This document shows, one piece after another, positions 1-64,000 of a DNA stretch of 64,000 nucleotides. A model generated the notes under the pieces. The model saw only the letters and a list, made by a program, of their open reading frames with translations. It did no database searches and had not been told where the DNA came from. Position 1 is the first letter of the stretch; the number at the start of each line of letters is the position of its first letter. The translations under genes were made by a program, and so were the position numbers. This DNA is from Variovorax sp. TBS-050B (GTDB lineage: Bacteria; Pseudomonadota; Gammaproteobacteria; Burkholderiales; Burkholderiaceae_C): NCBI RefSeq assembly GCF_029893635.1, contig NZ_JARXYR010000002.1, positions 1,587,001 through 1,651,000 on the forward strand, read 5' to 3'.

Positions 1-704
1 CCTGCGACAAGTTCAGCACGCCCGACAAGCCGCGCTTCGTGGCAGGCGCGCTCGGCCCCACGCCCAAGACCGCGAGCATCAGCCCCGACGTCAACGACCC
101 GGGCGCGCGCAACGTCAGCTTCGAGGAACTGCGCGCGGCCTACTACGAACAGACCCAGGCGCTCGTCGAGGGCGGCGCCGACGTGCTGCTGGTCGAGACC
201 ATCTTCGACACGCTCAACGCCAAGGCCGCGCTGTTCGCGATCGACGAGTACTTCGAGGCGAGCGGCGAGCGCCTGCCGCTGATCATCAGCGGCACCGTGA
301 CCGATGCCTCGGGCCGCATCCTCAGCGGCCAGACCGTGACCGCCTTCTGGCACAGCGTGCGCCACGCGCAGCCGCTGGCCGTGGGCCTCAACTGCGCGCT
401 CGGCGCGGCGCTGATGCGGCCGTACATCCAGGAACTGGCCAAGGCCGCGGGCGACACCTACATCAGCTGCTATCCGAACGCCGGCCTGCCCAATCCGATG
501 AGCGAGACCGGCTTCGACGAGACGCCCGACGTCACCTCGCGGCTGCTGCACGAGTTCGCCGACGAAGGGCTGGTCAACATCGTCGGCGGCTGCTGCGGCA
601 CCACGCCCGACCACATCGCGGCGATCGGCCAGGCCGTGGCGCCGATGCCGGTGCGCCTGCTGAGCGGCACCCACCACGCCGGCTTCTACAAGGAAGCGGC
701 CTGA
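1..704 (+). CDS. metH: Methionine synthase, homocysteine-binding half (5' end outside window)
   Basis: This is the C-terminal part of the zinc-dependent homocysteine S-methyltransferase domain that forms the N-terminal module of cobalamin-dependent MetH. The frame is open from base 3 with no start visible, so the gene begins upstream of the window. The three expected zinc-ligand cysteines are present: one in GLNCALG and a pair in [10 protein letters not shown] near the C-terminus. The protein ends right after this domain, so it lacks the folate, B12 and activation domains, which are encoded separately at 3949. A split metH is common in Burkholderiales (family knowledge). It would supply homocysteine for methyl transfer from methylcobalamin bound to the second polypeptide. 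A stand-alone BHMT/MmuM-type enzyme is less likely given the partner gene nearby. Confidence 0.9.
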
Positions 705-797
705 ACCGCGGGCCGCGGGGCGGTTTGCGCCCGCGGCTGATTGACGCGGGCGGGGCGGCCGCCTAGGCTGGGCGCGCACACCCACGAGAGCCCCGCC

Positions 798-1595
798 ATG
801 AACGACAACGACGACAAGCGATCCTTCTTCTCATTCCCGCGGGGCATCCGCATCGCTGCGTTGGCGTTCGCCTTCGCGCTGCCGCTCGCGGCCGCGGCGC
901 AGCAGGCCTACACGCGCGGTCCCGTCAACCTGCGGGCCGGGCCTTCGGGCGACTATCCCCTGGTGGCGCGCCTCTCGCCGGGCCAGCCGCTCGACGTGCT
1001 CGGCTGCACCAGCGGTTACGGCTGGTGCGACGTGGTGCTGCCCGACGGCGGGCGCGGCTGGGTCTGGTCGCGCAGCCTCGACTACGCCTGGCAGGCGCAG
1101 CGCGTGCCGGTCGCGACCTATGGCGCGGCCATCGGCATTCCGATCGTGACCTTCGTGATCGGCAGCTACTGGGCCGACTACTACCGCGACCGCCCCTGGT
1201 ACGGCGAGCGCCGCTGGTGGGGCGGCCGCCCGCCGCCGCCGCCCGTGGCCGGCTGGCGCCCGCCGCCGCCGATCCGCCCGGCATGGCAGCCCCGGCCGTG
1301 GCCCGGTCCCGGCTTCAAGCCCGCGCCGGGGCCCGGCTACCGGCCGCAGCCCGCGCACGGTCCGCGCCCGCAGCCCGGGCCGGGCTTCCGCCCGCCGTCC
1401 GATCCCGGCTTCAGGCCGCCGCGTCCGCAGCCGGTGCAGCGCCCGGGACCGCCGCCTCGTCCGCCGCAGATGCACCCCGGCGGCGGTCGGCACGAGGGTG
1501 GCGGTGGCGGGCGTCCGCACGGGAGAGGCGAGGGCGGGGGCCGCGGCGGTGGCGAGGGCGGCGGCAAGGGCGGCGGGCACGGGCCGCACCGCTGA
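798..1595 (+). CDS. Exported SH3-domain protein with proline/glycine-rich tail
   Basis: The 265-residue product starts with a basic stretch and a hydrophobic signal segment ending in AAAAQQ (about residues 14-36), so it is exported. A bacterial SH3b-type domain follows (VNLRAGPSGDYPLVARLSPG and GCTSGYGWCDVVL, about residues 42-95). A short hydrophobic stretch near residues 112-125 leads into a tyrosine/tryptophan-rich segment, and the last ~120 residues are low-complexity Pro-, Gly-, Arg- and His-rich. I chose ATG 798, preceded by GAGAG, over an upstream TTG at 741 because the signal peptide follows directly. SH3b domains usually bind peptidoglycan or cell-wall peptides, so a periplasmic or envelope role is inferred. 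The specific function is unknown. Confidence 0.8.
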   Translation: MNDNDDKRSFFSFPRGIRIAALAFAFALPLAAAAQQAYTRGPVNLRAGPSGDYPLVARLSPGQPLDVLGCTSGYGWCDVVLPDGGRGWVWSRSLDYAWQAQRVPVATYGAAIGIPIVTFVIGSYWADYYRDRPWYGERRWWGGRPPPPPVAGWRPPPPIRPAWQPRPWPGPGFKPAPGPGYRPQPAHGPRPQPGPGFRPPSDPGFRPPRPQPVQRPGPPPRPPQMHPGGGRHEGGGGGRPHGRGEGGGRGGGEGGGKGGGHGPHR

Positions 1596-1612
1596 TCGGC
1601 CGGGGACCGGGG

Positions 1613-2033
1613 TCAGCGGCCACCGGTCCAGGGATCGAACAGCTTGACGGCGGTCTGCTCGAAATCGCGCACGTTGCGCGTGACGAGCGTGAAGCGGTGT
1701 GCAATGGCCGTCGCAGCGATCATCGCGTCGCGGTAATCCTTGGGATCGGGCACGTGCATCGGTGCGCAGAGCATCGCGGCTCTGTCGTCGAACGGGAGGA
1801 TGCGCCCGTCGAAGGCATCGCGAAGGCCGTCGAACCACCGGCGCAGCGCACCGCCCTGCGGCGGCTCTCTGCGTTCCAGCCGCAGGATGCCCGTCTCGAG
1901 TTCGAGCACGGTGATCGCCGACAGAAAGAAGCTGCTCTGCGGAACCGATGCGGCCCATTCCCGGACCGCGGCCGACGGGTTCGGCTTTGCCGTGCCGGAG
2001 TTCCGACACGACGTTGGTGTCGAGCAGATACAT
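1613..2033 (-). pseudogene. vapC: VapC-type PIN-domain toxin, disrupted by a frameshift
   Basis: Reading leftward from ATG 2033, the start is a classic PIN toxin N-terminus (MYLLDTNVVSELRHGKA). About base 1990 the frame must shift by one to continue with the equally typical REWAASVPQSSFFLSAITV, ELETGILRLERR and, near the C-terminus, DAMIAATAIAHRFTLVTRN, ending at 1613. Without the shift the first frame carries on into non-homologous sequence. Conserved acidic residues of the RNase active site (D5, the Glu of ELETG, the Asp of RDAMIAA) are all present but split over two frames. The start overlaps the antitoxin stop as TGATG. It is either a decayed toxin, a sequencing error or, less likely, a programmed shift. 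Confidence 0.8.
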
Positions 2034-2293
2034 CAGCCGAAGTCCGGCGTCTTCAGTGCAATGTCGGCGCGCGGCGGCTCGAAGTCGAGATTGCCGGTGT
2101 CCGGAAGGCTGTCCATCAACGCGAGCAGCGACATCTCGCCCTGTCCGCGATCGCGGTCGTAGTCCTCGATCCGCTGAAGCACGTATTCCGGCACGCCGCG
2201 GTTCGTGATGTAGACCGGCCCCTTGGCGGCCGCACGCTTGGCCGCCGCCACGTCGCGGGTGAAATCGCGGCTCGAAATGCTGGTGACAGGCAT
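2033..2293 (-). CDS. Phd/YefM-type antitoxin
   Basis: An 86-residue protein beginning MPVTSISSRDFTRDVAAAKR, the usual DNA-binding N-terminus of the Phd/YefM antitoxin family, followed by GPVYITNRGVPEYVLQRIEDY. The C-terminal third (about residues 50-86) is acidic and would be the toxin-binding tail. Its stop shares one base with the start of the vapC gene, the normal translational coupling of toxin-antitoxin operons. Family members repress their own promoter together with the toxin. A good sigma-70 promoter lies upstream at 2323-2351. Since the toxin frame is broken, the antitoxin may now stand alone. Confidence 0.85.
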   Translation of the reverse strand: MPVTSISSRDFTRDVAAAKRAAAKGPVYITNRGVPEYVLQRIEDYDRDRGQGEMSLLALMDSLPDTGNLDFEPPRADIALKTPDFG

Positions 2294-2322
2294 GGCGGAC
2301 TCCCTTGGGCCAGTTTGCTTGT

Positions 2323-2351
2323 ATGTTATGACATTGAGGCGTCGAGGTCAA
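2323..2351 (-). promoter_or_regulatory. Sigma-70 promoter of the antitoxin gene
   Basis: On the minus strand there is a TTGACC -35 box (2351-2346) and a TAACAT -10 box (2328-2323) separated by exactly 17 bases, about 30 bases before the antitoxin start. The -35 box overlaps the stop region of the LysR gene. No obvious long palindrome for autoregulation was seen. Confidence 0.6.
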
Positions 2352-3262
2352 TCGTCAAGCGACGCCTTCTCCGGACGCGGCTCGCGCGCGATCAGCGCCA
2401 CGAAGCGCTGCGCCCCCAGCCCCAGCGGCCGCTCGCGCGACCACACCACGTCGACCCACAGGTCCAGCCCGTTGCTGAGGTTCTCGAACGGGATCTCCAC
2501 CAGCGCGCCGGCGGCAACGTGCGGCTTGGCGAAGTTGCGCGGCAGCCAGCCCCAGCCGAGGCCGGCGGTGATCAGGCTCAGCGCGGCCAGCGCGTTGTCG
2601 GTGCGCCAGACATGGCGCGCGAACACGAAGCGCGGGTCGCTGCTCGCGAGGTCGCGCCCGGCCACCACGATCTGCCGCGTGTTCGTGAGGTGTTCCTCGC
2701 GCAGGCGCTGACCCGCGGCGGCGCGCAGCGCGGGATGGTCGGGCGCCATCACGGCCACCATGGTGTCGCTGCCCACTTCCTGGAAGCCCTCGCGCCCGTC
2801 GAGGCTCGGGCGCTCGAACACCAGCGCGAGCTGCGCGCGCCCGCTGTGCAGCAGCGCGAGCGCATCGGCCTGCGGCGCGGCCAGCACCTCGACCTGCAGC
2901 AGCGGGTATTCCTGCGCCAGGGCGGCGAGCGGCCCGCTCCAGGGCGCGGCCAGCAGCTCGGGCGCGATCGCGAGCGTGAGCCGGTCCTCCAGCCCCTGCG
3001 TGAGCGCGAGCGCCTGCACCTGCAGCTGCTTCAACTGCGCCGCGAGCAGCCGCGCCTGCGGTTCGAGCGAGCGTGCGGCGGCGGTCGGCTGCGGCTCGCG
3101 CCCGCTGCGGTCGAACAGCGGCAGGGCCAGCTCGGCCTCGAGGTTGGCGATGGCCATGCTCACGGCCGACGGCACCTTGCGCAGCGCCCTCGCGGCGGCC
3201 GAGAAAGAGCCGTGGTCGATCACGGCCAGGAAGACTTCGACGTTGTCGCTCGAGAAGGCCAT
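2348..3262 (-). CDS. LysR-family transcriptional regulator, divergent from PACE efflux gene
   Basis: The 304-residue protein has the LysR winged helix-turn-helix at residues 4-62 (NVEVFLAVIDHGSFSAAARA, then PSAVSMAIANLEAELALPLF) and a substrate-binding-like effector domain from about 90 to 295. It is transcribed away from the PACE-type transporter gene at 3368, with 105 bases between them. Adjacent divergent LysR regulators that activate PACE exporters are known (AceR/AceI in Acinetobacter), so this is the likely regulator of that gene, responding to a cationic biocide or polyamine-like ligand. That role is inferred from context. Confidence 0.85.
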   Translation of the reverse strand: MAFSSDNVEVFLAVIDHGSFSAAARALRKVPSAVSMAIANLEAELALPLFDRSGREPQPTAAARSLEPQARLLAAQLKQLQVQALALTQGLEDRLTLAIAPELLAAPWSGPLAALAQEYPLLQVEVLAAPQADALALLHSGRAQLALVFERPSLDGREGFQEVGSDTMVAVMAPDHPALRAAAGQRLREEHLTNTRQIVVAGRDLASSDPRFVFARHVWRTDNALAALSLITAGLGWGWLPRNFAKPHVAAGALVEIPFENLSNGLDLWVDVVWSRERPLGLGAQRFVALIAREPRPEKASLDD

Positions 3263-3367
3263 GGTGCCGATCTATCAACAAAACTGAAACAAGTTAACTT
3301 TTTATATCAGCAAGACGCACATAAAGTCCAGCCATTGCCTCCGTCGTTCCAAGGAAAGAAGAAAGCC
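3263..3367 (+). promoter_or_regulatory. Shared LysR/PACE intergenic control region
   Basis: This 105-base divergent region is much more AT-rich than its surroundings. It contains a short dyad AACT-N6-AGTT at 3282-3295, a possible LysR half-site arrangement, followed by an AT-rich TTTTTATATC stretch at 3299-3308 that could hold the PACE gene -10 box. The PACE ribosome binding site AAGGAAAG lies at its right end. The operator assignment is tentative. Confidence 0.35.
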
Positions 3368-3799
3368 ATGCAGGGTCTACAGCGCCGCGTCGTCTACATC
3401 GCCCTCTACGAAGCCATTGCCATCGTGGCTGCCAGCGCCGGCCTGTCGCTGATGACGGGCGCGGGCCTCGGCCATTCGGGCGTGCTCGCGGTCGCGGCCT
3501 CGGTGATCGCGGTGATCTGGAACCTGCTGTTCAACATGCTGTTCGAGCGCTGGGAAGCGCGCCAGGCGGTGCGCGGGCGCAGCATCCGCCGCCGCATCGC
3601 GCATGCGGTCGGCTTCGAGGGCGGCCTGATCGCGGTGCTGGTGCCGCTGTTTGCCTGGGGCCTGGGCGTGACGCTCTGGCAGGCGCTGGTGATGGACCTG
3701 GGGCTGGTGGTGTTCTTCCTGGTCTACACCTTCGTCTTCAACTGGGCCTTCGACAGGGTGTTCGGCCTGCCGGCCTCGGCCGCGCCGGTTGCCGCGTAA
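3368..3799 (+). CDS. PACE-family (bacterial transmembrane pair) efflux transporter
   Basis: A 143-residue membrane protein with four predicted helices arranged as two homologous pairs: about 9-30 ([18 protein letters not shown]), 38-62 ([20 protein letters not shown]), 83-105 and 110-133 ([20 protein letters not shown]). The repeated pattern ending in N-x-x-F-(D/E)-R-x-(F/W) (NMLFERWE and NWAFDRVF) is the signature of the BTP/PACE family, inner-membrane proton-driven exporters of chlorhexidine and related cations. The usual length is about 140-150 residues, so it is complete. It starts at ATG 3368 with AAGGAAAG upstream. The substrate here is unknown. Its stop codon also forms part of a likely metH promoter. 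Confidence 0.85.
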
Positions 3800-3802
3800 A
3801 AT
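3797..3802 (+). promoter_or_regulatory. Probable -10 box of the metH riboswitch transcript
   Basis: TAAAAT begins with the stop codon (TAA) of the PACE gene and would place transcription initiation near 3809, exactly where the SAH aptamer begins. The -35 region around 3774-3779 is a poor match, so an activator or a weak promoter is possible. Confidence 0.45.
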
Positions 3803-3808
3803 CGCGCT

Positions 3809-3917
3809 CCCTTCCAAGGAGCGTTGCAGCGGCGGCCCGTGTTCACCCGGGGCCCGCCGTCAGGCTTGGAAGGCGCCCCGTCCGCCAGGGCAGGACGAAG
3901 CCGCAACGACGCTCACC
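3809..3917 (+). promoter_or_regulatory. S-adenosylhomocysteine (SAH) riboswitch aptamer
   Basis: The leader of the second metH gene matches the SAH riboswitch layout. CTTCCAAG (3811-3818) pairs with CTTGGAAG (3865-3872). GAGCG..TTGC (3819-3827) pairs with GCAA..CGCTC (3903-3914). The conserved CAGGCTTGG follows a GC hairpin of variable length (CGGCGG/CCGCCG arms, 3830-3860). The class is known upstream of ahcY and metH in beta- and gamma-proteobacteria and turns expression on when SAH is high. Here it would raise methionine synthase when SAH builds up. The assignment rests on recalled consensus and visible pairing; a covariance search was not run. Confidence 0.9.
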
Positions 3918-3943
3918 TGAAGATTCCTCCTGCACAGGTGAGC
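3911..3943 (+). promoter_or_regulatory. Riboswitch expression platform: hairpin hiding the metH ribosome binding site
   Basis: GCTCACCTG (3911-3919) is perfectly complementary to CAGGTGAGC (3935-3943). The right arm holds the metH Shine-Dalgarno AGGTGAG, six bases before ATG 3949. The left arm begins inside the last aptamer strand (CGCTC, 3910-3914). Ligand-bound aptamer and SD-blocking hairpin are therefore mutually exclusive, the layout expected of an on-switch acting on translation. Confidence 0.8.
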
Positions 3944-3948
3944 CCCCG

Positions 3949-6702
<2,754 letters not shown>

Positions 6703-6754
6703 ACCTGCCGGCCGGCGCGGCCGACCGGCCCCGGGAGTTGTTATTCAGAAGCTG

Positions 6755-8554
6755 ATGTTTGCCGCCGCGCACTACGCGGCATGGGTGGTGTTCGTGGTCG
6801 CGTGCTGGGGCTTCGGGCGTGCGCTCTTCGCGCGGCTCGCACCGCCGCCGCGGCGCAACGCCTGGCTCGAGGCGGCCATGGCGGCCACCCTCGGCGTCGG
6901 TCTCTTCATCTGCGCCTTCCAGCTGCTCGCGATCTTCGGCCTGTTCCGGCGCGAGGCCACGGCCGCGCTGGTCGCGGCGGGCGTGCTCGCCGCGGTGCTG
7001 CAGCTGCGCGCCTGGCGGCGCGAGGTGCGTGCGCTGCCGGTGCCCGTCGCGGTTCCGTGGACCCGGCTCGAGAAGATCGGCGCCATCGCGCTCGCGCTGG
7101 TGGCGCTGCCTTCGATCGTCGCGCCGCTGGCACCGCCCGCGGCCTTCGACGAACTGATGTACCACCTGCCGTATGCGCGCCTCGTGGCGGACGAGGGCCG
7201 GCTCGGCATCCACGGCTGGCTGCGCTACCCCTGGTTCCCGTACAACTACAACCTGCTCTATGCGGGCGCATTGCAGCTCGGCGACGACGTGCTGCCGCAC
7301 CTGATCAACGGGCTGGCCGGCGCGCTCTCGGTGCTGATGGTGTTCCGCCTCGGCATGCAGCATGCGAACCGGCTCACCGCCTGCATCGGCGCGGCGATCT
7401 GGCTCGGCATCGGCGACTACTCGAACGCGCTGATCGACATGGGCGTGGCGCTGTTCGTGCTCATGGCCTGCGTGTCGCTCTGGTGGTGGCGCGAGTCCGA
7501 ACCAATCGCGGGCGGCATGCGCTGGCTCGGCGTCGCGGCCTTCGGCCTCGGCGTGGCCGCGGGCTCGAAGTACCAGGCGCTGACCTTCCTGCCGCTGGTG
7601 GCGCTGTTCGTGGTGTGGCACGAGCGGCGGCCGAAGGCCTGGGCGCTCGCGCTCGCCTGCTTTCTCGTGCCCTGCGTCTACTGGTACGCGCGCAACGCGA
7701 TCATGACCGGCGATCCGTTCAACCCGATCGGTGCGCGCGTGTTCGGCTTCACCGACTGGATCCCCGCCGACTACGTGCAGCAGGTGGCCGACGTGCGCGA
7801 CCATGCGGCGCGGCCCAACCTGCTGATCTGGGCCGTGTTCCTCGCGCCCTTCGGCGCGCTCTGGAAGCGCTCGGCCGCGCTGCGCGCCGCGGGCTGGTTC
7901 TGCTTCTATTCGATCGCCGTGTGGCTGGTCACCTCGCGCTATCCGCGCTACCTCACGGCCTCGTACCCGCTGATCGCGCTGATGGCGGCGCTGGGCTGGC
8001 AGGTGCTGTTCGGCGGGATCGCGGCCGGCCTGCGCCGCCTCTTCGGCGCGCGGCGCGCGGCGCCCGATGCCGGCGAAGCAACCGCCGCGCCCCCGCGCTT
8101 CGGGCTCGCGGCCGACTGGGTCGCCGTGCTGCTGCTGGCCGCCCTCGCCGCGGTGTCGATGCGTCAGACGGCCGAGAAGGTGGCGATGATCTCGCCCACG
8201 CCCGAGACGCGCGAGGCCTTCCTGCGGCAGAACGTGCCGGGCTACGGGGCCATGGACTGGCTGCGCCGCCATGCCGACGGCCGCGTCTACCAGATCGCGC
8301 TCAACGAGGCGATCTACTACGGCCCCAACCCGATCTGGGGCGACACGCTCGGTCCCTGGCGCTACCGCGACTTCCTGCTCCTGCCGCCGCCCGAGATGGC
8401 GCGCAAGCTCGCCGGCCTCGGCTTCACCGCCATCGTGATGCCCACCTCGCTGGTGCCCACGCTCGCCACCCGCCCCGGCTTCGACACGCACTTCGCCCTG
8501 CTGTACGAACAAGACGGCGGGCGGGCCTACCGTATCCTTTCGCCCGCACCATGA
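6755..8554 (+). CDS. GT39-like multi-pass membrane glycosyltransferase
   Basis: The 599-residue protein has about ten hydrophobic segments and a large periplasmic-type loop, the architecture of the ArnT/PMT (GT39, GT-C) superfamily that moves a sugar from a polyprenyl phosphate onto an acceptor on the outer face of the inner membrane. The first loop contains FDELMYHLPYARL, fitting the acidic catalytic position of GT-C enzymes (family inference). The last ~70 residues are a soluble tail. Its stop overlaps the start of the GT2 gene (ATGA), so the two are translated together. The GT2 enzyme probably makes its lipid-linked donor. The acceptor is unknown. Confidence 0.75.
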   Translation: MFAAAHYAAWVVFVVACWGFGRALFARLAPPPRRNAWLEAAMAATLGVGLFICAFQLLAIFGLFRREATAALVAAGVLAAVLQLRAWRREVRALPVPVAVPWTRLEKIGAIALALVALPSIVAPLAPPAAFDELMYHLPYARLVADEGRLGIHGWLRYPWFPYNYNLLYAGALQLGDDVLPHLINGLAGALSVLMVFRLGMQHANRLTACIGAAIWLGIGDYSNALIDMGVALFVLMACVSLWWWRESEPIAGGMRWLGVAAFGLGVAAGSKYQALTFLPLVALFVVWHERRPKAWALALACFLVPCVYWYARNAIMTGDPFNPIGARVFGFTDWIPADYVQQVADVRDHAARPNLLIWAVFLAPFGALWKRSAALRAAGWFCFYSIAVWLVTSRYPRYLTASYPLIALMAALGWQVLFGGIAAGLRRLFGARRAAPDAGEATAAPPRFGLAADWVAVLLLAALAAVSMRQTAEKVAMISPTPETREAFLRQNVPGYGAMDWLRRHADGRVYQIALNEAIYYGPNPIWGDTLGPWRYRDFLLLPPPEMARKLAGLGFTAIVMPTSLVPTLATRPGFDTHFALLYEQDGGRAYRILSPAP

Positions 8555-9531
8555 CCGAGCCCCAGACTTCCATCGACGCCGCCGGCGCGCCCCTGCGCAT
8601 CGCCGCGGTGATCCCCTGCTACAACGAGGCGCTCGCCATCGCGCAGGTGGTCGCGCAGTTCCGCGCCGCGCTGCCCGAGGCCGAGATCCACGTCTTCGAC
8701 AACAACTCCACCGACGACACCGCCGCCATCGCGCGCGCCGCGGGCGCCTGGGTCACGCACGTGGCCGCGCCGGGCAAGGGCAACGTGGTGCGCCGCATGT
8801 TCGCCGACGTGGAGGCCGACATCTACGTGACGGTCGACGGCGACGCGACCTACGACGTGGCGAGTGCGCGCCGGCTGGTGGATGCGCTGGTCGCAGGCAA
8901 CCTCGACATGGTGGTCGGCAGCCGCGTCGACGACGGCCAGAACGCGCTCACCTACCGCGCCGGCCACCGCTTCGGCAACCGCATGCTCACCGGCGCGGTG
9001 GCGCAGCTCTTCGGCGGCGGGCTGACCGACATGCTCTCGGGCTACCGCGTGTTCTCGCGCCGCTACGTGAAGTCGTTCCCCGCGCTCTCGCAGGGCTTCG
9101 AGATCGAGACCGAACTCACGGTGCATGCGCTCGAGCTGCGCATGCCCTATGCCGAGATCGAGACCGCCTACAGCACGCGGCCCGAGGGCTCGCACAGCAA
9201 GCTCTCGACCTACCGCGACGGCTGGCGCATCCTCAGGACCATCTGCAAGCTCTTCGTGAGCGAGCGGCCGCTGCAGTTCTTCTCGATCTTCGCCACGCTG
9301 CTGGCGGTGGCGGCGATCGCGCTGGCCATTCCGCTCCTGATCACCTACATGCAGACCGGCCTGGTGCCGCGCCTGCCCACCGCGGTGCTCGCGACCGGCG
9401 CGATGCTCGCGGCCATGCTCTCGATGGTCTGCGGCGTGGTGATGCACGCGATCCGGCTCGCGCGCCGCGAGACCAAGCGGCTGCGCTACCTCGCGGTGCC
9501 GGGCGTCGGGCAGTTCCGCCGCAAGGCATGA
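8551..9531 (+). CDS. Family 2 glycosyltransferase (polyprenyl-phosphate sugar synthase type)
   Basis: The 326-residue protein has an N-terminal GT-A fold: AAVIPCYNEALAIAQVV at residues 18-35, FDNNSTDDT near 50, and the nucleotide/metal motif VTVDGDATYD near 92. Two C-terminal membrane helices (about 252-276 and 283-306) follow. This is the DPM1/GtrB layout: it moves a sugar from a nucleotide donor to undecaprenyl phosphate on the cytoplasmic face. It overlaps its neighbours by four bases on both sides (ATGA), forming a unit with the GT39-like protein and GtrA. Confidence 0.85.
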   Translation: MTEPQTSIDAAGAPLRIAAVIPCYNEALAIAQVVAQFRAALPEAEIHVFDNNSTDDTAAIARAAGAWVTHVAAPGKGNVVRRMFADVEADIYVTVDGDATYDVASARRLVDALVAGNLDMVVGSRVDDGQNALTYRAGHRFGNRMLTGAVAQLFGGGLTDMLSGYRVFSRRYVKSFPALSQGFEIETELTVHALELRMPYAEIETAYSTRPEGSHSKLSTYRDGWRILRTICKLFVSERPLQFFSIFATLLAVAAIALAIPLLITYMQTGLVPRLPTAVLATGAMLAAMLSMVCGVVMHAIRLARRETKRLRYLAVPGVGQFRRKA

Positions 9532-9929
9532 CCAAGGCGGGCCGCGAGTTCCTGCGCTTCGCCGCGGTCGGCGCCGCGGGTTTCGTGGTCGACGTGGCGG
9601 TGCTCTACCTCGCGGCGCCCTGGCTCGGCTGGTACGGCGCGCGCGTGCTGTCCTTCCTTGTCGCCGCCACGGCCACCTGGGCGCTGAACCGGCGCTACAC
9701 CTTCACGACGCGGCGTTCGGGCACCTCGATCGTGCGCGAATACCTCGGCTATCTCGTCACCATGCTCGGCGGCGCGGTCGTGAACTACGGCGCCTACGTC
9801 GGGGTGCTGCATGCCTTCGAGGGCCGCTGGGTGCCCGCGCTCGGCGTCGCGGCCGGCAGCTGCGCGGGCCTGGTGGTCAACTTCCTGGCCGCGCGGCACC
9901 TCGTGTTCAAGGCGCGGCGCGAGCCCTAG
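9528..9929 (+). CDS. GtrA-like membrane protein (lipid-linked sugar flippase candidate)
   Basis: A 133-residue protein with four hydrophobic helices and the GtrA-family N-terminus (FLRFAAVGAAGFVVDVAVL) plus the typical WALNRRYTF motif near residues 55-64. The family is thought to flip undecaprenyl-phosphate sugars made by the partner GT2 enzyme. Its position as the last gene of the three-gene unit fits. The stop overlaps by four bases the stop of the convergent enamidase gene. Confidence 0.85.
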   Translation: MTKAGREFLRFAAVGAAGFVVDVAVLYLAAPWLGWYGARVLSFLVAATATWALNRRYTFTTRRSGTSIVREYLGYLVTMLGGAVVNYGAYVGVLHAFEGRWVPALGVAAGSCAGLVVNFLAARHLVFKARREP

Positions 9930-11116
9930 GCCAGCACCACCGGGATCTCGGTGGCGGGCGGCGTGTTGCGGCTGCGGCCGCAGCGCACGATGCCGTCGAT
10001 CATCACCATGCCCACGCCCGGGATGTCGCCGAGCTGCACGCTTTCGAGCAGGCCCGGCGCCGGCGAATGCTGGGCCCGGTCCATGAAGACGAAGTCGGCG
10101 TCGCGCCCGACCTCGATCAGCCCGCAGTTGAGCTTGCGGATTTTCGCGGTGTTGCCGGTGGCGAAGCAGAACACCAGCTCGGCCGGGATGTTGGCGATGG
10201 ACGAGAGCATCGCGATCATGCGCAGGATGCCGAGCGGCTGCACGCCCGAGCCCGCGGGCCCGTCGGTGCCGAGGATCACGCGGTGCGGGCACTTGAGTTC
10301 GAGCGCGGCCCTGGCCGCCGCGATCGCGACCTTCTCGTTGCCGTTGTGCACGATCTCGATCGCGCGCGAGCTCTTCTCGCAGAGCTCGCACACATGCGCC
10401 TCGGGCAGCGAGGTGTGGCCGCCGTTGATGTGGCCGATCACGTCGGCGTCGGCCTCGAGCACCACGTCCTTGTCGATCAGGCCCGAGCCCGGGATCGAGG
10501 GGCCGCCGGTGTGGATGGTGCTCTGGATGCCGTACTTGCGCGCCCAGGCGACCATCTCCTTGGCTTCGTAGCCGGCCTTGACCGAGCCCAGGCCCACTTC
10601 GCCGAGCAGGCCCACGCCGGCTTCGGCGAGCTCCTTGAAGTCGCTCTCGACCATGCCCTTCTCGATCACCGGCGCACCGGCGAGCACCTTCACGCCGCCG
10701 GGGCGGAAGTTGTCGAAGGCGCGCTGCGCGGTGATGGCCAGCGCCTTCAGGCCCACGATGTCCTTGGGCCGGCCCGGCAGGTGCACCTCGCCGGCCGAGA
10801 TCATGGTGGTGACGCCGCCGTTCATCGTCGAGTCGATCCAGCCGATCTGGCCCTGGCGCGGCGTCCAGTCGCCGAACACCGGGTGCACGTGGCTGTCGAT
10901 CAGGCCCGGCGCGACGCAGGTCTTCTTCGCATCGATGACGGTCTTCGCGCCCTCGAGGTCGCAGTCCTTCTGCTTGCCGACCGCGACGATCAGGCCGTCG
11001 TTCACCACGATGGTGTCGGCGTCGAGGATGGGGCGGTCGATGTCGCCCGAGAGCAGCAGCCCTATGTTCTGGATGACGACCTTGCCCGACTTGGCGCCGG
11101 TTGCGATTTCTGCCAT
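9926..11116 (-). CDS. Enamidase (1,4,5,6-tetrahydro-6-oxonicotinate ring opening)
   Basis: A 396-residue amidohydrolase-superfamily protein. Metal-binding motifs are visible in order: DSHVHP (about 70-75), LGEVGLGSVK, IHTGGPS, GHINGG and the catalytic Asp in LGTDGPAGSG. Of the amidohydrolases it most resembles enamidase of the nicotinate pathway, which hydrolyses 1,4,5,6-tetrahydro-6-oxonicotinate to 2-formylglutarate and ammonia. The 6-hydroxynicotinate reductase gene at 13068 and nicotinate dehydrogenase genes at 24304 support this. ATG 11116 is used (MAEIATGAK), with GAGGA upstream. The frame stays open further upstream without homology. The start overlaps the end of the TetR gene by 55 bases. 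Confidence 0.8.
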   Translation of the reverse strand: MAEIATGAKSGKVVIQNIGLLLSGDIDRPILDADTIVVNDGLIVAVGKQKDCDLEGAKTVIDAKKTCVAPGLIDSHVHPVFGDWTPRQGQIGWIDSTMNGGVTTMISAGEVHLPGRPKDIVGLKALAITAQRAFDNFRPGGVKVLAGAPVIEKGMVESDFKELAEAGVGLLGEVGLGSVKAGYEAKEMVAWARKYGIQSTIHTGGPSIPGSGLIDKDVVLEADADVIGHINGGHTSLPEAHVCELCEKSSRAIEIVHNGNEKVAIAAARAALELKCPHRVILGTDGPAGSGVQPLGILRMIAMLSSIANIPAELVFCFATGNTAKIRKLNCGLIEVGRDADFVFMDRAQHSPAPGLLESVQLGDIPGVGMVMIDGIVRCGRSRNTPPATEIPVVLA

Positions 11117-11832
11117 TTGCTTGTGTCCTCGTCGTGGGGTGGGGTGTTGCCTGCGTCCTGCGCCTCGTCCGCGCGCACCGTGCGCAGCAGCGTCTCGATC
11201 ACGAAGTCTTCCCAGTGCGCGATCGCCTCGGGCGATTCCAGCGGCTCGCCGAGGAAGGCGGTCAGCGTGTGCCGGTTCGAGGTGTAGAAGTAGCCGGTGG
11301 AGGCGATCAGCAGGTAGATGTCGCGCGCCACCAGGTCCTTGCGGAACAGGCCCTGCGCCGCGCCGCTCGCGAGGATCTCGGCGATGATCGCCACCGCGCG
11401 CGACGAATACTCGCGCGCCCGCAGCGACTTGGCGATGTGCCGGCCCTTGTGCAGGTTCTCGGTGTTGAGCAGCGTGACGAACTCGGGGTTGCGGCGGTAG
11501 TAGCCGAGCACGAAGCGGATCACCTCGGTCAGCGCCTCCACGGGTCGCGAGGCATCGAGCGCGATCGCGGCCTCGGCATCGTCCATGCGCTGGTAGATGC
11601 CCTCGAGCACCGCGATGAACAGGCCTTCCTTGCTGCCGAAGTAGTAGTAGATCATCCGGTCGTACGACTTCGCGGCCTTGGAGATCTTCTCGACGCTGCC
11701 GCCGTCGTAGCCGTACTTCGCGAAGACCTTGGTCGCCGCCTTCAGGATGCTGTCGCGCGTGGCCTGGGCCGCGGCCTCGCGCACGCCGGTGCGGCGCTGG
11801 GGCTTGGCGGCGGGTGTCTTGCGTTCGCTCAT
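11062..11832 (-). CDS. TetR-family regulator of the nicotinate cluster
   Basis: A 256-residue regulator with the TetR helix-turn-helix at about residues 24-68 (ILKAATKVFAKYGYDG, then EKISKAAKSYDRMIYYYFGS) and a helical ligand-binding domain to about 225. The last ~20 residues (rich in S, R, P) are read from DNA that also encodes the enamidase start, a 55-base overlap in another frame. ATG 11832 (MSERKTPAAK) is chosen because the upstream part of the frame has no homology and lies next to a repeat. It probably controls the divergent catabolic operons. A perfect 7-N7-7 palindrome at 12920-12940 is the best candidate operator. The ligand, possibly a nicotinate intermediate, is inferred. Confidence 0.8.
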   Translation of the reverse strand: MSERKTPAAKPQRRTGVREAAAQATRDSILKAATKVFAKYGYDGGSVEKISKAAKSYDRMIYYYFGSKEGLFIAVLEGIYQRMDDAEAAIALDASRPVEALTEVIRFVLGYYRRNPEFVTLLNTENLHKGRHIAKSLRAREYSSRAVAIIAEILASGAAQGLFRKDLVARDIYLLIASTGYFYTSNRHTLTAFLGEPLESPEAIAHWEDFVIETLLRTVRADEAQDAGNTPPHDEDTSKWQKSQPAPSRARSSSRT

Positions 11833-11863
11833 GGAGGGCAGGCGAGCAGGATCGAAAGCGAAT

Positions 11864-11980
11864 GCCGAACGCAGAGGACGCAAAGGTTTCGCGAAAGTCG
11901 CAAAGGAACACCCATGAAGTTTTCGGTTTTCTTCGGCGACCTCTGCGAAACCTTCGCGCCTTCTGCGTTCGGCTGTCCGA
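11864..11980. repeat. Family A intergenic inverted repeat, copy 1
   Basis: About 117 bases between the ferredoxin reductase and TetR genes. The left arm begins GCCGAACGCAGAG and the right arm ends CTGCGTTCGGCTGTCC. Both arms also carry inner elements of the type TTTCGCGAAAG / CGCAAAGG. Related copies lie at 17029, 21248 and 28558. The symmetric structure would fold into a long imperfect hairpin in RNA or single-stranded DNA. Confidence 0.85.
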
Positions 11981-11981
11981 A

Positions 11982-12755
11982 TTACTTCTCTGCGAAGGCG
12001 CGCTCGACGACGAAGTCGCCGGGCGTGGAGGTGTTGCCTTCCTTGAAACCGCGTTCCTCGAGGATGTGCTTCAGGTCCACCAGCAGGCCGGGGCTGCCGC
12101 AGAGCATCACGCGGTCCTCGGTCGGGTTCAGCGGCGGCAGGCCAAGGTCGTCGGTGAGCTTGTTGGTCTTGATCAGGTCGGTGATGCGGCCCTGGTTGCG
12201 GAACTCCTCGCGCGTGACCGTGGGGTAGTAGAGCAGCTGCTTCGCGACCATCTCGCCGAGGAACTCGTGCTTGGGCAGGTGGTCGGTCACGAGGTCGTGG
12301 TAGGCCAGCTCGTCGACCTGGCGCACGCCGTGCACCAGGATGACCTGCTCGAACTTCTCGTAGGTGTCCGGGTCGCGGATGATGCTCATGAACGGTGCGA
12401 GGCCGGTGCCCGTGCCGAACAGGTAGAGGCGCTTGCCCGGCAGCGTGTAGTCGATCAGCAGCGTGCCCGTGGGCTTGCGGCCCACGATGATGGTGTCGCC
12501 CACCTGGATGTGCTGCAGCTTCGAGGTCAGCGGGCCTTCTTCCACCTTGATGCTGAGGAACTCGAGGTGCTCCTCGTAGTTGGGGCTCACGATGCTGTAG
12601 GCGCGCAGCAGCGGCTTGTTGTTGACCTTCAGCCCGATCATCGTGAAGTGGCCGTTCGAAAAGCGCAGCGCCGGATCGCGCGTGGTGGTGAAGGTGAACA
12701 GGCGGTCGGTCCAGTGGTGGACGCTGAGGACGCGTTCTTCGCTGAATGCACTCAT
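11982..12755 (-). CDS. fpr: Ferredoxin-NADP reductase
   Basis: A 257-residue protein of the bacterial Fpr type. The FAD-binding barrel holds RAYSIVSPN (about 51-59, the RxYS FAD motif), and the NADP-binding half has LFGTGTGLAPFMSIIRDP (about 112-129) and VMLCGSPGLL near residue 215. The C-terminus ends FVVERAFAEK, the aromatic-then-short-tail ending of this subclass. It passes electrons between NADPH and ferredoxin. Since 6-hydroxynicotinate reductase is ferredoxin-dependent in Eubacterium barkeri (established), this gene, divergent from it, may feed the pathway. A general housekeeping Fpr role is also possible. Start ATG 12755 (MSAFSEERV) is chosen over an upstream in-frame start lacking homology. 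Confidence 0.9.
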   Translation of the reverse strand: MSAFSEERVLSVHHWTDRLFTFTTTRDPALRFSNGHFTMIGLKVNNKPLLRAYSIVSPNYEEHLEFLSIKVEEGPLTSKLQHIQVGDTIIVGRKPTGTLLIDYTLPGKRLYLFGTGTGLAPFMSIIRDPDTYEKFEQVILVHGVRQVDELAYHDLVTDHLPKHEFLGEMVAKQLLYYPTVTREEFRNQGRITDLIKTNKLTDDLGLPPLNPTEDRVMLCGSPGLLVDLKHILEERGFKEGNTSTPGDFVVERAFAEK

Positions 12756-13067
12756 ACGGAACTCAAGAGTTGGTTGTGGACGGTGAGAGGTGGCTGAGCC
12801 GGAATGCACCCTGATGGGGCGGCAGGCACCGGCCGGCTGCGAACCCTCCATTGTCGTTGGTCGGAAAAACCCCGATGAACACCGCGAGAAAACACCATTG
12901 CAAGCATCGGGCCCGTTTGCTACATTGACCGCGAATGTAGTGAACGCAACATGAAAGTTTAGGGAATGCTACACAAACGAAAGCCGCCGCACAAGCGCAT
13001 CGACGGCACGGTTGTTGCAAACCCCGACGGCTGATCCAACCTGCAGCCCAACGCCCACGAGACCGCG
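12756..13067. other. Divergent control region between fpr and the hnr operon
   Basis: A 312-base non-coding stretch between two divergent operons. The right half is relatively AT-rich and includes the perfect palindrome at 12920-12940. Beyond that palindrome I see no second strong dyad, no RNA gene and no clear consensus promoter. TTGACC at 12925-12930 lies inside the palindrome and could be a -35 box for the rightward operon, in which case a bound repressor would block it. Confidence 0.5.
12920..12940. promoter_or_regulatory. Perfect palindrome, candidate TetR operator
   Basis: CTACATT (12920-12926), a 7-base spacer, then AATGTAG (12934-12940). It sits between the divergent fpr-tetR-ena and hnr operons, the usual place for a TetR-type operator. 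A TTGACC -35-like hexamer overlaps its left arm and spacer. Binding by the TetR protein encoded at 11062 is inferred from position and symmetry. Confidence 0.5.
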
Positions 13068-14684
13068 ATGACAGAACACACCAAGACAGACGGCATGCCC
13101 GGCATGGACATGCCGGTGGTCGCCGAAGCCGGTGCCGGCGCCTTCGGCAAGGCGCCGCCGCGCAACGAGCGCATGAGCGCCGCCAAGGTCGAGTGCAACG
13201 CCTGCCCGGTGCTGTGCCAGATCTCCGAAGGCCGCACCGGCGCCTGCGACCGCTACGCCAACCGCGAGGGCGTGCTGGTGCGCGTCGACCCGGTGGTGCT
13301 GCTGCGCCGCGAGCTCGCGAGCGAAGCGCCCGCGCTGGTGCCCTTCGACCGCCCCGCCGCCGAGAAAACCGAGGGCGCCGCCCCCGACTGGAACGGCGAC
13401 CTGCTGCATGCCGACGAGGTCTTCGTCACCGGCGTGGGCTCGTCCACCACCTACCCCGACTACAAGCCCGCGCCCTTCATCGTCGCCTCGAAGGCGCAGG
13501 GCGTGGACATGGTCACCGTCGTCACCGAAGGCATCTTCAGCTACTGCAGCTTCAAGGTGAAGATCGACACCGACCGCTACCTCGGCCCCGAACAGGCCAA
13601 CGTGCGCTACCGCGGCGAGGTGGTGGGCCACGTCACCACGGCCGAGTACGGCTCGCAGATGCTCTCGCTCGGCGGCGTGCACCACCTCACGGGCGGCAGC
13701 AAGAAGGAAGGCCGCATGACGGCCGAGCTGATGCAGCTGCTCGGCAACAAGAAGGCCGTGGAGTGCACCATCGACGGCGGCTCCACGCTCGTGATCCAGG
13801 CCGGCCGCGCGCCCATCGTCAACGGTGTCGAGGAGCAGCGCATGCGCGTGGGCTGCGGCTCCGCGGCGGTTGGCATCTTCGCGCGCCAGTTCGCGGGCCT
13901 GGCCGACGAGGTGGTGGTGGTCGACGACCACATCACCGGCGTGCTCACCGAGCACCAGGCCGGCCGCTGCCTCGACATGGCGCCCTCGGGCATCCAGATG
14001 CTCGGGCGCAAGTCGACGCCGGGGCGCTACTTCCAGGTGGCCAATCCGGGCAACGGCTGGGGCGGCACCGACATCGCCGATCCGCTCTCGATCATCGAGG
14101 GCTGGGAGGAGGGCGTGGCGCGTCCGGGCCTGCGCCTCCTGATGACCTCGACCACCGGCGAGCATGCGCAGTGGTACGTGCTCGACGCGGCGCTCAAGCC
14201 CGTCGAGCAGCCGATGCCGCCCGAGGTGCGCCGCATCGTCGATCGCATCGGCGAGAACTGCGAACCATCGCTGTGCACCGTGCTGTTCCTCGGTGGTGCG
14301 GGCGGGTCCCTGCGCGCCGGCGTGACAGAGAACCCGGTGCTGCTCACGCGGGCCATCAAGCGCGCGCTCGTCAACGTGACCTGCGGCGGTGCACCGGCCT
14401 ACGTGTGGCCCGGCGGCGGCATCACGGTGATGGCCGACGTCATGCGCATGCCCGACAACAGCTTCGGCACGGTGCCCACGCCGGCCATCGTGGCGCCGAT
14501 CGAGTTCAGCATGCGGCGCGCCGACTACGAGGCGCTCGGCGGCCACACCGCGAGCATCTTCACGCTCGAGCAGGCGCTCGCGCGCGGCGCGTGGCAGGAA
14601 GACGGCGCGCCGCTCGCGCGCCAGTGGCTCGCGATGGACGCGGCCAATCCGTGGCCGCTCGGGCACACGCCGATGCTGGGCTGA
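13068..14684 (+). CDS. hnr: 6-hydroxynicotinate reductase
   Basis: A 538-residue protein resembling 6-hydroxynicotinate reductase (EC 1.3.7.1), which reduces 6-hydroxynicotinate to 1,4,5,6-tetrahydro-6-oxonicotinate with reduced ferredoxin. The N-terminal region holds an iron-sulfur type cysteine group C43-x2-C46-x3-C50-x9-C60 (CNACPVLC then GACDRY). The long C-terminal part is glycine-rich with several GGG/GG turns and no recognised nucleotide motif. It starts a long rightward operon and is followed three bases later by a UPF0280 (ApbE-like) gene. The enzyme assignment rests on overall family recall and on the enamidase, dehydrogenase and nicotinamidase genes around it. Confidence 0.8.
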   Translation: MTEHTKTDGMPGMDMPVVAEAGAGAFGKAPPRNERMSAAKVECNACPVLCQISEGRTGACDRYANREGVLVRVDPVVLLRRELASEAPALVPFDRPAAEKTEGAAPDWNGDLLHADEVFVTGVGSSTTYPDYKPAPFIVASKAQGVDMVTVVTEGIFSYCSFKVKIDTDRYLGPEQANVRYRGEVVGHVTTAEYGSQMLSLGGVHHLTGGSKKEGRMTAELMQLLGNKKAVECTIDGGSTLVIQAGRAPIVNGVEEQRMRVGCGSAAVGIFARQFAGLADEVVVVDDHITGVLTEHQAGRCLDMAPSGIQMLGRKSTPGRYFQVANPGNGWGGTDIADPLSIIEGWEEGVARPGLRLLMTSTTGEHAQWYVLDAALKPVEQPMPPEVRRIVDRIGENCEPSLCTVLFLGGAGGSLRAGVTENPVLLTRAIKRALVNVTCGGAPAYVWPGGGITVMADVMRMPDNSFGTVPTPAIVAPIEFSMRRADYEALGGHTASIFTLEQALARGAWQEDGAPLARQWLAMDAANPWPLGHTPMLG

Positions 14685-14687
14685 GCC

Positions 14688-15603
14688 ATGACCGCCCAAC
14701 GCACAGCGCTCGACAAGAACCGCTGGCACCTGAATCACGGCCCGATCGACATCGTGGCCGAGGCGCACGGCGACCCCTACGCGGTGGCCGCGGCGCACGA
14801 CGCCGCCTGGGCGCGCTTCGTGCACGTGCTCGACGAGCTGGTGCGCGAGCTGCCGCTGCTGCGCCTGCCCGCGAGCGACAACAGCCCGCCGCGCGGCGTG
14901 GTCGCACGGCGCATGTGGAACGCCTGCGCGGCGTTCTCGCCGATGTTTCTGACGCCGATGGCGGCCGTGGCCGGCTCGGTCGCGCAGGAGCTGATCGCCT
15001 TCTACGACCGGCCCGGCATCGAGCGGGCCTGGATCAACAACGGCGGCGACATCGCGCTGCATCTGGCGCCGGGCCAGTCGGCGCGCGTCGGCGTGTATGC
15101 CGACCTCGCGCGCTTCGACTGGCGCCAGCACGTCGATGGCGGCGGCCTGCTCGGCACCGACGGCCAGTTCGAGATCCGCGCCGAGCAGCCGGTGCGCGGC
15201 GTGGCCACGAGCGGCTGGCGCGGGCGCAGCTTCTCGCTCGGCATCGCCGACAGCGTGACCGTGCTCGCCGCCACCGCGGCGCAGGCCGATGCGGCAGCGA
15301 CCGTGATCGCCAACGCGGTCGACGTCGACGATCCGCGGATCGCGCGCAAGCCCGCCAACGAATGCAAGGACGACAGCGACCTCGGCGATTTCCTCGTCAC
15401 CGTCGACGTGCCGCCGCTCGCGCCCGCGCAGGTGCGCAGCGCGCTCGACGCCGGTGCGGCATGTACACGTCGGCTGCAGGGAGGGCGGCCTGGTCTGGGC
15501 CGCCCTGCTCGTTTGCCAGGGGCAGCTCCGACTTGTGGAGCCCTTATGCTCGAAGTCGCTGCCGGCGGCGCCGGCCGATGCAGTTGGTTCAGTATTTGCT
15601 TAA
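14688..15603 (+). CDS. UPF0280 (ApbE-like) family protein, frameshifted near its 3' end
   Basis: The first ~265 codons encode a UPF0280 protein, a distant relative of the ApbE flavin transferase (AAFSPMFLTPMAAVAGSVAQ, WINNGGDIALHLAPGQ). After base ~15480 the expected C-terminus (EGGLVWAALLVCQGQLRLVE) is found in the +1 frame and stops at 15603. In the original frame the reading continues with unrelated residues straight through into the next gene, to 16265. So a frameshift in or near 15478-15483 has removed the stop, giving a potential fusion with the DUF1185 protein. It starts three bases after hnr. A role in maturing the flavin of 6-hydroxynicotinate reductase is an attractive inference. 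Sequencing error cannot be excluded. Confidence 0.75.
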
Positions 15604-15623
15604 CGAAAAGCAAGGTTCTTTCC

Positions 15624-16265
15624 ATGATCGATATACGCCGCGTCTTCACCCAGATCGAGCACATCCACCACGAGTTCGGCCCGCGCGCCGACACCCCGTT
15701 GGTGCGCGGTGCCATCGGCGCGGTGCTGACCAATCCCTTCGCCGGCCGCTACGAGCCCGACATCCTCCCGATGATGGCGCTGCTCGATCCGGTGGGCGTG
15801 GACATGGCGCACCGCCTGCACGCCGCGATGGACGTGCCGCTGGAGCAGATCGCCACCTACGGCAAGGGCGCCATCGTCGGCGCCGCGGGCGAGCTGGAGC
15901 ACGGTGCGCTGTGGCACGTGCCCGGCGGCTACGCGATGCGCGAGCTGCTCGGCTGGAAGGGCGACCGCGCGGCCTACACCGCGGGCAAGGGCGAGGAGAA
16001 GACCGGCCAGCCCGGCAACGCGCTCTCGATCGTGCCCTCGACCAAGAAGGTGGGCCCGCCCGGCGCCGCGCTCGACGTGCCGCTCACCAACATCAACGCC
16101 AGCTACGTGCGCGGCCAGTTCGACGCGATCGAGGTGCGCGTGCCCGGCGCGCCCGCGGCCGACGAGATCGTCTTCATCCTCGCGATGAGCACCGGCTACC
16201 GCGTGCATGCGCGCGTGGGCGGGTTGCTGGCGAAAGACATCAGCAAGTGGGACGGCCTGCGCTGA
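15624..16265 (+). CDS. DUF1185 (amino acid synthesis) family protein, first copy
   Basis: A 213-residue protein of the AA_synth/DUF1185 family (Pfam PF06684). It shares with its paralogue at 16431 the segments IGAVLTNPFAGRY, ATYGKGAIVGAAGELEHGA, ALSIVPSTKKVG, ALDVPLTNINASYVRGQFD and a C-terminal DGLR. The biochemical function of the family is not established to my knowledge. Because two copies lie between 6-hydroxynicotinate reductase and its transporter, a step in handling the ring-opened product (2-formylglutarate or its derivatives) is a reasonable guess. ATG 15624 with AAGG upstream is used, although the frame is open upstream because of the frameshift in the preceding gene. Confidence 0.8.
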   Translation: MIDIRRVFTQIEHIHHEFGPRADTPLVRGAIGAVLTNPFAGRYEPDILPMMALLDPVGVDMAHRLHAAMDVPLEQIATYGKGAIVGAAGELEHGALWHVPGGYAMRELLGWKGDRAAYTAGKGEEKTGQPGNALSIVPSTKKVGPPGAALDVPLTNINASYVRGQFDAIEVRVPGAPAADEIVFILAMSTGYRVHARVGGLLAKDISKWDGLR

Positions 16266-16326
16266 CCAGAAAAGGACCATGACCATGATCACGACCCCAA
16301 CCTCACCATTCAAGCTCAGCCGCTCC

Positions 16327-16428
16327 AAGCCAGGAACACCGCGGAACCGGCTTTGCCGGGCCGCTGGTGTTGCCCCCGGAGAGGGGGGTGGCGAAGCGAC
16401 ACGCAGTGCGCGCAGCCTGGGGGTGAGC
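16327..16428. repeat. Family B hairpin repeat, copy 1
   Basis: The core forms a near-perfect hairpin: AACACC-GCGG-AACCGGC, TTT loop, GCCGGG-CCGC-T-GGTGTT (16335-16371). It is followed by CCCCCGGAGAGGGGGG and a downstream AGCCTGGGGG. Copy 2 at 18430 has AATACC/GGTATT in the outer stem, a compensating change. It reaches almost to the start of the next gene. A small frame, ATG 16279 to 16434, reads through it. Confidence 0.8.
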
Positions 16429-16430
16429 CA

Positions 16431-17018
16431 ATGACCACCGCCAACATCCGCAAGCTCGTCATCCAGGTCGACGAGACCCGTAAGGAGATGGGCCAGGACA
16501 TCACGCCCCCCACGCGCCGCGCCGTCGCGATCGCCGTGATCGAGAACCCCTACGCGGGCCGCTACAGCGAGAACCTCGACCAGCTGATCGCGATCGGCGA
16601 GGAGCTCGGCGCGCTGCTCGGCCAGAAGGCCGTGAAGGCGCTCGGCATCGAGCCCGGCCAGGCGCAGAGCTACGGCAAGGCCGCGATCGTGGGCGAGGGC
16701 GGTGAACTGGAGCATGCCGCCGCGATCCTGCATCCCAAGCTCGGCGCGCCGCTGCGCGTGGCGGTCGAGAAGGGCGCGGCGCTGGTGCCCTCGGCCAAGA
16801 AGCGCGGCACGCTCGGCACCGCCATCGACGTGCCGCTCGGCCACAAGGACGCCGCCTTCGTGCGCAGCCACTTCGACGCCGTCGAGGCCCGCGTGTCCGA
16901 TGCGCCGCGCGCGAACGAGATCGTGGTGGCCGTGGCCGTCACCGACAGCGGCCGGCCGCTGCCCCGCATCGGCGGCCTGCAGGTTTCCGAAATCAAGGGC
17001 GAAGACGGCCTTCGCTGA
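16431..17018 (+). CDS. DUF1185 (amino acid synthesis) family protein, second copy
   Basis: A 195-residue paralogue of the protein encoded at 15624, with matching blocks IAVIENPYAGRYSEN, SYGKAAIVGEGGELEHAAA, GAALVPSAKKRG, TAIDVPLGHKDAAFVRSHFD and a C-terminal EDGLR. ATG 16431 (MTTANIRKL) is chosen: it follows GGGTGAG and the homology begins there, while the upstream frame is repeat DNA. Two different copies side by side suggest a heteromeric complex or two related reactions. The function is unknown. Confidence 0.8.
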   Translation: MTTANIRKLVIQVDETRKEMGQDITPPTRRAVAIAVIENPYAGRYSENLDQLIAIGEELGALLGQKAVKALGIEPGQAQSYGKAAIVGEGGELEHAAAILHPKLGAPLRVAVEKGAALVPSAKKRGTLGTAIDVPLGHKDAAFVRSHFDAVEARVSDAPRANEIVVAVAVTDSGRPLPRIGGLQVSEIKGEDGLR

Positions 17019-17028
17019 ATACCGAATG

Positions 17029-17152
17029 CGGACAGCCGAACGCAGAGGTCGCAAAGATCACGCAGAAGTCGCCAAAGTGAATACCCAGATCTTCTTCGGG
17101 ACTTCTCTGCGACTTCTGCGGAACCTCTGCGGCTTCTGCGTTCGGCTGTCCG
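17029..17152. repeat. Family A intergenic inverted repeat, copy 2 (best preserved)
   Basis: Terminal inverted repeats are perfect over 18 bases: CGGACAGCCGAACGCAGA (17029-17046) and TCTGCGTTCGGCTGTCCG (17135-17152). Inner elements CGCAGAAGTCGC and GCGACTTCTGCG extend the symmetry. The whole sits in the 174-base gap before the ABC binding-protein gene. Confidence 0.9.
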
Positions 17153-17192
17153 ATCCCGATTTGTTTGCGCTCGATTTTTCAAGGAGCTTCCG

Positions 17193-18395
17193 ATGATCCC
17201 GTTGCGTCATGTCCTCAACGCCACCGCCCTCGCTGCGATCTGCGTCCTCGTCCCTGCCCACGCCCAGGGCGTGATCAAGATCGGCGAGATCAACAGCTAC
17301 AAGGCGCAGCCCGCCTTCCTCGAGCCCTACAAGAAGGGCATGGAACTCGCGGTCGACGAGATCAACGCCAAGGGCGGCGTCAACGGCAAGAAGATCGAAC
17401 TCATCAGCCGCGACGACAACGCCAACCCCGGCGATGCGGTGCGCGTGGCCGAGGAGCTGATCTCGCGCGAGAAGGTCGACGTGCTCGCGGGCGCCTTCCT
17501 CTCGAACACCGGCCTCGCGCTGACCGACTTCGCGAAGCAGAAGAAGTTCTTCTATCTGGCTGCCGAGCCGCTGACCGACAAGATCGTCTGGAGCAACGGC
17601 AACAAGTACACCTACCGCCTGCGCCCGTCGACCTACATGCAGGTCGCGATGCTGGTGCCCGAGGCCGCCAAGCTCAAGAAGAAGCGCTGGGCCGTCGTGT
17701 ACCCCAACTACGAATACGGCCAGTCGTCGGTGGCCACCTTCAAGCAGCTGCTCAAGGCTGCGCAGCCCGACGTGGAGTTCGTCGCCGAGCAGGCGCCGCC
17801 GCTCGGCAAGGTCGATTCGGGCAGCGTGGTGCAGGCGCTGGCCGATGCCAAGCCCGACGCGATCTTCAACGTGCTGTTCGGCGCCGACCTCTCGAAGTTC
17901 GTGCGCGAAGGCAACACGCGCGGCCTGTTCAAGGACCGCGAGGTGGTGAGCGTGCTGACCGGCGAGCCCGAGTACCTCGACCCGCTCAAGGACGAGGCGC
18001 CCAACGGCTGGATCGTGACCGGCTATCCGTGGAACGGCGTCAAGACGGCGGAGCACAAGGCCTTCCTCGACGCCTACCAGGCCAAGTTCAAGGACTATCC
18101 GCGGCTCGGCTCAGTGGTCGGCTACAGCGCCATCCATTCGATCGCGGCGGGCATCAAGAAGGCCGGCGGCACCGACACCGAGAAGCTGGTCGCGGCCTTC
18201 AAGGGCCTGCAGGTCGACACGCCCTTCGGCAAGATCAGCTACCGCGCGCAGGACAACCAGTCCACCATGGGCGCCTACGTCGGCAAGACGAAGAACGACG
18301 GCGGCAAGGGCGTGATGGTCGACTACGTGTACCTCGACGGCGCGAAGTTCCAGCCGTCGGACGACGAAGTCAAGAAGATGCGCCCCGCAGACTGA
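17193..18395 (+). CDS. ABC transporter periplasmic binding protein (branched-chain amino acid type), first
   Basis: A 400-residue protein with a Sec signal peptide (MIPLRHVLNATALAAICVL, cleavage after PAHA about residue 24) and the type I periplasmic-binding fold of the LivJ/HAAT class (IKIGEINSYKAQPAFLEPYK, AVDEINAKGGVNGKKIELI). It starts at ATG 17193 after AAGGAG. It begins a transporter block with the fused permease and two ATPases. In this setting the substrate could be nicotinate or a dicarboxylate intermediate. This class is often misnamed branched-chain amino acid transporter, so the substrate is left open. Confidence 0.88.
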   Translation: MIPLRHVLNATALAAICVLVPAHAQGVIKIGEINSYKAQPAFLEPYKKGMELAVDEINAKGGVNGKKIELISRDDNANPGDAVRVAEELISREKVDVLAGAFLSNTGLALTDFAKQKKFFYLAAEPLTDKIVWSNGNKYTYRLRPSTYMQVAMLVPEAAKLKKKRWAVVYPNYEYGQSSVATFKQLLKAAQPDVEFVAEQAPPLGKVDSGSVVQALADAKPDAIFNVLFGADLSKFVREGNTRGLFKDREVVSVLTGEPEYLDPLKDEAPNGWIVTGYPWNGVKTAEHKAFLDAYQAKFKDYPRLGSVVGYSAIHSIAAGIKKAGGTDTEKLVAAFKGLQVDTPFGKISYRAQDNQSTMGAYVGKTKNDGGKGVMVDYVYLDGAKFQPSDDEVKKMRPAD

Positions 18396-18429
18396 CCGTC
18401 GACCGACCATAGCCCTCTACCGCAAGCGA

Positions 18430-18530
18430 ACCATTCCAGGAATACCGCGGAACCGGCTTTGCCGGGCCGCAGGTATTGCCCCCGGTAGGGGGTGGGCGGC
18501 CACACGAAGTGGGCAAGCCTGGGGGCGAGC
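18430..18530. repeat. Family B hairpin repeat, copy 2
   Basis: Core hairpin AATACC-GCGG-AACCGGC, TTT loop, GCCGGG-CCGC-A-GGTATT, then CCCCCGGTAGGGGG and AGCCTGGGGG. Compared with copy 1 the outer stem pair C-G has become T-A on both strands, preserving pairing. It fills most of the gap between the binding protein and permease genes. Confidence 0.85.
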
Positions 18531-18544
18531 AAAGGACTTTTTTG

Positions 18545-20479
18545 ATGAGCTTTTCAGGTTTTGTCGTTCAGTTGCTCAACGGGTTGGCCGGCGCGTCGTC
18601 GCTGTTCCTCGTGGCGGCCGGCCTCTCGTTGATCTTCGGCGTGACGCGCATCGTCAACTTCGCCCATGGCTCGTTCTTCATGGTCGGCATCTACGTGGCG
18701 TACACGCTGGTCGAGAAGCTCGGTTCCAGCCTGGGCTTCTGGCCTTCGCTGCTGATCGCCGCGCTCGCGGTCGGCGTGCTCGGCGCGCTGATCGAGGTGG
18801 TGCTGCTGCGCCGCATCTACAAGGCGCCCGAGCTGTTCCAGCTGCTCGCGACCTTCGCGCTGGTGCTCGTCATCAAGGACGCGGTGCTGTGGCTCTGGGG
18901 CCCCGATGAACTGCTGGGCCCTCGCGCGCCGGGCCTCAAGGGCTCGGTCGAGATCCTCGGGCGCCAGTTCCCTTCGTACGACCTGTTCCTGATCGTCGTC
19001 GGCCCGGTGGTGCTCGGCCTCGTGTGGCTGCTGCTCACGCGCACGCGCTTCGGCACGCTGGTGCGCGCCGCCACGCAGGACCGCGAGATGGTCAGCGCGC
19101 TCGGCGTCAACCAGGCCTGGCTCTTCACCGCGGTGTTCGCGCTCGGCGCACTGCTCGCGGGCCTCGGCGGCGCGCTGCAGCTGCCGCGCGAACCCGCCAC
19201 GCTCGAGATGGACCTCAACACCATCGGCGCGGCCTTCGTGGTGGTGGTGGTCGGCGGCATGGGTTCGCTCCCGGGCGCCTACGTGGCGGCGCTGCTGATC
19301 GCGGAGATCAAGGCCGTGTGCATCTGGCTCGGCGTGGTGCAGATCTTCGGCATCGACGTGTCCTTCTCCAAGCTCACGCTGATGGTCGACTTCCTCGTGA
19401 TGGCCGCGGTGCTCGTGTGGCGCCCCTGGGGCCTGTTCGGCCGGGCGCAGGCGCCGAGCCGCTACGTCGGCATGCAGGAGGAGCCGCTGCGCCGCCCAGG
19501 CAACGCCTACATGGCGGGCGCCGCGGTGCTCGCGCTGCTGCTGGCCGGCCTGCCGCTGCTCGCGGCCGATTCGCCTTACACCATGGTGCTCACCATCGAC
19601 CTGATGATCGCGGCGCTGTTCGCGACCAGTCTGCACTTCATCATGGGACCGGCGGGCATGCATTCCTTCGGCCATGCGGCCTACTTCGGCCTCGGGGCCT
19701 ACGGCGCCGCGCTGCTCGCGCGCTCGCTCGGCCTGCCGATGGAGCTCACGCTCATCGTCGCGCCGCTGGTGGCCGCGCTCGGCGCCTTCGTCTACGGCTG
19801 GTTCGCGGTGCGGCTCTCGGGCGTGTACCTGGCCATGCTCACGCTCGCCTTCGCGCAGATCACCTGGGCCATCACCTACCAGTGGGACAGCTTCACGGGC
19901 GGCAGCAACGGCCTCACGGGCGTGTGGCCCTCGGCCTGGCTCTCGGACAAGCGCAACTACTACTGGCTCACGCTGCTGCTGGTGGGCCTCGGCATCTGGT
20001 GGCTGCGGCGCGTGCTGTACTCGCCCTTCGGCTATGCGCTGCGCGCAGGCCGCGACTCGGTGCTGCGCGCCGACGCGATCGGCATCGACGTCAAGCGCAT
20101 GCAGTGGGCGGCCTTCGTCATCGCGGGCGCGGTGGCGGGGCTCGCGGGCGCGCTGTTCGCGTTCTCCAAGGGCAGCATCTCGCCCGAGACGCTCTCGGTC
20201 GGCCGCTCGGTCGACGGGCTGGTGATGGTGCTGCTCGGCGGCATCCAGACCCTCGCGGGTCCGGTGGTCGGCGCCGTGACCTTCACCTGGCTGCACGACA
20301 CCGTGGCGCGCAACACCGACTATTGGCGCGCGATGCTCGGCGCCATCATCCTGATCCTGGTGCTGCTGTTCCCGCAGGGCATCGCGGGCTCGATCAAGCA
20401 GCTCGCGGAGCGCTTCCGCGGCGCGAAGCACGATGCGCACGGCAACGGCGCCAACAAGCTCGAGGAGGTGAAGGCATGA
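18545..20479 (+). CDS. Fused ABC permease (LivH-LivM type)
   Basis: A 644-residue membrane protein combining two permease domains of the branched-chain amino acid transporter class. The LivH-like half is residues ~1-300 (SLIFGVTRIVNFAHGSFFMV, VVVVGGMGSLPGAYVAAL) and the LivM-like half ~320-630 (HFIMGPAGMHSFGHAAYFGL, VVLLGGIQTLAGPVVGAVTF-type motif). In most systems these are two proteins; fusion is common in related clusters. ATG 18545 follows AAAGGA. The stop overlaps the ATPase start by ATGA, so the two are coupled. Confidence 0.9.
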   Translation: MSFSGFVVQLLNGLAGASSLFLVAAGLSLIFGVTRIVNFAHGSFFMVGIYVAYTLVEKLGSSLGFWPSLLIAALAVGVLGALIEVVLLRRIYKAPELFQLLATFALVLVIKDAVLWLWGPDELLGPRAPGLKGSVEILGRQFPSYDLFLIVVGPVVLGLVWLLLTRTRFGTLVRAATQDREMVSALGVNQAWLFTAVFALGALLAGLGGALQLPREPATLEMDLNTIGAAFVVVVVGGMGSLPGAYVAALLIAEIKAVCIWLGVVQIFGIDVSFSKLTLMVDFLVMAAVLVWRPWGLFGRAQAPSRYVGMQEEPLRRPGNAYMAGAAVLALLLAGLPLLAADSPYTMVLTIDLMIAALFATSLHFIMGPAGMHSFGHAAYFGLGAYGAALLARSLGLPMELTLIVAPLVAALGAFVYGWFAVRLSGVYLAMLTLAFAQITWAITYQWDSFTGGSNGLTGVWPSAWLSDKRNYYWLTLLLVGLGIWWLRRVLYSPFGYALRAGRDSVLRADAIGIDVKRMQWAAFVIAGAVAGLAGALFAFSKGSISPETLSVGRSVDGLVMVLLGGIQTLAGPVVGAVTFTWLHDTVARNTDYWRAMLGAIILILVLLFPQGIAGSIKQLAERFRGAKHDAHGNGANKLEEVKA

Positions 20480-21240
20480 GCCTTCTGAAAGTGCACAACC
20501 TCGGCAAGTCCTTCGGCGGCGTGAAGGCCGTCGACGGCATCAGCTTCGAGCTGCCGCCCGGCGAGCTGCTTGCGCTGATCGGGCCCAACGGCGCGGGCAA
20601 GTCCACCACCTTCAACATGGTCAATGGCCAGCTCAAGGCCGACCAGGGCTCGATCACGCTCGACGGCCAGGAACTCGTGGGCCGCCGGCCGCGCGAGATC
20701 TGGCGAATGGGCGTGGGCCGCACCTTCCAGATCGCCGAGACCTTCGCCTCGCTCACGGTGGTCGAGAACGTGCAGATGGCACTGCTCTCGCACGACCACA
20801 AGCTGTTCTCGATGTGGCGCCGCGCCGCCGACCACAAGCGCGAGGAGGCGCTCGCCCTGCTCGACCAGGTCGGCATGAAGTCGCAGGCCGACCGGCCCTG
20901 CAGCGTGCTGGCCTACGGCGACGTGAAGCGCGTCGAGCTCGCGATCGCGATGGCCAACAGTCCGAAGCTGCTGCTGATGGACGAGCCCACGGCCGGCATG
21001 GCGCCCAAGGAGCGCAATTCGCTGATGGCGCTGACCAAGCAGCTGGTGATCGACCGCGGCATGGCGGTGCTCTTCACCGAGCACAGCATGGACGTGGTGT
21101 TCGCGTATGCCGACCGCATGATCGTGCTCGCGCGCGGCCGCCTGATCGCGCAGGGCAAGCCGCTCGAGATCCGCGACCACCCCAAGGTGCAGGAGGTCTA
21201 CTTCGGCACCGGCAAGACCTTCGAAAAGGCAGCGGCATGA
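20476..21240 (+). CDS. ABC transporter ATPase (LivG type)
   Basis: A 254-residue ATPase with Walker A GPNGAGKST (about 37-45), Walker B LLLMDEPTAGM and an H-loop (FTEHSMDVV). The signature region reads LAYGDVKRVELA, a variant of the family's LSYGDQRRLEIA. It energises the fused permease. The start overlaps the permease stop (ATGA). A family A repeat separates it from the second ATPase gene. Confidence 0.92.
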   Translation: MSLLKVHNLGKSFGGVKAVDGISFELPPGELLALIGPNGAGKSTTFNMVNGQLKADQGSITLDGQELVGRRPREIWRMGVGRTFQIAETFASLTVVENVQMALLSHDHKLFSMWRRAADHKREEALALLDQVGMKSQADRPCSVLAYGDVKRVELAIAMANSPKLLLMDEPTAGMAPKERNSLMALTKQLVIDRGMAVLFTEHSMDVVFAYADRMIVLARGRLIAQGKPLEIRDHPKVQEVYFGTGKTFEKAAA

Positions 21241-21247
21241 ATACCGA

Positions 21248-21356
21248 GACAGAACGCAGAAGACGCGAAGGTTTCGCAGAAGTCGCAAAAAAATCTTCTG
21301 GAAGTTCCTTCTGCGACCTTCGCGAAATCTTTGCGCTCTCTGCGTTCGGCTGCCCG
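21248..21356. repeat. Family A intergenic inverted repeat, copy 3
   Basis: The left arm AGAACGCAGAAGACGCGAAGG and the right arm ending CTCTGCGTTCGGCTGCCCG flank an A/T-rich centre (AAAAAAATCTTC). It is located between the two ABC ATPase genes and accounts for nearly all of their 139-base gap. Confidence 0.85.
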
Positions 21357-21379
21357 ATCCCGCATTCCCTCAAGCCTCG

Positions 21380-22114
21380 ATGAACACCTCGGAACCTCTT
21401 CTAGAAGCCAAGGCCCTGTGCGCCTGGTACGGCGCCGCGCAGATTCTCTACGACGTCGACCTCGAGGTGCGGCGCGGCGAAGTGGTGGCGCTCATGGGGC
21501 GCAACGGCGCGGGCAAGTCGACCACGCTCAAGGCGTTGATCGGCATGCTCGGCAAGCGCCGCGGCGCGGTGCGCTTCCTCGGCCACGACATCTCGAAGAG
21601 CGAGCCGCACCATGCGGCGCGCCTGGGCCTGGGCTTCGTGCCCGAGGACCGGCGCGTGTTCACCGACCTCACGGTGATGGAGAACCTCGAAGTGGGCAAG
21701 CAGGCGCCGCGGCGCTGGACCGACGGCAGCGAGGCGCCGCTGTGGACGCCCGAGCGGCTGTTCAAGCTGTTCCCGAACCTCGGCGAGATGCCGCACCGCC
21801 CGGGCGGCCGCATGAGCGGCGGTGAGCAGCAGATGCTCACGGTGGCGCGCACGCTCATGGGCAACCCCTACCTGGTGCTGCTCGACGAGCCCTCTGAGGG
21901 CGTGGCGCCCGTGATCGTCGAGCAGATGGCGAACATGATCCTCGAGCTCAAGGCGCAGGGCGTGAGCATCCTGCTGTCGGAGCAGAACATGCACTTCGCC
22001 GAACTGGTCTCCGACCGCGCCTACGTGCTCGAGAAGGGCCAGATCCGCTACCAGGCCACGATGGCCGAGCTCGCGGCCAACGAGGAGGTGCGCCGCGCCT
22101 ACCTGAGCGTCTAG
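21380..22114 (+). CDS. ABC transporter ATPase (LivF type)
   Basis: A 244-residue second ATPase with Walker A GRNGAGKST (about 38-46), signature MSGGEQQML, Walker B LVLLDEPSEGV and the switch histidine replaced by Asn in SEQNMHFA, which is normal for LivF proteins. It pairs with the LivG-type ATPase on the fused permease. ATG 21380 starts just after a family A repeat. Confidence 0.92.
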   Translation: MNTSEPLLEAKALCAWYGAAQILYDVDLEVRRGEVVALMGRNGAGKSTTLKALIGMLGKRRGAVRFLGHDISKSEPHHAARLGLGFVPEDRRVFTDLTVMENLEVGKQAPRRWTDGSEAPLWTPERLFKLFPNLGEMPHRPGGRMSGGEQQMLTVARTLMGNPYLVLLDEPSEGVAPVIVEQMANMILELKAQGVSILLSEQNMHFAELVSDRAYVLEKGQIRYQATMAELAANEEVRRAYLSV

Positions 22115-22162
22115 TTCCGTTCCGTCCCCGTCGTTCGTCTTTCTCTTTTCGAGGAGTCCGCC

Positions 22163-22891
22163 ATGCACCGCAGAAGCTTCGTCGCAAGATCCGCTGCCAC
22201 CGCCCTCGGCCTGGCCGGCGGCCTCGGCAGCCTGAGTCTCAACGCCTTCGCGGCGGGCAGGGTGAAGCCCGACGGCAAGTCGGCGCTGCTCGTCATCGAC
22301 GTGCAGAACTGCTTCGTCGACGGCGGCACGCTGCCCGTGAAGGGCGGTGCCGAGGTGGTGCCGGTGATCAACCGGATCGCGGGCGCCTTCGCCAACATCG
22401 TGGTCACGCAGGACTGGCACACGCCCGGCCATGCCTCGTTCGCGAGCGCGCATGCGGGCCAGAAGCCGTTCAGCAGCATCAAGCTGAGCTATGGCAACCA
22501 GGTGCTCTGGCCCGACCACTGCGTGCAGGGCACCGACGACGCGGCGCTGCACAAGGACCTGCAGCTGCCCACCGCGCAGCTGGTCATCCGCAAGGGCTTC
22601 AACAAGGGCGTCGACAGCTACTCGGCCTTCGAGGAGGCCGACCGCAAGACGCCCACGGGCCTCGGCGGCTACCTCAAGCAGCGCGGCATCAGGACCGTCT
22701 ACGTCGCCGGCCTCGCGACCGACTTCTGCGTGGCCTGGACCGCGCTCGACGCGCGCAAGGCCGGCTTCGAGGTCTACGTGATCGAGGACGCCACGCGCGC
22801 GATCGACCTCAACGGTTCGCTCGCGGCGGCCTGGAAGCAGATGACGGCCAAGGGCGTCAGGCGCATCCAGTCCGGCGACATCGACGCCTGA
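22163..22891 (+). CDS. Exported nicotinamidase (isochorismatase fold)
   Basis: A 242-residue cysteine hydrolase. The catalytic triad is D46 (VIDVQN), K144 (IRKGFN) and C189 (GLATDFCV). Metal ligands D84, H86, H90 (TQDWHTPGHASF) and H119 (WPDHCVQGT) match PncA nicotinamidase/pyrazinamidase. It converts nicotinamide to nicotinate. The N-terminus MHRRSFVARSAATALGL with a hydrophobic stretch ending NAFA (about residue 30) looks like a twin-arginine export signal, unusual because PncA is normally cytoplasmic. It would supply nicotinate outside the inner membrane for uptake by the neighbouring ABC transporter. It follows GAGGAG with good spacing. Confidence 0.88.
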   Translation: MHRRSFVARSAATALGLAGGLGSLSLNAFAAGRVKPDGKSALLVIDVQNCFVDGGTLPVKGGAEVVPVINRIAGAFANIVVTQDWHTPGHASFASAHAGQKPFSSIKLSYGNQVLWPDHCVQGTDDAALHKDLQLPTAQLVIRKGFNKGVDSYSAFEEADRKTPTGLGGYLKQRGIRTVYVAGLATDFCVAWTALDARKAGFEVYVIEDATRAIDLNGSLAAAWKQMTAKGVRRIQSGDIDA

Positions 22892-22975
22892 ACGATTCCC
22901 TGGCCGCGCCGGCCGCGGCAGCAGCACCAGCATCCGCAGCGATTCCGATAACCACAACGAGGAGCTTGACCCCGC

Positions 22976-24136
22976 ATGACGACTTCGATCTCGAGACGCG
23001 CCCTGATGGCGGGCGGCGCCGCGCTGGCCCTGGGGCCGGTGCTTTCGCTTGCGGTGCACGCGGACAACGGCGTCACCGACACTACGATCCGCATCGGCCA
23101 GTCGGCCGTGTTCAGCGGGCCGGCCAAGGACTTCGGCGTCGACTACCGCGCAGGCATCAAGCTCCACTTCGACCGCGTCAACAAGTCGGGCGGCATCCAT
23201 GGCCGGCGCATCGAGCTGGTCTCGTACGACGATGCCTACGAACCCGCGAAGACGGCCGCCAACACGGCCAAGCTGATCGACGAGGACAAGGTGTTCGCGC
23301 TCACGGGCTACGTCGCCACCGGCAACCTCGCGGCCGCGATGCCGCTCGCCGAGAAGGCCGGCGTGCCGATGTTCGCGCCGCTCGTGGGCACCAGTTCGTT
23401 CCGCGCCAAGACCAACCGCTACCTGTTCCACGTGCGCGCGGGCTACGACCTGGAACTGCGCAAGATCATCAGCCACCTCTCGACCATCGGCATCCATTCG
23501 ATCGCGGTGGTCTACCAGGACAGCGCCTTCGGCAAGTCGAACCTCGCGACCTGCGAGGAGCTCGCGGCCGACTACAAGGTCAAGGTCGAGAAGACCTTTC
23601 CGCTCGCGATCGCGGCCGAGGATGCGAAGCCCCTGGCCGCGGGCCTGGCCGAGGTCAAGCCCGGCGCGGTCGTGATGATCATGGCGGGCCGCCAGGTCGA
23701 GGTCTTCATGCGCGACTACCGCGCGACCGGCGTGGGCGCGCCGCTCTACACGCTCTCGGTCGGCATCACCGACGCGGCCGGTTCGGCCAAGCGGCTCGAA
23801 GGCAAGCTCGCGGGGCTGGTCACCGCCAGCATCGTGCCGCCGCCGCAGGCGCTGCGCATCCCGATCGTGGCCGACTACCAGCGCGACCGCGCCGAGTTCG
23901 GCGAGAAGATCGACAGCTACACCGCGCTCGAGGGCTACATCGCCGCGCGCGTGATGGCCGAGGGCCTGCGCCGCGCGGGCAAGGCGCTCACGCGCGACAG
24001 CTTCATCGCGGGGCTGGAGAGCATCGGCAGCACGCGCTTCGGCGACTTCCCGATCGAGTACAGCGCGAAGAACCACAACGGCTCGACCTTCGTCGACCTG
24101 GAGATGTACACCCGTGATGGCCAACTCCGGCGGTGA
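22976..24136 (+). CDS. ABC transporter periplasmic binding protein, second
   Basis: A 386-residue LivJ-type binding protein unlike the one at 17193 in detail. The N-terminus SRRALMAGGAALALG with cleavage near AVHA (residue ~29) is Tat-like. Fold markers include TIRIGQSAVFSGPAKDFGVD, FDRVNKSGGIHGRRIELV and VFALTGYVATGNL. A second binding protein close to one permease/ATPase set suggests the transporter accepts two ligands, for example nicotinate and a related acid (inference). GAGGAG lies upstream of ATG 22976. Confidence 0.88.
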   Translation: MTTSISRRALMAGGAALALGPVLSLAVHADNGVTDTTIRIGQSAVFSGPAKDFGVDYRAGIKLHFDRVNKSGGIHGRRIELVSYDDAYEPAKTAANTAKLIDEDKVFALTGYVATGNLAAAMPLAEKAGVPMFAPLVGTSSFRAKTNRYLFHVRAGYDLELRKIISHLSTIGIHSIAVVYQDSAFGKSNLATCEELAADYKVKVEKTFPLAIAAEDAKPLAAGLAEVKPGAVVMIMAGRQVEVFMRDYRATGVGAPLYTLSVGITDAAGSAKRLEGKLAGLVTASIVPPPQALRIPIVADYQRDRAEFGEKIDSYTALEGYIAARVMAEGLRRAGKALTRDSFIAGLESIGSTRFGDFPIEYSAKNHNGSTFVDLEMYTRDGQLRR

Positions 24137-24142
24137 CATGAA

Positions 24143-24250
24143 GCACCCCCCATGCCGCTTCGCGGCTCCCCCCTCTCTCGCCTGCGGCGGGAGGGGGCGC
24201 ACCCGGTGGCCCGGCAGAGCCGGTTCCACGGGTGCCTTGGGGGCTTCGCT
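24143..24250. repeat. Family B hairpin repeat, copy 3 (inverted)
   Basis: Read on the minus strand the core is GCACCCG-TGG-AACCGGC, TCT loop, GCCGGG-CCA-CCGGGTGC. The inner stem GCGG/CCGC of copies 1 and 2 is GTGG/CCAC here, again with pairing kept. It ends about 50 bases before the nicA start. Confidence 0.7.
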
Positions 24251-24303
24251 GCGCTCGCCGGGCCCGGCCGACCCGATTCGCCTGTTCGAGGCTTGCTTCG
24301 CGC

Positions 24304-24792
24304 GTGAAGACTGAATTGCCGCTGCTGAATCTGGAGGTCAACGGACGCGCGCATGCGCTTGAGGGCGTGCCGCGTGCGGCCACGCTGCTGCATCTGCTGC
24401 GCAACGACCTGGGGCTCAACGGGCCGAAGTACGGCTGCGGGCTCGGGCAGTGCGGTGCGTGCACGGTGCACGTCGACGGTGTCGCGGCGCGCGCCTGCGT
24501 GATTCCGGCGCATGGGGTCGCCGACCGGAGCATCACCACGCTCGAAGGGCTGGGTACGAAGGATGACTGGCACCCGGTGCAGGCCGCCTTCGAGGAAGCC
24601 CAGGCCGCGCAGTGCGGCTACTGCCTCAACGGCATGGTGATGCAGGCCGCGGCGCTGCTCACGCGCGATCCGAATGCGAGCGAGGCGCGCATCCGCGGCG
24701 AACTCTCGGGCAACCTGTGCCGCTGCGGCACGCACGTCGAGATCCTCGACGCGGTGCGGCGCGCGGCACTGCGCATGCAGCAGCAGGCATGA
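24304..24792 (+). CDS. nicA: Nicotinate dehydrogenase small (2Fe-2S) subunit
   Basis: A 162-residue protein with two [2Fe-2S] domains of the xanthine-oxidase family: plant-type cluster C45-x4-C50-x2-C53-x11-C65 (YGCGLGQCGACTVHV) and helical cluster C104-x2-C107 with C139-x-C141 (CGYCLNG, GNLCRCG). It relays electrons from the molybdenum site of the large subunit, whose start overlaps its stop (ATGA). I chose GTG 24304 (VKTELPLLNLEV) because homology begins there; no strong ribosome binding site is visible and upstream DNA is a family B repeat. Isoquinoline or aldehyde oxidoreductase subunits look alike; the neighbouring pathway genes favour nicotinate. Confidence 0.85.
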   Translation: MKTELPLLNLEVNGRAHALEGVPRAATLLHLLRNDLGLNGPKYGCGLGQCGACTVHVDGVAARACVIPAHGVADRSITTLEGLGTKDDWHPVQAAFEEAQAAQCGYCLNGMVMQAAALLTRDPNASEARIRGELSGNLCRCGTHVEILDAVRRAALRMQQQA

Positions 24793-27700
24793 ACCGGCGC
24801 GCCGACCTGCCGCGCACGCGCGCGGAATTCCTCTCGGCCGACGGCGTGCTGCTGGTGGTGCGCGAGACCCCGCCCGCGCCGCCGCCGGCCAAGGGCCAGC
24901 CGGCCTTCATCGCGGGCAACCCGGCCGAGGGCGACGAGATCCTGCTCGCGGTGTGGGACGACGGCAGCGCCTCGGCGCTCAACGGCCACGTCGACCTGGG
25001 CACTGGCATCCAGACCGCGCTGGCGCAGATCGTGGCCGAGGAGCTCGAGCTCGGCATGCCTTGCGTGCGCATGATGCTCGGCGACACCGCACGTGCGCCC
25101 AACCAGGGCGCGACCATCGCGAGCGCCTCGATCCAGATCCATGCGCAGCCGCTGCGCCTCGCGGCCGCGCAGGCGCGCGCCTGGCTGCTCGCACGCGCGG
25201 CCGAGCACTTGGGCGTGCCCGCCGAGATGCTGCAGATGCGCAACGGCCTGGTGCGCGTGGCCGAGGCGCCCGGGCGCCGCGTGAGCTACGCCGACCTGGT
25301 GCGCGGACAGCGCACGGTGCTCCGGCTCGATCCGCAGGCGCCCACCAAGAACCCGGCCGACTACCGCATCGTCGGCACGCGGCAGGCGCGCGTCGACATC
25401 CCGGCCAAGCTCGCGGGCGAGCAGGTCTTCGTGCACGACATGCGCGTGCCCGGCATGCTGCACGGGCGCGTGGTGCGACCGCCGTACGCGGGCGCGGACC
25501 ACGGCGACTTCATCGGCAACACGCTCGAATCGGTCGACGAATCGTCGATCGCGCACATCCCCGGCATCCGCGCGGTGGTGGTGATCCGCGATTTCGTCGG
25601 CATCGTGGCCGAGCGCGAGGAACATGCCGAGCAGGCGCTGCGCGAACTGCGGGTCGCATGGAAGCCCTGGCCCGGCATGCCCGACCTGGGCGACGTGGCG
25701 CAGGCGCTGCGCGACAACCCGTCGACCCAGCGGCTGCTGGTGGACGAGGGCGACGTCGACCGCGCCCTGGCCGGCGCCGACCGGCCCATGCCGCGCACCT
25801 ACGTCTGGCCCTACCAGATGCATGCGTCGATCGGGCCCTCGTGCGCGCTTGCCGAGTGGCAGCCCGCCGACGGCGGCGCGGTCCGGCTGCGCTGCTGGGC
25901 CGGCACGCAGAACCCGCACGTGCTGCGCGCCGACCTCGCGAAGCTCATGGGCCTGCAGGACCTGCAGGTCGACGTGGTCCGCATGGAGGCCGCGGGCTGC
26001 TACGGCCGCAACGGCGCCGACGACGTCGCGGCCGATGCGGCGCTGCTCGCGCGCGCGGTCGGCGCGCCGGTGCGCGTGCAGCTCACGCGCGAGCAGGAGC
26101 ATGCGTGGGAGCCCAAGGGCGCGGCGCAGCTCATGGAGATCGACGGCGGCCTCATGGCCGACGGCCGCGTGGCCGCCTACGACTTCCAGACCTCGTACCC
26201 CTCGAACGGCGCGCCCACGCTGGCGCTGCTGCTCACGCGCACCATCGAGCCGCTGCCCCAGGCCTTCGAGATGGGCGACCGCACCGCGCGGCCGCCCTAT
26301 GCCTTCGACAACCTGCGCGTGAAGGTCAACGACATGGCGCCGATCGTGCGCGCCTCCTGGCTGCGCGGCGTGTCGGCGCTGCCGAGTTCGTTCGCGCACG
26401 AGTCGTACATCGACGAGCTCGCGACCGCCGCGGGTGTCGATCCGGTGCAGTTCCGGCTGCGCCACCTGAACGATCCGCGCGCGGTCGAACTGGTGCAGGC
26501 CACGGCGCAGAAGGCCGGCTGGCGCATGCGCACCGGCCCGCAGGAGAACGCCGACGGCGGGCTCGGCGCTGGTGGCGACATCCTCTTCGGCCAGGGCTTC
26601 GCCTATGCGCGCTACGTGCACAGCAAGTGGCCGGGCTTCGGTGCGGCATGGGCGGCATGGGTGGCCGACGTGGAGGTGAATCGAAAGACGGGCGAGGTGC
26701 ACGTGCGCCGCGTCGTCGTGGGGCACGACGCCGGGCTGCTCGTCAACCCCGCGGGCGTCGAGCACCAGGTGCACGGCAACGTGATCCAGACCACCAGCCG
26801 CGCGCTCAAGGAGCAGGTGCAGTTCGCGCCGCAGGCCGGCGCCGGGGCGGGCGGCGCGCAGCTGCCCGGCGTGCTGCCTTCGGGCGTGGTCGCGAGCCGC
26901 GAATGGGGCAGCTATCCGATCATCAACTTCCGCGAAGTGCCGGTGATCGAGGTGATGCACATGCCGCGGCCCGGCGAGCCCTCGCTGGGCGCGGGCGAAT
27001 CGTCCTCGGTGCCGGGGACGGCGGCGATCGCGAATGCGATCTTCGATGCGACGGGGGTGCGCTTTCGTGCGCCGCCGTTCACGCCGGAGACGGTGCTGGC
27101 TGCGCTCGATCAGGAGTTTCTCGCTCCCCCGCCGGGGGAGGGCGGGGGTGGGGGCGAGCGGCGAGCGGGTGGTGACGCCGTTACGCCCCCATCCCAACCT
27201 TCCCCCAGCGGGGGAAGGAGCAATACCGTCTGGCCGAAGCGCAAAGGGGTCTGGGCGACCGGTGCTGCGCTCGTCGTCGGCGGCATCGGCGTCATCGCCG
27301 GCCTGCTCGGCTGGCGTGCCGCGATCGCCCCCGTCACGCTGACCGCCCCGGTCTACAGCGAGGCCACCATCGAACGCGGCCGCGTGCTGGCCGCGCTGGG
27401 CGACTGCGCCGTCTGCCACACCGCGCCGGGCGGCGCACCCAATGCGGGCGGCCGCGCGATGGAGACGCCCTTCGGCACGCTCTACACCACCAACCTCACG
27501 CCTGACCCCGAGACCGGCCTCGGCCGCTGGTCCTTCAGCGCCTTCCAGCGCGCGATGCGCGAGGGCGTCTCGCGCGACGGCCACCATCTGTACCCGGCGT
27601 TTCCGTACACCGCGTTCGCGAAGACCAGCGACGACGACCTGCAGGCGCTCTATGCCTACTTCATGGCGATGCCCGCGGTGCGCGCGGAGACGCCCAAGGC

Positions 27701-28544
27701 CGAACTCAAGTTCCCGTTCAGCCTGCGGCCGCTGATGGCGGGGTGGAACGCGCTCTTCCACGACCCCGCGCCCGCGCAGCCCGTGGCCACGCAGAGCGCC
27801 GAATGGAACCGCGGCGCCTACCTCGTCAACGGCCTCGGCCACTGCGGCGCCTGCCACACGCCGCGCAACGCGCTCGGCGCGGAGCAGGGCGGCAGCGCGT
27901 ACCTCTCGGGCGCGATGGTCGACGGCTGGGAAGCGCCGCCGCTCACGTCGCTCGCATCGAAGTCCGCCATGCCCTGGGACGCCGAATCGCTCTACCGCTA
28001 CCTGCGCCACGGCCATTCGCCGCGCCACGGCATCGCGGGCGGGCCAATGGCCGAGGTGGTGCGCGAGCTCGGCGCGGTGCCCGATGAAGACATCCGCGCG
28101 ATGGCGACCTACCTCGCCGCGTTCAACGGCGCCGCGCCGGTGCCCGAAGCCCAGGCGCAGGCCGAGGCGCAACGCGTCGTCGCAGCCGCCGCGCGCCAGC
28201 AGGGACGGCTGCTCGGCCCCGCGCAACGCATGTTCGACAGCGCCTGCGCCGCCTGCCACCACGACGGCGACGGCCCCACGCTGCTCGGCGTGAACACCCC
28301 GCTCGCGCTCAACAGCAACCTCACGAGCGCGAAGCCCGACAACCTGCTGCGCACCATCCTCGACGGCGTGCGCGAGCCCGCCACGCGCGACATCGGCTTC
28401 ATGCCCGCCTTCCGCGAAGCGCTCGACGACCGCCAGATCGCCGAACTCGCGGGCTACATGCGCGCGCGCTTCGCGCCGCAGGAGCCCGCCTGGCCCGACC
28501 TGCAGGCGCAGGTGGCGCGGGTGCGGAGGGCGAAGGGGCATTGA
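24789..28544 (+). CDS. nicB: Nicotinate dehydrogenase large subunit: molybdopterin domain fused to a tri-haem cytochrome c
   Basis: A 1,251-residue protein. Residues ~1-765 form a molybdopterin-binding large subunit of the IorB/NicB type (GTGIQTALAQIVAEEL, MEAAGCYGRNGADDVA, catalytic Glu737 in LGAGESSSVPG). A 35-residue Gly/Pro linker is encoded by an intergenic-type repeat. A membrane helix follows at ~820-843 (GVWATGAALVVGGIGVIAGL). Then come three c-type haem sites C873-x2-CH, C1019-x2-CH and C1153-x2-CH. It hydroxylates nicotinate at C6 using water and passes electrons via the 2Fe-2S subunit and haems to the respiratory chain, as in Pseudomonas NicAB. It overlaps nicA by four bases. Confidence 0.88.
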   Translation: MNRRADLPRTRAEFLSADGVLLVVRETPPAPPPAKGQPAFIAGNPAEGDEILLAVWDDGSASALNGHVDLGTGIQTALAQIVAEELELGMPCVRMMLGDTARAPNQGATIASASIQIHAQPLRLAAAQARAWLLARAAEHLGVPAEMLQMRNGLVRVAEAPGRRVSYADLVRGQRTVLRLDPQAPTKNPADYRIVGTRQARVDIPAKLAGEQVFVHDMRVPGMLHGRVVRPPYAGADHGDFIGNTLESVDESSIAHIPGIRAVVVIRDFVGIVAEREEHAEQALRELRVAWKPWPGMPDLGDVAQALRDNPSTQRLLVDEGDVDRALAGADRPMPRTYVWPYQMHASIGPSCALAEWQPADGGAVRLRCWAGTQNPHVLRADLAKLMGLQDLQVDVVRMEAAGCYGRNGADDVAADAALLARAVGAPVRVQLTREQEHAWEPKGAAQLMEIDGGLMADGRVAAYDFQTSYPSNGAPTLALLLTRTIEPLPQAFEMGDRTARPPYAFDNLRVKVNDMAPIVRASWLRGVSALPSSFAHESYIDELATAAGVDPVQFRLRHLNDPRAVELVQATAQKAGWRMRTGPQENADGGLGAGGDILFGQGFAYARYVHSKWPGFGAAWAAWVADVEVNRKTGEVHVRRVVVGHDAGLLVNPAGVEHQVHGNVIQTTSRALKEQVQFAPQAGAGAGGAQLPGVLPSGVVASREWGSYPIINFREVPVIEVMHMPRPGEPSLGAGESSSVPGTAAIANAIFDATGVRFRAPPFTPETVLAALDQEFLAPPPGEGGGGGERRAGGDAVTPPSQPSPSGGRSNTVWPKRKGVWATGAALVVGGIGVIAGLLGWRAAIAPVTLTAPVYSEATIERGRVLAALGDCAVCHTAPGGAPNAGGRAMETPFGTLYTTNLTPDPETGLGRWSFSAFQRAMREGVSRDGHHLYPAFPYTAFAKTSDDDLQALYAYFMAMPAVRAETPKAELKFPFSLRPLMAGWNALFHDPAPAQPVATQSAEWNRGAYLVNGLGHCGACHTPRNALGAEQGGSAYLSGAMVDGWEAPPLTSLASKSAMPWDAESLYRYLRHGHSPRHGIAGGPMAEVVRELGAVPDEDIRAMATYLAAFNGAAPVPEAQAQAEAQRVVAAAARQQGRLLGPAQRMFDSACAACHHDGDGPTLLGVNTPLALNSNLTSAKPDNLLRTILDGVREPATRDIGFMPAFREALDDRQIAELAGYMRARFAPQEPAWPDLQAQVARVRRAKGH
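27123..27221. repeat. Family C inverted repeat inside the nicB reading frame
   Basis: Two halves are imperfect inverted copies: GCTCCCCCGCCGGGGGAGGG with following GGGGGTGGGGGCG on the left, and CGCCCCCATCCCAACC with TTCCCCCAGCGGGGGAAGG on the right. Each half also folds on itself. Such G/C-run repeats are usually intergenic in Comamonadaceae. Here it is read in frame as the Gly/Pro/Ser-rich linker of NicB, residues about 778-811. Confidence 0.75.
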
Positions 28545-28557
28545 GGGCTGTCGAATC

Positions 28558-28684
28558 CGGACAGCCGAACGCAGAAGGAAGACAGAAGGAACGCAGAAGT
28601 CGCAGAAAAGAAAGAACCAGGACATCTTCCTGGCTGTTCCTTTCGCGTCCTTCGCGAAACCTTCGCGTCCTCTGCGTCCGGAAG
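28558..28684. repeat. Family A intergenic inverted repeat, copy 4
   Basis: Begins CGGACAGCCGAACGCAGA, identical over 18 bases to the left end of copy 2, and ends with a diverged right arm (TTCGCGTCCTCTGCGTCCGG). It sits between nicB and the FAH-family gene. Confidence 0.85.
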
Positions 28685-28757
28685 CCCGCATCCAGCGGCC
28701 TCCCCCAGCACAGCGCTACGATCCCGTCCATCCCCTACCCACACACAGAGACAACCC

Positions 28758-29948
28758 ATGCCCCTCAGCCTCGACGCTTCCTCGACCCTTCCGCAAGACG
28801 CCGCGCGCGCCACCCTCGTCGGCCGCGTCTGGCAACCCGGCGTCGGCCCGGTCCTGGTCGCGGTCCATGAGGGCGGCTTGCACGATCTCTCGCAAGTGGC
28901 GCCCACGATGAGCGACCTGCTCGAGATGAAGGGTTCGCCCGCCGATGCAGTGCAGCGCGCGGTGCAAGGCGGCAAGGCGCCGCGCATCGCCACGCTGGCC
29001 GAAGCCCTCGCCAACAGCGACGGCACCGTCGCGCGCGACGAGGCCCGGCCCTGGCTGCTCGCGCCCTGCGACCTGCAGGCCATCAAGGCCAGCGGCGTGA
29101 CCTTCGTCGAGAGCCTGCTCGAACGCGTGATCGAGGAACAGGCGCGCGGCGATGCGTCCAAGGCCGAAGCCACGCGCGCGGCGCTCGGCGGCGTGCTCGG
29201 CGACAACCTCGCGGGCATCGTGCCGGGCTCGGACGCGGCGGCCAGGGCGAAGGAAGTGCTGATCGCGCAAGGCGCGTGGTCGCAGTACCTCGAAGTGGGC
29301 ATCGGCCCCGATGCCGAGATCTTCACCAAGGCGCCCGTGCTCTCGTCCGTGGGCACCGGCGCGGACATCGGCATCCACGCCGCCTCGGTCTGGAACAACC
29401 CCGAGCCCGAGGTGGTGCTCGCGGTCAACAGCCGCGGCGAGACGCTGGGCGCGGCGCTCGGCAACGACGTGAACCTGCGCGACTTCGAAGGCCGCAGCGC
29501 GCTGCTGCTCGGCAAGGCCAAGGACAACAACGCCTCTTGCGCGATCGGTCCCTTCATCCGGCTGTTCGATGCGCACTTCGGCATCGAAGACGTGCGCCGC
29601 ATCACCGTGGCGCTCGAGGTCCGGGGTCCCGAGGGCTTCGTGCTCGAGGGTTCGAGTTCGCTCGCCAAGATCAGCCGCGATCCGCTCGACCTCGTCGGGC
29701 AGGCCATCGGCGCGCACCACGACTATCCGGACGGCTTCATGCTGTTCCTCGGCACCATGTTCGCGCCCACGCAGGACCGCCATGGACCGGGGCAGGGCTT
29801 CACCCATGTGGTCGGTGACGAAGTGCGCATTTCGGCACCCGAACTGGGTACCCTGCTGAACCGCGTCGTGCACGCCGATCAGGCGCCGCGGTGGACTTTC
29901 GGCTTAAGCGCACTCATGCGCAGCCTCGCCGCACGAAAACTGCTGTAA
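28758..29948 (+). CDS. Fumarylacetoacetate hydrolase (FAH) family protein
   Basis: A 396-residue protein of the FAH superfamily. The catalytic core is roughly residues 150-380, with acidic metal-ligand positions in VGIGPDAEIFTK (about 180), NNPEPEVVLAV (E-x-E type, about 216) and GNDVNLRDFEG (about 235). The family includes sugar-acid dehydratases, hydratases and C-C hydrolases. The length and N-terminal extension resemble araD1/2-dehydro-3-deoxy-D-arabinonate dehydratase-like members. Its placement just after nicB suggests it may act on a downstream nicotinate intermediate, but a separate transcription unit and sugar-acid role are equally possible. Confidence 0.75.
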   Translation: MPLSLDASSTLPQDAARATLVGRVWQPGVGPVLVAVHEGGLHDLSQVAPTMSDLLEMKGSPADAVQRAVQGGKAPRIATLAEALANSDGTVARDEARPWLLAPCDLQAIKASGVTFVESLLERVIEEQARGDASKAEATRAALGGVLGDNLAGIVPGSDAAARAKEVLIAQGAWSQYLEVGIGPDAEIFTKAPVLSSVGTGADIGIHAASVWNNPEPEVVLAVNSRGETLGAALGNDVNLRDFEGRSALLLGKAKDNNASCAIGPFIRLFDAHFGIEDVRRITVALEVRGPEGFVLEGSSSLAKISRDPLDLVGQAIGAHHDYPDGFMLFLGTMFAPTQDRHGPGQGFTHVVGDEVRISAPELGTLLNRVVHADQAPRWTFGLSALMRSLAARKLL

Positions 29949-29968
29949 ACGTTACTTCTACGAATTCG

Positions 29969-29985
29969 AAGGAGTTGTACTCCTT
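29969..29985 (+). terminator. Hairpin downstream of the FAH-family gene
   Basis: AAGGAGT-TGT-ACTCCTT is a perfect 7-bp stem with a 3-base loop, 20 bases after the stop codon. It is followed by TGTGATTCATT, not a strong T tract, so termination would be weak or factor-assisted. Confidence 0.4.
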
Positions 29986-30021
29986 TGTGATTCATTGGCA
30001 GCACGTAGCAAACTGTTGCTG

Positions 30022-30050
30022 TTGACCGTTGTTCACGTTCCCCTCAAGAT
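30022..30050 (+). promoter_or_regulatory. Candidate promoter of the type VI secretion operon
   Basis: TTGACC (30022-30027), a 17-base spacer and CAAGAT (30045-30050), about 37 bases before the tssA start. The -35 is good and the -10 is weak. The surrounding 138-base gap is noticeably AT-rich. Confidence 0.4.
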
Positions 30051-30086
30051 ACCCGCCTGTTAATGAAGTAACACGGGAGACAGAGG

Positions 30087-31178
30087 TTGCCGCCGCGCGA
30101 GATCGAACTACTGCAGTCGCCAGTCGAAGGCCCGCTTCCGTGTGGTGAAGACCTCGAGTACGACCCCGAATTCCTCGCACTTCAACAGGCCGCGACGGGC
30201 AAGCGGGAGCAGCAGTTCGGCGCCACGATCATTCCCGCGGAGCCGCCCGACTGGGCCCGCGTCGAACGCCTCGCGAAAGCGCTGTGCCAGCGCACGCTGG
30301 ACGTGCGCGTGCTGGTCCTGCTGACGCTGGCATGGACCGAGACCCAGGGACTGCCCGGCTACGTGGATGGCCTGCGCGTGGTCGAGGGCGTGCTGCAGAA
30401 ATTCTGGGACGACGTGCATCCGCGCGTCGTCGACGACGGATTCGAAGACCCGCTGCCGCGCATGAACGCGCTGGCCGCACTGGCCGAGGCCGAGGGTCTC
30501 GGGCGCAGCGTGCGCGATGCGCGGCTGCTCGAGGACGGCGGTGCGTCGATGAGCCTGCGGCAGGTCGAGGCGCTGCTCGATTCGAGCAAGGCCGATCAGA
30601 TCGACTACCCGGGCGGCATCGGCCGCTTGCGCGAAGTGGCGCGGCGCGCGCAGGAGAAGGGCGCGCCGCCGGTGGTGGCGCTGCATGCGGCGCTCGAACT
30701 GCTGCAGCGCATCCGCGAGATCGCCGAGCGCGCGCTGGGCCAGAGCTGGGCGCCCGATTTCTCGCGGCTCGAACGTTCGCTGCGCACGGTGGTCCAGCTG
30801 TTGCCCGAGCAGGCGCAGCCGGCATCGGCGGAGGCATCCGAAGCGGCCACGGCCGGCGAGGGAAGCGCAGAGGGCGCTTCCGCATCCGGGCCCGCCCAGG
30901 CCGGCGGCCCGGCAAGTGGCGCTTCCGGCCTACGTGTGACAAGTGTTAAAGATATTGAAATATCGAGCCGTGATGATGTGCAAGTTCTGTTGGAAAAAGC
31001 GTGCCAGTTCATGGAACGCACGGAGCCCAGCCACCCGGCCCCGATGCTGATCCGCAGAGCGCAAAGGCTGCTGGACCTCAACTTCTTCCAGATCATCGAA
31101 GAGCTCGTGCCCGAGGGCGTGCAAAAGATAGAGAGCCTGGCGGGGCGCTCGCTGAGCGCCGGCTCGGCCGCGGATTGA
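30087..31178 (+). CDS. tssA: Type VI secretion baseplate/cap protein TssA (ImpA)
   Basis: A 363-residue protein with the conserved ImpA N-terminal domain (PVEGPLPCGEDLEYDPEFLA at residues ~12-31, TLAWTETQGLPGYVDGLRVV about 77-96), an Ala/Gly-rich linker (~245-285) and a short C-terminal helical domain (RAQRLLDLNFFQIIEELVP). TssA sits at the baseplate and guides sheath/tube polymerisation. The start is TTG 30087 after GGGAG, because the ImpA domain begins immediately and there is no ATG before residue ~130. The codons for residues ~283-305 are unusually AT-rich. Confidence 0.92.
   Translation: MPPREIELLQSPVEGPLPCGEDLEYDPEFLALQQAATGKREQQFGATIIPAEPPDWARVERLAKALCQRTLDVRVLVLLTLAWTETQGLPGYVDGLRVVEGVLQKFWDDVHPRVVDDGFEDPLPRMNALAALAEAEGLGRSVRDARLLEDGGASMSLRQVEALLDSSKADQIDYPGGIGRLREVARRAQEKGAPPVVALHAALELLQRIREIAERALGQSWAPDFSRLERSLRTVVQLLPEQAQPASAEASEAATAGEGSAEGASASGPAQAGGPASGASGLRVTSVKDIEISSRDDVQVLLEKACQFMERTEPSHPAPMLIRRAQRLLDLNFFQIIEELVPEGVQKIESLAGRSLSAGSAAD
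30936..30990. other. AT-rich island with palindrome inside tssA
   Basis: Within the 70% GC tssA gene about 55 bases use AT-rich codons (GTTAAAGATATTGAAATATC and on to CAAGTTCTG). It contains the perfect palindrome GATATT-GA-AATATC at 30951-30964. It may mark a protein-binding site, an internal promoter or a recombination junction at the linker/C-terminal domain border. Confidence 0.4.
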
Positions 31179-31288
31179 AGGCGCAGCGCCGGGGGAGCGA
31201 AGGCGTGCGTGCCCCACGCGGCGCGGCAGCAGCAGCAACAGTCAGTCAGGGTCCGACCAACACGCATTGAGATTCAAGAGGAAGCTTT

Positions 31289-31858
31289 ATGGCAGACAAC
31301 CGTGTCAGAAACAGTGGACAGAAGTTCATCGCGCGCAACCGCGCGCCGCGTGTGCAGATCGAGTACGACGTCGAGATCTACGGCAGCGAACGCAAGATCC
31401 AGCTTCCTTTCGTGATGGGCGTGATCGCCGACCTCGCGGGCAAGCAGGTCGACCCGATGCCGGACCTGGCCGAGCGCGACTTCATGGCGGTGGACATCGA
31501 CAACTTCGACGAGCGCATGAAGGCGATCAAGCCGCGCGTCGCGTTCCAGGTGCCCAACACGCTGACCGGCGAAGGCCAGATGAACGTCGACATCACCTTC
31601 GACAGCATGGACGACTTCTCGCCCGCGCGCATCGCGCGCCAGGTGGGCGCGCTCAAGCACCTGCTCGAAGCCCGCACGGAGCTGTCGAACCTGCTGTCGT
31701 ACATGGACGGCAAGAACGGCGCCGAGCAGCTGATCGCGCAGGCGCTGCAGAACCCCGAGCTGCTCAAGTCGCTCGCCTCCGCGCCGAACCCCGCCGTGGC
31801 CAAGGCGGTCGAGGCGGCCAACGAGAAGTCGGGCAGCCCGGGTACCTCTTCCGAATAA
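31289..31858 (+). CDS. tssB: Type VI secretion sheath small subunit TssB (VipA)
   Basis: A 189-residue sheath subunit with the family core RAPRVQIEYDVEIYGSERK (~16-34), LPFVMGVIADLAGK and FQVPNTLTGEGQMNVDITFD. It forms the contractile sheath with TssC. ATG 31289 has AGAGGAAG upstream. tssC begins 16 bases after its stop. Confidence 0.96.
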   Translation: MADNRVRNSGQKFIARNRAPRVQIEYDVEIYGSERKIQLPFVMGVIADLAGKQVDPMPDLAERDFMAVDIDNFDERMKAIKPRVAFQVPNTLTGEGQMNVDITFDSMDDFSPARIARQVGALKHLLEARTELSNLLSYMDGKNGAEQLIAQALQNPELLKSLASAPNPAVAKAVEAANEKSGSPGTSSE

Positions 31859-31874
31859 GCACGGGATCTCCATC

Positions 31875-33383
31875 ATGAGCACCGCACCCAAACAGACAGC
31901 GCGCGCGCAGACCGCCACCATCGAGGCGCTCGAGCCCAACGAGTTCTCCGACCTGCTGCAGCGCGAGTTCAAGCCCAAGACCGACCAGGCCCGCGAGGCC
32001 GTGCAGAGCGCCGTCAAGACGCTCGCCGTGCAGGCGCTCGAGAGCACGGTCACGATCTCGAACGACGCCTACCGCACGGTGCAGGCGATCATCACCGAGA
32101 TCGACCGCAAGCTCTCCGAGCAGATCAACCAGATCCTGCACCACGAGGACTTCCAGCAGCTCGAAGGCGCATGGCGCGGGCTGCACTACCTCGTCAACAA
32201 CACCGAGACCGACGAGCAGCTCAAGATCCGCGTGATGTGCGCATCGAAGCGCGAAGTGGCGCGCTCGCTCAAGCGCCACAAGGGCATTGGCTGGGACCAG
32301 AGCCCGCTGTTCAAGAAGATCTACGAGGCCGAGTACGGCCAGTTCGGCGGCGAGCCCTTCGGCGCGCTGATCGGCGACTTCCACTTCGACCACAGCCCGC
32401 CCGACGTCGAGATGCTCGGCGAGATGGCGAAGATCGCCGCGGCCGCGCACTGCCCCTTCATTGCCGGTGCCTCGCCGACCGTGATGCAGATGGACTCGTG
32501 GCAGGAACTGTCGAACCCGCGCGACCTGACCAAGATCTTCCAGAACACCGAGCACACCGCCTGGCGCTCGCTGCGCGAGTCGGAAGACGCGCGCTACATC
32601 GGTCTGGCGATGCCGCGCTTCCTGGCGCGCCTGCCCTACGGCGCGCGCACCAACCCGGTGGACGAGTTCGAGTTCGAGGAAGAGACCGATTCGGCCCAGC
32701 ACAACCGCTACACCTGGGCCAACTCGGCCTATGCGATGGGCGTGAACATCAACCGCTCGTTCAAGCAGTTCGGCTGGTGCACCTCGATCCGCGGCGTGGA
32801 ATCGGGCGGCGCGGTCGAGAACCTGCCGACCCACACCTTCCCGACCGACGACGGCGGCGTGGACATGAAGTGCCCGACCGAGATCGCGATCAGCGACCGG
32901 CGCGAGGCCGAGCTCGCGAAGAACGGCTTCATGCCGCTGGTGCACCGCAAGAACTCCGACTTCGCGGCCTTCATCGGCGCGCAGTCGCTGCAGCAGCCGG
33001 CCGAGTACTACGACGCCGACGCCACCGCCAACGCCAACCTGGCCGCGCGGCTGCCGTACCTGTTCGCCTGCTGCCGCTTCGCGCACTACCTCAAGTGCAT
33101 CGTGCGCGACAAGATCGGTTCGTTCCGCGAGCGCGAGGACATGGAGCGCTGGCTCAACGACTGGATCATGAACTACGTCGACGGCAGCCCCGGCACGTCG
33201 TCGCAGGACACGAAGGCGATGAAGCCGCTGGCGGCGGCCGAAGTCCAGGTCGAGTCGATCGAGGACAACCCCGGCTACTACGCCGCCAAGTTTTTTCTCC
33301 GGCCGCACTATCAGCTCGAAGGGCTGACGGTGTCGTTGCGGCTGGTTTCGAAGCTGCCATCCAACAAGAAGGACAGCAGCTAG
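31875..33383 (+). CDS. tssC: Type VI secretion sheath large subunit TssC (VipB)
   Basis: A 502-residue sheath subunit with typical segments LEGAWRGLHYLVNNTETDEQ (~96-115), PFGALIGDFHFDHSPPDVEM (~161-180), LPYGARTNPVDEFEFEE (~252-268) and the C-terminal FFLRPHYQLEGLTVSLRLVS. Length is standard. It assembles with TssB around the Hcp tube and is recycled by the ClpV ATPase encoded at 38538. Confidence 0.97.
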   Translation: MSTAPKQTARAQTATIEALEPNEFSDLLQREFKPKTDQAREAVQSAVKTLAVQALESTVTISNDAYRTVQAIITEIDRKLSEQINQILHHEDFQQLEGAWRGLHYLVNNTETDEQLKIRVMCASKREVARSLKRHKGIGWDQSPLFKKIYEAEYGQFGGEPFGALIGDFHFDHSPPDVEMLGEMAKIAAAAHCPFIAGASPTVMQMDSWQELSNPRDLTKIFQNTEHTAWRSLRESEDARYIGLAMPRFLARLPYGARTNPVDEFEFEEETDSAQHNRYTWANSAYAMGVNINRSFKQFGWCTSIRGVESGGAVENLPTHTFPTDDGGVDMKCPTEIAISDRREAELAKNGFMPLVHRKNSDFAAFIGAQSLQQPAEYYDADATANANLAARLPYLFACCRFAHYLKCIVRDKIGSFREREDMERWLNDWIMNYVDGSPGTSSQDTKAMKPLAAAEVQVESIEDNPGYYAAKFFLRPHYQLEGLTVSLRLVSKLPSNKKDSS

Positions 33384-33433
33384 TTCAACGGTGTCCCGCA
33401 ATCGGGCATATATAACTTTGGGGGTTTTCAATC

Positions 33434-33916
33434 ATGGCAGTTGACATGTTCATGCGCGTAGAGGGCGCGAACGGCGAATCCAAGGACTCGAACCACAAGG
33501 AGTGGACGGACATCCGGTCGTTTGCATGGGGAGCGACGCAGCCAGGCAACATGGTGAGCGGCGGCGGGGGCGGCGTGGGCAAGGCCAGCTTCAACGATCT
33601 GCAGGTGATCGCACGCATCGACAAGGCGGCGCCTTCGGTGCTGAAGAACTGCGCGAGCGGCAAGCATCTGAGCAAGGTGGAAGTGTCGGTGTGCAAGGCG
33701 GGCGGCTCGCAGATCGAGTACACGCGCGTGACGCTGGAAGAGGTGCTGGTGACGTCGGTGCAGTACTCGGCCGAGCAGGGCAGCGAGGCGGTGCTGGTGC
33801 AGTACGCGTTCCAGGCCGCGAAGGTCAAGCAGCAGTACTGGGAGCAGACCGACAAGGGCGGCAAGGGCGCCGAGACGGTGCTGGCCTGGAACATCAAGGA
33901 AAACCGCGAGGGCTGA
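33434..33916 (+). CDS. hcp: Type VI secretion tube protein Hcp (TssD)
   Basis: A 160-residue Hcp1-type protein (MAVDMFMRVEGANGESKDSN, EWTDIRSFAWGATQPGN, FNDLQVIARIDKAAP, YAFQAAKVKQQYWEQTDKGG). Hexamers stack into the inner tube, and Hcp is also a chaperone for small effectors. Immediately upstream is an AT-rich stretch CATATATAAC (33407-33416) that could provide an extra -10 box for higher hcp expression. A strong hairpin follows the gene. The region before the ATG has GGGGG rather than a classical SD. Confidence 0.96.
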   Translation: MAVDMFMRVEGANGESKDSNHKEWTDIRSFAWGATQPGNMVSGGGGGVGKASFNDLQVIARIDKAAPSVLKNCASGKHLSKVEVSVCKAGGSQIEYTRVTLEEVLVTSVQYSAEQGSEAVLVQYAFQAAKVKQQYWEQTDKGGKGAETVLAWNIKENREG

Positions 33917-33949
33917 TCTTTCCCCGTGGTGCCCGGCCGGGCCCGCGCG

Positions 33950-33971
33950 CGCCGCACCGCGGCGTGCGGCG
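33950..33971 (+). terminator. GC-rich hairpin after hcp
   Basis: CGCCGCAC, a CGCGGC loop and GTGCGGCG give a perfect 8-bp stem 34 bases after the hcp stop. A T-rich stretch (CTACGTTTTTCAC) follows about 20 bases later. It could stabilise or partly terminate the hcp message, which is needed in large excess over downstream products. Confidence 0.4.
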
Positions 33972-34047
33972 GCCCGGTCTTCGCGTCTCTCTACGTTTTT
34001 CACTCGGGCGGCCCTCGCGGCCGCGCGCGAGCCAATGAGGAAGTTTC

Positions 34048-34944
34048 ATGGGCGAAGGGTTTGCAGTGCTGGGCGAGCGCTCCGTGGCCGAGCACACCGA
34101 ATGGGTACAGCGCCAGATCCGCGCCAGTCCCCAGAACGCGAGCCTGCGCCTGGCCCTGTGCCATTTCCTGGCGCTTCGGGGCGAATGGCAGCGGGCTGAA
34201 GACCAGCTCAAGCTGGCCGCGAAGATCGATCCTTCGTTCGCGCCCGCCAGCGCCACCTGCGCGATGGCGCTCACTGCGGAGCGCCACCGCACCGAATTCT
34301 GGAACGGCGGCCGCGCGCCGACCGTGATCGCCGGCCGCGATGAATGGGTCGACGGCCTCATCGCCGCCGCCGCGCTGCCGCCCGAACAGGCCGCCGAGGC
34401 CGCGCGCCTGCGCGAAGCCGCGCGCGAGGCCGCGCCCGCGCTGCAGGGCAGCCTGCAGTGCGTGGACCGCAGCGATGCGCGCGCCGTGCAGGCCATCGAC
34501 GGCGAACCCGTGCAGACCAGCGAATTCGCCTGGCTGTGCGACGGCGACGTGCGCATCGGCGCCGTGCTGGAACTGCTCACGCCTTCGGGCTATGCGTGGC
34601 TGCCGATGCCGGCGGTGCGGCGCATCAAGTTCTCGCGCCCGCAGCACCTGGTCGATCTGCTCTGGGCGCCGGCCATGATCGAGCTGCACGACGGCCGCGG
34701 CCTCAACGGCCTGGTGCCCGTGCGTTATCCGGGCGCGCTCGATGCACTCGACGACGAGACCGCGCTCGGCCGCCGCACCGACTGGCTGCCGCTCGCGGGC
34801 GAGGAGCAGTACGCCGGCGCCGGGCAGCGCACGCTGATCAGCGAAGCGGGCGACCATTCGCTGCTCGACATCCGCCAGATCGAGTTCGCCGCGGCAGCGG
34901 ATGCGGCCGGCCGCGATACCGACGGGGAGCGCGTGATCCAGTGA
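34048..34944 (+). CDS. tagJ: Type VI accessory protein TagJ (ImpE)
   Basis: A 298-residue ImpE-family protein: the N-terminal half is helical and TPR-like (LRLALCHFLALRGEWQRAED, KIDPSFAPAS), and the C-terminal half carries TSEFAWLCDGDVRIGAVLEL and PSGYAWLPMPAVRRIKF. TagJ binds the sheath subunit TssB and is found in systems whose tssB lacks a canonical ClpV interaction, modulating sheath disassembly (family knowledge). The stop overlaps the tssE GTG start. Confidence 0.9.
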   Translation: MGEGFAVLGERSVAEHTEWVQRQIRASPQNASLRLALCHFLALRGEWQRAEDQLKLAAKIDPSFAPASATCAMALTAERHRTEFWNGGRAPTVIAGRDEWVDGLIAAAALPPEQAAEAARLREAAREAAPALQGSLQCVDRSDARAVQAIDGEPVQTSEFAWLCDGDVRIGAVLELLTPSGYAWLPMPAVRRIKFSRPQHLVDLLWAPAMIELHDGRGLNGLVPVRYPGALDALDDETALGRRTDWLPLAGEEQYAGAGQRTLISEAGDHSLLDIRQIEFAAAADAAGRDTDGERVIQ

Positions 34945-35501
34945 GCGCCGTCCTGCCCGCCAGCCGCTCCGCCCTGGATGGCGACGGCGACCAGCCAGAG
35001 AGCGTTGCACGCGACCGCCTGCAGCCGGTGCTGCTCGATCGCCTGACCGACAAGGCGCCGCAGAGCCGGCAGGAGCGCGCGGGCGCCTTCCTCATGAGCG
35101 GCAAGCTGCTGCGCGATTCGGTGCTGCGCGACCTGCAGTGGCTGCTCAACACCACCAACTTCGGCGCCGACCACCTCATCAACGCCATGCCGCGCGCGCG
35201 GCGCTCGGTCGTCAACTACGGCGTGCGCGGCTGGGCCGGCGGACGCATGTCGGAGGTCGACTTCGCCGACGTCGAGGCCGCGATCCGTGCCGCGATCATC
35301 GACTTCGAGCCGCGCATCATGAAGGACAGCATCGACGTGCGCTGCGTCACCGATGCGAACGAGCTCGAACACCACAACCTGCTCGCGCTCGAGATCCGCG
35401 GCACCCTGTGGTCGGTGCCCTATCCGATCGAGTTCATCCTGCGCTCGGAGCTCGACCTCGAGAGCGGCCACATGGTGCTGCGGCCCACGGGAGGCCTCTG
35501 A
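34941..35501 (+). CDS. tssE: Type VI baseplate protein TssE (gp25-like)
   Basis: A 186-residue baseplate wedge protein related to phage T4 gp25. The conserved core includes LRDLQWLLNTTNFGADHLI, SVVNYGVRGWAGGRMSE and the DFEPRIM motif with downstream EIRGTLWSVPYPIEFILRSE. The start is GTG 34941, overlapping the tagJ stop as GTGA. An ATG within at residue 52 would remove the conserved N-terminal part. It initiates sheath assembly with TssF, TssG and TssK. Confidence 0.93.
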   Translation: MSAVLPASRSALDGDGDQPESVARDRLQPVLLDRLTDKAPQSRQERAGAFLMSGKLLRDSVLRDLQWLLNTTNFGADHLINAMPRARRSVVNYGVRGWAGGRMSEVDFADVEAAIRAAIIDFEPRIMKDSIDVRCVTDANELEHHNLLALEIRGTLWSVPYPIEFILRSELDLESGHMVLRPTGGL

Positions 35502-37372
35502 TGGACGCGCGGCTGCTCGACTACTACAACCGCGAGCTCACCTACATGCACGAGCTCGGGGCCGAGTTCGCGCAGCGCTACCCCAAGATCGCGGGCCGGC
35601 TCGGCATGCGCGGCATCGAGGTCAGCGACCCCTACGTCGAGCGCCTGCTCGAAGGCTTCAGTTTTCTCACCGCGCGCATCCAGCTCAAGATGGATGCCGA
35701 GTTCCCGCGGTTCTCGCAGCGGCTGCTCGAGGTGGTCTACCCCAACTTCCTCGCGCCGCTGCCCGCGATGGGCGTGGTGCAGATCGACGGCAACCTCAAC
35801 GAAGGCTCGCTCAAGGCCGGCTACGAACTGCCGCGCCACACCATCCTGCGCGGCCGCATGATCAAGGGCGAGCAGACGGCCTGCGAGTTCCGCACCGGCC
35901 ATGCCGTGACGCTGTGGCCGATCAAGATCGCCGAGGCGGGCATCGGCCCGGTGCCCGCGGAGATCCTGCATGCGATGCCGATGGTGGCCCGGCAGGCGAA
36001 GAGCGCGCTCACCATCAAGCTCGAGGCGGTCGGCGGCGCGCGCTTCGCCGAGATGCCGCTCGAGCGGCTCGAATTCTTTCTCTCGGGCGCCGAGCTGCAT
36101 GCGCTGCGCGTGCTCGAACTCGCGGTGCACCACAGCGTGGGCGCCGTCTGCCGCAGCGGCCCGGGCAGCACCGCGCGCATCGTGCCGCTCGGCGACGAGG
36201 CCATCCGCCACGAGGGCTTCGACCCCGACCAGTCGCTGCTGCCCTACGACGCGCGTTCGTTCCAGGGCTACCGGCTGCTGCACGAGTACTTCGCCTTCCC
36301 CGACCGCTACCTGTTCTTCAGCGTGAAGAACCTGCGCGCCGCGGCCGCGGCGATGAGCGGCACCACGATGGAGATCGTGATCCTGCTCGACCGCGCCGAC
36401 GCCGAGCTGGAGCGGCTGGTCGACGCGCGTCATTTCTCGCTGTTCTGCACGCCCATCATCAACCTCGTGCCGCGCCGCAGCGACCGCATCCCGGTCGGCC
36501 CCGGTCAGCACGAGCACCATGCGGTGATCGACCGCACGCGGCCGCGCGACTTCGAGATCTTCACCGTCGAACGCGTCACGGGCCACATGGCCAGCGGCTC
36601 GGAAGAGCGCGAGTTCCGGCCCTTCCTCGGCTCCTTCGCGGCCGACGACGGCGACTTCGGCGCCTACTTCTCGCTGCGGCGCGAACCGCGCCTGGTGTCG
36701 GACCGCGCGCGCGCCCAGGGCACGCGCACCAGCTACACCGGCAGCGAGGTCTACGTCTCGCTCGTGGACCAGCATGACGCGCCCTTTCCGCACAGCCTGC
36801 GGCACATCACGATCGATGCGCTGTGCACCAACCGCGACCTGCCGTTGCTGCTGCCGACGGGGCTCGAGTCGGACTTCACGCTGCGCGTGTCGGCGCCGGT
36901 GCGCGCGGTGCGCATCCTGCGCGGGCCCTCGCGCCCGTACCCGGCGCTGGCCGAGGGCGCGCTGACCTGGCGCCTCATCAGCCACCTCGGGCTCAACTAC
37001 CTGAGCCTGACCGACGTCGATGCCGCGCAGGGCGCGGCCGCGCTGCGCGAGATGCTCGATCTCTACGGCAACCTCGCCGATCCCGCGGTGCGCCGCCAGA
37101 TCCAGGGCGTGCGCTCGATGGCGCTGGCGCCGGTGTTCCGCCGCCTGCCCGAGCCGGGGCCGATCGTCTTCGGCCGCGGCGTGGAGATCGCGTTGAAGAT
37201 CGACGAGGTCGCGTTCTCGGGCGCGAGCCCCTATCTTTTCGGCGCCGTGCTGGAGCAGTTCTTCAGCCGGCATGTGTCGCTCAACGCGTTCACCGAGTTC
37301 TCGCTCGCGAGCCTGCAGCGCGGCGAGATCGCGCGCTGGGCGCCGCGCATCGGACGCCGGCCCACGGTATGA
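35501..37372 (+). CDS. tssF: Type VI baseplate protein TssF (VasA)
   Basis: A 623-residue baseplate protein with the VasA/ImpG N-terminus LLDYYNRELTYMHELGAEFA (~5-24), FAQRYPKIAGRLGM and EFPRFSQRLLEVVYPNFLAP (~67-86). The C-terminus includes FGRGVEIALKIDEVAFSG. With TssG and TssE it forms the wedge around the VgrG hub. The start shares one base with the tssE stop (TGATG). Confidence 0.95.
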   Translation: MDARLLDYYNRELTYMHELGAEFAQRYPKIAGRLGMRGIEVSDPYVERLLEGFSFLTARIQLKMDAEFPRFSQRLLEVVYPNFLAPLPAMGVVQIDGNLNEGSLKAGYELPRHTILRGRMIKGEQTACEFRTGHAVTLWPIKIAEAGIGPVPAEILHAMPMVARQAKSALTIKLEAVGGARFAEMPLERLEFFLSGAELHALRVLELAVHHSVGAVCRSGPGSTARIVPLGDEAIRHEGFDPDQSLLPYDARSFQGYRLLHEYFAFPDRYLFFSVKNLRAAAAAMSGTTMEIVILLDRADAELERLVDARHFSLFCTPIINLVPRRSDRIPVGPGQHEHHAVIDRTRPRDFEIFTVERVTGHMASGSEEREFRPFLGSFAADDGDFGAYFSLRREPRLVSDRARAQGTRTSYTGSEVYVSLVDQHDAPFPHSLRHITIDALCTNRDLPLLLPTGLESDFTLRVSAPVRAVRILRGPSRPYPALAEGALTWRLISHLGLNYLSLTDVDAAQGAAALREMLDLYGNLADPAVRRQIQGVRSMALAPVFRRLPEPGPIVFGRGVEIALKIDEVAFSGASPYLFGAVLEQFFSRHVSLNAFTEFSLASLQRGEIARWAPRIGRRPTV

Positions 37373-38541
37373 ACACCGCCGACCTCACCGACGAGCCGCT
37401 GCCGCCGCTCACGGCGCCCGATACGATCGGCGAGGCCCCTCCCGCCGCGGAGGGTGACGGTGCTGCTGCTGCGCCGCGCGGCGCGACCGAGGCCGATCCG
37501 GTGCTCTGGGCGCGGCTCGTCGAGCAGCCCTTCGAGCACGACCTCTTCATGCTGCTGCGCCGGCTCGATGCGCAGGGCGGCCATCCGCTGCTCGGGCGCG
37601 CGCCGCGCCCGCTCGACGAACCGTTGCGCCTGGGGCAGGAGCCCTCGATGGCCTTCGCGCCTTCGAATGTCTCGGGCGTCGACCTCGACGGCGACGGGCC
37701 GCCGCGCATCTCGATCTACGGCTTCGGCCTGTTCGGTCCCAACGGCCCGCTGCCGCTGCATCTGACCGAGTACGCGCGCGAGCGCAAGCGACACCACGGC
37801 GACCACACGCTCAGCGCCTTCGCCGACCTGTTCCATCACCGGCTGATCCTGCTGTTCTACCGCGCCTGGGCCGATGCGCAGTCGGTCAACAGCCTCGACC
37901 GGCCCGACGGGCACCGCTTCGTCGACTACGTGGCGAGCCTCATGAACATGGGGCAGCCGGGGCTCAAGCAGCGCGACCGCATCGCCGACCATGCGCGCAC
38001 CCACATGGCGGGCCACCTAGTGCGCCAGACGCGCAACCCGGAGGGCCTGATCCAGATCCTGCGCCTCTACTTCGACGTGCCCGTGCGCGTGGACGAATTC
38101 GTGAGCGACTGGGTGATGATCGACGAGCGGCAGGTGAGCCGCATCGGCCTCACCGGGCGCAACCACCAGCTCGGCGGCGGCGCGACCATCGGCCTGGCGG
38201 TGCGCGATGCGCAAGCCAAGTTCCGGCTCGAACTCGGGCCGCTCTCCCAGGACGCGTTCCGGGCCTTCCTGCCGGGCAGCAAGCGCCTCGCGCAGCTGGT
38301 GGACTGGGTGCGCCAGTACATCGGCATCGAGTTCGCATGGGAGCTGCGCCTCGTGCTGCAGAAGCAGGAAGCGCGCGGCATGCAGCTCGGCAGCGACCAG
38401 CGCCTCGGCTGGGGCAGCTGGCTCGGCACGCGCCTGTCCGACACCGACGCCGGCGACATGCTGTTCCAGCCCGAGGCGCTGTCTCCCCGTTCCGCAGCGG
38501 CGGCCACTTCGGCCGAGGCTGCCTCTTCCATGGCCCTATGA
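37369..38541 (+). CDS. tssG: Type VI baseplate protein TssG (VasB)
   Basis: A 390-residue protein of the VasB/ImpH family. The core begins after a ~40-residue Pro/Ala-rich N-terminus: LVEQPFEHDLFMLLRRLDAQ (~50-69), SIYGFGLFGPNGPLPLHLTE (~115-134), FADLFHHRLILLFYRAWADA and TIGLAVRDAQAKFRLELGPL. It couples to tssF and tssH through ATGA overlaps on both sides. Confidence 0.95.
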   Translation: MNTADLTDEPLPPLTAPDTIGEAPPAAEGDGAAAAPRGATEADPVLWARLVEQPFEHDLFMLLRRLDAQGGHPLLGRAPRPLDEPLRLGQEPSMAFAPSNVSGVDLDGDGPPRISIYGFGLFGPNGPLPLHLTEYARERKRHHGDHTLSAFADLFHHRLILLFYRAWADAQSVNSLDRPDGHRFVDYVASLMNMGQPGLKQRDRIADHARTHMAGHLVRQTRNPEGLIQILRLYFDVPVRVDEFVSDWVMIDERQVSRIGLTGRNHQLGGGATIGLAVRDAQAKFRLELGPLSQDAFRAFLPGSKRLAQLVDWVRQYIGIEFAWELRLVLQKQEARGMQLGSDQRLGWGSWLGTRLSDTDAGDMLFQPEALSPRSAAAATSAEAASSMAL

Positions 38542-41285
38542 CAGACATCCGCCGCGTCTCGCTCTTTTCCAAGCTCAATCCGATGCTCTACAAGGCATTG
38601 GAGACCGCGACCGCCTTCGCCAAGCTGCGCGGCAACGCCTACGTCGAACTCGTGCACTGGCTGCACCAGATCCTGCAGCTGCAGGACAGCGACCTGCTGC
38701 GCATCGTCAAGCGCGCCGGACTCAACCTCGACGCGGTCGAGCAGGACCTGGTGCGCGCGCTCGACCGGCTGCCGCACGGCGCCACCTCGATCAGCGACAT
38801 CTCCGAGCACGTGGACCATGCGGTCGAGCGCGCCTGGGTGTACGCGAGCCTGCGCTTCGAGGCCACCTCGATCCGCGGTGCCTACCTGCTCGCGGGCATC
38901 GTCAAGACGCCCGGGCTGCGCCAGGTGCTCTCGGGCATATCGCGCGAGTTCGACAAGATCGTGCCCGACGTGCTCGTCGCGCAACTGCCCGCCTGGACCG
39001 AAGGCTCGCCCGAGGACGACTTCGATGCGCCCGCGGCCACGGGCCTCGGCGGCGCTGCGCCGGCCGCGCAGCAGGGCGAGGGCGCCGCGGCCGGCGGCAG
39101 CGCGCTCGCCAAGTACGCCAGCGACCTCACGGCCAAGGCGCGCGCCGGCGAGCTCGATCCGGTCTACGGCCGCGACGACGAGATCCGCCAGATCATCGAC
39201 ATCCTGATGCGCCGGCGGCAGAACAACCCGCTGCTCACCGGCGAGGCCGGCGTGGGCAAGACGGCCGTGGTCGAGGGCCTCGCCTCGCGGCTCGCGGCCG
39301 GCGACGTGCCGCCCTCGCTCAAGGACGTGTCGCTGTGGGTGCTCGACCCCACGCTGCTGCAGGCCGGCGCGGGCGTGAAGGGCGAGTTCGAGCAGCGGCT
39401 GCGCCAGGTGATCGACGAGGTCGAGAAGAGCCCGAAGCCGATCGTGCTGTTCGTCGACGAGGTGCACACGCTCGTCGGCGCGGGCGGCCAGGCCGGCACC
39501 GGCGACGCCGCCAACCTGCTCAAGCCCGCACTCGCGCGCGGCCGGCTGCGCACCATCGGCGCCACCACCTGGTCGGAGTACAAGAAGTACATCGAGAAGG
39601 ACCCGGCGCTCACGCGGCGCTTCCAGACCATCCAGGTGCACGAGCCCACCGAGCCGAAGGCCGTGGTGATGCTGCGCGGCATCTCGGCCGAACTCGAGAA
39701 GCACCACGGCGTGCTGATCCTCGATGCCGCGCTCGAGGCCGCCGTGAGCCTGTCGCACCGCTACATTCCCGCGCGTCAATTGCCCGACAAGGCCGTGAGC
39801 CTGCTCGACACCGCCTGCGCCCGCGTCGCGCTGAGCCAGCATGCGCTGCCGGCCGCGATCGAGGACCTGCAGCGCCGCATCGAGGTGCTGCGCATCGAAT
39901 CGGGCATCGCCGGGCGCGAGGCCGCCATCGGCGTCGGCGAGGCGAAGCGGGTGGACGACATTGCGGCCGAGATCGCCGCGGCGCAGGGCGAGCTCGATCT
40001 GCTGGCGCAGCGCCGCGTGGAAGAGGCCGCGCTGGTCGAGCGCATCGTCGCGTTGCGCAGGCAGCTCGCGCCCCAGGCGGTGCCGGTGCAGGCCGAAGCG
40101 CGGCAGGACGAGGAAGAACAAGAAGAGGGCGCCGCGCCCGCGGTGGATGTGGACGCGGAACCCGCGCCGCCGGCCGAGCCCGAGCGCGCACCCGAAGCGA
40201 TCCGCGCCGAACTGAACGAAGCGCAGGACAAGCTCGCGCAGCTGCAGGGCGAGACGCCGCTGATCCTCGCGGCCGTCGACGCGCAGGCCATCGCCACCGT
40301 GGTGGCCGACTGGACCGGCATTCCGATCGGCCGCATGGTGCGCGACGACGCGCAGTCGGTGCTGCGCCTGGCCGAGACGCTGTCGGCCCGCGTGGTCGCA
40401 CAGCCCGATGCGCTCGAGACCATCTCGCGGCGCATCCGCACCGCGCGCGCGCGGCTCGACAACCCGAACAAGCCGGTGGGCGTGTTCCTGCTCTGCGGCC
40501 CCTCGGGCGTGGGCAAGACCGAGACCGCGCTCGCGCTGTCGGAGGCGCTCTACGGCGGCGAGCAGAACCTCGTCACCATCAACATGAGCGAGTTCCAGGA
40601 GTCGCACACCGTCTCCACCCTCAAGGGCGCGCCGCCCGGCTACGTGGGCTACGGCGAAGGCGGCGTGCTGACCGAGGCGGTGCGCCGCCGGCCCTACAGC
40701 GTGGTGCTGCTCGACGAGATCGAGAAGGCGCACCCCGACGTGCACGAGATCTTCTTCCAGGTCTTCGACAAGGGCTGGATGGAGGACGGCGAGGGCCGCC
40801 ACATCGACTTCCGCAACACCGTGATCATCATGACCTCGAACGTCGGCACCGACCTGGTCATGCAGCTGTGCGAGGACCCGACCCTGCGCCCCGACCCCGA
40901 GCCGCTCGCGCAGGCGCTGCGCGAGCCGCTGCTCAAGGTGTTCGCGCCCGCGCTGCTCGGCCGCCTCGTCGTCGTGCCCTACTACCCGCTGCACGCCGAC
41001 GCCCTGCACCGCATCATCCGCCTCCAGCTCGACCGCATCGCCGCGCGCCTCGATGCCAACCACGGCATCGCGCTCGCCTACGACGACAGCGCCGTCGAAC
41101 TCGTCGCGCGCCGCTGCACGGCCATCGAATCGGGCGGCCGCATGATCGACGCGATCCTCACCCACACCATCCTGCCGCGGCTCAGCGAGGAGGTGATCGG
41201 CGCCACGGTCAGCGCGCGCAAGTTGACGGGGGTGCGGCTGTCGGCGGCGGAGGACGACTTCCGGTATGAGTTTTCGGAAGCCTGA
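38538..41285 (+). CDS. tssH: Type VI sheath-recycling ATPase TssH (ClpV)
   Basis: A 915-residue AAA+ Hsp100-type ATPase. The N-domain is ~1-160. The first AAA module has Walker A GEAGVGKTAV (~236) and Walker B VLFVDEVHTLVG. A middle coiled-coil region (~440-560) contains a long Ala/Glu/Pro-rich insert. The second module has Walker A GPSGVGKTETAL (~654) and Walker B VVLLDEIEKAHPD. It extracts TssC from contracted sheaths. Start ATG 38538 overlaps the tssG stop. Confidence 0.96.
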   Translation: MTDIRRVSLFSKLNPMLYKALETATAFAKLRGNAYVELVHWLHQILQLQDSDLLRIVKRAGLNLDAVEQDLVRALDRLPHGATSISDISEHVDHAVERAWVYASLRFEATSIRGAYLLAGIVKTPGLRQVLSGISREFDKIVPDVLVAQLPAWTEGSPEDDFDAPAATGLGGAAPAAQQGEGAAAGGSALAKYASDLTAKARAGELDPVYGRDDEIRQIIDILMRRRQNNPLLTGEAGVGKTAVVEGLASRLAAGDVPPSLKDVSLWVLDPTLLQAGAGVKGEFEQRLRQVIDEVEKSPKPIVLFVDEVHTLVGAGGQAGTGDAANLLKPALARGRLRTIGATTWSEYKKYIEKDPALTRRFQTIQVHEPTEPKAVVMLRGISAELEKHHGVLILDAALEAAVSLSHRYIPARQLPDKAVSLLDTACARVALSQHALPAAIEDLQRRIEVLRIESGIAGREAAIGVGEAKRVDDIAAEIAAAQGELDLLAQRRVEEAALVERIVALRRQLAPQAVPVQAEARQDEEEQEEGAAPAVDVDAEPAPPAEPERAPEAIRAELNEAQDKLAQLQGETPLILAAVDAQAIATVVADWTGIPIGRMVRDDAQSVLRLAETLSARVVAQPDALETISRRIRTARARLDNPNKPVGVFLLCGPSGVGKTETALALSEALYGGEQNLVTINMSEFQESHTVSTLKGAPPGYVGYGEGGVLTEAVRRRPYSVVLLDEIEKAHPDVHEIFFQVFDKGWMEDGEGRHIDFRNTVIIMTSNVGTDLVMQLCEDPTLRPDPEPLAQALREPLLKVFAPALLGRLVVVPYYPLHADALHRIIRLQLDRIAARLDANHGIALAYDDSAVELVARRCTAIESGGRMIDAILTHTILPRLSEEVIGATVSARKLTGVRLSAAEDDFRYEFSEA

Positions 41286-41326
41286 GAAAGCAAAAGAAAT
41301 GCATCAGCATCAAGGAGACAACTTCC

Positions 41327-43663
41327 ATGGCGCGAGTCGTTACGGCCCACACCCCGCTGGGTGAAGAGCAGCTGAAGTTCCGCTCGATGCGCGGCAGCGA
41401 GGGGCTGTCGCAGCTGTTCGAGTTCGAGGTGGACCTGCTGAGCCCGAGCGCGGCGCTCGATCTGAAGTCGGTGCTGGGCAAGCCGCTGACGCTGGAGATC
41501 CAGACCGCGGTGGCGGGGTCGCCGCGCTTCCTGAACGGGCAGGTGGTGCGCTTCTCGATGGTGGGCCGCGAGGGCGGCACCGCGCGCCACACTGTCTACC
41601 GCGCCACCGTGCGGCCGTGGCTGTGGTATCTCACGCGCTCGAGCGACAACAAGATCTTCCAGAACAAGAGCGTGGTCGAGATCGTCGAGGAGGTGTTCGG
41701 CGACTACGGCTTCGCGTTCGAGAAGAAGCTCGGTGCGAGCTACCGGCAGTGGGAGTACTGCGTGCAGTACAACGAGAGCGACTTCGCCTTCGTCAGCCGC
41801 CTGATGGAGCTCGAAGGCATCTACTACTGGTTCAGGCACGAGAAGAACCAGCACACCCTCGTGCTGGCCGACGACATCGGCGCGCACGAGCCGATGCCCG
41901 GCTACGAGACCATCGACTACTTCGCGGCCGACCGCGACATCAGCGAGGACCTGGAGGTCATCCGCGACTGGCAGCCGAGCGAGGAGGTGCGGCCCGGCAG
42001 CTACACCGTGGACGACTTCAACTTCACCACGCCCAAGGGCGACCTCGTCAACGTGCGCAGCCAGCCCAGGGGGCACGACCACGCCGACTACGACATCTAC
42101 GAATGGCTGGGCGACTACCCCGCGGCCGGCGATGGCGAACACTATGCGCGCGTGCGGCTGGAGGAGGTGCAGTCGCTCGCGCAGCGCAGCCACGGCCAGG
42201 CCACCGTGCGCGGCATGGCGCCGGGCTTCAAGTTCAAGATGCGCAACTCGCCGCGCGCGGACGACAACCAGGAGTACCTCGCCGTGGCCGTGTCGTATTC
42301 GCTGCGCGAGGGCGGCTATGCGAGCGGGGCGGCCAGCGGCGAATACAACTTCGACTTCGTGGTGCAGCCGACATCGCTGCCGTTCCGGGCGCCGCGGCAG
42401 ACGCCCGTGCCGCGCACCAGCGGCCCGCAGACCGCGACCGTGGTGGGCCCCGAGGGCGAGGAGATCTGGACCGACGAGTACGGCCGCGTGAAGGTGCAGT
42501 TCCACTGGGACCGCTACGGGCAGAAGAACGAGAACAGCTCGCGCTTCGTGCGCGTCTCGCACATCTGGGCGGGCGAGCGCTTCGGGGGCGTGTTCACGCC
42601 GCGCATCGGCCAGGAGGTGGTGGTGGACTTCATCGGCGGCCGGGTGGACCGGCCGGTGATCGTGGGGCGGGTGTACAACGCCGACCAGATGCCGCCGTTC
42701 GCGCTGCCCGGGGAGGCGACCAAGAGCGGCATCGTCACGCGCTCGTCGAAAGGCGGCTCGTCCGCCAATGCGAACGCCTTCGTGTTCGAGGACAAGATGG
42801 GCGCGGAGCAGATCCTGCTGCATGCGGAGCGCAACCTCGACGTGGAGGTGGAGGGCGACGAGACGCACACGACCGAGAAGACGCGCACCACGCTGATCAA
42901 GGGGCATGAGTCGGCGACCTACGAGTCGGGCGAGGAGCGGCACATCACGGGCGGTGCGGTGGAGACGATCGACGGGGGCGAGGAGCGCACGGTGACGGGC
43001 GGGGCGACCGAGACGGTGACGGGCGGCGAGGAGCGCACGATCACGGGTGGGGCGACCGAGACGATCACGGGCGGGGAGACGAAAACCGTGACGGGCGGCC
43101 TGACCGAGACGGTCGACGGCGGCGTGATGCTGACGGTCAACGGCACCGTGGTGCGCATTCTCAGCGGGACCGACATCCGGATCATTGGCGCGGGGCGTGT
43201 CGAGATCATCAACGCGATCGACGCCAAGGTGGTGGTTGGGTCGAACACCACCACCGTGACCGGCCCCAAGATCGTCTTCGCGCCATTCATCATCCACTAC
43301 GCCGACACCTACACGATCAACACCGTCAACTACATCATCAACGCCAAGGTGGTGATCCATAACAAGCCGACGCAGACGCTTCACATCCAGGAGCACAGCC
43401 ACTGGCGCTGGATGCGCTACGACATCGAAGTGTGGCAGGGCGGGACACACAGCATCGCGTTCGACATCTACGGCGTGAAGCTGATGGTGAGCAGGATGTT
43501 CTGGTCGGTCAACGGCATCTTCATCAACCTCGCCGCCAAGACCGAGATCCAGTCGATGAACAAGTACACGGTCGGCTGGCTGAAGTTCCGACAGTTCGCG
43601 AAGGAGGTCAGAACCCACGGCCTGCGCGCGAACAAGGGCACGATCTTCGTCAAGGGGAACTGA
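41327..43663 (+). CDS. vgrG: Type VI spike protein VgrG, copy 1
   Basis: A 778-residue spike protein. The gp27/gp44-like base spans ~1-400 (TAHTPLGEEQLKFRSMRGSE, FEFEVDLLSPSAALDLKS, YYWFRHEKNQHTLVLADD), the gp5 OB-fold about 400-480 (VVGPEGEEIWTDEYGRVKVQ, VDFIGGRVDRPVIVGRVYNAD), then a DUF2345-like beta-helix with Gly/Glu/Thr repeats of the form GGEERTVTGGATETVT (~535-595). The last ~180 residues are unique to this copy (YADTYTINTVNYIINAKV, then HSHWRWMRYDIEVW) and may bind a particular effector. AAGGAG lies upstream of ATG 41327. Confidence 0.95.
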   Translation: MARVVTAHTPLGEEQLKFRSMRGSEGLSQLFEFEVDLLSPSAALDLKSVLGKPLTLEIQTAVAGSPRFLNGQVVRFSMVGREGGTARHTVYRATVRPWLWYLTRSSDNKIFQNKSVVEIVEEVFGDYGFAFEKKLGASYRQWEYCVQYNESDFAFVSRLMELEGIYYWFRHEKNQHTLVLADDIGAHEPMPGYETIDYFAADRDISEDLEVIRDWQPSEEVRPGSYTVDDFNFTTPKGDLVNVRSQPRGHDHADYDIYEWLGDYPAAGDGEHYARVRLEEVQSLAQRSHGQATVRGMAPGFKFKMRNSPRADDNQEYLAVAVSYSLREGGYASGAASGEYNFDFVVQPTSLPFRAPRQTPVPRTSGPQTATVVGPEGEEIWTDEYGRVKVQFHWDRYGQKNENSSRFVRVSHIWAGERFGGVFTPRIGQEVVVDFIGGRVDRPVIVGRVYNADQMPPFALPGEATKSGIVTRSSKGGSSANANAFVFEDKMGAEQILLHAERNLDVEVEGDETHTTEKTRTTLIKGHESATYESGEERHITGGAVETIDGGEERTVTGGATETVTGGEERTITGGATETITGGETKTVTGGLTETVDGGVMLTVNGTVVRILSGTDIRIIGAGRVEIINAIDAKVVVGSNTTTVTGPKIVFAPFIIHYADTYTINTVNYIINAKVVIHNKPTQTLHIQEHSHWRWMRYDIEVWQGGTHSIAFDIYGVKLMVSRMFWSVNGIFINLAAKTEIQSMNKYTVGWLKFRQFAKEVRTHGLRANKGTIFVKGN
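41337..43081 (+). repeat. Large direct repeat, first copy (vgrG 1 body)
   Basis: About 1,745 bases are nearly identical to 43688-45432 in the second vgrG (offset 2,351). I count only about ten substitutions, mostly silent; the only amino acid change noticed is Val to Ile in GDLVNV/GDLINV. Identity stops abruptly after the GGET codons, where the variable C-terminal regions begin. Confidence 0.95.
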
Positions 43664-43677
43664 AAAGGATGGCAGTG

Positions 43678-46011
43678 ATGACCAGGATCGTTACGGCCCA
43701 CACCCCGCTGGGTGAAGAGCAGCTGAAGTTCCGCTCGATGCGCGGCAGCGAGGGGCTGTCGCAGCTGTTCGAGTTCGAGGTGGACCTGCTGAGCCCGAGC
43801 GCGGCGCTCGACCTGAAGTCGGTGCTGGGCAAGCCGCTGACGCTGGAGATCCAGACCGCGGTCGCGGGGTCGCCGCGCTTCCTGAACGGCCAGGTGGTGC
43901 GCTTCTCGATGGTGGGCCGCGAGGGCGGCACCGCGCGCCACACTGTCTACCGCGCCACCGTGCGGCCGTGGCTGTGGTATCTCACGCGCTCGAGCGACAA
44001 CAAGATCTTCCAGAACAAGAGCGTGGTCGAGATCGTCGAGGAGGTGTTCGGCGACTACGGCTTCGCGTTCGAGAAGAAGCTCGGTGCGAGCTACCGGCAG
44101 TGGGAGTACTGCGTGCAGTACAACGAGAGCGACTTCGCCTTCGTCAGCCGCCTGATGGAGCTCGAAGGCATCTACTACTGGTTCAGGCACGAGAAGAACC
44201 AGCACACCCTCGTGCTGGCCGACGACATCGGCGCGCACGAGCCGATGCCCGGCTACGAGACCATCGACTACTTCGCGGCCGACCGCGACATCAGCGAGGA
44301 CCTGGAGGTCATCCGCGACTGGCAGCCGAGCGAGGAGGTGCGGCCCGGCAGCTACACCGTGGACGACTTCAACTTCACCACGCCCAAGGGCGACCTCATC
44401 AACGTGCGCAGCCAGCCCAGGGGGCACGACCACGCCGACTACGACATCTACGAATGGCTGGGCGACTACCCGGCGGCCGGCGATGGCGAACACTATGCGC
44501 GCGTGCGGCTGGAGGAGGTGCAGTCGCTCGCGCAGCGCAGCCACGGCCAGGCCACCGTGCGCGGCATGGCGCCGGGTTTCAAGTTCAAGATGCGCAACTC
44601 GCCGCGCGCGGACGACAACCAGGAGTACCTCGCCGTGGCCGTGTCGTATTCGCTGCGCGAGGGCGGCTATGCGAGCGGGGCGGCCAGCGGCGAATACAAC
44701 TTCGACTTCGTGGTGCAGCCGACATCGCTGCCGTTCCGGGCGCCGCGGCAGACGCCCGTGCCGCGCACCAGCGGCCCGCAGACCGCGACCGTGGTGGGCC
44801 CCGAGGGCGAGGAGATCTGGACCGACGAGTACGGCCGCGTGAAGGTGCAGTTCCACTGGGACCGCTACGGGCAGAAGAACGAGAACAGCTCGCGCTTCGT
44901 GCGCGTCTCGCACATCTGGGCGGGCGAGCGCTTCGGGGGCGTGTTCACGCCGCGCATCGGCCAGGAGGTGGTGGTGGACTTCATCGGCGGCCGGGTGGAC
45001 CGGCCGGTGATCGTGGGGCGGGTGTACAACGCCGACCAGATGCCGCCGTTCGCGCTGCCCGGGGAGGCGACCAAGAGCGGCATCGTCACGCGCTCGTCGA
45101 AAGGCGGCTCGTCCGCCAATGCGAACGCCTTCGTGTTCGAGGACAAGATGGGCGCGGAGCAGATCCTGCTGCATGCGGAGCGCAACCTCGACGTGGAGGT
45201 GGAGGGCGACGAGACGCACACGACCGAGAAGACGCGCACCACGCTGATCAAGGGGCATGAGTCGGCGACCTACGAGTCGGGCGAGGAGCGGCACATCACG
45301 GGCGGTGCGGTGGAGACGATCGACGGGGGCGAGGAGCGCACGGTGACGGGTGGGGCGACCGAGACGGTGACGGGCGGCGAGGAGCGCACGATCACGGGCG
45401 GGGCGACCGAGACGATCACGGGCGGGGAGACGCGCACGGTGAACGGGGGCATCACGGAAACGGTCAGTGGCGGCGTGATGCTGACGGTCAACGGAAGCAA
45501 CATCCGTCTGCTGAGCGGTTCGGACCTGCGCATCACCAGCAGTGGGCGCATCGAGATGGTCAATGCGATGGACCTCAAGCTGGTGAACGGAAGCGACTGC
45601 ACCGTGGTCACAGGTCCGAAGATCGTCGTTGCGCCGGTGATGACTTACCACACCACCGACCGCATCGACACCACGAGCACCTACACGCTCAACGCGAAGT
45701 TGACCGTGACGACGTCCCCACATACGGTTCTCAACGTCGCCGACGAGACCTGGCTCAAGTGCAATGTCCTGCGCTGGACCAACCAGCACGTGCGGGCGCT
45801 CGTTCTCGCGACCGATTTCTACGGCGCCAAGTTTCAGGCCTGCGGGCTCAACACGCAGATCAACGGTTGGTTCACCAACAGAGCGACGAACTTCATGCTT
45901 GATGCGCCGGTCAAGTTCGAGACCTCGGCGCGCAATTCAACGAAGGAGGGGGTGAGCATCGGCATTTGCAAGCTGCACCTGAAGTGTGTCTTCAAGACGA
46001 AAAAGAAATGA
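43678..46011 (+). CDS. vgrG: Type VI spike protein VgrG, copy 2
   Basis: A 777-residue VgrG whose first ~585 residues are almost identical to copy 1, including the same gp27, OB-fold and Gly/Glu/Thr repeat regions. The C-terminal ~190 residues are different (TSTYTLNAKLTVTTSPHTVL, ALVLATDFYGAKFQACGLN, CKLHLKCVFKTKKK). I prefer ATG 43678 (MTRIVTAH) with AAAAGG nine bases upstream over ATG 43669, because it aligns with the start of copy 1. It starts 15 bases after the stop of copy 1. Confidence 0.94.
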   Translation: MTRIVTAHTPLGEEQLKFRSMRGSEGLSQLFEFEVDLLSPSAALDLKSVLGKPLTLEIQTAVAGSPRFLNGQVVRFSMVGREGGTARHTVYRATVRPWLWYLTRSSDNKIFQNKSVVEIVEEVFGDYGFAFEKKLGASYRQWEYCVQYNESDFAFVSRLMELEGIYYWFRHEKNQHTLVLADDIGAHEPMPGYETIDYFAADRDISEDLEVIRDWQPSEEVRPGSYTVDDFNFTTPKGDLINVRSQPRGHDHADYDIYEWLGDYPAAGDGEHYARVRLEEVQSLAQRSHGQATVRGMAPGFKFKMRNSPRADDNQEYLAVAVSYSLREGGYASGAASGEYNFDFVVQPTSLPFRAPRQTPVPRTSGPQTATVVGPEGEEIWTDEYGRVKVQFHWDRYGQKNENSSRFVRVSHIWAGERFGGVFTPRIGQEVVVDFIGGRVDRPVIVGRVYNADQMPPFALPGEATKSGIVTRSSKGGSSANANAFVFEDKMGAEQILLHAERNLDVEVEGDETHTTEKTRTTLIKGHESATYESGEERHITGGAVETIDGGEERTVTGGATETVTGGEERTITGGATETITGGETRTVNGGITETVSGGVMLTVNGSNIRLLSGSDLRITSSGRIEMVNAMDLKLVNGSDCTVVTGPKIVVAPVMTYHTTDRIDTTSTYTLNAKLTVTTSPHTVLNVADETWLKCNVLRWTNQHVRALVLATDFYGAKFQACGLNTQINGWFTNRATNFMLDAPVKFETSARNSTKEGVSIGICKLHLKCVFKTKKK
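43688..45432 (+). repeat. Large direct repeat, second copy (vgrG 2 body)
   Basis: Second half of the tandem duplication described at 41337. High silent-site identity implies a recent duplication or ongoing gene conversion. Confidence 0.95.
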
Positions 46012-46065
46012 TCCTGCTGCACTGCGGCTGGTGCCAAGCCGTCCACCCATAGGAGTTTCCGAGCC

Positions 46066-48408
46066 ATGGACCGCATCGTGAAGACCCATTCTCCATTGGG
46101 CGAAGATCAACTGCTGCTGCGCCTGATGCAAGGCATCGAGAGCCTTTCACGGCCGTACGAGTTCGAACTCGAACTGCTCAGCACGGACGCGGCGATCGAT
46201 CCGAAGTCCCTGCTCGGAAAGTCGTTGTCGCTGGAGATCAAGACCGCCGACGGCCGCCCGCGCTTCCTCGACGGCCAGGTGGCGCGCTTTGCGAAAATCG
46301 GCCGGGAAGGCGGGACCTCGCGCTACACGATCTACCACGCGGTGCTGCGGCCCTGGCTCTGGTATCTCTCGTTTTCGAGCGGCAGCAAAATCTTCCAGAA
46401 CAAGTCCGTGGTGGACATCCTCGAGGAAGTGTTCGGCGCCTACGGCTTCGCGTTCGAGAAGAGGCTCAGCGGCAGCTACCGTCAGTGGGAGTACTGTGCC
46501 CAGTACAACGAGAGCGATCTTGACTTCGTGAACCGGTTGATGGAACTGGAGGGCATCTACTACTGGTTCAGGCACGAGAAGGGACGCCACACCCTGGTGT
46601 TGGCCGACGACGTGGACGCGCACGAGCCGATGCCGGGCTACGAAACCATCGACTACTTCGCTGCCGAGCGCGGCATCGGCGAGGACCTGGAAATCATCGA
46701 TGACTGGCGGGTTACCGAGGAGGTCCGTGCTGGCAGCTATGCGGTGGACGAGTTCAACTTCACCAACCCGAAAGGCGACCTCGGCGGAACGCGCAGCCTG
46801 CCGCGCGCGCACGACCATGCCGGCTACGACATGTACGAGTGGCTCGGCGAGTACGTCGACGCCGGCCAGGCGGAGCACTATGCGCGCGTGCGGCTGGAAG
46901 AGGCGCAATCGCTGGCCTCGCGCAGCACCGGCCATGGCACTGTGCGTGGCATGGCGCCTGGCGCCAAATTCACCATGCGCAATGCACCGCGCGCGGACGA
47001 CAACCGCGAGCACCTGATCGTCTCGGTGGCCTACGCGCTGCGCGAGGGCGGCTACGCCACCGGAGGCGCGCCGGGCATGTACAGCTTCGATTTCGTCGCG
47101 CAGCCTGCGGACAACCCTTTTCGCGCACCACGGCACGCGCCGATGCCCCGCACGAGCGGGCCGCAGACCGCGACGGTGGTGGGCCCTGCGGGCGAGGAGA
47201 TCTGGACCGATGAATACGGGCGCGTGAAGCTTCAGTTCCACTGGGACCGCGAAGGTCAGCGCAACGAGAACAGCTCGGCATGGGTGCGTGTCTCGCAGGC
47301 CTGGGCGGGCGATGGCTACGGCACGGTGCATGTGCCGCGCATCGGGCAGGAGGTGGTGGTCGATTTCATTGCCGGCCGTGTCGACCGCCCCATCATCGTC
47401 GGCCGTGTCTACAACGCCGACCAGATGCCGCCGTTCGACCTGCCGGGCGAGGCCACCAAGAGCGGCATCGTGTCGCGCTCGACCAAGGGCGGCTCGCCCG
47501 CGAATGCGAACGCCATCGTGTTCGAGGACAAGGCTGGCGCGGAGCAGATCCTGCTGCATGCGGAGCGCAACCTCGACGTGGAGGTGGAGGGCGACGAGAC
47601 GCACACGACCGAGAAGACGCGCACCACGCTGATCAAGGGGCACGAGTCGGCGACGTACGAGTCGGGCGAGGAGCGGCACATCAGCCAGGGTGCGGTGGAG
47701 AAGATCGACGGGGGCGAGGAGCGCACGGTGACGGGCGGGGCGACCGAGACGGTGACGGGCGGCGAGGAGCGCACGATCACGGGTGGGGCGACCGAGACGA
47801 TCACGGGCGGGGAGACGCGCACGGTCGCCGGGGGTGTCACCGAGACGATCAATGGCGAAGTGGTGGTCACGATCAACGGAAGCGTGCTGCGCCTGGTCAG
47901 CGGTGCGGACATCCGCATCACCGGCGCGGCCCGGGTGGAAGTGGTGAACGCGGTCGACATGACCTTGGTCCAGGGAAGCAAGCTCACCACCGTGACCGGG
48001 CCGAAGGTGATCTTCTCGCCGACCGTTCTTCATCTGTCCGGCAGCGACCATACGATCAATGTGCCAGGCACGCTCAAGATCAATGTGACCGGCGTCGAGA
48101 TCGAGAACACGCCGGTCAAGACCGTGAACTCGCTCGATGCCAAGTGGTGGCTTCACGCGGTCAAGGAAGGCATCGGCCACCAGGCCCTGTTCGTCGGAGC
48201 CTCGGCCGACTCCTACGTGGCCAAGATCCAGCTGGCGGTACGCAACACGCTGCTGCAGAGGGGTTCGTTCGTGAACATCTCGGGCGCCAGCTGGGTGCAG
48301 GCAGTGGACAGGCAGGAGTTCGGCCATTACCACTTCTGGCTCGATCAAGTGTTGATGGTCGTGGGAGCGGTGCACTACATCAAGAGCGCGCTCGACATCG
48401 AGAAGTGA
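46066..48408 (+). CDS. vgrG: Type VI spike protein VgrG, copy 3
   Basis: A 780-residue VgrG with the same domain order but clearly diverged at the protein level (MDRIVKTHSPLGEDQLLLRL, LLSTDAAIDPKSLLGKSLSL). A block of ~265 bases at 47550-47815, encoding the end of the OB/beta-helix junction and the Gly/Glu/Thr repeats, is almost identical in DNA to copies 1 and 2, unlike flanking sequence. The C-terminal ~180 residues are unique (SGSDHTINVPGTLKINVTG, AVKEGIGHQALFVGASADS). AGGAG precedes ATG 46066. It is followed by the DUF2169 loading module. Confidence 0.94.
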   Translation: MDRIVKTHSPLGEDQLLLRLMQGIESLSRPYEFELELLSTDAAIDPKSLLGKSLSLEIKTADGRPRFLDGQVARFAKIGREGGTSRYTIYHAVLRPWLWYLSFSSGSKIFQNKSVVDILEEVFGAYGFAFEKRLSGSYRQWEYCAQYNESDLDFVNRLMELEGIYYWFRHEKGRHTLVLADDVDAHEPMPGYETIDYFAAERGIGEDLEIIDDWRVTEEVRAGSYAVDEFNFTNPKGDLGGTRSLPRAHDHAGYDMYEWLGEYVDAGQAEHYARVRLEEAQSLASRSTGHGTVRGMAPGAKFTMRNAPRADDNREHLIVSVAYALREGGYATGGAPGMYSFDFVAQPADNPFRAPRHAPMPRTSGPQTATVVGPAGEEIWTDEYGRVKLQFHWDREGQRNENSSAWVRVSQAWAGDGYGTVHVPRIGQEVVVDFIAGRVDRPIIVGRVYNADQMPPFDLPGEATKSGIVSRSTKGGSPANANAIVFEDKAGAEQILLHAERNLDVEVEGDETHTTEKTRTTLIKGHESATYESGEERHISQGAVEKIDGGEERTVTGGATETVTGGEERTITGGATETITGGETRTVAGGVTETINGEVVVTINGSVLRLVSGADIRITGAARVEVVNAVDMTLVQGSKLTTVTGPKVIFSPTVLHLSGSDHTINVPGTLKINVTGVEIENTPVKTVNSLDAKWWLHAVKEGIGHQALFVGASADSYVAKIQLAVRNTLLQRGSFVNISGASWVQAVDRQEFGHYHFWLDQVLMVVGAVHYIKSALDIEK

Positions 48409-48433
48409 AGGCACCACCAGGGAACTACAGCGG

Positions 48434-48883
48434 ATGCAGATCATGAGATGGTTGGAAATCGCGGTCGCCGTTGCCGGCGTCGCGGTCTTGGTGGTGTCCA
48501 CGGTCGGCAGTTCGCGCGTATTTCGCGCCGGCAGCGCGACCAAGACGACGCATGTCCGGGAAGAGGAGGACTGGGAAGCATTGCGCCATGATGGCGCGCG
48601 CGCGGTGGCCGAGATCCTGGCGCTGGCCCGGCCCGGCTTCCGCCTGGTGACCTGGCGCGGAGGCTCGCCGAACATGGCAGCCGCGGAACTGCTGGTCGCG
48701 TTCACGGATTCGGAGGGCGAGAACCACCGCGTGACGGTGCGGACCTTCATCGACCAGGAACTGCTGGCCAATTTTTCGGGCGGCCGTCCGCTGCCGATCG
48801 TCTACGCCAAGAACCCGACCCTGCGCGTCGCGGTGGACCGCGACCGCGTGCAGCTCGAGATCCCCTCCACGATCGACGCATGA
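48434..48883 (+). CDS. Small membrane-anchored protein of unknown function
   Basis: A 149-residue protein with one N-terminal helix (WLEIAVAVAGVAVLVVSTVG, about 6-25) and a soluble domain that would lie in the periplasm or cytoplasm depending on orientation. I do not recognise a family. It lies 25 bases after vgrG 3 and its stop overlaps the start of the DUF2169 gene (ATGA), so it belongs to the effector-loading operon. An accessory or immunity-like role is possible, but nothing in the sequence proves it. A second possible start is ATG 48443. Confidence 0.65.
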   Translation: MQIMRWLEIAVAVAGVAVLVVSTVGSSRVFRAGSATKTTHVREEEDWEALRHDGARAVAEILALARPGFRLVTWRGGSPNMAAAELLVAFTDSEGENHRVTVRTFIDQELLANFSGGRPLPIVYAKNPTLRVAVDRDRVQLEIPSTIDA

Positions 48884-51546
48884 AAATCATCAAACCGTTG
48901 CGTCTTGGCATGCTGACCCGCCCCTTCGCCAACGACGGGCGTCACTGGCTGGCCGTGACCGCCATCGCGATGACCGATCGCCTCGACGGCGACGCCCGGC
49001 TCGTGCCGGAGCAGGAATGCTGGAAGATCTTCGGCGCGGAGGTCGGCATCGACGGCGCGTTCGACGTCGGCATGCCAAAGCTGCATCCGGAATTCCTCGT
49101 CACGGGCGCGGCTTACACACGCCGGGAGCAGGACAAGACGCAGTGCGCGGTCCGTGTCCGCGTCGGCAAGCGGCAGAAGGATCTCCTGGTGTTCGGCGAC
49201 CGGTTCTGGATCGATGGCCGGCCGAGTGCCCCGCAACCCTACGAGTCGATGCGCATCGACTGGAGCCGTGCGTTCGGGGGGCCAGGGTTTGCCGAGAATC
49301 CTGCCGGCATCGGGCATGCGCTCGAGCAGGTGAGCGGCGTCCAGGTGCAGCGCCTTGCGAACATCGAGGATCCGCGGGCCCGCGTGCAGCGCCCGGATCA
49401 GGCTGTGCAGCCGGCGGGGTTCGGGCCCGTCGAGGCCACGCGCCCGTCACGCGCGGACCGGCTGGGCCGCCAGTACGACGAGCATTGGCAGAACCAGCTC
49501 TACCCCGGCTTCGCGAGCGACATGGACTGGGCCTTCTTCAATGTCGCGCCGCCGGACCAATGGTTCGGGCGCGACGACGGCGAACTCGCTGGCGCGGCGT
49601 TCGAGCTCTGGAACCTGCATCCCGACCGCACCGTGCTGCACGGCCGGGTGCCCGACTGGCGCGCACGTGCCGTCGTCGTGCGCGGTCCGATCAACAGCGT
49701 GAAGCTCGATGAGGGCACGCTGCACGACGTGCCAATGCGCCTGACCACCGCCTGGTTCTTCCCGCATCTGGAGCGACTGGGTCTGATCTATCACGGCTTC
49801 GTGGAAGTCGAACAGGACGACGCCGCGGACGTCACCCACGCGATGGTCGCCATGGAGGAGGCGTCCACGCCGCCTCAGGGACTCGACGCCTGGCGCGATG
49901 TGCTGGTGCTGCGCTGCGAATCGGAAGATCGCGCGTTCTACGGCATGCGCGATGACCTTTTGCTGCCCGAACCGATCATCGGCCCCTGGCCCGAACTCGA
50001 CGCGGAGCTCGAGGAATCGCCGATGCGCCGCAACATGCAGGCGCGCGCCGAATATGAGCGCGAGCGCGTGAAGGTGTCGTTCAAGTCCTCGGGCCTCGGC
50101 CCGGCCGCGCACGAGGAGCCGCCCGTCGTCGATCTCATGGAGAAGCCGCCCGGCCTGCGCGAGCTGCCGGCCTACATGGCGCAGCGCAAGGCGCTCATCG
50201 AGGAGCACCGCCAGAAGATCGAGGCCGCGCGGCGCGAGATGGACGAGGCCGCGAAGGCGAATGCCGTGCATTCGCGCCAGGCGGGCTTCGACACGTCGAC
50301 GCTGATGCAGGAGGTCGAATCGTCATCCCAGAAGGGTCCTCCGAACGTGGACAGGTGGTCCCGCATCGAAGACATCATCGCCAAATCCGACGGCAGTGGC
50401 TTCTCGCCAACGCCCGAACAGGTCGCGCAGCTGCGCCAGGTTCACGACGACGCCGCGCGCCAGTTGCTCGAGAACTACCGCCGCACCGCGCAGCGCCAGG
50501 AAGCTGCGGACCGGATGTCCGGCGAGCGGTCGGCCGAGGCGCGCAGGGAGGTCGAGCGCCGGATGGCCGGCGCGCGCGACCTGTCCGACATGGATCTCAC
50601 GGGCGCGGATCTCTCGGGAATGGACCTGCGCGGCGCATGCTGGCACCGCGCAATGCTGGAGTGCGCCGATCTCAGCGGCAGCACGCTCGATGCGGGCGAT
50701 CTCTCGGATGCGCTACTCGCGCGTGCACGCCTGGTGGGCACTTCGATGCAGGGCGTCAATCTCAAGGAAGCGAATCTGTCCCTGGCACTATGCGAGAACT
50801 CGGATTTCACCGGCGCGCGCTTCGAGGCCACCCAACTCGAAGGCATGGCCGCGCGCGGCTGCAAGTTCGCCGGCGCGTTCTTCGAACTCCACGAGGCGGC
50901 GGGCGTGGTGTGGGAGAACTGTGACTTCGAGCGTGCGCAACTGCGGAACTTGAGCTTCACCGAAGGCACCCGTCTCGACCGCCTCGATTTCGAAGGCGCC
51001 ACCTTCCACAAGGTGGACTGGATCGAATGCAAGGCCGGCAGGCTGCGCTTCCGCGGGGCCACGTTCGACACCTGCGACTGGACCGATACCGACTGCACCG
51101 ATGCCATGGACTTCTCCGATGCGCGTCTTGTCGCGACCTGTTTCGTGGGATCGACCGACTTGCACAAGGCCGATTTCCAAGGCGCAGTGCTGATCGAATG
51201 CAACCTGCAGTCGATACGCCTCGACGAGGCCGACTTTCGCGATGCGAGGCTCGACAACACCGACTTCACCGATGCGTCCCTGCGCGGCACCCGGCTCGAC
51301 GGCGCGAACGCCGACGGTTCCGATTTCGTGCGCACCGATCTCACCGCTGCGTCGCTGGTCGATGCGAGCCTGATCGAGGCGGACTTCAGCAAGGCCATCC
51401 TCGTGGCCACGGACTTCCACCGTGCCAACCTGTTCCAGGCCGACCTGTCCCAGTGCCTGATCGACGACACCACACGTTTCGACGAGGCCTATACCGCCAA
51501 CGTGGTCACGGTGCCGCGGCGCAAGGCGCAAGAGGGCGCGAGATGA
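48880..51546 (+). CDS. DUF2169 type VI adaptor fused to pentapeptide repeats
   Basis: An 888-residue protein. Residues ~1-310 are a DUF2169 domain (PLRLGMLTRPFANDGRHWLA, SMRIDWSRAFGGPGFAENPA, NVAPPDQWFGRDDGELAGAA). A charged helical linker (~370-560, e.g. YMAQRKALIEEHRQKIEAAR) follows. Residues ~565-880 are pentapeptide repeats of A(D/N)LXX type (MDLTGADLSGMDLRGACWHR, ANADGSDFVRTDLTAASLVD). DUF2169 proteins are adaptors that load PAAR/effector cargo on VgrG (family knowledge). It is coupled to its neighbours by ATGA overlaps. Confidence 0.88.
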   Translation: MKIIKPLRLGMLTRPFANDGRHWLAVTAIAMTDRLDGDARLVPEQECWKIFGAEVGIDGAFDVGMPKLHPEFLVTGAAYTRREQDKTQCAVRVRVGKRQKDLLVFGDRFWIDGRPSAPQPYESMRIDWSRAFGGPGFAENPAGIGHALEQVSGVQVQRLANIEDPRARVQRPDQAVQPAGFGPVEATRPSRADRLGRQYDEHWQNQLYPGFASDMDWAFFNVAPPDQWFGRDDGELAGAAFELWNLHPDRTVLHGRVPDWRARAVVVRGPINSVKLDEGTLHDVPMRLTTAWFFPHLERLGLIYHGFVEVEQDDAADVTHAMVAMEEASTPPQGLDAWRDVLVLRCESEDRAFYGMRDDLLLPEPIIGPWPELDAELEESPMRRNMQARAEYERERVKVSFKSSGLGPAAHEEPPVVDLMEKPPGLRELPAYMAQRKALIEEHRQKIEAARREMDEAAKANAVHSRQAGFDTSTLMQEVESSSQKGPPNVDRWSRIEDIIAKSDGSGFSPTPEQVAQLRQVHDDAARQLLENYRRTAQRQEAADRMSGERSAEARREVERRMAGARDLSDMDLTGADLSGMDLRGACWHRAMLECADLSGSTLDAGDLSDALLARARLVGTSMQGVNLKEANLSLALCENSDFTGARFEATQLEGMAARGCKFAGAFFELHEAAGVVWENCDFERAQLRNLSFTEGTRLDRLDFEGATFHKVDWIECKAGRLRFRGATFDTCDWTDTDCTDAMDFSDARLVATCFVGSTDLHKADFQGAVLIECNLQSIRLDEADFRDARLDNTDFTDASLRGTRLDGANADGSDFVRTDLTAASLVDASLIEADFSKAILVATDFHRANLFQADLSQCLIDDTTRFDEAYTANVVTVPRRKAQEGAR

Positions 51547-52670
51547 CACCGAAGGAGGTGCAGGCCATGATCAAGCGCGGCCAGGAAATCGTCGACCTGA
51601 AGCTGGCCGGCATGGATTTTCGCGGCCTCGACCTGTCGGGCGGCATGTTCATCGAGAGCGACTTCACAGGAGCGGACCTGTCGGGCGCGAATCTCAAGGG
51701 CAGTGCCTTCGCAGGCTGCGGACTGAGCCGCGCAACGCTCGAACGCGCCGTGCTGGATCGCTGCAACTTCCATCGCGTGGACGCATCTGCGGCCACGATG
51801 GCTGGCGCCACCATGCATGGCACGAGCTTCTACGACACGCGACTCGCGGACGCGCGCCTCGACGGCGTCGAAGGCGATGTGATCGGCATTTCGAACTGTG
51901 ACCTGACCGGAACCTCGCTGCGCGAGATCAAGTCCGAGATGCTGGTCTTCTATGGTGCGCGGCTCGACCTGACCGATTTTTCCGGCTCGCTGCTCGACGG
52001 CGCCACCTTCTACCAAGCCGACCTGCGCACCGCCGTTTTCGCGCGCTGCAGCTTCGAGCGCGCGATCTTTTCCGAGTGCGACCTGTCGGAACAGGTTTTC
52101 CGCGGGCAGTCCTTCAATCTCTGCCAGTTTCCCGATGCCAAGCTGGCAGGTTGCGATTTCGACGAAGCGACGCTGCGCCAGTGCAACTTCAAAGGCGCGC
52201 GAATCGAGGGCGCCTCGTTCCGGCGTGCCACGGCGGCGCACAGCGTGTTCGTGGGGGCCCATCTCGACGGCGTCGCCTTCAATGGCGGCCACTTTTTCCA
52301 GAGCGTCTGGGCCGATGCCCGGCTGATCGGTGCCGATCTGTCTGGCGCGCATCTGGAACAATGCGTCTTCCACCGCGCACAATGCGGCGGCGCGAGATTC
52401 CCGGATGCGCGGCTCGCCTACGCCGACTTTTCCTATGCCGATCTACGCGATGCCGACTTCCGCGGTGCCACGCTGATGCGCACCAAGGTGCACCGCGCGG
52501 CGCTGGAAGGCACGAAGTTCTCCGACCGCGGCGGTCTGCTGCTCAAGGAGGACGCGCTGTACGAGGCCGAGGCCTATTCCGCGCGCAGGCCCAGCCACCG
52601 CGATCCACCCAGGCCTCGCGGCGAGCCGGGCGCGAGCGAACAGGCCGCAGAGAAGGATTCCCAGAGATGA
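51543..52670 (+). CDS. Pentapeptide-repeat protein of the type VI loading module
   Basis: A 375-residue protein that is almost entirely pentapeptide repeats (GLDLSGGMFIESDFTGADLS, DFSYADLRDADFRGATLMRT), giving a right-handed quadrilateral beta-helix. A short helical N-terminus (MTPKEVQAMIKRGQEIVDLK) and a charged disordered tail frame it. It stands between the DUF2169 adaptor and DUF3540 genes, all with four-base overlaps, a conserved arrangement near vgrG genes. Its role is probably structural/scaffolding in cargo assembly. Confidence 0.85.
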   Translation: MTPKEVQAMIKRGQEIVDLKLAGMDFRGLDLSGGMFIESDFTGADLSGANLKGSAFAGCGLSRATLERAVLDRCNFHRVDASAATMAGATMHGTSFYDTRLADARLDGVEGDVIGISNCDLTGTSLREIKSEMLVFYGARLDLTDFSGSLLDGATFYQADLRTAVFARCSFERAIFSECDLSEQVFRGQSFNLCQFPDAKLAGCDFDEATLRQCNFKGARIEGASFRRATAAHSVFVGAHLDGVAFNGGHFFQSVWADARLIGADLSGAHLEQCVFHRAQCGGARFPDARLAYADFSYADLRDADFRGATLMRTKVHRAALEGTKFSDRGGLLLKEDALYEAEAYSARRPSHRDPPRPRGEPGASEQAAEKDSQR

Positions 52671-53380
52671 CGACGTTCCGACACACAGCTTCCGACCCGG
52701 CACCCGCGAGCCGCGAAATGCGCTCCGCCGCCGCTGCTGCGCCCCGGCCCGCGGGTGGTGGCGTGGTCAACGCACTCGGTACCGTGACGGCCATCCTGCC
52801 CGGCGGCATCCATAGCGTGGACAGCGACGGGCGCATGCTGCGGTGCCTGCGCGCCGCCAGTTGCCTGCTGCGGCCGGAGGTCGGCGACACCGTGCTCGTC
52901 AGCGGGCCCGACGAGCAGCGCCTGTACCTGACCGCCGTCGCCGAACAAGCGGATGCGGGCGCCGCCCACATCGAGGTGGCCGGCGATCTCACGCTGGCTT
53001 CGCTGCGCGGCGCGGTCAAGCTGCAGGGCGCCACGGACCTGCACCTGAGCGGTCCGCGCGCGCTGCGCATGGACACCGCGCAATTGCGGCTCGATGCGCA
53101 GGCGGCCGAATGCCAAGTCGGCCGGATGAGCTACCAGGGTGTGGAAGCACGTGCGACCGTGCTGAACATGCGCATCGTCGGCCGCGTCTATGAAGCGATC
53201 GTCGATCGCCTCGTGCACCTGAGCAAGTCGGCCTTCCGCATGACCGAAGGCGTGGACCAGCTGCACGCCGGCCAGATCGACTACCAGGCCAGCGAGATGG
53301 CGCGCGTGCATGGAAGAAACACCGTGGTCACGGCCAAGGATCTGATCAAGGCCGACGCCAGGCAGATCCACATGGGATGA
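52667..53380 (+). CDS. DUF3540 protein of the type VI loading module
   Basis: A 237-residue protein matching the DUF3540 family: an N-terminal disordered Ala-rich stretch, then a region GTVTAILPGGIHSVDSDGRM, CLLRPEVGDTVLVSGPDEQR resembling an OB-like fold, and a C-terminal helical stretch (MRIVGRVYEAIVDRLVHLSK). DUF3540 genes occur with DUF2169, pentapeptide and DUF4150 genes beside vgrG. The exact function is unknown. Confidence 0.85.
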   Translation: MTTFRHTASDPAPASREMRSAAAAAPRPAGGGVVNALGTVTAILPGGIHSVDSDGRMLRCLRAASCLLRPEVGDTVLVSGPDEQRLYLTAVAEQADAGAAHIEVAGDLTLASLRGAVKLQGATDLHLSGPRALRMDTAQLRLDAQAAECQVGRMSYQGVEARATVLNMRIVGRVYEAIVDRLVHLSKSAFRMTEGVDQLHAGQIDYQASEMARVHGRNTVVTAKDLIKADARQIHMG

Positions 53381-53424
53381 CGACCCGTCCGAACCCTTTT
53401 GCCAACTTTCCGAAGGAGCGTGAA

Positions 53425-53808
53425 ATGTTCTTTGCCGCCCAGGGGCCCAGCCTCGATCTCGGATTTCCCGATGTCTGCAAGACGCCGGCCGTTCCGATCC
53501 CCCACATCGACATCGGGCTGGGCCTGATGGCGATCCCCAACGTGCCCAACATCTTCTGGTCTTGCATGATGGCCCACAACAAGAAGACCAAGATCCCGCT
53601 CACCTTCGGCGACACGGCAGGGATCGGACTCGGCGTTCGCGTGCCCAGCGTCATGGGGCAGTCGAAAAAGATCACTGCCTCGAACACCTTCCTGATCAAG
53701 GGTTCGCCGGCCACGCGCGTGACGAGCTTCACCAAGCAGAACCGAGGCAACGTCAACGGCATCCTCGCGACGCCGCCCCAACTCACTAGCGTGAATCTCT
53801 GCGCCTGA
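53425..53808 (+). CDS. PAAR-like DUF4150 spike-tip protein
   Basis: A 127-residue protein of the DUF4150 (PAAR-like) family: FGFPDVC-type motif seen as LGFPDVCKTPAVPIPHIDIG, SKKITASNTFLIKGSPATRV and a short C-terminus. It would cap the VgrG trimer and carry cargo. ATG 53425 is chosen because of a perfect AAGGAG six bases upstream and because family members begin at this point. ATG 53377, overlapping the DUF3540 stop, is the alternative and would add 16 residues. It has no C-terminal toxin extension. Confidence 0.85.
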   Translation: MFFAAQGPSLDLGFPDVCKTPAVPIPHIDIGLGLMAIPNVPNIFWSCMMAHNKKTKIPLTFGDTAGIGLGVRVPSVMGQSKKITASNTFLIKGSPATRVTSFTKQNRGNVNGILATPPQLTSVNLCA

Positions 53809-53830
53809 GCGGGGGCGCGCTGCGGGCGCT

Positions 53831-54646
53831 TCAGCCGCCCGCCGCCCCCGGCCGTGCCGTCCCCGCCAGCGTCACCTGCTGCGGAAACCCCACCCACACC
53901 GCCAGCGCCGAGTAGTTGTCGCGCGAGTCCTCGGACTTGGCCTCGGCCGCGCGACGCAGCAGTGCGAGCCATTCCTCGGCGCTCGCGGCGAGCTGCAGCG
54001 AGCGCTCCATCACCTGCTGCGAAATGAGCTGCCAGAGTCCGTCGGTGCACAGCAGGAAGGCATCGCCGTCGGCCAGGCGCTGCGGCGTGGAGACGGTGGT
54101 CTCGGCGGTGGCCCTTGCGCCGAGCGCGCGGTAGAGCAGGTTGGTCTTCACGAGGCGCTCGCCGCCGTTGGCGCCGCTGCCGGTCGCGGCTTCGCCCGAG
54201 CGTTCGGAGAGGCTGTGGTCCTCGGTGCGCTGCATCAGCGCGCCGCGGCGGAACCAGTAGAGGCGGCTGTCGCCCACATGGGCCCAGCAGGCCTGGCCGC
54301 TCGCGCGGTCGACGAACAGCGAGACGATGGTCGCGCTCATGCGGCTCTGGTCGGCGAGCTCGCGCTGCTTCGCGAGGATCGCGTCGTTCGCCGCCTTCAC
54401 GGCCTGCTGGATGTCCTCCTTCGCGACCGAGGGGTTGTCGACGAAGGTGTTGAGCGCGGTGTCGACCGCGATGCGCGCGGCCAGCTCGCCGCCCGCGTTG
54501 CCGCCGACGCCGTCGCTCACCACGAAGCAGGCGCTGTGGTCGTCGAGGTGGTAGCCGATGGCATCCTGGTTGCCGCTGCGCTCGCCCACGCAGGAGAACT
54601 GCGAGGTCGAGATCGGAATGGCGACGCTGCGTGTGGCTTCAAGCAC
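53831..54646 (-). CDS. pppA: PP2C-type protein phosphatase PppA of the type VI system
   Basis: A 271-residue PPM phosphatase with all metal-binding motifs: SGNQDAIGY (~24-32), FVVSDGVGGNAGGE (~41-54), WAHVGDSRLYWF (~120-131), LCTDGLW and SRDNYSALAV. It removes phosphates from the FHA protein or related targets, turning the secretion system down (threonine phosphorylation pathway). The start is GTG 54646 with AAGGAGG upstream. Its first codons overlap the end of the FHA gene by eight bases, so they are coupled. Confidence 0.92.
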   Translation of the reverse strand: MLEATRSVAIPISTSQFSCVGERSGNQDAIGYHLDDHSACFVVSDGVGGNAGGELAARIAVDTALNTFVDNPSVAKEDIQQAVKAANDAILAKQRELADQSRMSATIVSLFVDRASGQACWAHVGDSRLYWFRRGALMQRTEDHSLSERSGEAATGSGANGGERLVKTNLLYRALGARATAETTVSTPQRLADGDAFLLCTDGLWQLISQQVMERSLQLAASAEEWLALLRRAAEAKSEDSRDNYSALAVWVGFPQQVTLAGTARPGAAGG

Positions 54647-56639
54647 GGCGGGCCTCCTTCAGGCGTTCCATTTCCTTGTCGTAGGCCTGCTGGAAGGCCC
54701 GGCCGAAGACGGCCTGGAAGTCGTCCTCCACGGCCGCGGTGGTCTCGGCGTGCAGCTTCTGCATCTGCCGCCATAGGCGCGCCTCGCGCCCGCCGGGCAG
54801 CAGCTTCTCGCCAAGGCCGCCGTCGTGCGGCGTGTCGTGGTTGAGCACCGCGGGATCAAAACGCTTGAGCACCGTGAGCAGCGCGGCGCGCATGCCGGCC
54901 ACCATGCCGAGCTGGTGCGACTGCAGGTCGCCGAGCGCGTCGTGCACCGCGGCCTCGGGCGAAAGAAAGCCGGGCATGCGCGCGCCGAACATCTGCATCA
55001 GCACCGCGCGGCCGTTGGGCAGGATCTTGAACGGGTTGTTCTCCTCGTCGACGATCATCGTGATCTCGGCGCGCACTTCGCGCTTGAGCATCGCGCGCGA
55101 GGACAGCAGCTCGATGGTGCCGTCGGTGAAGGCGCGCATCAGCCGGCCGAGCCGGCGCATGGCCTCGGCATCGAGCGGCTGCTGGCCCGCGACCTCGGGC
55201 ACGCCGGCGCCTTCGAGGAAAGCGCGGAAGAGGTCTTCCGATGCGGCGGAGGAGGATGCCGGCGGCGAGACCGGCCTGGCTGGGGCGGCGTGCGGTTCGG
55301 GTGTGATCGGCCGGGCTTCAGGCGCGGGCACCACGGGGGCTGCGGCCTCGACCGCGGCCGCGGCGACCGGCGGCGGCGCGGGCACGGGCGCCGGTGCCGG
55401 CGGCTCGACCGTGGCATGCACCACGGCAGGCGCCACCGGCGAAGGTGCAGGCACGGGCGCAGCGACAGGCGCCAGCGGTGCAGGCGCCTCCGCCTGCGCG
55501 GGCTTCACGGCGGGCTGCACCGCCGGCGGCTGGAAGGCCACCGGATTCGGCGGCCTGAACTGCGCCGACACTTCGCGCGCGTGGTTCGGCTGGCTGCCGT
55601 AGCTCGGCGCTGCGGGCGGCCGCGCGAGCAGATCGATCGCGGGATGCACGTCGCTGAGCGGATCCTCGTGCGTCAGCGCGGTCGGCCGCGGATCGGAGAG
55701 CGGCGAAGGCGCATGCGCATCGGCGGCAAAGAAAGACAGCGGGTCCATGCCGCGCTTGAGCGCCACGTCGGACATGTCGCTGGCCGCATGCGGATTCAGC
55801 TCCGCGAGCGGATCGACCGGGTTCCTGCGCGCCTGCGAGGGCAGTTCGAAAGGCTCGTGGGCGAGCGGATCGGGCATGGGCTCGGGGGCCGCGCTCGGCG
55901 CGCGGCGCGGCGCGTTCGCGAGGATGGCGTCCCAGTCGGCCGCGGAGGGCATCTGCGCGTTCGCCGCGGCCGGGCGGGCGCTCGCCGTCGGCGCAGGTGC
56001 GGACGGCGCAGGCGGCGGCGTGAACGCGGGCTGCGCCGCGAACGGCGGCGGAGCGGCAACCGGCGGCGCCACCACGGGCGCCGGCGCCGGTGGCCGGGCG
56101 ACGGTCGCGGCCTGCGCATCGCCGAGCGGCAGCGCGCCTTCGCCGAACAGGTCCGAGAACACGTCGGAGACCGGCGCCGCGGGCAGCAGCGAATCGATCG
56201 CGGTCGGCGCGATGGTGCGCTCGGCCGGCATGTCGCGCAGCGGCATGGCTGCGGCGATCGGCGGCGGCAGCGCCGCCGCAGGCTCGGCCATCGGCGCGGC
56301 CACCGCGGGCGGAACCGCCGCCCGCTGGCCGCTCATCGCTTCGAGCACATAGCTGCCGATGGTCACGCGGTCGCCGTCGGCGATCGGCGATTCCTGCTCG
56401 TGCTGCAGCGTGCGGCCGTTCACCACGATCGGCAGCACCGCGCTCATGTTGCGCAGCACCGCCGTGCCGTGCTCGTCGAAGCGCACGGTCGCCTGCAGGC
56501 GCGAGATCTGGCGCTGCTCGTCGGGCAGCACCAGGTGGTTGTCGGGGCTGCGCCCGATGGTGCCGCCGGGCATCGCCAGCAATGCCGACGGTCCCGCGGC
56601 CACCGGCCTGCCGGCGTGTTCGATCACGGTCCAACGCAT
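54639..56639 (-). CDS. tagH: FHA-domain type VI regulator TagH (ImpI/Fha)
   Basis: A 666-residue protein with an N-terminal FHA phosphothreonine-binding domain (GGTIGRSPDNHLVLPDEQRQ ~28-47, NGRTLQHEQESPIADGDRVT ~74-93), a ~370-residue Pro/Ala-rich disordered middle part, and a conserved C-terminal TagH/ImpI domain (~480-660: FRAFLEGAGVPEV, LMRAFTDGTIELLSSRAML, NNPFKILPNGRAVL). It transmits the phosphorylation signal to the secretion machine. ATG 56639 (MRWTVIEHAG) is chosen because the FHA domain begins there. Confidence 0.9.
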   Translation of the reverse strand: MRWTVIEHAGRPVAAGPSALLAMPGGTIGRSPDNHLVLPDEQRQISRLQATVRFDEHGTAVLRNMSAVLPIVVNGRTLQHEQESPIADGDRVTIGSYVLEAMSGQRAAVPPAVAAPMAEPAAALPPPIAAAMPLRDMPAERTIAPTAIDSLLPAAPVSDVFSDLFGEGALPLGDAQAATVARPPAPAPVVAPPVAAPPPFAAQPAFTPPPAPSAPAPTASARPAAANAQMPSAADWDAILANAPRRAPSAAPEPMPDPLAHEPFELPSQARRNPVDPLAELNPHAASDMSDVALKRGMDPLSFFAADAHAPSPLSDPRPTALTHEDPLSDVHPAIDLLARPPAAPSYGSQPNHAREVSAQFRPPNPVAFQPPAVQPAVKPAQAEAPAPLAPVAAPVPAPSPVAPAVVHATVEPPAPAPVPAPPPVAAAAVEAAAPVVPAPEARPITPEPHAAPARPVSPPASSSAASEDLFRAFLEGAGVPEVAGQQPLDAEAMRRLGRLMRAFTDGTIELLSSRAMLKREVRAEITMIVDEENNPFKILPNGRAVLMQMFGARMPGFLSPEAAVHDALGDLQSHQLGMVAGMRAALLTVLKRFDPAVLNHDTPHDGGLGEKLLPGGREARLWRQMQKLHAETTAAVEDDFQAVFGRAFQQAYDKEMERLKEARRA

Positions 56640-56718
56640 GGCGTCTCCATGTTCATGTTCAGGTCGAACGGCCGCGCGCGATCGGCTCGTCGCATCGCAT
56701 CGCATCGCGCGGCATCGT

Positions 56719-57126
56719 TCAGCGCTTCATCCGCTTGGCGGCTTCGAACGCGGGGCCCCAGACCGGGTGCTTGCGCTCGGCGACGGTGAGGTCGAAGTTG
56801 GGAAAGGCATCGAGCAGCTTGCGGAACTGCGTGCGGCATTCGGCCACCTGGTTCGCCACGCAGTAGCTGAAGGCCTCGAGCTTCATCGCATCGAGGCGCG
56901 TGCCGGGCTCGGCGGCTTCGAACACCGAGACGCCGCCGCTCTTGAGCGTGGTGATCGCCTTGGCGTAGTCGCCTTCGTCATAGGCCTGCTGCGCGCGTTC
57001 GAGCGTGGTGCGCGCGACCTGCTGGCTCAGCCGCTCGGGTTGCGGCGCGGGCTCGGGCGGCGGCGTGGTGGTGCAACCGGCGACCAGGGACAAGGTGAAT
57101 GCCAGGGCTGGCAGACATGACTTCAA
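56719..57126 (-). CDS. Lipoprotein with tetratricopeptide-like helices, type VI-associated
   Basis: A 135-residue lipoprotein: lipobox LVAGC with Cys18, then a Pro-rich stretch and helices (RTTLERAQQAYDEGDYAKAI) that look like a TPR unit. The start is TTG 57126 with AGGAG six bases upstream. It is first in the leftward pppA-tagH block, so it is probably linked to secretion regulation or to the membrane complex. I do not assign a specific Tss/Tag name. Confidence 0.7.
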   Translation of the reverse strand: MKSCLPALAFTLSLVAGCTTTPPPEPAPQPERLSQQVARTTLERAQQAYDEGDYAKAITTLKSGGVSVFEAAEPGTRLDAMKLEAFSYCVANQVAECRTQFRKLLDAFPNFDLTVAERKHPVWGPAFEAAKRMKR

Positions 57127-57279
57127 TCTTCTCTCCTACCTCGCGAAAGGCAATGCTTGAGATAGTGTGCGGCTGCCATGCGACAGGCACGCGATGGAAC
57201 GCAATGCGGCGCGTCATGAGGGAGGCGCCGAGCGATTCGATAATATATGTAAGGCCGCGAACTTCCGAGGGAGATCTCC
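57127..57279. promoter_or_regulatory. Divergent control region between the lipoprotein and tssJ
   Basis: A 153-base gap serving leftward and rightward transcription. It contains an AT-rich segment GATAATATATG (57239-57249) suitable as a -10 box for tssJ. No clear -35 box or dyad operator was found. Confidence 0.4.
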
Positions 57280-57795
57280 ATGCATCGACGAACGCTTCTT
57301 CAAGGCGCACTGGCCACGGCACCGTTGCTCGGCGGCCTCGCGGGATGCGCATCGACCGCGAAGTCGCTGCCCACGCCCTATGCCGTCACGATCCGCATCG
57401 ACGAGGGCGTGAACCCCGACGGACGCGGTCAACCGGCGCCGATCCTCGTGAAGGTCTTCGAGTTGAAATCTTCCGGTAACTTCGAGGCCGCAGACTACTT
57501 CGCCCTGCAGGACCGCGACCGCGAGACGCTCATGACGGAGCTCGTGAATGCCGACCAGGCCATCATGCGCAGCGGCGAGGAACGCGTCTTCAAGCGCGAG
57601 GCGGGCCTCGACTCGCGCGCCATCGGCGTCATCGCGGGCTACCGCCGGCTGGAGTCGGCACGCTGGCGCATCGTGCTGCCGCTCAAGGAGCCGAAGCAAA
57701 CCAATCTCTACAAGATCTGGCAGTTTTCGCCAAGCGAGCAGGCGGTGCGTATCGCCGTGCGCAAAACAGGCATCGAATTACTACCAAGTCGTTAG
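57280..57795 (+). CDS. tssJ: Type VI outer-membrane lipoprotein TssJ (SciN)
   Basis: A 171-residue lipoprotein with a signal peptide (HRRTLLQGALATAPLLGG) and lipobox LAGC, Cys23. The SciN domain follows (YAVTIRIDEGVNPDGRGQPA, VKVFELKSSGNFEAADYFAL). It anchors TssM to the outer membrane and starts assembly of the TssJLM trans-envelope complex. A 163-base gap separates it from tssK. Confidence 0.93.
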   Translation: MHRRTLLQGALATAPLLGGLAGCASTAKSLPTPYAVTIRIDEGVNPDGRGQPAPILVKVFELKSSGNFEAADYFALQDRDRETLMTELVNADQAIMRSGEERVFKREAGLDSRAIGVIAGYRRLESARWRIVLPLKEPKQTNLYKIWQFSPSEQAVRIAVRKTGIELLPSR

Positions 57796-57958
57796 TTTCC
57801 CTCTGAAATTAACCCGAAAGTGCGAGCAACTCGCACGCGAAATGCGGTGCAAAACGTAAGAAGCGCCGTGTAGCATCTGAGAACAAAACCGTATCAATCG
57901 GGATGCCGTTAACTAGGCAATCCCGCTTCAGCGTGGGCACTCCCCAGGAGGTTCTTTG
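57796..57958 (+). promoter_or_regulatory. tssK leader with two hairpins
   Basis: A perfect 7-bp hairpin GTGCGAG-CAA-CTCGCAC (57820-57836) and a second stem CGGGATGCC / GGC-A-ATCCCG with an 8-base loop (57899-57925). It is AT-richer than flanking genes. It may be a terminator/leader pair or an RNA control element for tssK. The ribosome binding site AGGAGG follows at 57946-57951. Confidence 0.4.
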
Positions 57959-59335
57959 GTGACAGTTCGCAACCCGAGCACCGGCAGGCAGGGCGCTCAT
58001 CCGCAGGCATTGGCAAATCGCGTCGTGTGGTCCGAGGGCATGTACCTGCGGCCGCAGCACTTCCAGCAACTGGAGCGCTATGTCGAGCAGTACGTCACGC
58101 GGCGCACCGCGGGCCTGCAGGGCGCGTACTGGGGATGGCTGCACCTGGACATCGACCGCGACGCCTATGCGCTCGGCCGCGTCTCGCTGCTCGGCGGCGC
58201 GGGCGTGCTGCCCGACGGCACGCCGTTCTCGTTCGGCGCGGAGGATGCGCCCGCGCCCTACGAAGTGCCCACCGACCTGACCGACGAGCTGATCGTGCTC
58301 GCGCTGCCGCTGCGCCGCACCGGCAGCGAGGAGGTGATCTTCTCGGAAGACGAAGGCTCGGCCGCGCGCTTCGGCGTGATCGAGCGCGAGGTGGCCGACG
58401 GCAACGCGGTGGCGCTCGGCCCCGCGGTGCTGCAGCTCGCGAAGCCGCGCCTGCGCCTCGCGCGCGCCTCGTCGCTCACGGCCGAATGGCAGGCCATCGG
58501 CGCGGTGCGCGTGATCGAGCGCCGCACCGACCACAAGCTCGTGGTCGATGCCAACTACATCCCGCCGGTGCTCGACGCCTCGGCGCATCCGATGCTGCGC
58601 AGCATGATCGCCGAGCTGCACGGCCTGCTCACGCAGCGCTCCGAGGCGCTGGCCTCGCGGCTCTCGCAGCCGGGCCGCGGCGGCGTGAGCGAGGTCTCCG
58701 ACTTCCTGCTGCTCGAACTGGTCAACCGCTACCTCGCGCTGACGTGGCATGCGCAGCAGGCGGTGCAGGTGCATCCCGAGCAGCTGTTCGTCGACTGGCT
58801 CAAGCTCGCCTGCCATCTCGCCACGCACACCTCGCCCACGCGGCGGCCGGTGGTGTGGCCGGTGTACGACCACGACAACCTCAACGAAAGCATCCGGCCG
58901 CTGATCGAGGAGCTGCGGCGCTCGCTTTCCGCGGTGCTCGAACAGAGTGCGATCGCGATCGAGCTCGAGGAGCGCAGCCACGGCGTGCGCGTGGGCCGTA
59001 TGCCCGACCCCGTGCTGGTGCGCAACGCCGGCTTCGTGCTCGCGGTGCATGCCGACCTGCCGGCCGATGCGATCCAGCAGCGCTTCCCGACGCAGGTCAA
59101 GATCGGCTCGGTCGAGCGCATCCGCGACCTGGTGCAATTGCAGCTGCCGGGCGTGACGGTGAGGCCGCTGCCCGTGGCGCCGCGCCAGATTCCCTACAAC
59201 GCGGGCTACCACTACTTCGAACTCGACAAGAGCGGCGACATGTGGCGCCAGCTCGAGAAGTCGGGCGGCGTTGCAATGCACCTGGCCGGCGACTTCCCGG
59301 GCCTGGCCATGGAGTTCTGGGCAATCCGTCCGTGA
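57959..59335 (+). CDS. tssK: Type VI baseplate-membrane connector TssK (VasE)
   Basis: A 458-residue ImpJ/VasE protein. The N-terminus NRVVWSEGMYLRPQHFQQLE (~20-39) is the family hallmark, and the C-terminus contains PGVTVRPLPVAPRQIPYNAG and HYFELDKSGDMW. It links the baseplate to TssL/TssM. I use GTG 57959, eight bases after AGGAGG; the in-frame TTG one codon earlier is less likely. Confidence 0.93.
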   Translation: MTVRNPSTGRQGAHPQALANRVVWSEGMYLRPQHFQQLERYVEQYVTRRTAGLQGAYWGWLHLDIDRDAYALGRVSLLGGAGVLPDGTPFSFGAEDAPAPYEVPTDLTDELIVLALPLRRTGSEEVIFSEDEGSAARFGVIEREVADGNAVALGPAVLQLAKPRLRLARASSLTAEWQAIGAVRVIERRTDHKLVVDANYIPPVLDASAHPMLRSMIAELHGLLTQRSEALASRLSQPGRGGVSEVSDFLLLELVNRYLALTWHAQQAVQVHPEQLFVDWLKLACHLATHTSPTRRPVVWPVYDHDNLNESIRPLIEELRRSLSAVLEQSAIAIELEERSHGVRVGRMPDPVLVRNAGFVLAVHADLPADAIQQRFPTQVKIGSVERIRDLVQLQLPGVTVRPLPVAPRQIPYNAGYHYFELDKSGDMWRQLEKSGGVAMHLAGDFPGLAMEFWAIRP

Positions 59336-59343
59336 AGGACCTT

Positions 59344-60744
59344 ATGAACGGTGTCAACGACATGGCCGTCGGTCCGGGAGGCTTCGTGCCACCGAACCCG
59401 GGCGGCGGCGCCCACAACGGCAACGGCCCCATCGCCCACGGCGGCGGCCCCGGCGATCCGCCGGGCATGCCGCCCGCGCGCGGCAGCCTGAATCATCCGC
59501 AGCAGCCGCAGGCCTTCACCGCCTGGCACGACGCGCGCCGCCCGCATGCGGGCGACACCGCGCTCGCGGGCAACAACCCGCTCGTGGCGGCGGCCAATCC
59601 GCTGCTCGACCTGATCCCGCAGATCCGCGCCACCGGCCACCATGATTCGCCGGCCCAGCTGCGCGAGCACCTGGTCGACGAGGTGCGCCGCTTCGAGACC
59701 CGTGCGCAGCAGAGCGGCATCGCGCCCGAGGTGATCATCGGCGCGCGCTACTGCCTCTGCACCGCGGTCGACGAGGCCGCGGCGCTCACGCCGTGGGGCG
59801 GCAGCATCTGGTCCTCGCAGAGCCTGCTCGTGATGTTCCACAACGAGACCTGGGGCGGCGAGAAGTTCTTCCAGCTGCTGTCGCGCCTGGTGCAGAACCC
59901 GCAGCAGCACCTGCACCTGATCGAACTCATCTACTTCTGCCTCGCGATGGGCTTCGAGGGCCGCTTCCGCGTGATCGACAACGGCCGCACGCAGCTCGAG
60001 ACCCTCAAGCAGCGGCTGCTGCAGATCATCCGCCAGACGCGCGGCGAGATCGCCGTGCCGCTGTCTCCGCACTGGCAGGACGCGAGCACGCCGGTGCGCC
60101 GCACGCGCAACCTGCTGCCGCTGTGGGCCGTGGGCGCGGTGGCGGCGGTGCTGCTGGTGCTGGTGTTCGCGGCGCTCACCTTCAGCCTCGCGGGCCGCTC
60201 CGACGGCGCCTTCGCCGCGGTCAACGCGGTGCGGCTGCCGCAGGCGCAGCGCGCGGTGGCGCTGCCCGCGCCGCAGCCGCGGCTGCAGCGCTTTCTCGAA
60301 CCCGAGATCCGCGAGGGCCTGCTGACGGTGCGCGACGAGGCCGACCGCAGCGTGGTGGTGCTGCGCGGCGACGGCCTCTTCGCGTCGGCCTCGGACCGCG
60401 TGCTCGACCGTTATGCGCCGGTGCTCGCGCGCGTGGCCGATGCGCTCAACTCGGTCGACGGCAACGTGCTGGTCAGCGGCTTCAGCGACGACCAGCCGAT
60501 CCGCAGCGTGCGCTTCCCGTCCAACTGGCAGCTCTCGCAGGCGCGCGCCGATTCGGTCAAGAAGATGATCGCCACGCGCATCGACCGGCCCGAGCGCCTG
60601 CGCGCCGAAGGCCGCGGCGAGGCCGATCCGCTGGTGCCCAACGACTCGCCCGCCAACCGCGCGCGCAACCGGCGCGTCGAGATCACGCTGCTGGTGGCGC
60701 CCGTGGGCCGCGCGCCGGCCGCACCGCAGGGAGGTGGCCGCTGA
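59344..60744 (+). CDS. tssL: Type VI membrane protein TssL with C-terminal OmpA domain
   Basis: A 466-residue protein: a Pro/Gly-rich N-terminus (~1-70), a cytoplasmic DotU domain (~75-240, NPLLDLIPQIRATGHHDSPA, YCLCTAVDEAAALTPWGGS), one membrane helix (~257-280, LLPLWAVGAVAAVLLVLVFA), and an OmpA-type peptidoglycan-binding domain (~315-460, VLVSGFSDDQPIRSVRFPSN, LVPNDSPANRARNRRVEITL). The fused OmpA domain anchors the complex to the cell wall directly. ATG 59344 follows AAGGA. The stop overlaps the tssM ATG (TGATG). Confidence 0.94.
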   Translation: MNGVNDMAVGPGGFVPPNPGGGAHNGNGPIAHGGGPGDPPGMPPARGSLNHPQQPQAFTAWHDARRPHAGDTALAGNNPLVAAANPLLDLIPQIRATGHHDSPAQLREHLVDEVRRFETRAQQSGIAPEVIIGARYCLCTAVDEAAALTPWGGSIWSSQSLLVMFHNETWGGEKFFQLLSRLVQNPQQHLHLIELIYFCLAMGFEGRFRVIDNGRTQLETLKQRLLQIIRQTRGEIAVPLSPHWQDASTPVRRTRNLLPLWAVGAVAAVLLVLVFAALTFSLAGRSDGAFAAVNAVRLPQAQRAVALPAPQPRLQRFLEPEIREGLLTVRDEADRSVVVLRGDGLFASASDRVLDRYAPVLARVADALNSVDGNVLVSGFSDDQPIRSVRFPSNWQLSQARADSVKKMIATRIDRPERLRAEGRGEADPLVPNDSPANRARNRRVEITLLVAPVGRAPAAPQGGGR

Positions 60745-63700
60745 TGCTGCGCGCGATCTTCCGTTTCATCGTGAGCCGCGACCTGTGGGTCTTCTTCGGG
60801 CTGCTCGCGCTCGCGTTCCTGATCTGGGTCATCGGTCCGGTCATCGCGGTGGGCCGCTACCGGCCGCTCGAGAGCGAGTTCGTGCGCATCGTGGTGATCG
60901 CGCTGATGTTCGCGATCTGGATCGCCCGCCTGCTCTACCGCAAGTGGCGCGAGCGGCGCCTCAATGCGCAGCTGCTGAACCAGCTGCGCACGCCCTCCGA
61001 GAAGGAGAAGGCCGCCAAGCCAGAGGACGCGCCCGAGATCAAGGCGCTGCAGAGCGGCTTCACCGATGCCACGGCCATCCTGAAGAACATGCGCTTCGGT
61101 GCCGGCGCGGACGGCAAGGGCGCGGGGCGCTTCTCGGTCTTCGACCGCCAGTACCTCTACCAGCTGCCCTGGTACATCTTCATCGGCGCGCCGGGCTCGG
61201 GCAAGACCACGGCGCTCGTCAACTCCGACCTCGACTTCCCGCTCGCCGACCAGCTCGGCAAGGCCGCGGTGCGCGGCATCGGCGGCACGCGCAACTGCGA
61301 CTGGTGGTTCACCAACGAGGCGGTGCTGATCGACACCGCCGGGCGCTACACCACGCACGAGAGCAACCGCGAGACCGACGAGAGCGAGTGGAAGGGCTTC
61401 CTCGAACTGCTGAAGAAGTTCAGGCCGCGCCAGCCGATCAACGGCGCGATCCTCACCATCAGCATCGCCGACCTGCCGCTGGCCGACGACGCGCAGCGCG
61501 CGCGCCATGCGATGGCGCTGCGCAAGCGGCTGCTGGAGCTGCGCAACGACCTGGGCATCAATTTCCCGGTCTACGTGCTGGTCACCAAGACCGACCTGCT
61601 GGCGGGCTTCAACGAGTACTTCGGCTCGCTCGGGCGCGCCGAGCGCTCGCAGGTCTGGGGCTTCACCTTCCCGATCGACGACAACCCCGCCGATCCCGCC
61701 AAGGCCGACCTGCGCGAGCGCTTCCACCAGGAATACCGCCTGCTGCACCAGCGCCTCGACGAACGCCTGCCCGAGCTGCTCGCGGCCGAGCCCGACCAGC
61801 TGCGCCGCGCGCAGGCCTACCTGCTGCCGCAGCAGTTCGCGAGCTTCGAGGACATCCTCGGCACCTTCCTGGCCGACGTGTTCAACCCCTCGAAGTTCGA
61901 GACCGCGCCGATGCTGCGCGGCGTCTACTTCACCAGCGGCACGCAGGAGGGCACGGCCTTCGACCGCGTGATGGGCGCGATCAAGCGCTACCTGCAGGTC
62001 AACGCGCCGCCCGCGCCGCCGCCGGGCCCGGGCAAGAGCTACTTCCTCAAGGAGCTGCTGCAGCAGGTGATCTTCCGCGACGCGGGCGTGGCCGGCACCA
62101 ACCTGCGCTGGTACCGGCGCAAGCGCGCGATCGACATCGGCGGCTATGCGCTCATCGGCGTGCTGATGGTGGTGCTGCTCGGCGCCTGCGTGAACAGCTG
62201 GCGCAACAACAGCAACTACGTGGCCGAGGTCGACGGCAATGCCAAGGCCTTCAACAAGGCCGCGGCGCGCGGCGAGCTGCCGACGGTGGTCGATGCCAAC
62301 AGCGACATCGCGAGCTCGCTGCCGGTGCTCGACCGGCTGCGCGACCTGCCGAAGTCCAGCCAGTTCGACATCGGCGATCCGCCGCTGGGCTACCGCTTCG
62401 GGCTCTACCAGGGCGACAAGCTGCAGTCCGCGACCGACGGCGTCTACCAGCGCGCGCTCGAGACCGTGCTGCTGCCGCAGGCCGCGCACCGGGTCGAGCA
62501 GGCGCTGCGCGATGCCTCGAAGACCGACGCCGAATACAGCTACGAGGCGCTCAAGGCCTACCTGATGCTGTACGACGCCGAGCGCTACGACGCCGACTTC
62601 CTGCAGGCCTGGCTGCTCACCGACGTGGACCGCAAGATCGGCGCCGCGCTCACGCGCGAGCAGCGCGCCAACCTCGAGACGCATCTGAAGGCGCTGTTCG
62701 CGGGCCGCGTGGTCGCCTCGCCCTTCGCCAAGGACGAGCGGCTGATCACCGAGACGCGCGAGCGCCTCGCGGGCGTGCCGCTCGCGCAGCGCTCGTACGC
62801 GCGGCTCAAGCGCATCCTGCTGCAGACCAGCCCGCCCAATGCCTTCAGCATCGCCGAGGCGGCCGGCGCCGAGTCGGCGCTCGTGATCCGGCGCGCCAGC
62901 GGCAAGCCGCTGACCGACGGCATTCCCACGCTCTTCACCTACCGCGGCTACTGGGACATCTTCGACAAGCGCATGGCCGAGACCACGCTCGCGCTCGAAC
63001 AGGAAGACCGCTGGGTGCTGCAGATCCGCGCGCCCGGCATGACCGACATCACCTCGCGCGAGCTGCTGCTGCGCGAGGTGCGCCGGCTCTACCTGACCGA
63101 CTACATCCGCGTCTGGGACGAGTACCTGGCCGACATCCGGCTGGCGGACAGCCGCTCGCTGCTGCAGAGCATCCAGATGACGCGCGTGCTCTCGACCTCG
63201 GAGTCGCCGATGTCGCGGCTGATCCGCGGCGCCGCGCGCGAGACCGACCTGCTGCGCAACCACGACGAGGCCACGCGCAGCCTGCTCGACCAGGCGCAGA
63301 ACCGCGTGGCCAGCACGCGCGAGCGCATCGAGCAGCTCATCGGCCAGCCCGACGGCAGCCAGCGCCGCAACACCATTCCCGACCGGCCCGAGACGCTGGT
63401 GGACAACCACTTCGCGCCGCTGCGCCGCATGGTCACCGCGCCGAAGAACGGCGGGCAGGCGCCGATCGACGCCACCGCCGCGCTCATCAACGAGCTCTAC
63501 ACCTTCCTCACCGCCACCGACACCGCGCTGCGCAGCGGCAACATCCCGCCCTCGAGCGATGCGGTCACCAAGGTGCAGGCCGAGGCCGGGCGGCTGCCGG
63601 TGCCGTTCCAGGGCATGCTCAACGACCTCTCGGCCACCGCCTCGTCGAAGGCCGCGGCCGTGACGCGGCAGAACATCGGCCAGAGCGCGGCCGCGACCAT

Positions 63701-64000
63701 CGGCCAGTTCTGCAGCCAGGCGATCGCGGGGCGCTATCCGTTCTCGCGCGGTTCCAAGCGCGACGTGGCGGCCGGCGACTTCGCGCAGCTGTTCGCGCCC
63801 GGCGGCATGATGGACGACTTCTTCCAGAAGAACCTCGCCTCGCAGGTCGACACCTCGGTCAACCCCTGGGCCTTCAAGCGCGGCATCGACGGCAGCGCGG
63901 CGGGGCGCTCGGCCTACCTCGATTCGTTCCAGAAGGCGCAGGCGATCCGCGACGTGTTCTTCATGGGCATGGCGGGCGGTCGCACGCCCTCGTTCACCAT
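60744..64000 (+). CDS. tssM: Type VI membrane protein TssM (IcmF), 3' end outside window
   Basis: Open from ATG 60744 to the window end, 1,085 codons, no stop. Two N-terminal membrane helices (LWVFFGLLALAFLIWVIGPV ~14-33 and RIVVIALMFAIWIARLLY ~49-66) are followed by a cytoplasmic domain with Walker A GAPGSGKTT at residue ~148 and a downstream DTAGRYTTHE switch. A third helix (GGYALIGVLMVVLLGACVN, ~468) leads to the large periplasmic part. IcmF proteins are about 1,150-1,300 residues, so only the last part is missing. It joins TssL and TssJ in the trans-envelope channel. Confidence 0.95.
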   Translation, partial: MLRAIFRFIVSRDLWVFFGLLALAFLIWVIGPVIAVGRYRPLESEFVRIVVIALMFAIWIARLLYRKWRERRLNAQLLNQLRTPSEKEKAAKPEDAPEIKALQSGFTDATAILKNMRFGAGADGKGAGRFSVFDRQYLYQLPWYIFIGAPGSGKTTALVNSDLDFPLADQLGKAAVRGIGGTRNCDWWFTNEAVLIDTAGRYTTHESNRETDESEWKGFLELLKKFRPRQPINGAILTISIADLPLADDAQRARHAMALRKRLLELRNDLGINFPVYVLVTKTDLLAGFNEYFGSLGRAERSQVWGFTFPIDDNPADPAKADLRERFHQEYRLLHQRLDERLPELLAAEPDQLRRAQAYLLPQQFASFEDILGTFLADVFNPSKFETAPMLRGVYFTSGTQEGTAFDRVMGAIKRYLQVNAPPAPPPGPGKSYFLKELLQQVIFRDAGVAGTNLRWYRRKRAIDIGGYALIGVLMVVLLGACVNSWRNNSNYVAEVDGNAKAFNKAAARGELPTVVDANSDIASSLPVLDRLRDLPKSSQFDIGDPPLGYRFGLYQGDKLQSATDGVYQRALETVLLPQAAHRVEQALRDASKTDAEYSYEALKAYLMLYDAERYDADFLQAWLLTDVDRKIGAALTREQRANLETHLKALFAGRVVASPFAKDERLITETRERLAGVPLAQRSYARLKRILLQTSPPNAFSIAEAAGAESALVIRRASGKPLTDGIPTLFTYRGYWDIFDKRMAETTLALEQEDRWVLQIRAPGMTDITSRELLLREVRRLYLTDYIRVWDEYLADIRLADSRSLLQSIQMTRVLSTSESPMSRLIRGAARETDLLRNHDEATRSLLDQAQNRVASTRERIEQLIGQPDGSQRRNTIPDRPETLVDNHFAPLRRMVTAPKNGGQAPIDATAALINELYTFLTATDTALRSGNIPPSSDAVTKVQAEAGRLPVPFQGMLNDLSATASSKAAAVTRQNIGQSAAATIGQFCSQAIAGRYPFSRGSKRDVAAGDFAQLFAPGGMMDDFFQKNLASQVDTSVNPWAFKRGIDGSAAGRSAYLDSFQKAQAIRDVFFMGMAGGRTPSFT

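Follow-up and report, generated by a model that had tools for sequence, protein, structure and literature searches.

Described routes of nicotinate catabolism

Nicotinate fermentation by Eubacterium barkeri reportedly employs a four-subunit FAD dehydrogenase and is said to yield propionate and pyruvate by way of 2-(hydroxymethyl)glutarate. In Pseudomonas putida KT2440, the nicotinate dehydrogenase NicAB reportedly combines a small subunit carrying two [2Fe-2S] clusters with a large molybdopterin subunit carrying three haem c motifs, and the resulting 6-hydroxynicotinate is said to be oxidised by NicC. Nicotinate dehydrogenases of the NicAB type are coupled to respiration. For Azorhizobium and relatives, both a cluster type and an aerobic route via glutarate are already published, and the nicotinate clusters of Azorhizobium caulinodans, Bradyrhizobium and SG-6C are described in a figure legend (PMC3511419, Figure 4).

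The locus considered here lies in 64,000 nucleotides of DNA from Variovorax sp. TBS-050B, the whole of which is termed the window. Homology and gene order indicate that its genes very likely serve the aerobic breakdown of nicotinamide and nicotinate by a reductive route, and the locus belongs to the same cluster type as those of that legend. The initial annotation had linked its enzymes to the route of an anaerobe; novelty of such an “anaerobic” route in an aerobe falls away with the published aerobic pathway. Compared with Azorhizobium-type clusters at the level of the legend, the window may differ by its two DUF1185 genes and a frame change near the end of the UPF0280 gene. The chemistry of 6-hydroxynicotinate reductase (Hnr) and enamidase resembles that of E. 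barkeri, whose dehydrogenase is, in contrast, of the four-subunit FAD rather than the tri-haem cytochrome type. The dehydrogenase subunits are made up as reported for P. putida KT2440, yet 6-hydroxynicotinate would be reduced here and not oxidised as by NicC.

Gene content and predicted pathway

The cluster spans 9.9-28.5 kb of the window, and a type VI secretion cluster starts at 30087. All genes named by the initial annotation are present, with corrected coordinates and starts; overlooked were UPF0280 directly after hnr, the TetR gene and a palindromic operator. The features are as follows:

9926..11116, minus strand: enamidase (amidohydrolase; Amidohydro_1; start assigned)
11062..11832, minus strand: TetR-family regulator (TetR_N and TetR_C_29; start inferred)
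11982..12755, minus strand: ferredoxin/flavodoxin-NADP+ reductase, FNR (PRK10926-like; NF008178, 138.6 bits, below the equivalog cut-off of 390)
12920..12940, no strand: palindromic operator CTACATT-N7-AATGTAG between divergent operons
13068..14684, plus strand: Hnr, 6-hydroxynicotinate reductase, 538 aa
14688..15480, plus strand: UPF0280 (COG2122), ApbE-fold, candidate Hnr maturase (NF003322, 374.2 bits, cut-off 290; frame comparison)
15624..16265, plus strand: DUF1185 protein, subfamily D1 (PF06684, 208 bits, gathering score 27 bits; tree; start assigned)
16431..17018, plus strand: DUF1185 protein, subfamily D2 (PF06684, 239.3 bits, same gathering score; tree; co-occurs with enamidase)
17193..18395, plus strand: importer, periplasmic binding protein of branched-chain/urea type ABC systems (Peripla_BP_6)
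18545..20479, plus strand: importer, fused permease (two BPD_transp_2 stretches)
20476..21240, plus strand: importer, ABC ATPase of LivG/UrtD type (inside ORF 19024-21240; start position assigned)
21380..22114, plus strand: importer, ABC ATPase of UrtE/LivF type (profile matches)
22163..22891, plus strand: nicotinamidase with Tat-like signal peptide (NF008623, 178.8 bits, cut-off 174; N-terminus by eye)
22976..24136, plus strand: second periplasmic binding protein (Peripla_BP_6)
24304..24792, plus strand: nicotinate dehydrogenase [2Fe-2S] subunit, NicA/NdhS type (Fer2, Fer2_2; start inferred)
24789..28544, plus strand: molybdopterin and tri-haem cytochrome c subunit, NicB type (MoCoBD_1, MoCoBD_2, Cytochrom_C, Cytochrome_CBB3)
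28758..29948, plus strand: probable bystander of the FAH family, similar in type to sugar-acid dehydratases

The importer as a whole thus covers 17193-22114, plus the second binding protein at 22976-24136. The 80 named loci that were kept, the best-scoring of 591 confirmed stretches with a leaning towards Burkholderiales, contain this set of genes again, which is therefore not a product of chance. Pfam scans covered 105 of 124 listed neighbouring ORFs and 118 of 180 in the hnr flanks.

The gene set supports the earlier proposal of a reductive nicotinate/nicotinamide island with a cytochrome-type nicotinate dehydrogenase. A small [2Fe-2S] subunit is followed by a large molybdopterin subunit that ends in three CxxCH motifs (27405, 27843 and 28245), which confirms the tri-haem make-up of this NicB-type protein. 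The Hnr homologue, 95% identical to that of the Variovorax sp. CF313 locus, has UPF0280 and DUF1185 genes downstream, as in reductive nicotinate clusters. The enamidase shares 84-98% identity with its counterparts in named loci, where found, and 78-81% in Paraburkholderia-type loci; H71, H73, H197, H224 and D280 belong to the positions that do not vary across 67 sequences. By this comparison it resembles enamidase-type amidohydrolases with conserved His/Asp residues. The N-terminal part of its original 661-aa ORF merely overlaps the TetR gene out of frame.

In the predicted pathway, modelled on the one published for Azorhizobium, nicotinamide would be hydrolysed outside the cytoplasm by the nicotinamidase and the nicotinate imported. 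The NicAB-type dehydrogenase would then yield 6-hydroxynicotinate and pass electrons to cytochrome c, and Hnr would reduce 6-hydroxynicotinate to 1,4,5,6-tetrahydro-6-oxonicotinate with electrons flowing from NADPH through the FNR. The FNR is the probable electron supply for Hnr; it immediately adjoins hnr in 61 of the 80 named loci and is absent there in Paraburkholderia-type loci. The enamidase is predicted to open the ring of 1,4,5,6-tetrahydro-6-oxonicotinate and release 2-formylglutarate and ammonia, a reaction summarised in PMC9304392. Enzymes encoded elsewhere would decarboxylate 2-formylglutarate to glutarate semialdehyde and pass this on through glutarate and glutaryl-CoA; with 19 CoA_transf_3 matches in the genome, no enzyme of the glutarate branch stood out.

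The TetR regulator would control both divergent operons via the palindrome at 12920-12940, which is probably its binding site. Within two mismatches the palindrome has one match in the window (0.01 expected), and it occurs upstream of hnr in 34 of the 80 named loci (0/80 after shuffling), the other 46 having no match at this threshold. Its arms extend further, albeit imperfectly. We assign a probability of roughly 0.7 to the overall reading, which comprises the pathway, the TetR regulator and the roles proposed below for UPF0280, D1 and D2.

UPF0280 as a candidate maturation factor for Hnr

Of 299 genomes, 21 contain Hnr, and these 21 and no others contain UPF0280; moreover, UPF0280 comes after hnr in every locus whose sequence extends beyond hnr. 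Based on this co-occurrence and position, UPF0280 is probably a dedicated factor for some kind of Hnr maturation. In the window, ORF 14688-16265 holds two genes in a single frame, UPF0280 and, from 15624, DUF1185 D1. The C-terminus of UPF0280 relatives is found here in a different frame, and hence the UPF0280 frame changes near 15480, a point against the proposed role. An established UPF0280-DUF1185 fusion was rejected on the same ground, and since none of 79 named loci is fused.

The likeliest form of such maturation would be attachment of a covalent flavin to Hnr, to which we nevertheless give clearly less than even odds. In ApbE proteins, H-x-x-x-P-x-T-G forms the flavin loop, and A-D-x-x-x-T contains the Asp/Thr metal site. 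UPF0280 adopts an ApbE fold but scores 19.1 bits against Pfam ApbE, below the cut-off of 25.6; inspection by eye of 21 of 41 alignment rows found no flavin loop, and the metal-type residues are kept, with D201 invariant and T205 present in at least 90% of 41 sequences.

Alternatively, and at similarly long odds, UPF0280 may not be a flavin transferase but may traffic sulfur or help to assemble Fe-S clusters for Hnr, a function put forward for the methanogen relative MA1715. A methanogen UPF0280 relative is called a sulfur-trafficking protein (PMC12068725), and the COG2122 protein DVU1097 is assigned to homocysteine synthesis (PMC5764234). The missing flavin loop fits such a function, as does the conserved N-terminal motif CxxCPxxC...C of Hnr, which probably binds Fe-S. 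Against it stand the retained D201/T205 motif and the ApbE/Ftp fold matches, described by their titles as flavin transferases and in some cases also as FAD pyrophosphatases. Furthermore, DVU1097 has DUF39/COG1900 as its partner, whereas UPF0280 is here paired with Hnr, and no PF01837 (COG1900, HcyBio) protein was found in 398 Pseudomonadota genomes, G000 included.

A kinship between Hnr and COG1900, which would explain a common UPF0280 partner, was considered and dropped. Hnr matches no Pfam family at E <= 0.001; its sole row at E <= 10 is GCV_T_C (E 0.049), and the 398 genomes yielded no COG1900 sequence for a profile comparison. A structural model of Hnr (pTM 0.69) gave no fold match, which does not in itself prove a new fold.

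DUF1185 subfamilies, enamidase and flanking genes

The initial annotation had put forward the DUF1185 pair as candidates for new reactions, a view that is supported and can now be specified. In a tree of 76 of 196 collected sequences (135 after a first thinning; thinned by hand, with rows such as L172 lost), D1 and D2 fall into different subfamilies; Hnr genomes were assigned by best-match classification, applied to 20 Hnr loci and to ten others, and gene layout was recorded at 31 of the 33 other DUF1185 loci, the remaining two lacking a called ORF. At E <= 1e-30, D2 is present in 11/11 Hnr genomes with enamidase and in 0/10 without, although these genomes are not phylogenetically independent. 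G342, reached via L083, has D2 with no enamidase found. Many Burkholderiales, including this genome, carry both D1 and D2.

D2 would decarboxylate or tautomerise the formyl/semialdehyde product of the enamidase or open its cyclic lactol form, an assignment to which we give slightly less than even odds. As in the window, DUF1185 proteins occur in aromatic/heterocycle catabolic operons, namely TgnF in trigonelline and HcdD in 7-hydroxycoumarin degradation (PMC7913881). Loci of the TgnF and HcdD types occupy other branches than D1 and D2 in our tree, which is drawn without TgnF and HcdD themselves. The coumarin pathway does not obviously involve a formyl acid, which counts against the proposed role of D2, and attempts to show a stimulating effect of HcdD failed according to the same source. 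Among the matches listed from the open-access literature, as far as consulted, none gives UPF0280 or DUF1185 a role in nicotinate catabolism.

D1 would serve an alternative, enamidase-independent branch. It is rather improbable that D1 is specifically the ring-opening lactam hydrolase of enamidase-less genomes and a backup in this one. This would agree with its retention after UPF0280 in 9/10 enamidase-less Hnr genomes, and with its absence from the Hnr locus in some cases where enamidase and D2 exist (six genomes of family f41 and seven named loci). However, D1 is present alongside enamidase too, G139 keeps Hnr and UPF0280 with neither enamidase nor any DUF1185 protein, and a hydantoinase A near four enamidase-less loci could open the ring instead. 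Still more of a long shot is the combined picture, in which Hnr is an Fe-S flavoprotein of unsolved fold matured by a flavin-inserting ApbE branch (UPF0280) without the canonical loop, and DUF1185 proteins are formyl acid/semialdehyde enzymes common to several ring pathways, with one subfamily linked to enamidase and a second opening the ring in its stead.

The DUF1185 relatives in other ring pathways might also suggest that another N-heterocycle is the main substrate of the cluster and nicotinate a secondary one. This is very unlikely given the nicotinamidase within the operon, the up to 94% identity of Hnr to Variovorax proteins named 6-hydroxynicotinate reductase and the breakdown of 6-hydroxynicotinate by SG-6C, which has the same cluster type (PMC3511419).

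The FAH-family gene had been proposed as a further pathway candidate. It adjoins the cluster in the window, and 19 of 25 Variovorax genomes have it less than 20 kb from hnr; among the 22 other Hnr-positive genomes it is absent from the 20-kb stretches read around hnr: five have no homologue (E <= 1e-30), five carry it on the same contig at least 333 kb away and 12 on another contig. Its role as a core gene was therefore rejected, and a part in a step after ring opening is scarcely credible. The FAH family includes dehydratases of the 2-keto-3-deoxy-pentonate type (PMC7374468), which the protein appears to resemble. Its match to 2q18 reaches 58.6 bits; 9kkt, a close structure, is deposited with no functional name, and no paper on it was found in the open-access literature. 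Given this likeness and a linkage confined, among the genomes searched, to Variovorax, the gene is probably a bystander.

The cluster itself is an ordinary case of a published type, and more is gained from the comparison between genomes. Enamidase homologues (E <= 1e-30) are missing from 10/21 sampled genomes with Hnr, about half. What is new here is the tie of UPF0280 to Hnr and of DUF1185-D2 to enamidase: two uncharacterised families gain specific partners, and with them putative roles that can be tested.

Layout of the nicotinate island and its probable operator

The island is genuine and well preserved, and it belongs to a cluster type that has already been published. Its genes are arranged as follows.

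Leftward operon (-), read from the divergent promoters at 12.9 kb: ferredoxin-NADP reductase, TetR and enamidase, in this order
12920-12940: perfect palindrome CTACATT-N7-AATGTAG between the two divergent operons
Rightward operon, first part (+): 6-hydroxynicotinate reductase (Hnr, 13068-14684), the ApbE-fold protein UPF0280, DUF1185-D1 (15624-16265), DUF1185-D2 (16431-17018), binding protein, fused permease
Rightward operon, second part (+): two ATPases, nicotinamidase, second binding protein, NicA-type and NicB-type subunits
28758-29948 (+): FAH-family gene
30087-37372: type VI secretion genes identified (ImpA-N, VipA, VipB, Hcp, ImpE, TssF), in a cluster that begins directly after the FAH gene

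Hnr shares 95% identity with its counterpart in Variovorax sp. CF313. It belongs to no Pfam family, a PDB sequence search returned no convincing relative, and a fold search with its model (pTM 0.69) gave no match. The tri-haem NicB of the initial annotation is borne out by exactly three CxxCH motifs in the 1251-residue NicB-type protein, which also carries molybdopterin domains. The enamidase gene is likewise present, but one stretch of its long ORF does no more than run across the TetR gene in a different frame. The initial annotation remarked on reductive enzymes alongside a respiratory electron acceptor; the pathway is known, so finding a “fermentative” reductase in a host that respires aerobically is no novelty. 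Kitts reportedly described nicotinate hydroxylation coupled by respiration to cytochrome in 1992, and Alhapel is said to have seen the genes in nine Proteobacteria in 2006. Azorhizobium caulinodans is reported to turn over tetrahydro-oxonicotinate via glutarate.

With up to two mismatches allowed, the window holds a single copy of the palindrome (0.01 expected). Among the best-scoring 80 of 591 confirmed stretches, which lean to Burkholderiales, it lies upstream of hnr with no more than two mismatches in 34 (25 exact) versus 0/80 in shuffled controls; these are not independent events, because many of the loci are close relatives. The spacers vary among those printed, and 46 of the 80 loci, Paraburkholderia among them, have no such palindrome upstream of hnr. 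We infer that the neighbouring TetR protein binds it.

Gene boundaries and the FAH-family gene

A 525-residue ORF after Hnr joins UPF0280 and the first DUF1185 in a single frame. The fusion occurs in none of 79 loci (from the best 80 of 591), whose genes are separate, and the C-terminus of the relatives' UPF0280 is present in a different frame of the window. So the UPF0280 gene switches frame at about 15480, in this genome or in its assembly. Between 15470 and 15624 the UPF0280 frame shifts near its 3' end and continues into the DUF1185 gene, by genuine change or assembly error.

The FAH-family gene, formerly counted with the island, most likely joined it by proximity. It lies within 20 kb of hnr in 19/25 Variovorax genomes (one more distant, five on another contig) and in 0/22 Hnr-positive genomes outside Variovorax. 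Among 20 of these 22, three have no homologue, five carry it on the same contig at a distance of at least 333 kb, and in 12 it is on another contig; the remaining two lack a homologue. With draft contigs a little room for missed linkage remains, but no FAH gene was found in the 20-kb Hnr stretches examined. D-type 2-keto-3-deoxy-pentonate dehydratases carry the FAH family annotation (PMC7374468).

DUF1185 subfamilies and their partners

DUF1185 occurs in 41 of 299 genomes surveyed and in 20 of the 21 with Hnr, 11 of which encode enamidase (E <= 1e-30). With all DUF1185 places counted, D2 is found in 11/11 enamidase-positive versus 0/10 enamidase-less Hnr genomes, a split with a chance probability of 2.8e-6 if the 21 genomes were independent, the actual lineages being fewer. 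D2 stands without D1 at the Hnr locus in six of the 11, and in two (L168, L172) enamidase adjoins a D1-D2 pair distant from hnr. D1 is at the Hnr locus in nine of the 10 enamidase-less genomes. The tenth, G139, has neither DUF1185 nor enamidase (E <= 1e-30) across its genome; its locus combines Hnr, UPF0280 and a FAD-type nicotinate dehydrogenase subunit. Twelve of the best 80 of 591 loci lack enamidase in the stretch, and seven of eight such genomes searched carry it elsewhere; the exception, L083, lies on a contig that begins about 1 kb before hnr.

In a tree of 76 DUF1185 sequences, D2 comes out as one group, whose support of 94/93 falls short of the tool's star. D1 falls within a separate group (100/99) that includes proteins from FAH/quinone-reductase loci, so a D1 clade of its own is not shown. 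A trigonelline-like group (13 loci, 100/100) stands apart from both, and a group adjoining MhpA-like hydroxylases, labelled hydroxycoumarin-like (three loci, 100/99), lies elsewhere.

Candidate reactions and the ring-opening step

Trigonelline and nicotinate routes both give a 2-formyl dicarboxylate or semialdehyde, with loss of CO2. Judged from sequence, DUF1185 looks like a carboxylate-binding enzyme, because 23 positions, including K109, E118, E120, H121, R135, R171, H173, E189, R201 and R205, show the same residue in at least about 94% of the 103 Hnr-linked sequences and likewise of the 32 others. In BB2672, a member of solved structure, Glu90, His93 and Arg176 are conserved residues of a cavity (PMC2954203). 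TgnF reportedly stimulates oxidation of succinate semialdehyde, and a similar stimulation could not be demonstrated for HcdD (PMC7913881).

The favoured substrate of D2 is the formyl acid or the semialdehyde, and D1 may perform ring opening itself. In enamidase-less genomes hydantoinase A is a possible competitor of D1 for this step: it lies near Hnr in four such loci (L135, L138, L144, L145), with hydantoinase B also nearby in L138 and L145. Two genomes without Hnr pair DUF1185 with an amidohydrolase of 42% identity to enamidase (L174:5065, L177:4071), possibly for another lactam catabolic route.

The island itself is of modest interest; what adds value is the ring-opening step of enamidase-less relatives, together with the partner rules that link UPF0280 and DUF1185 to other genes.
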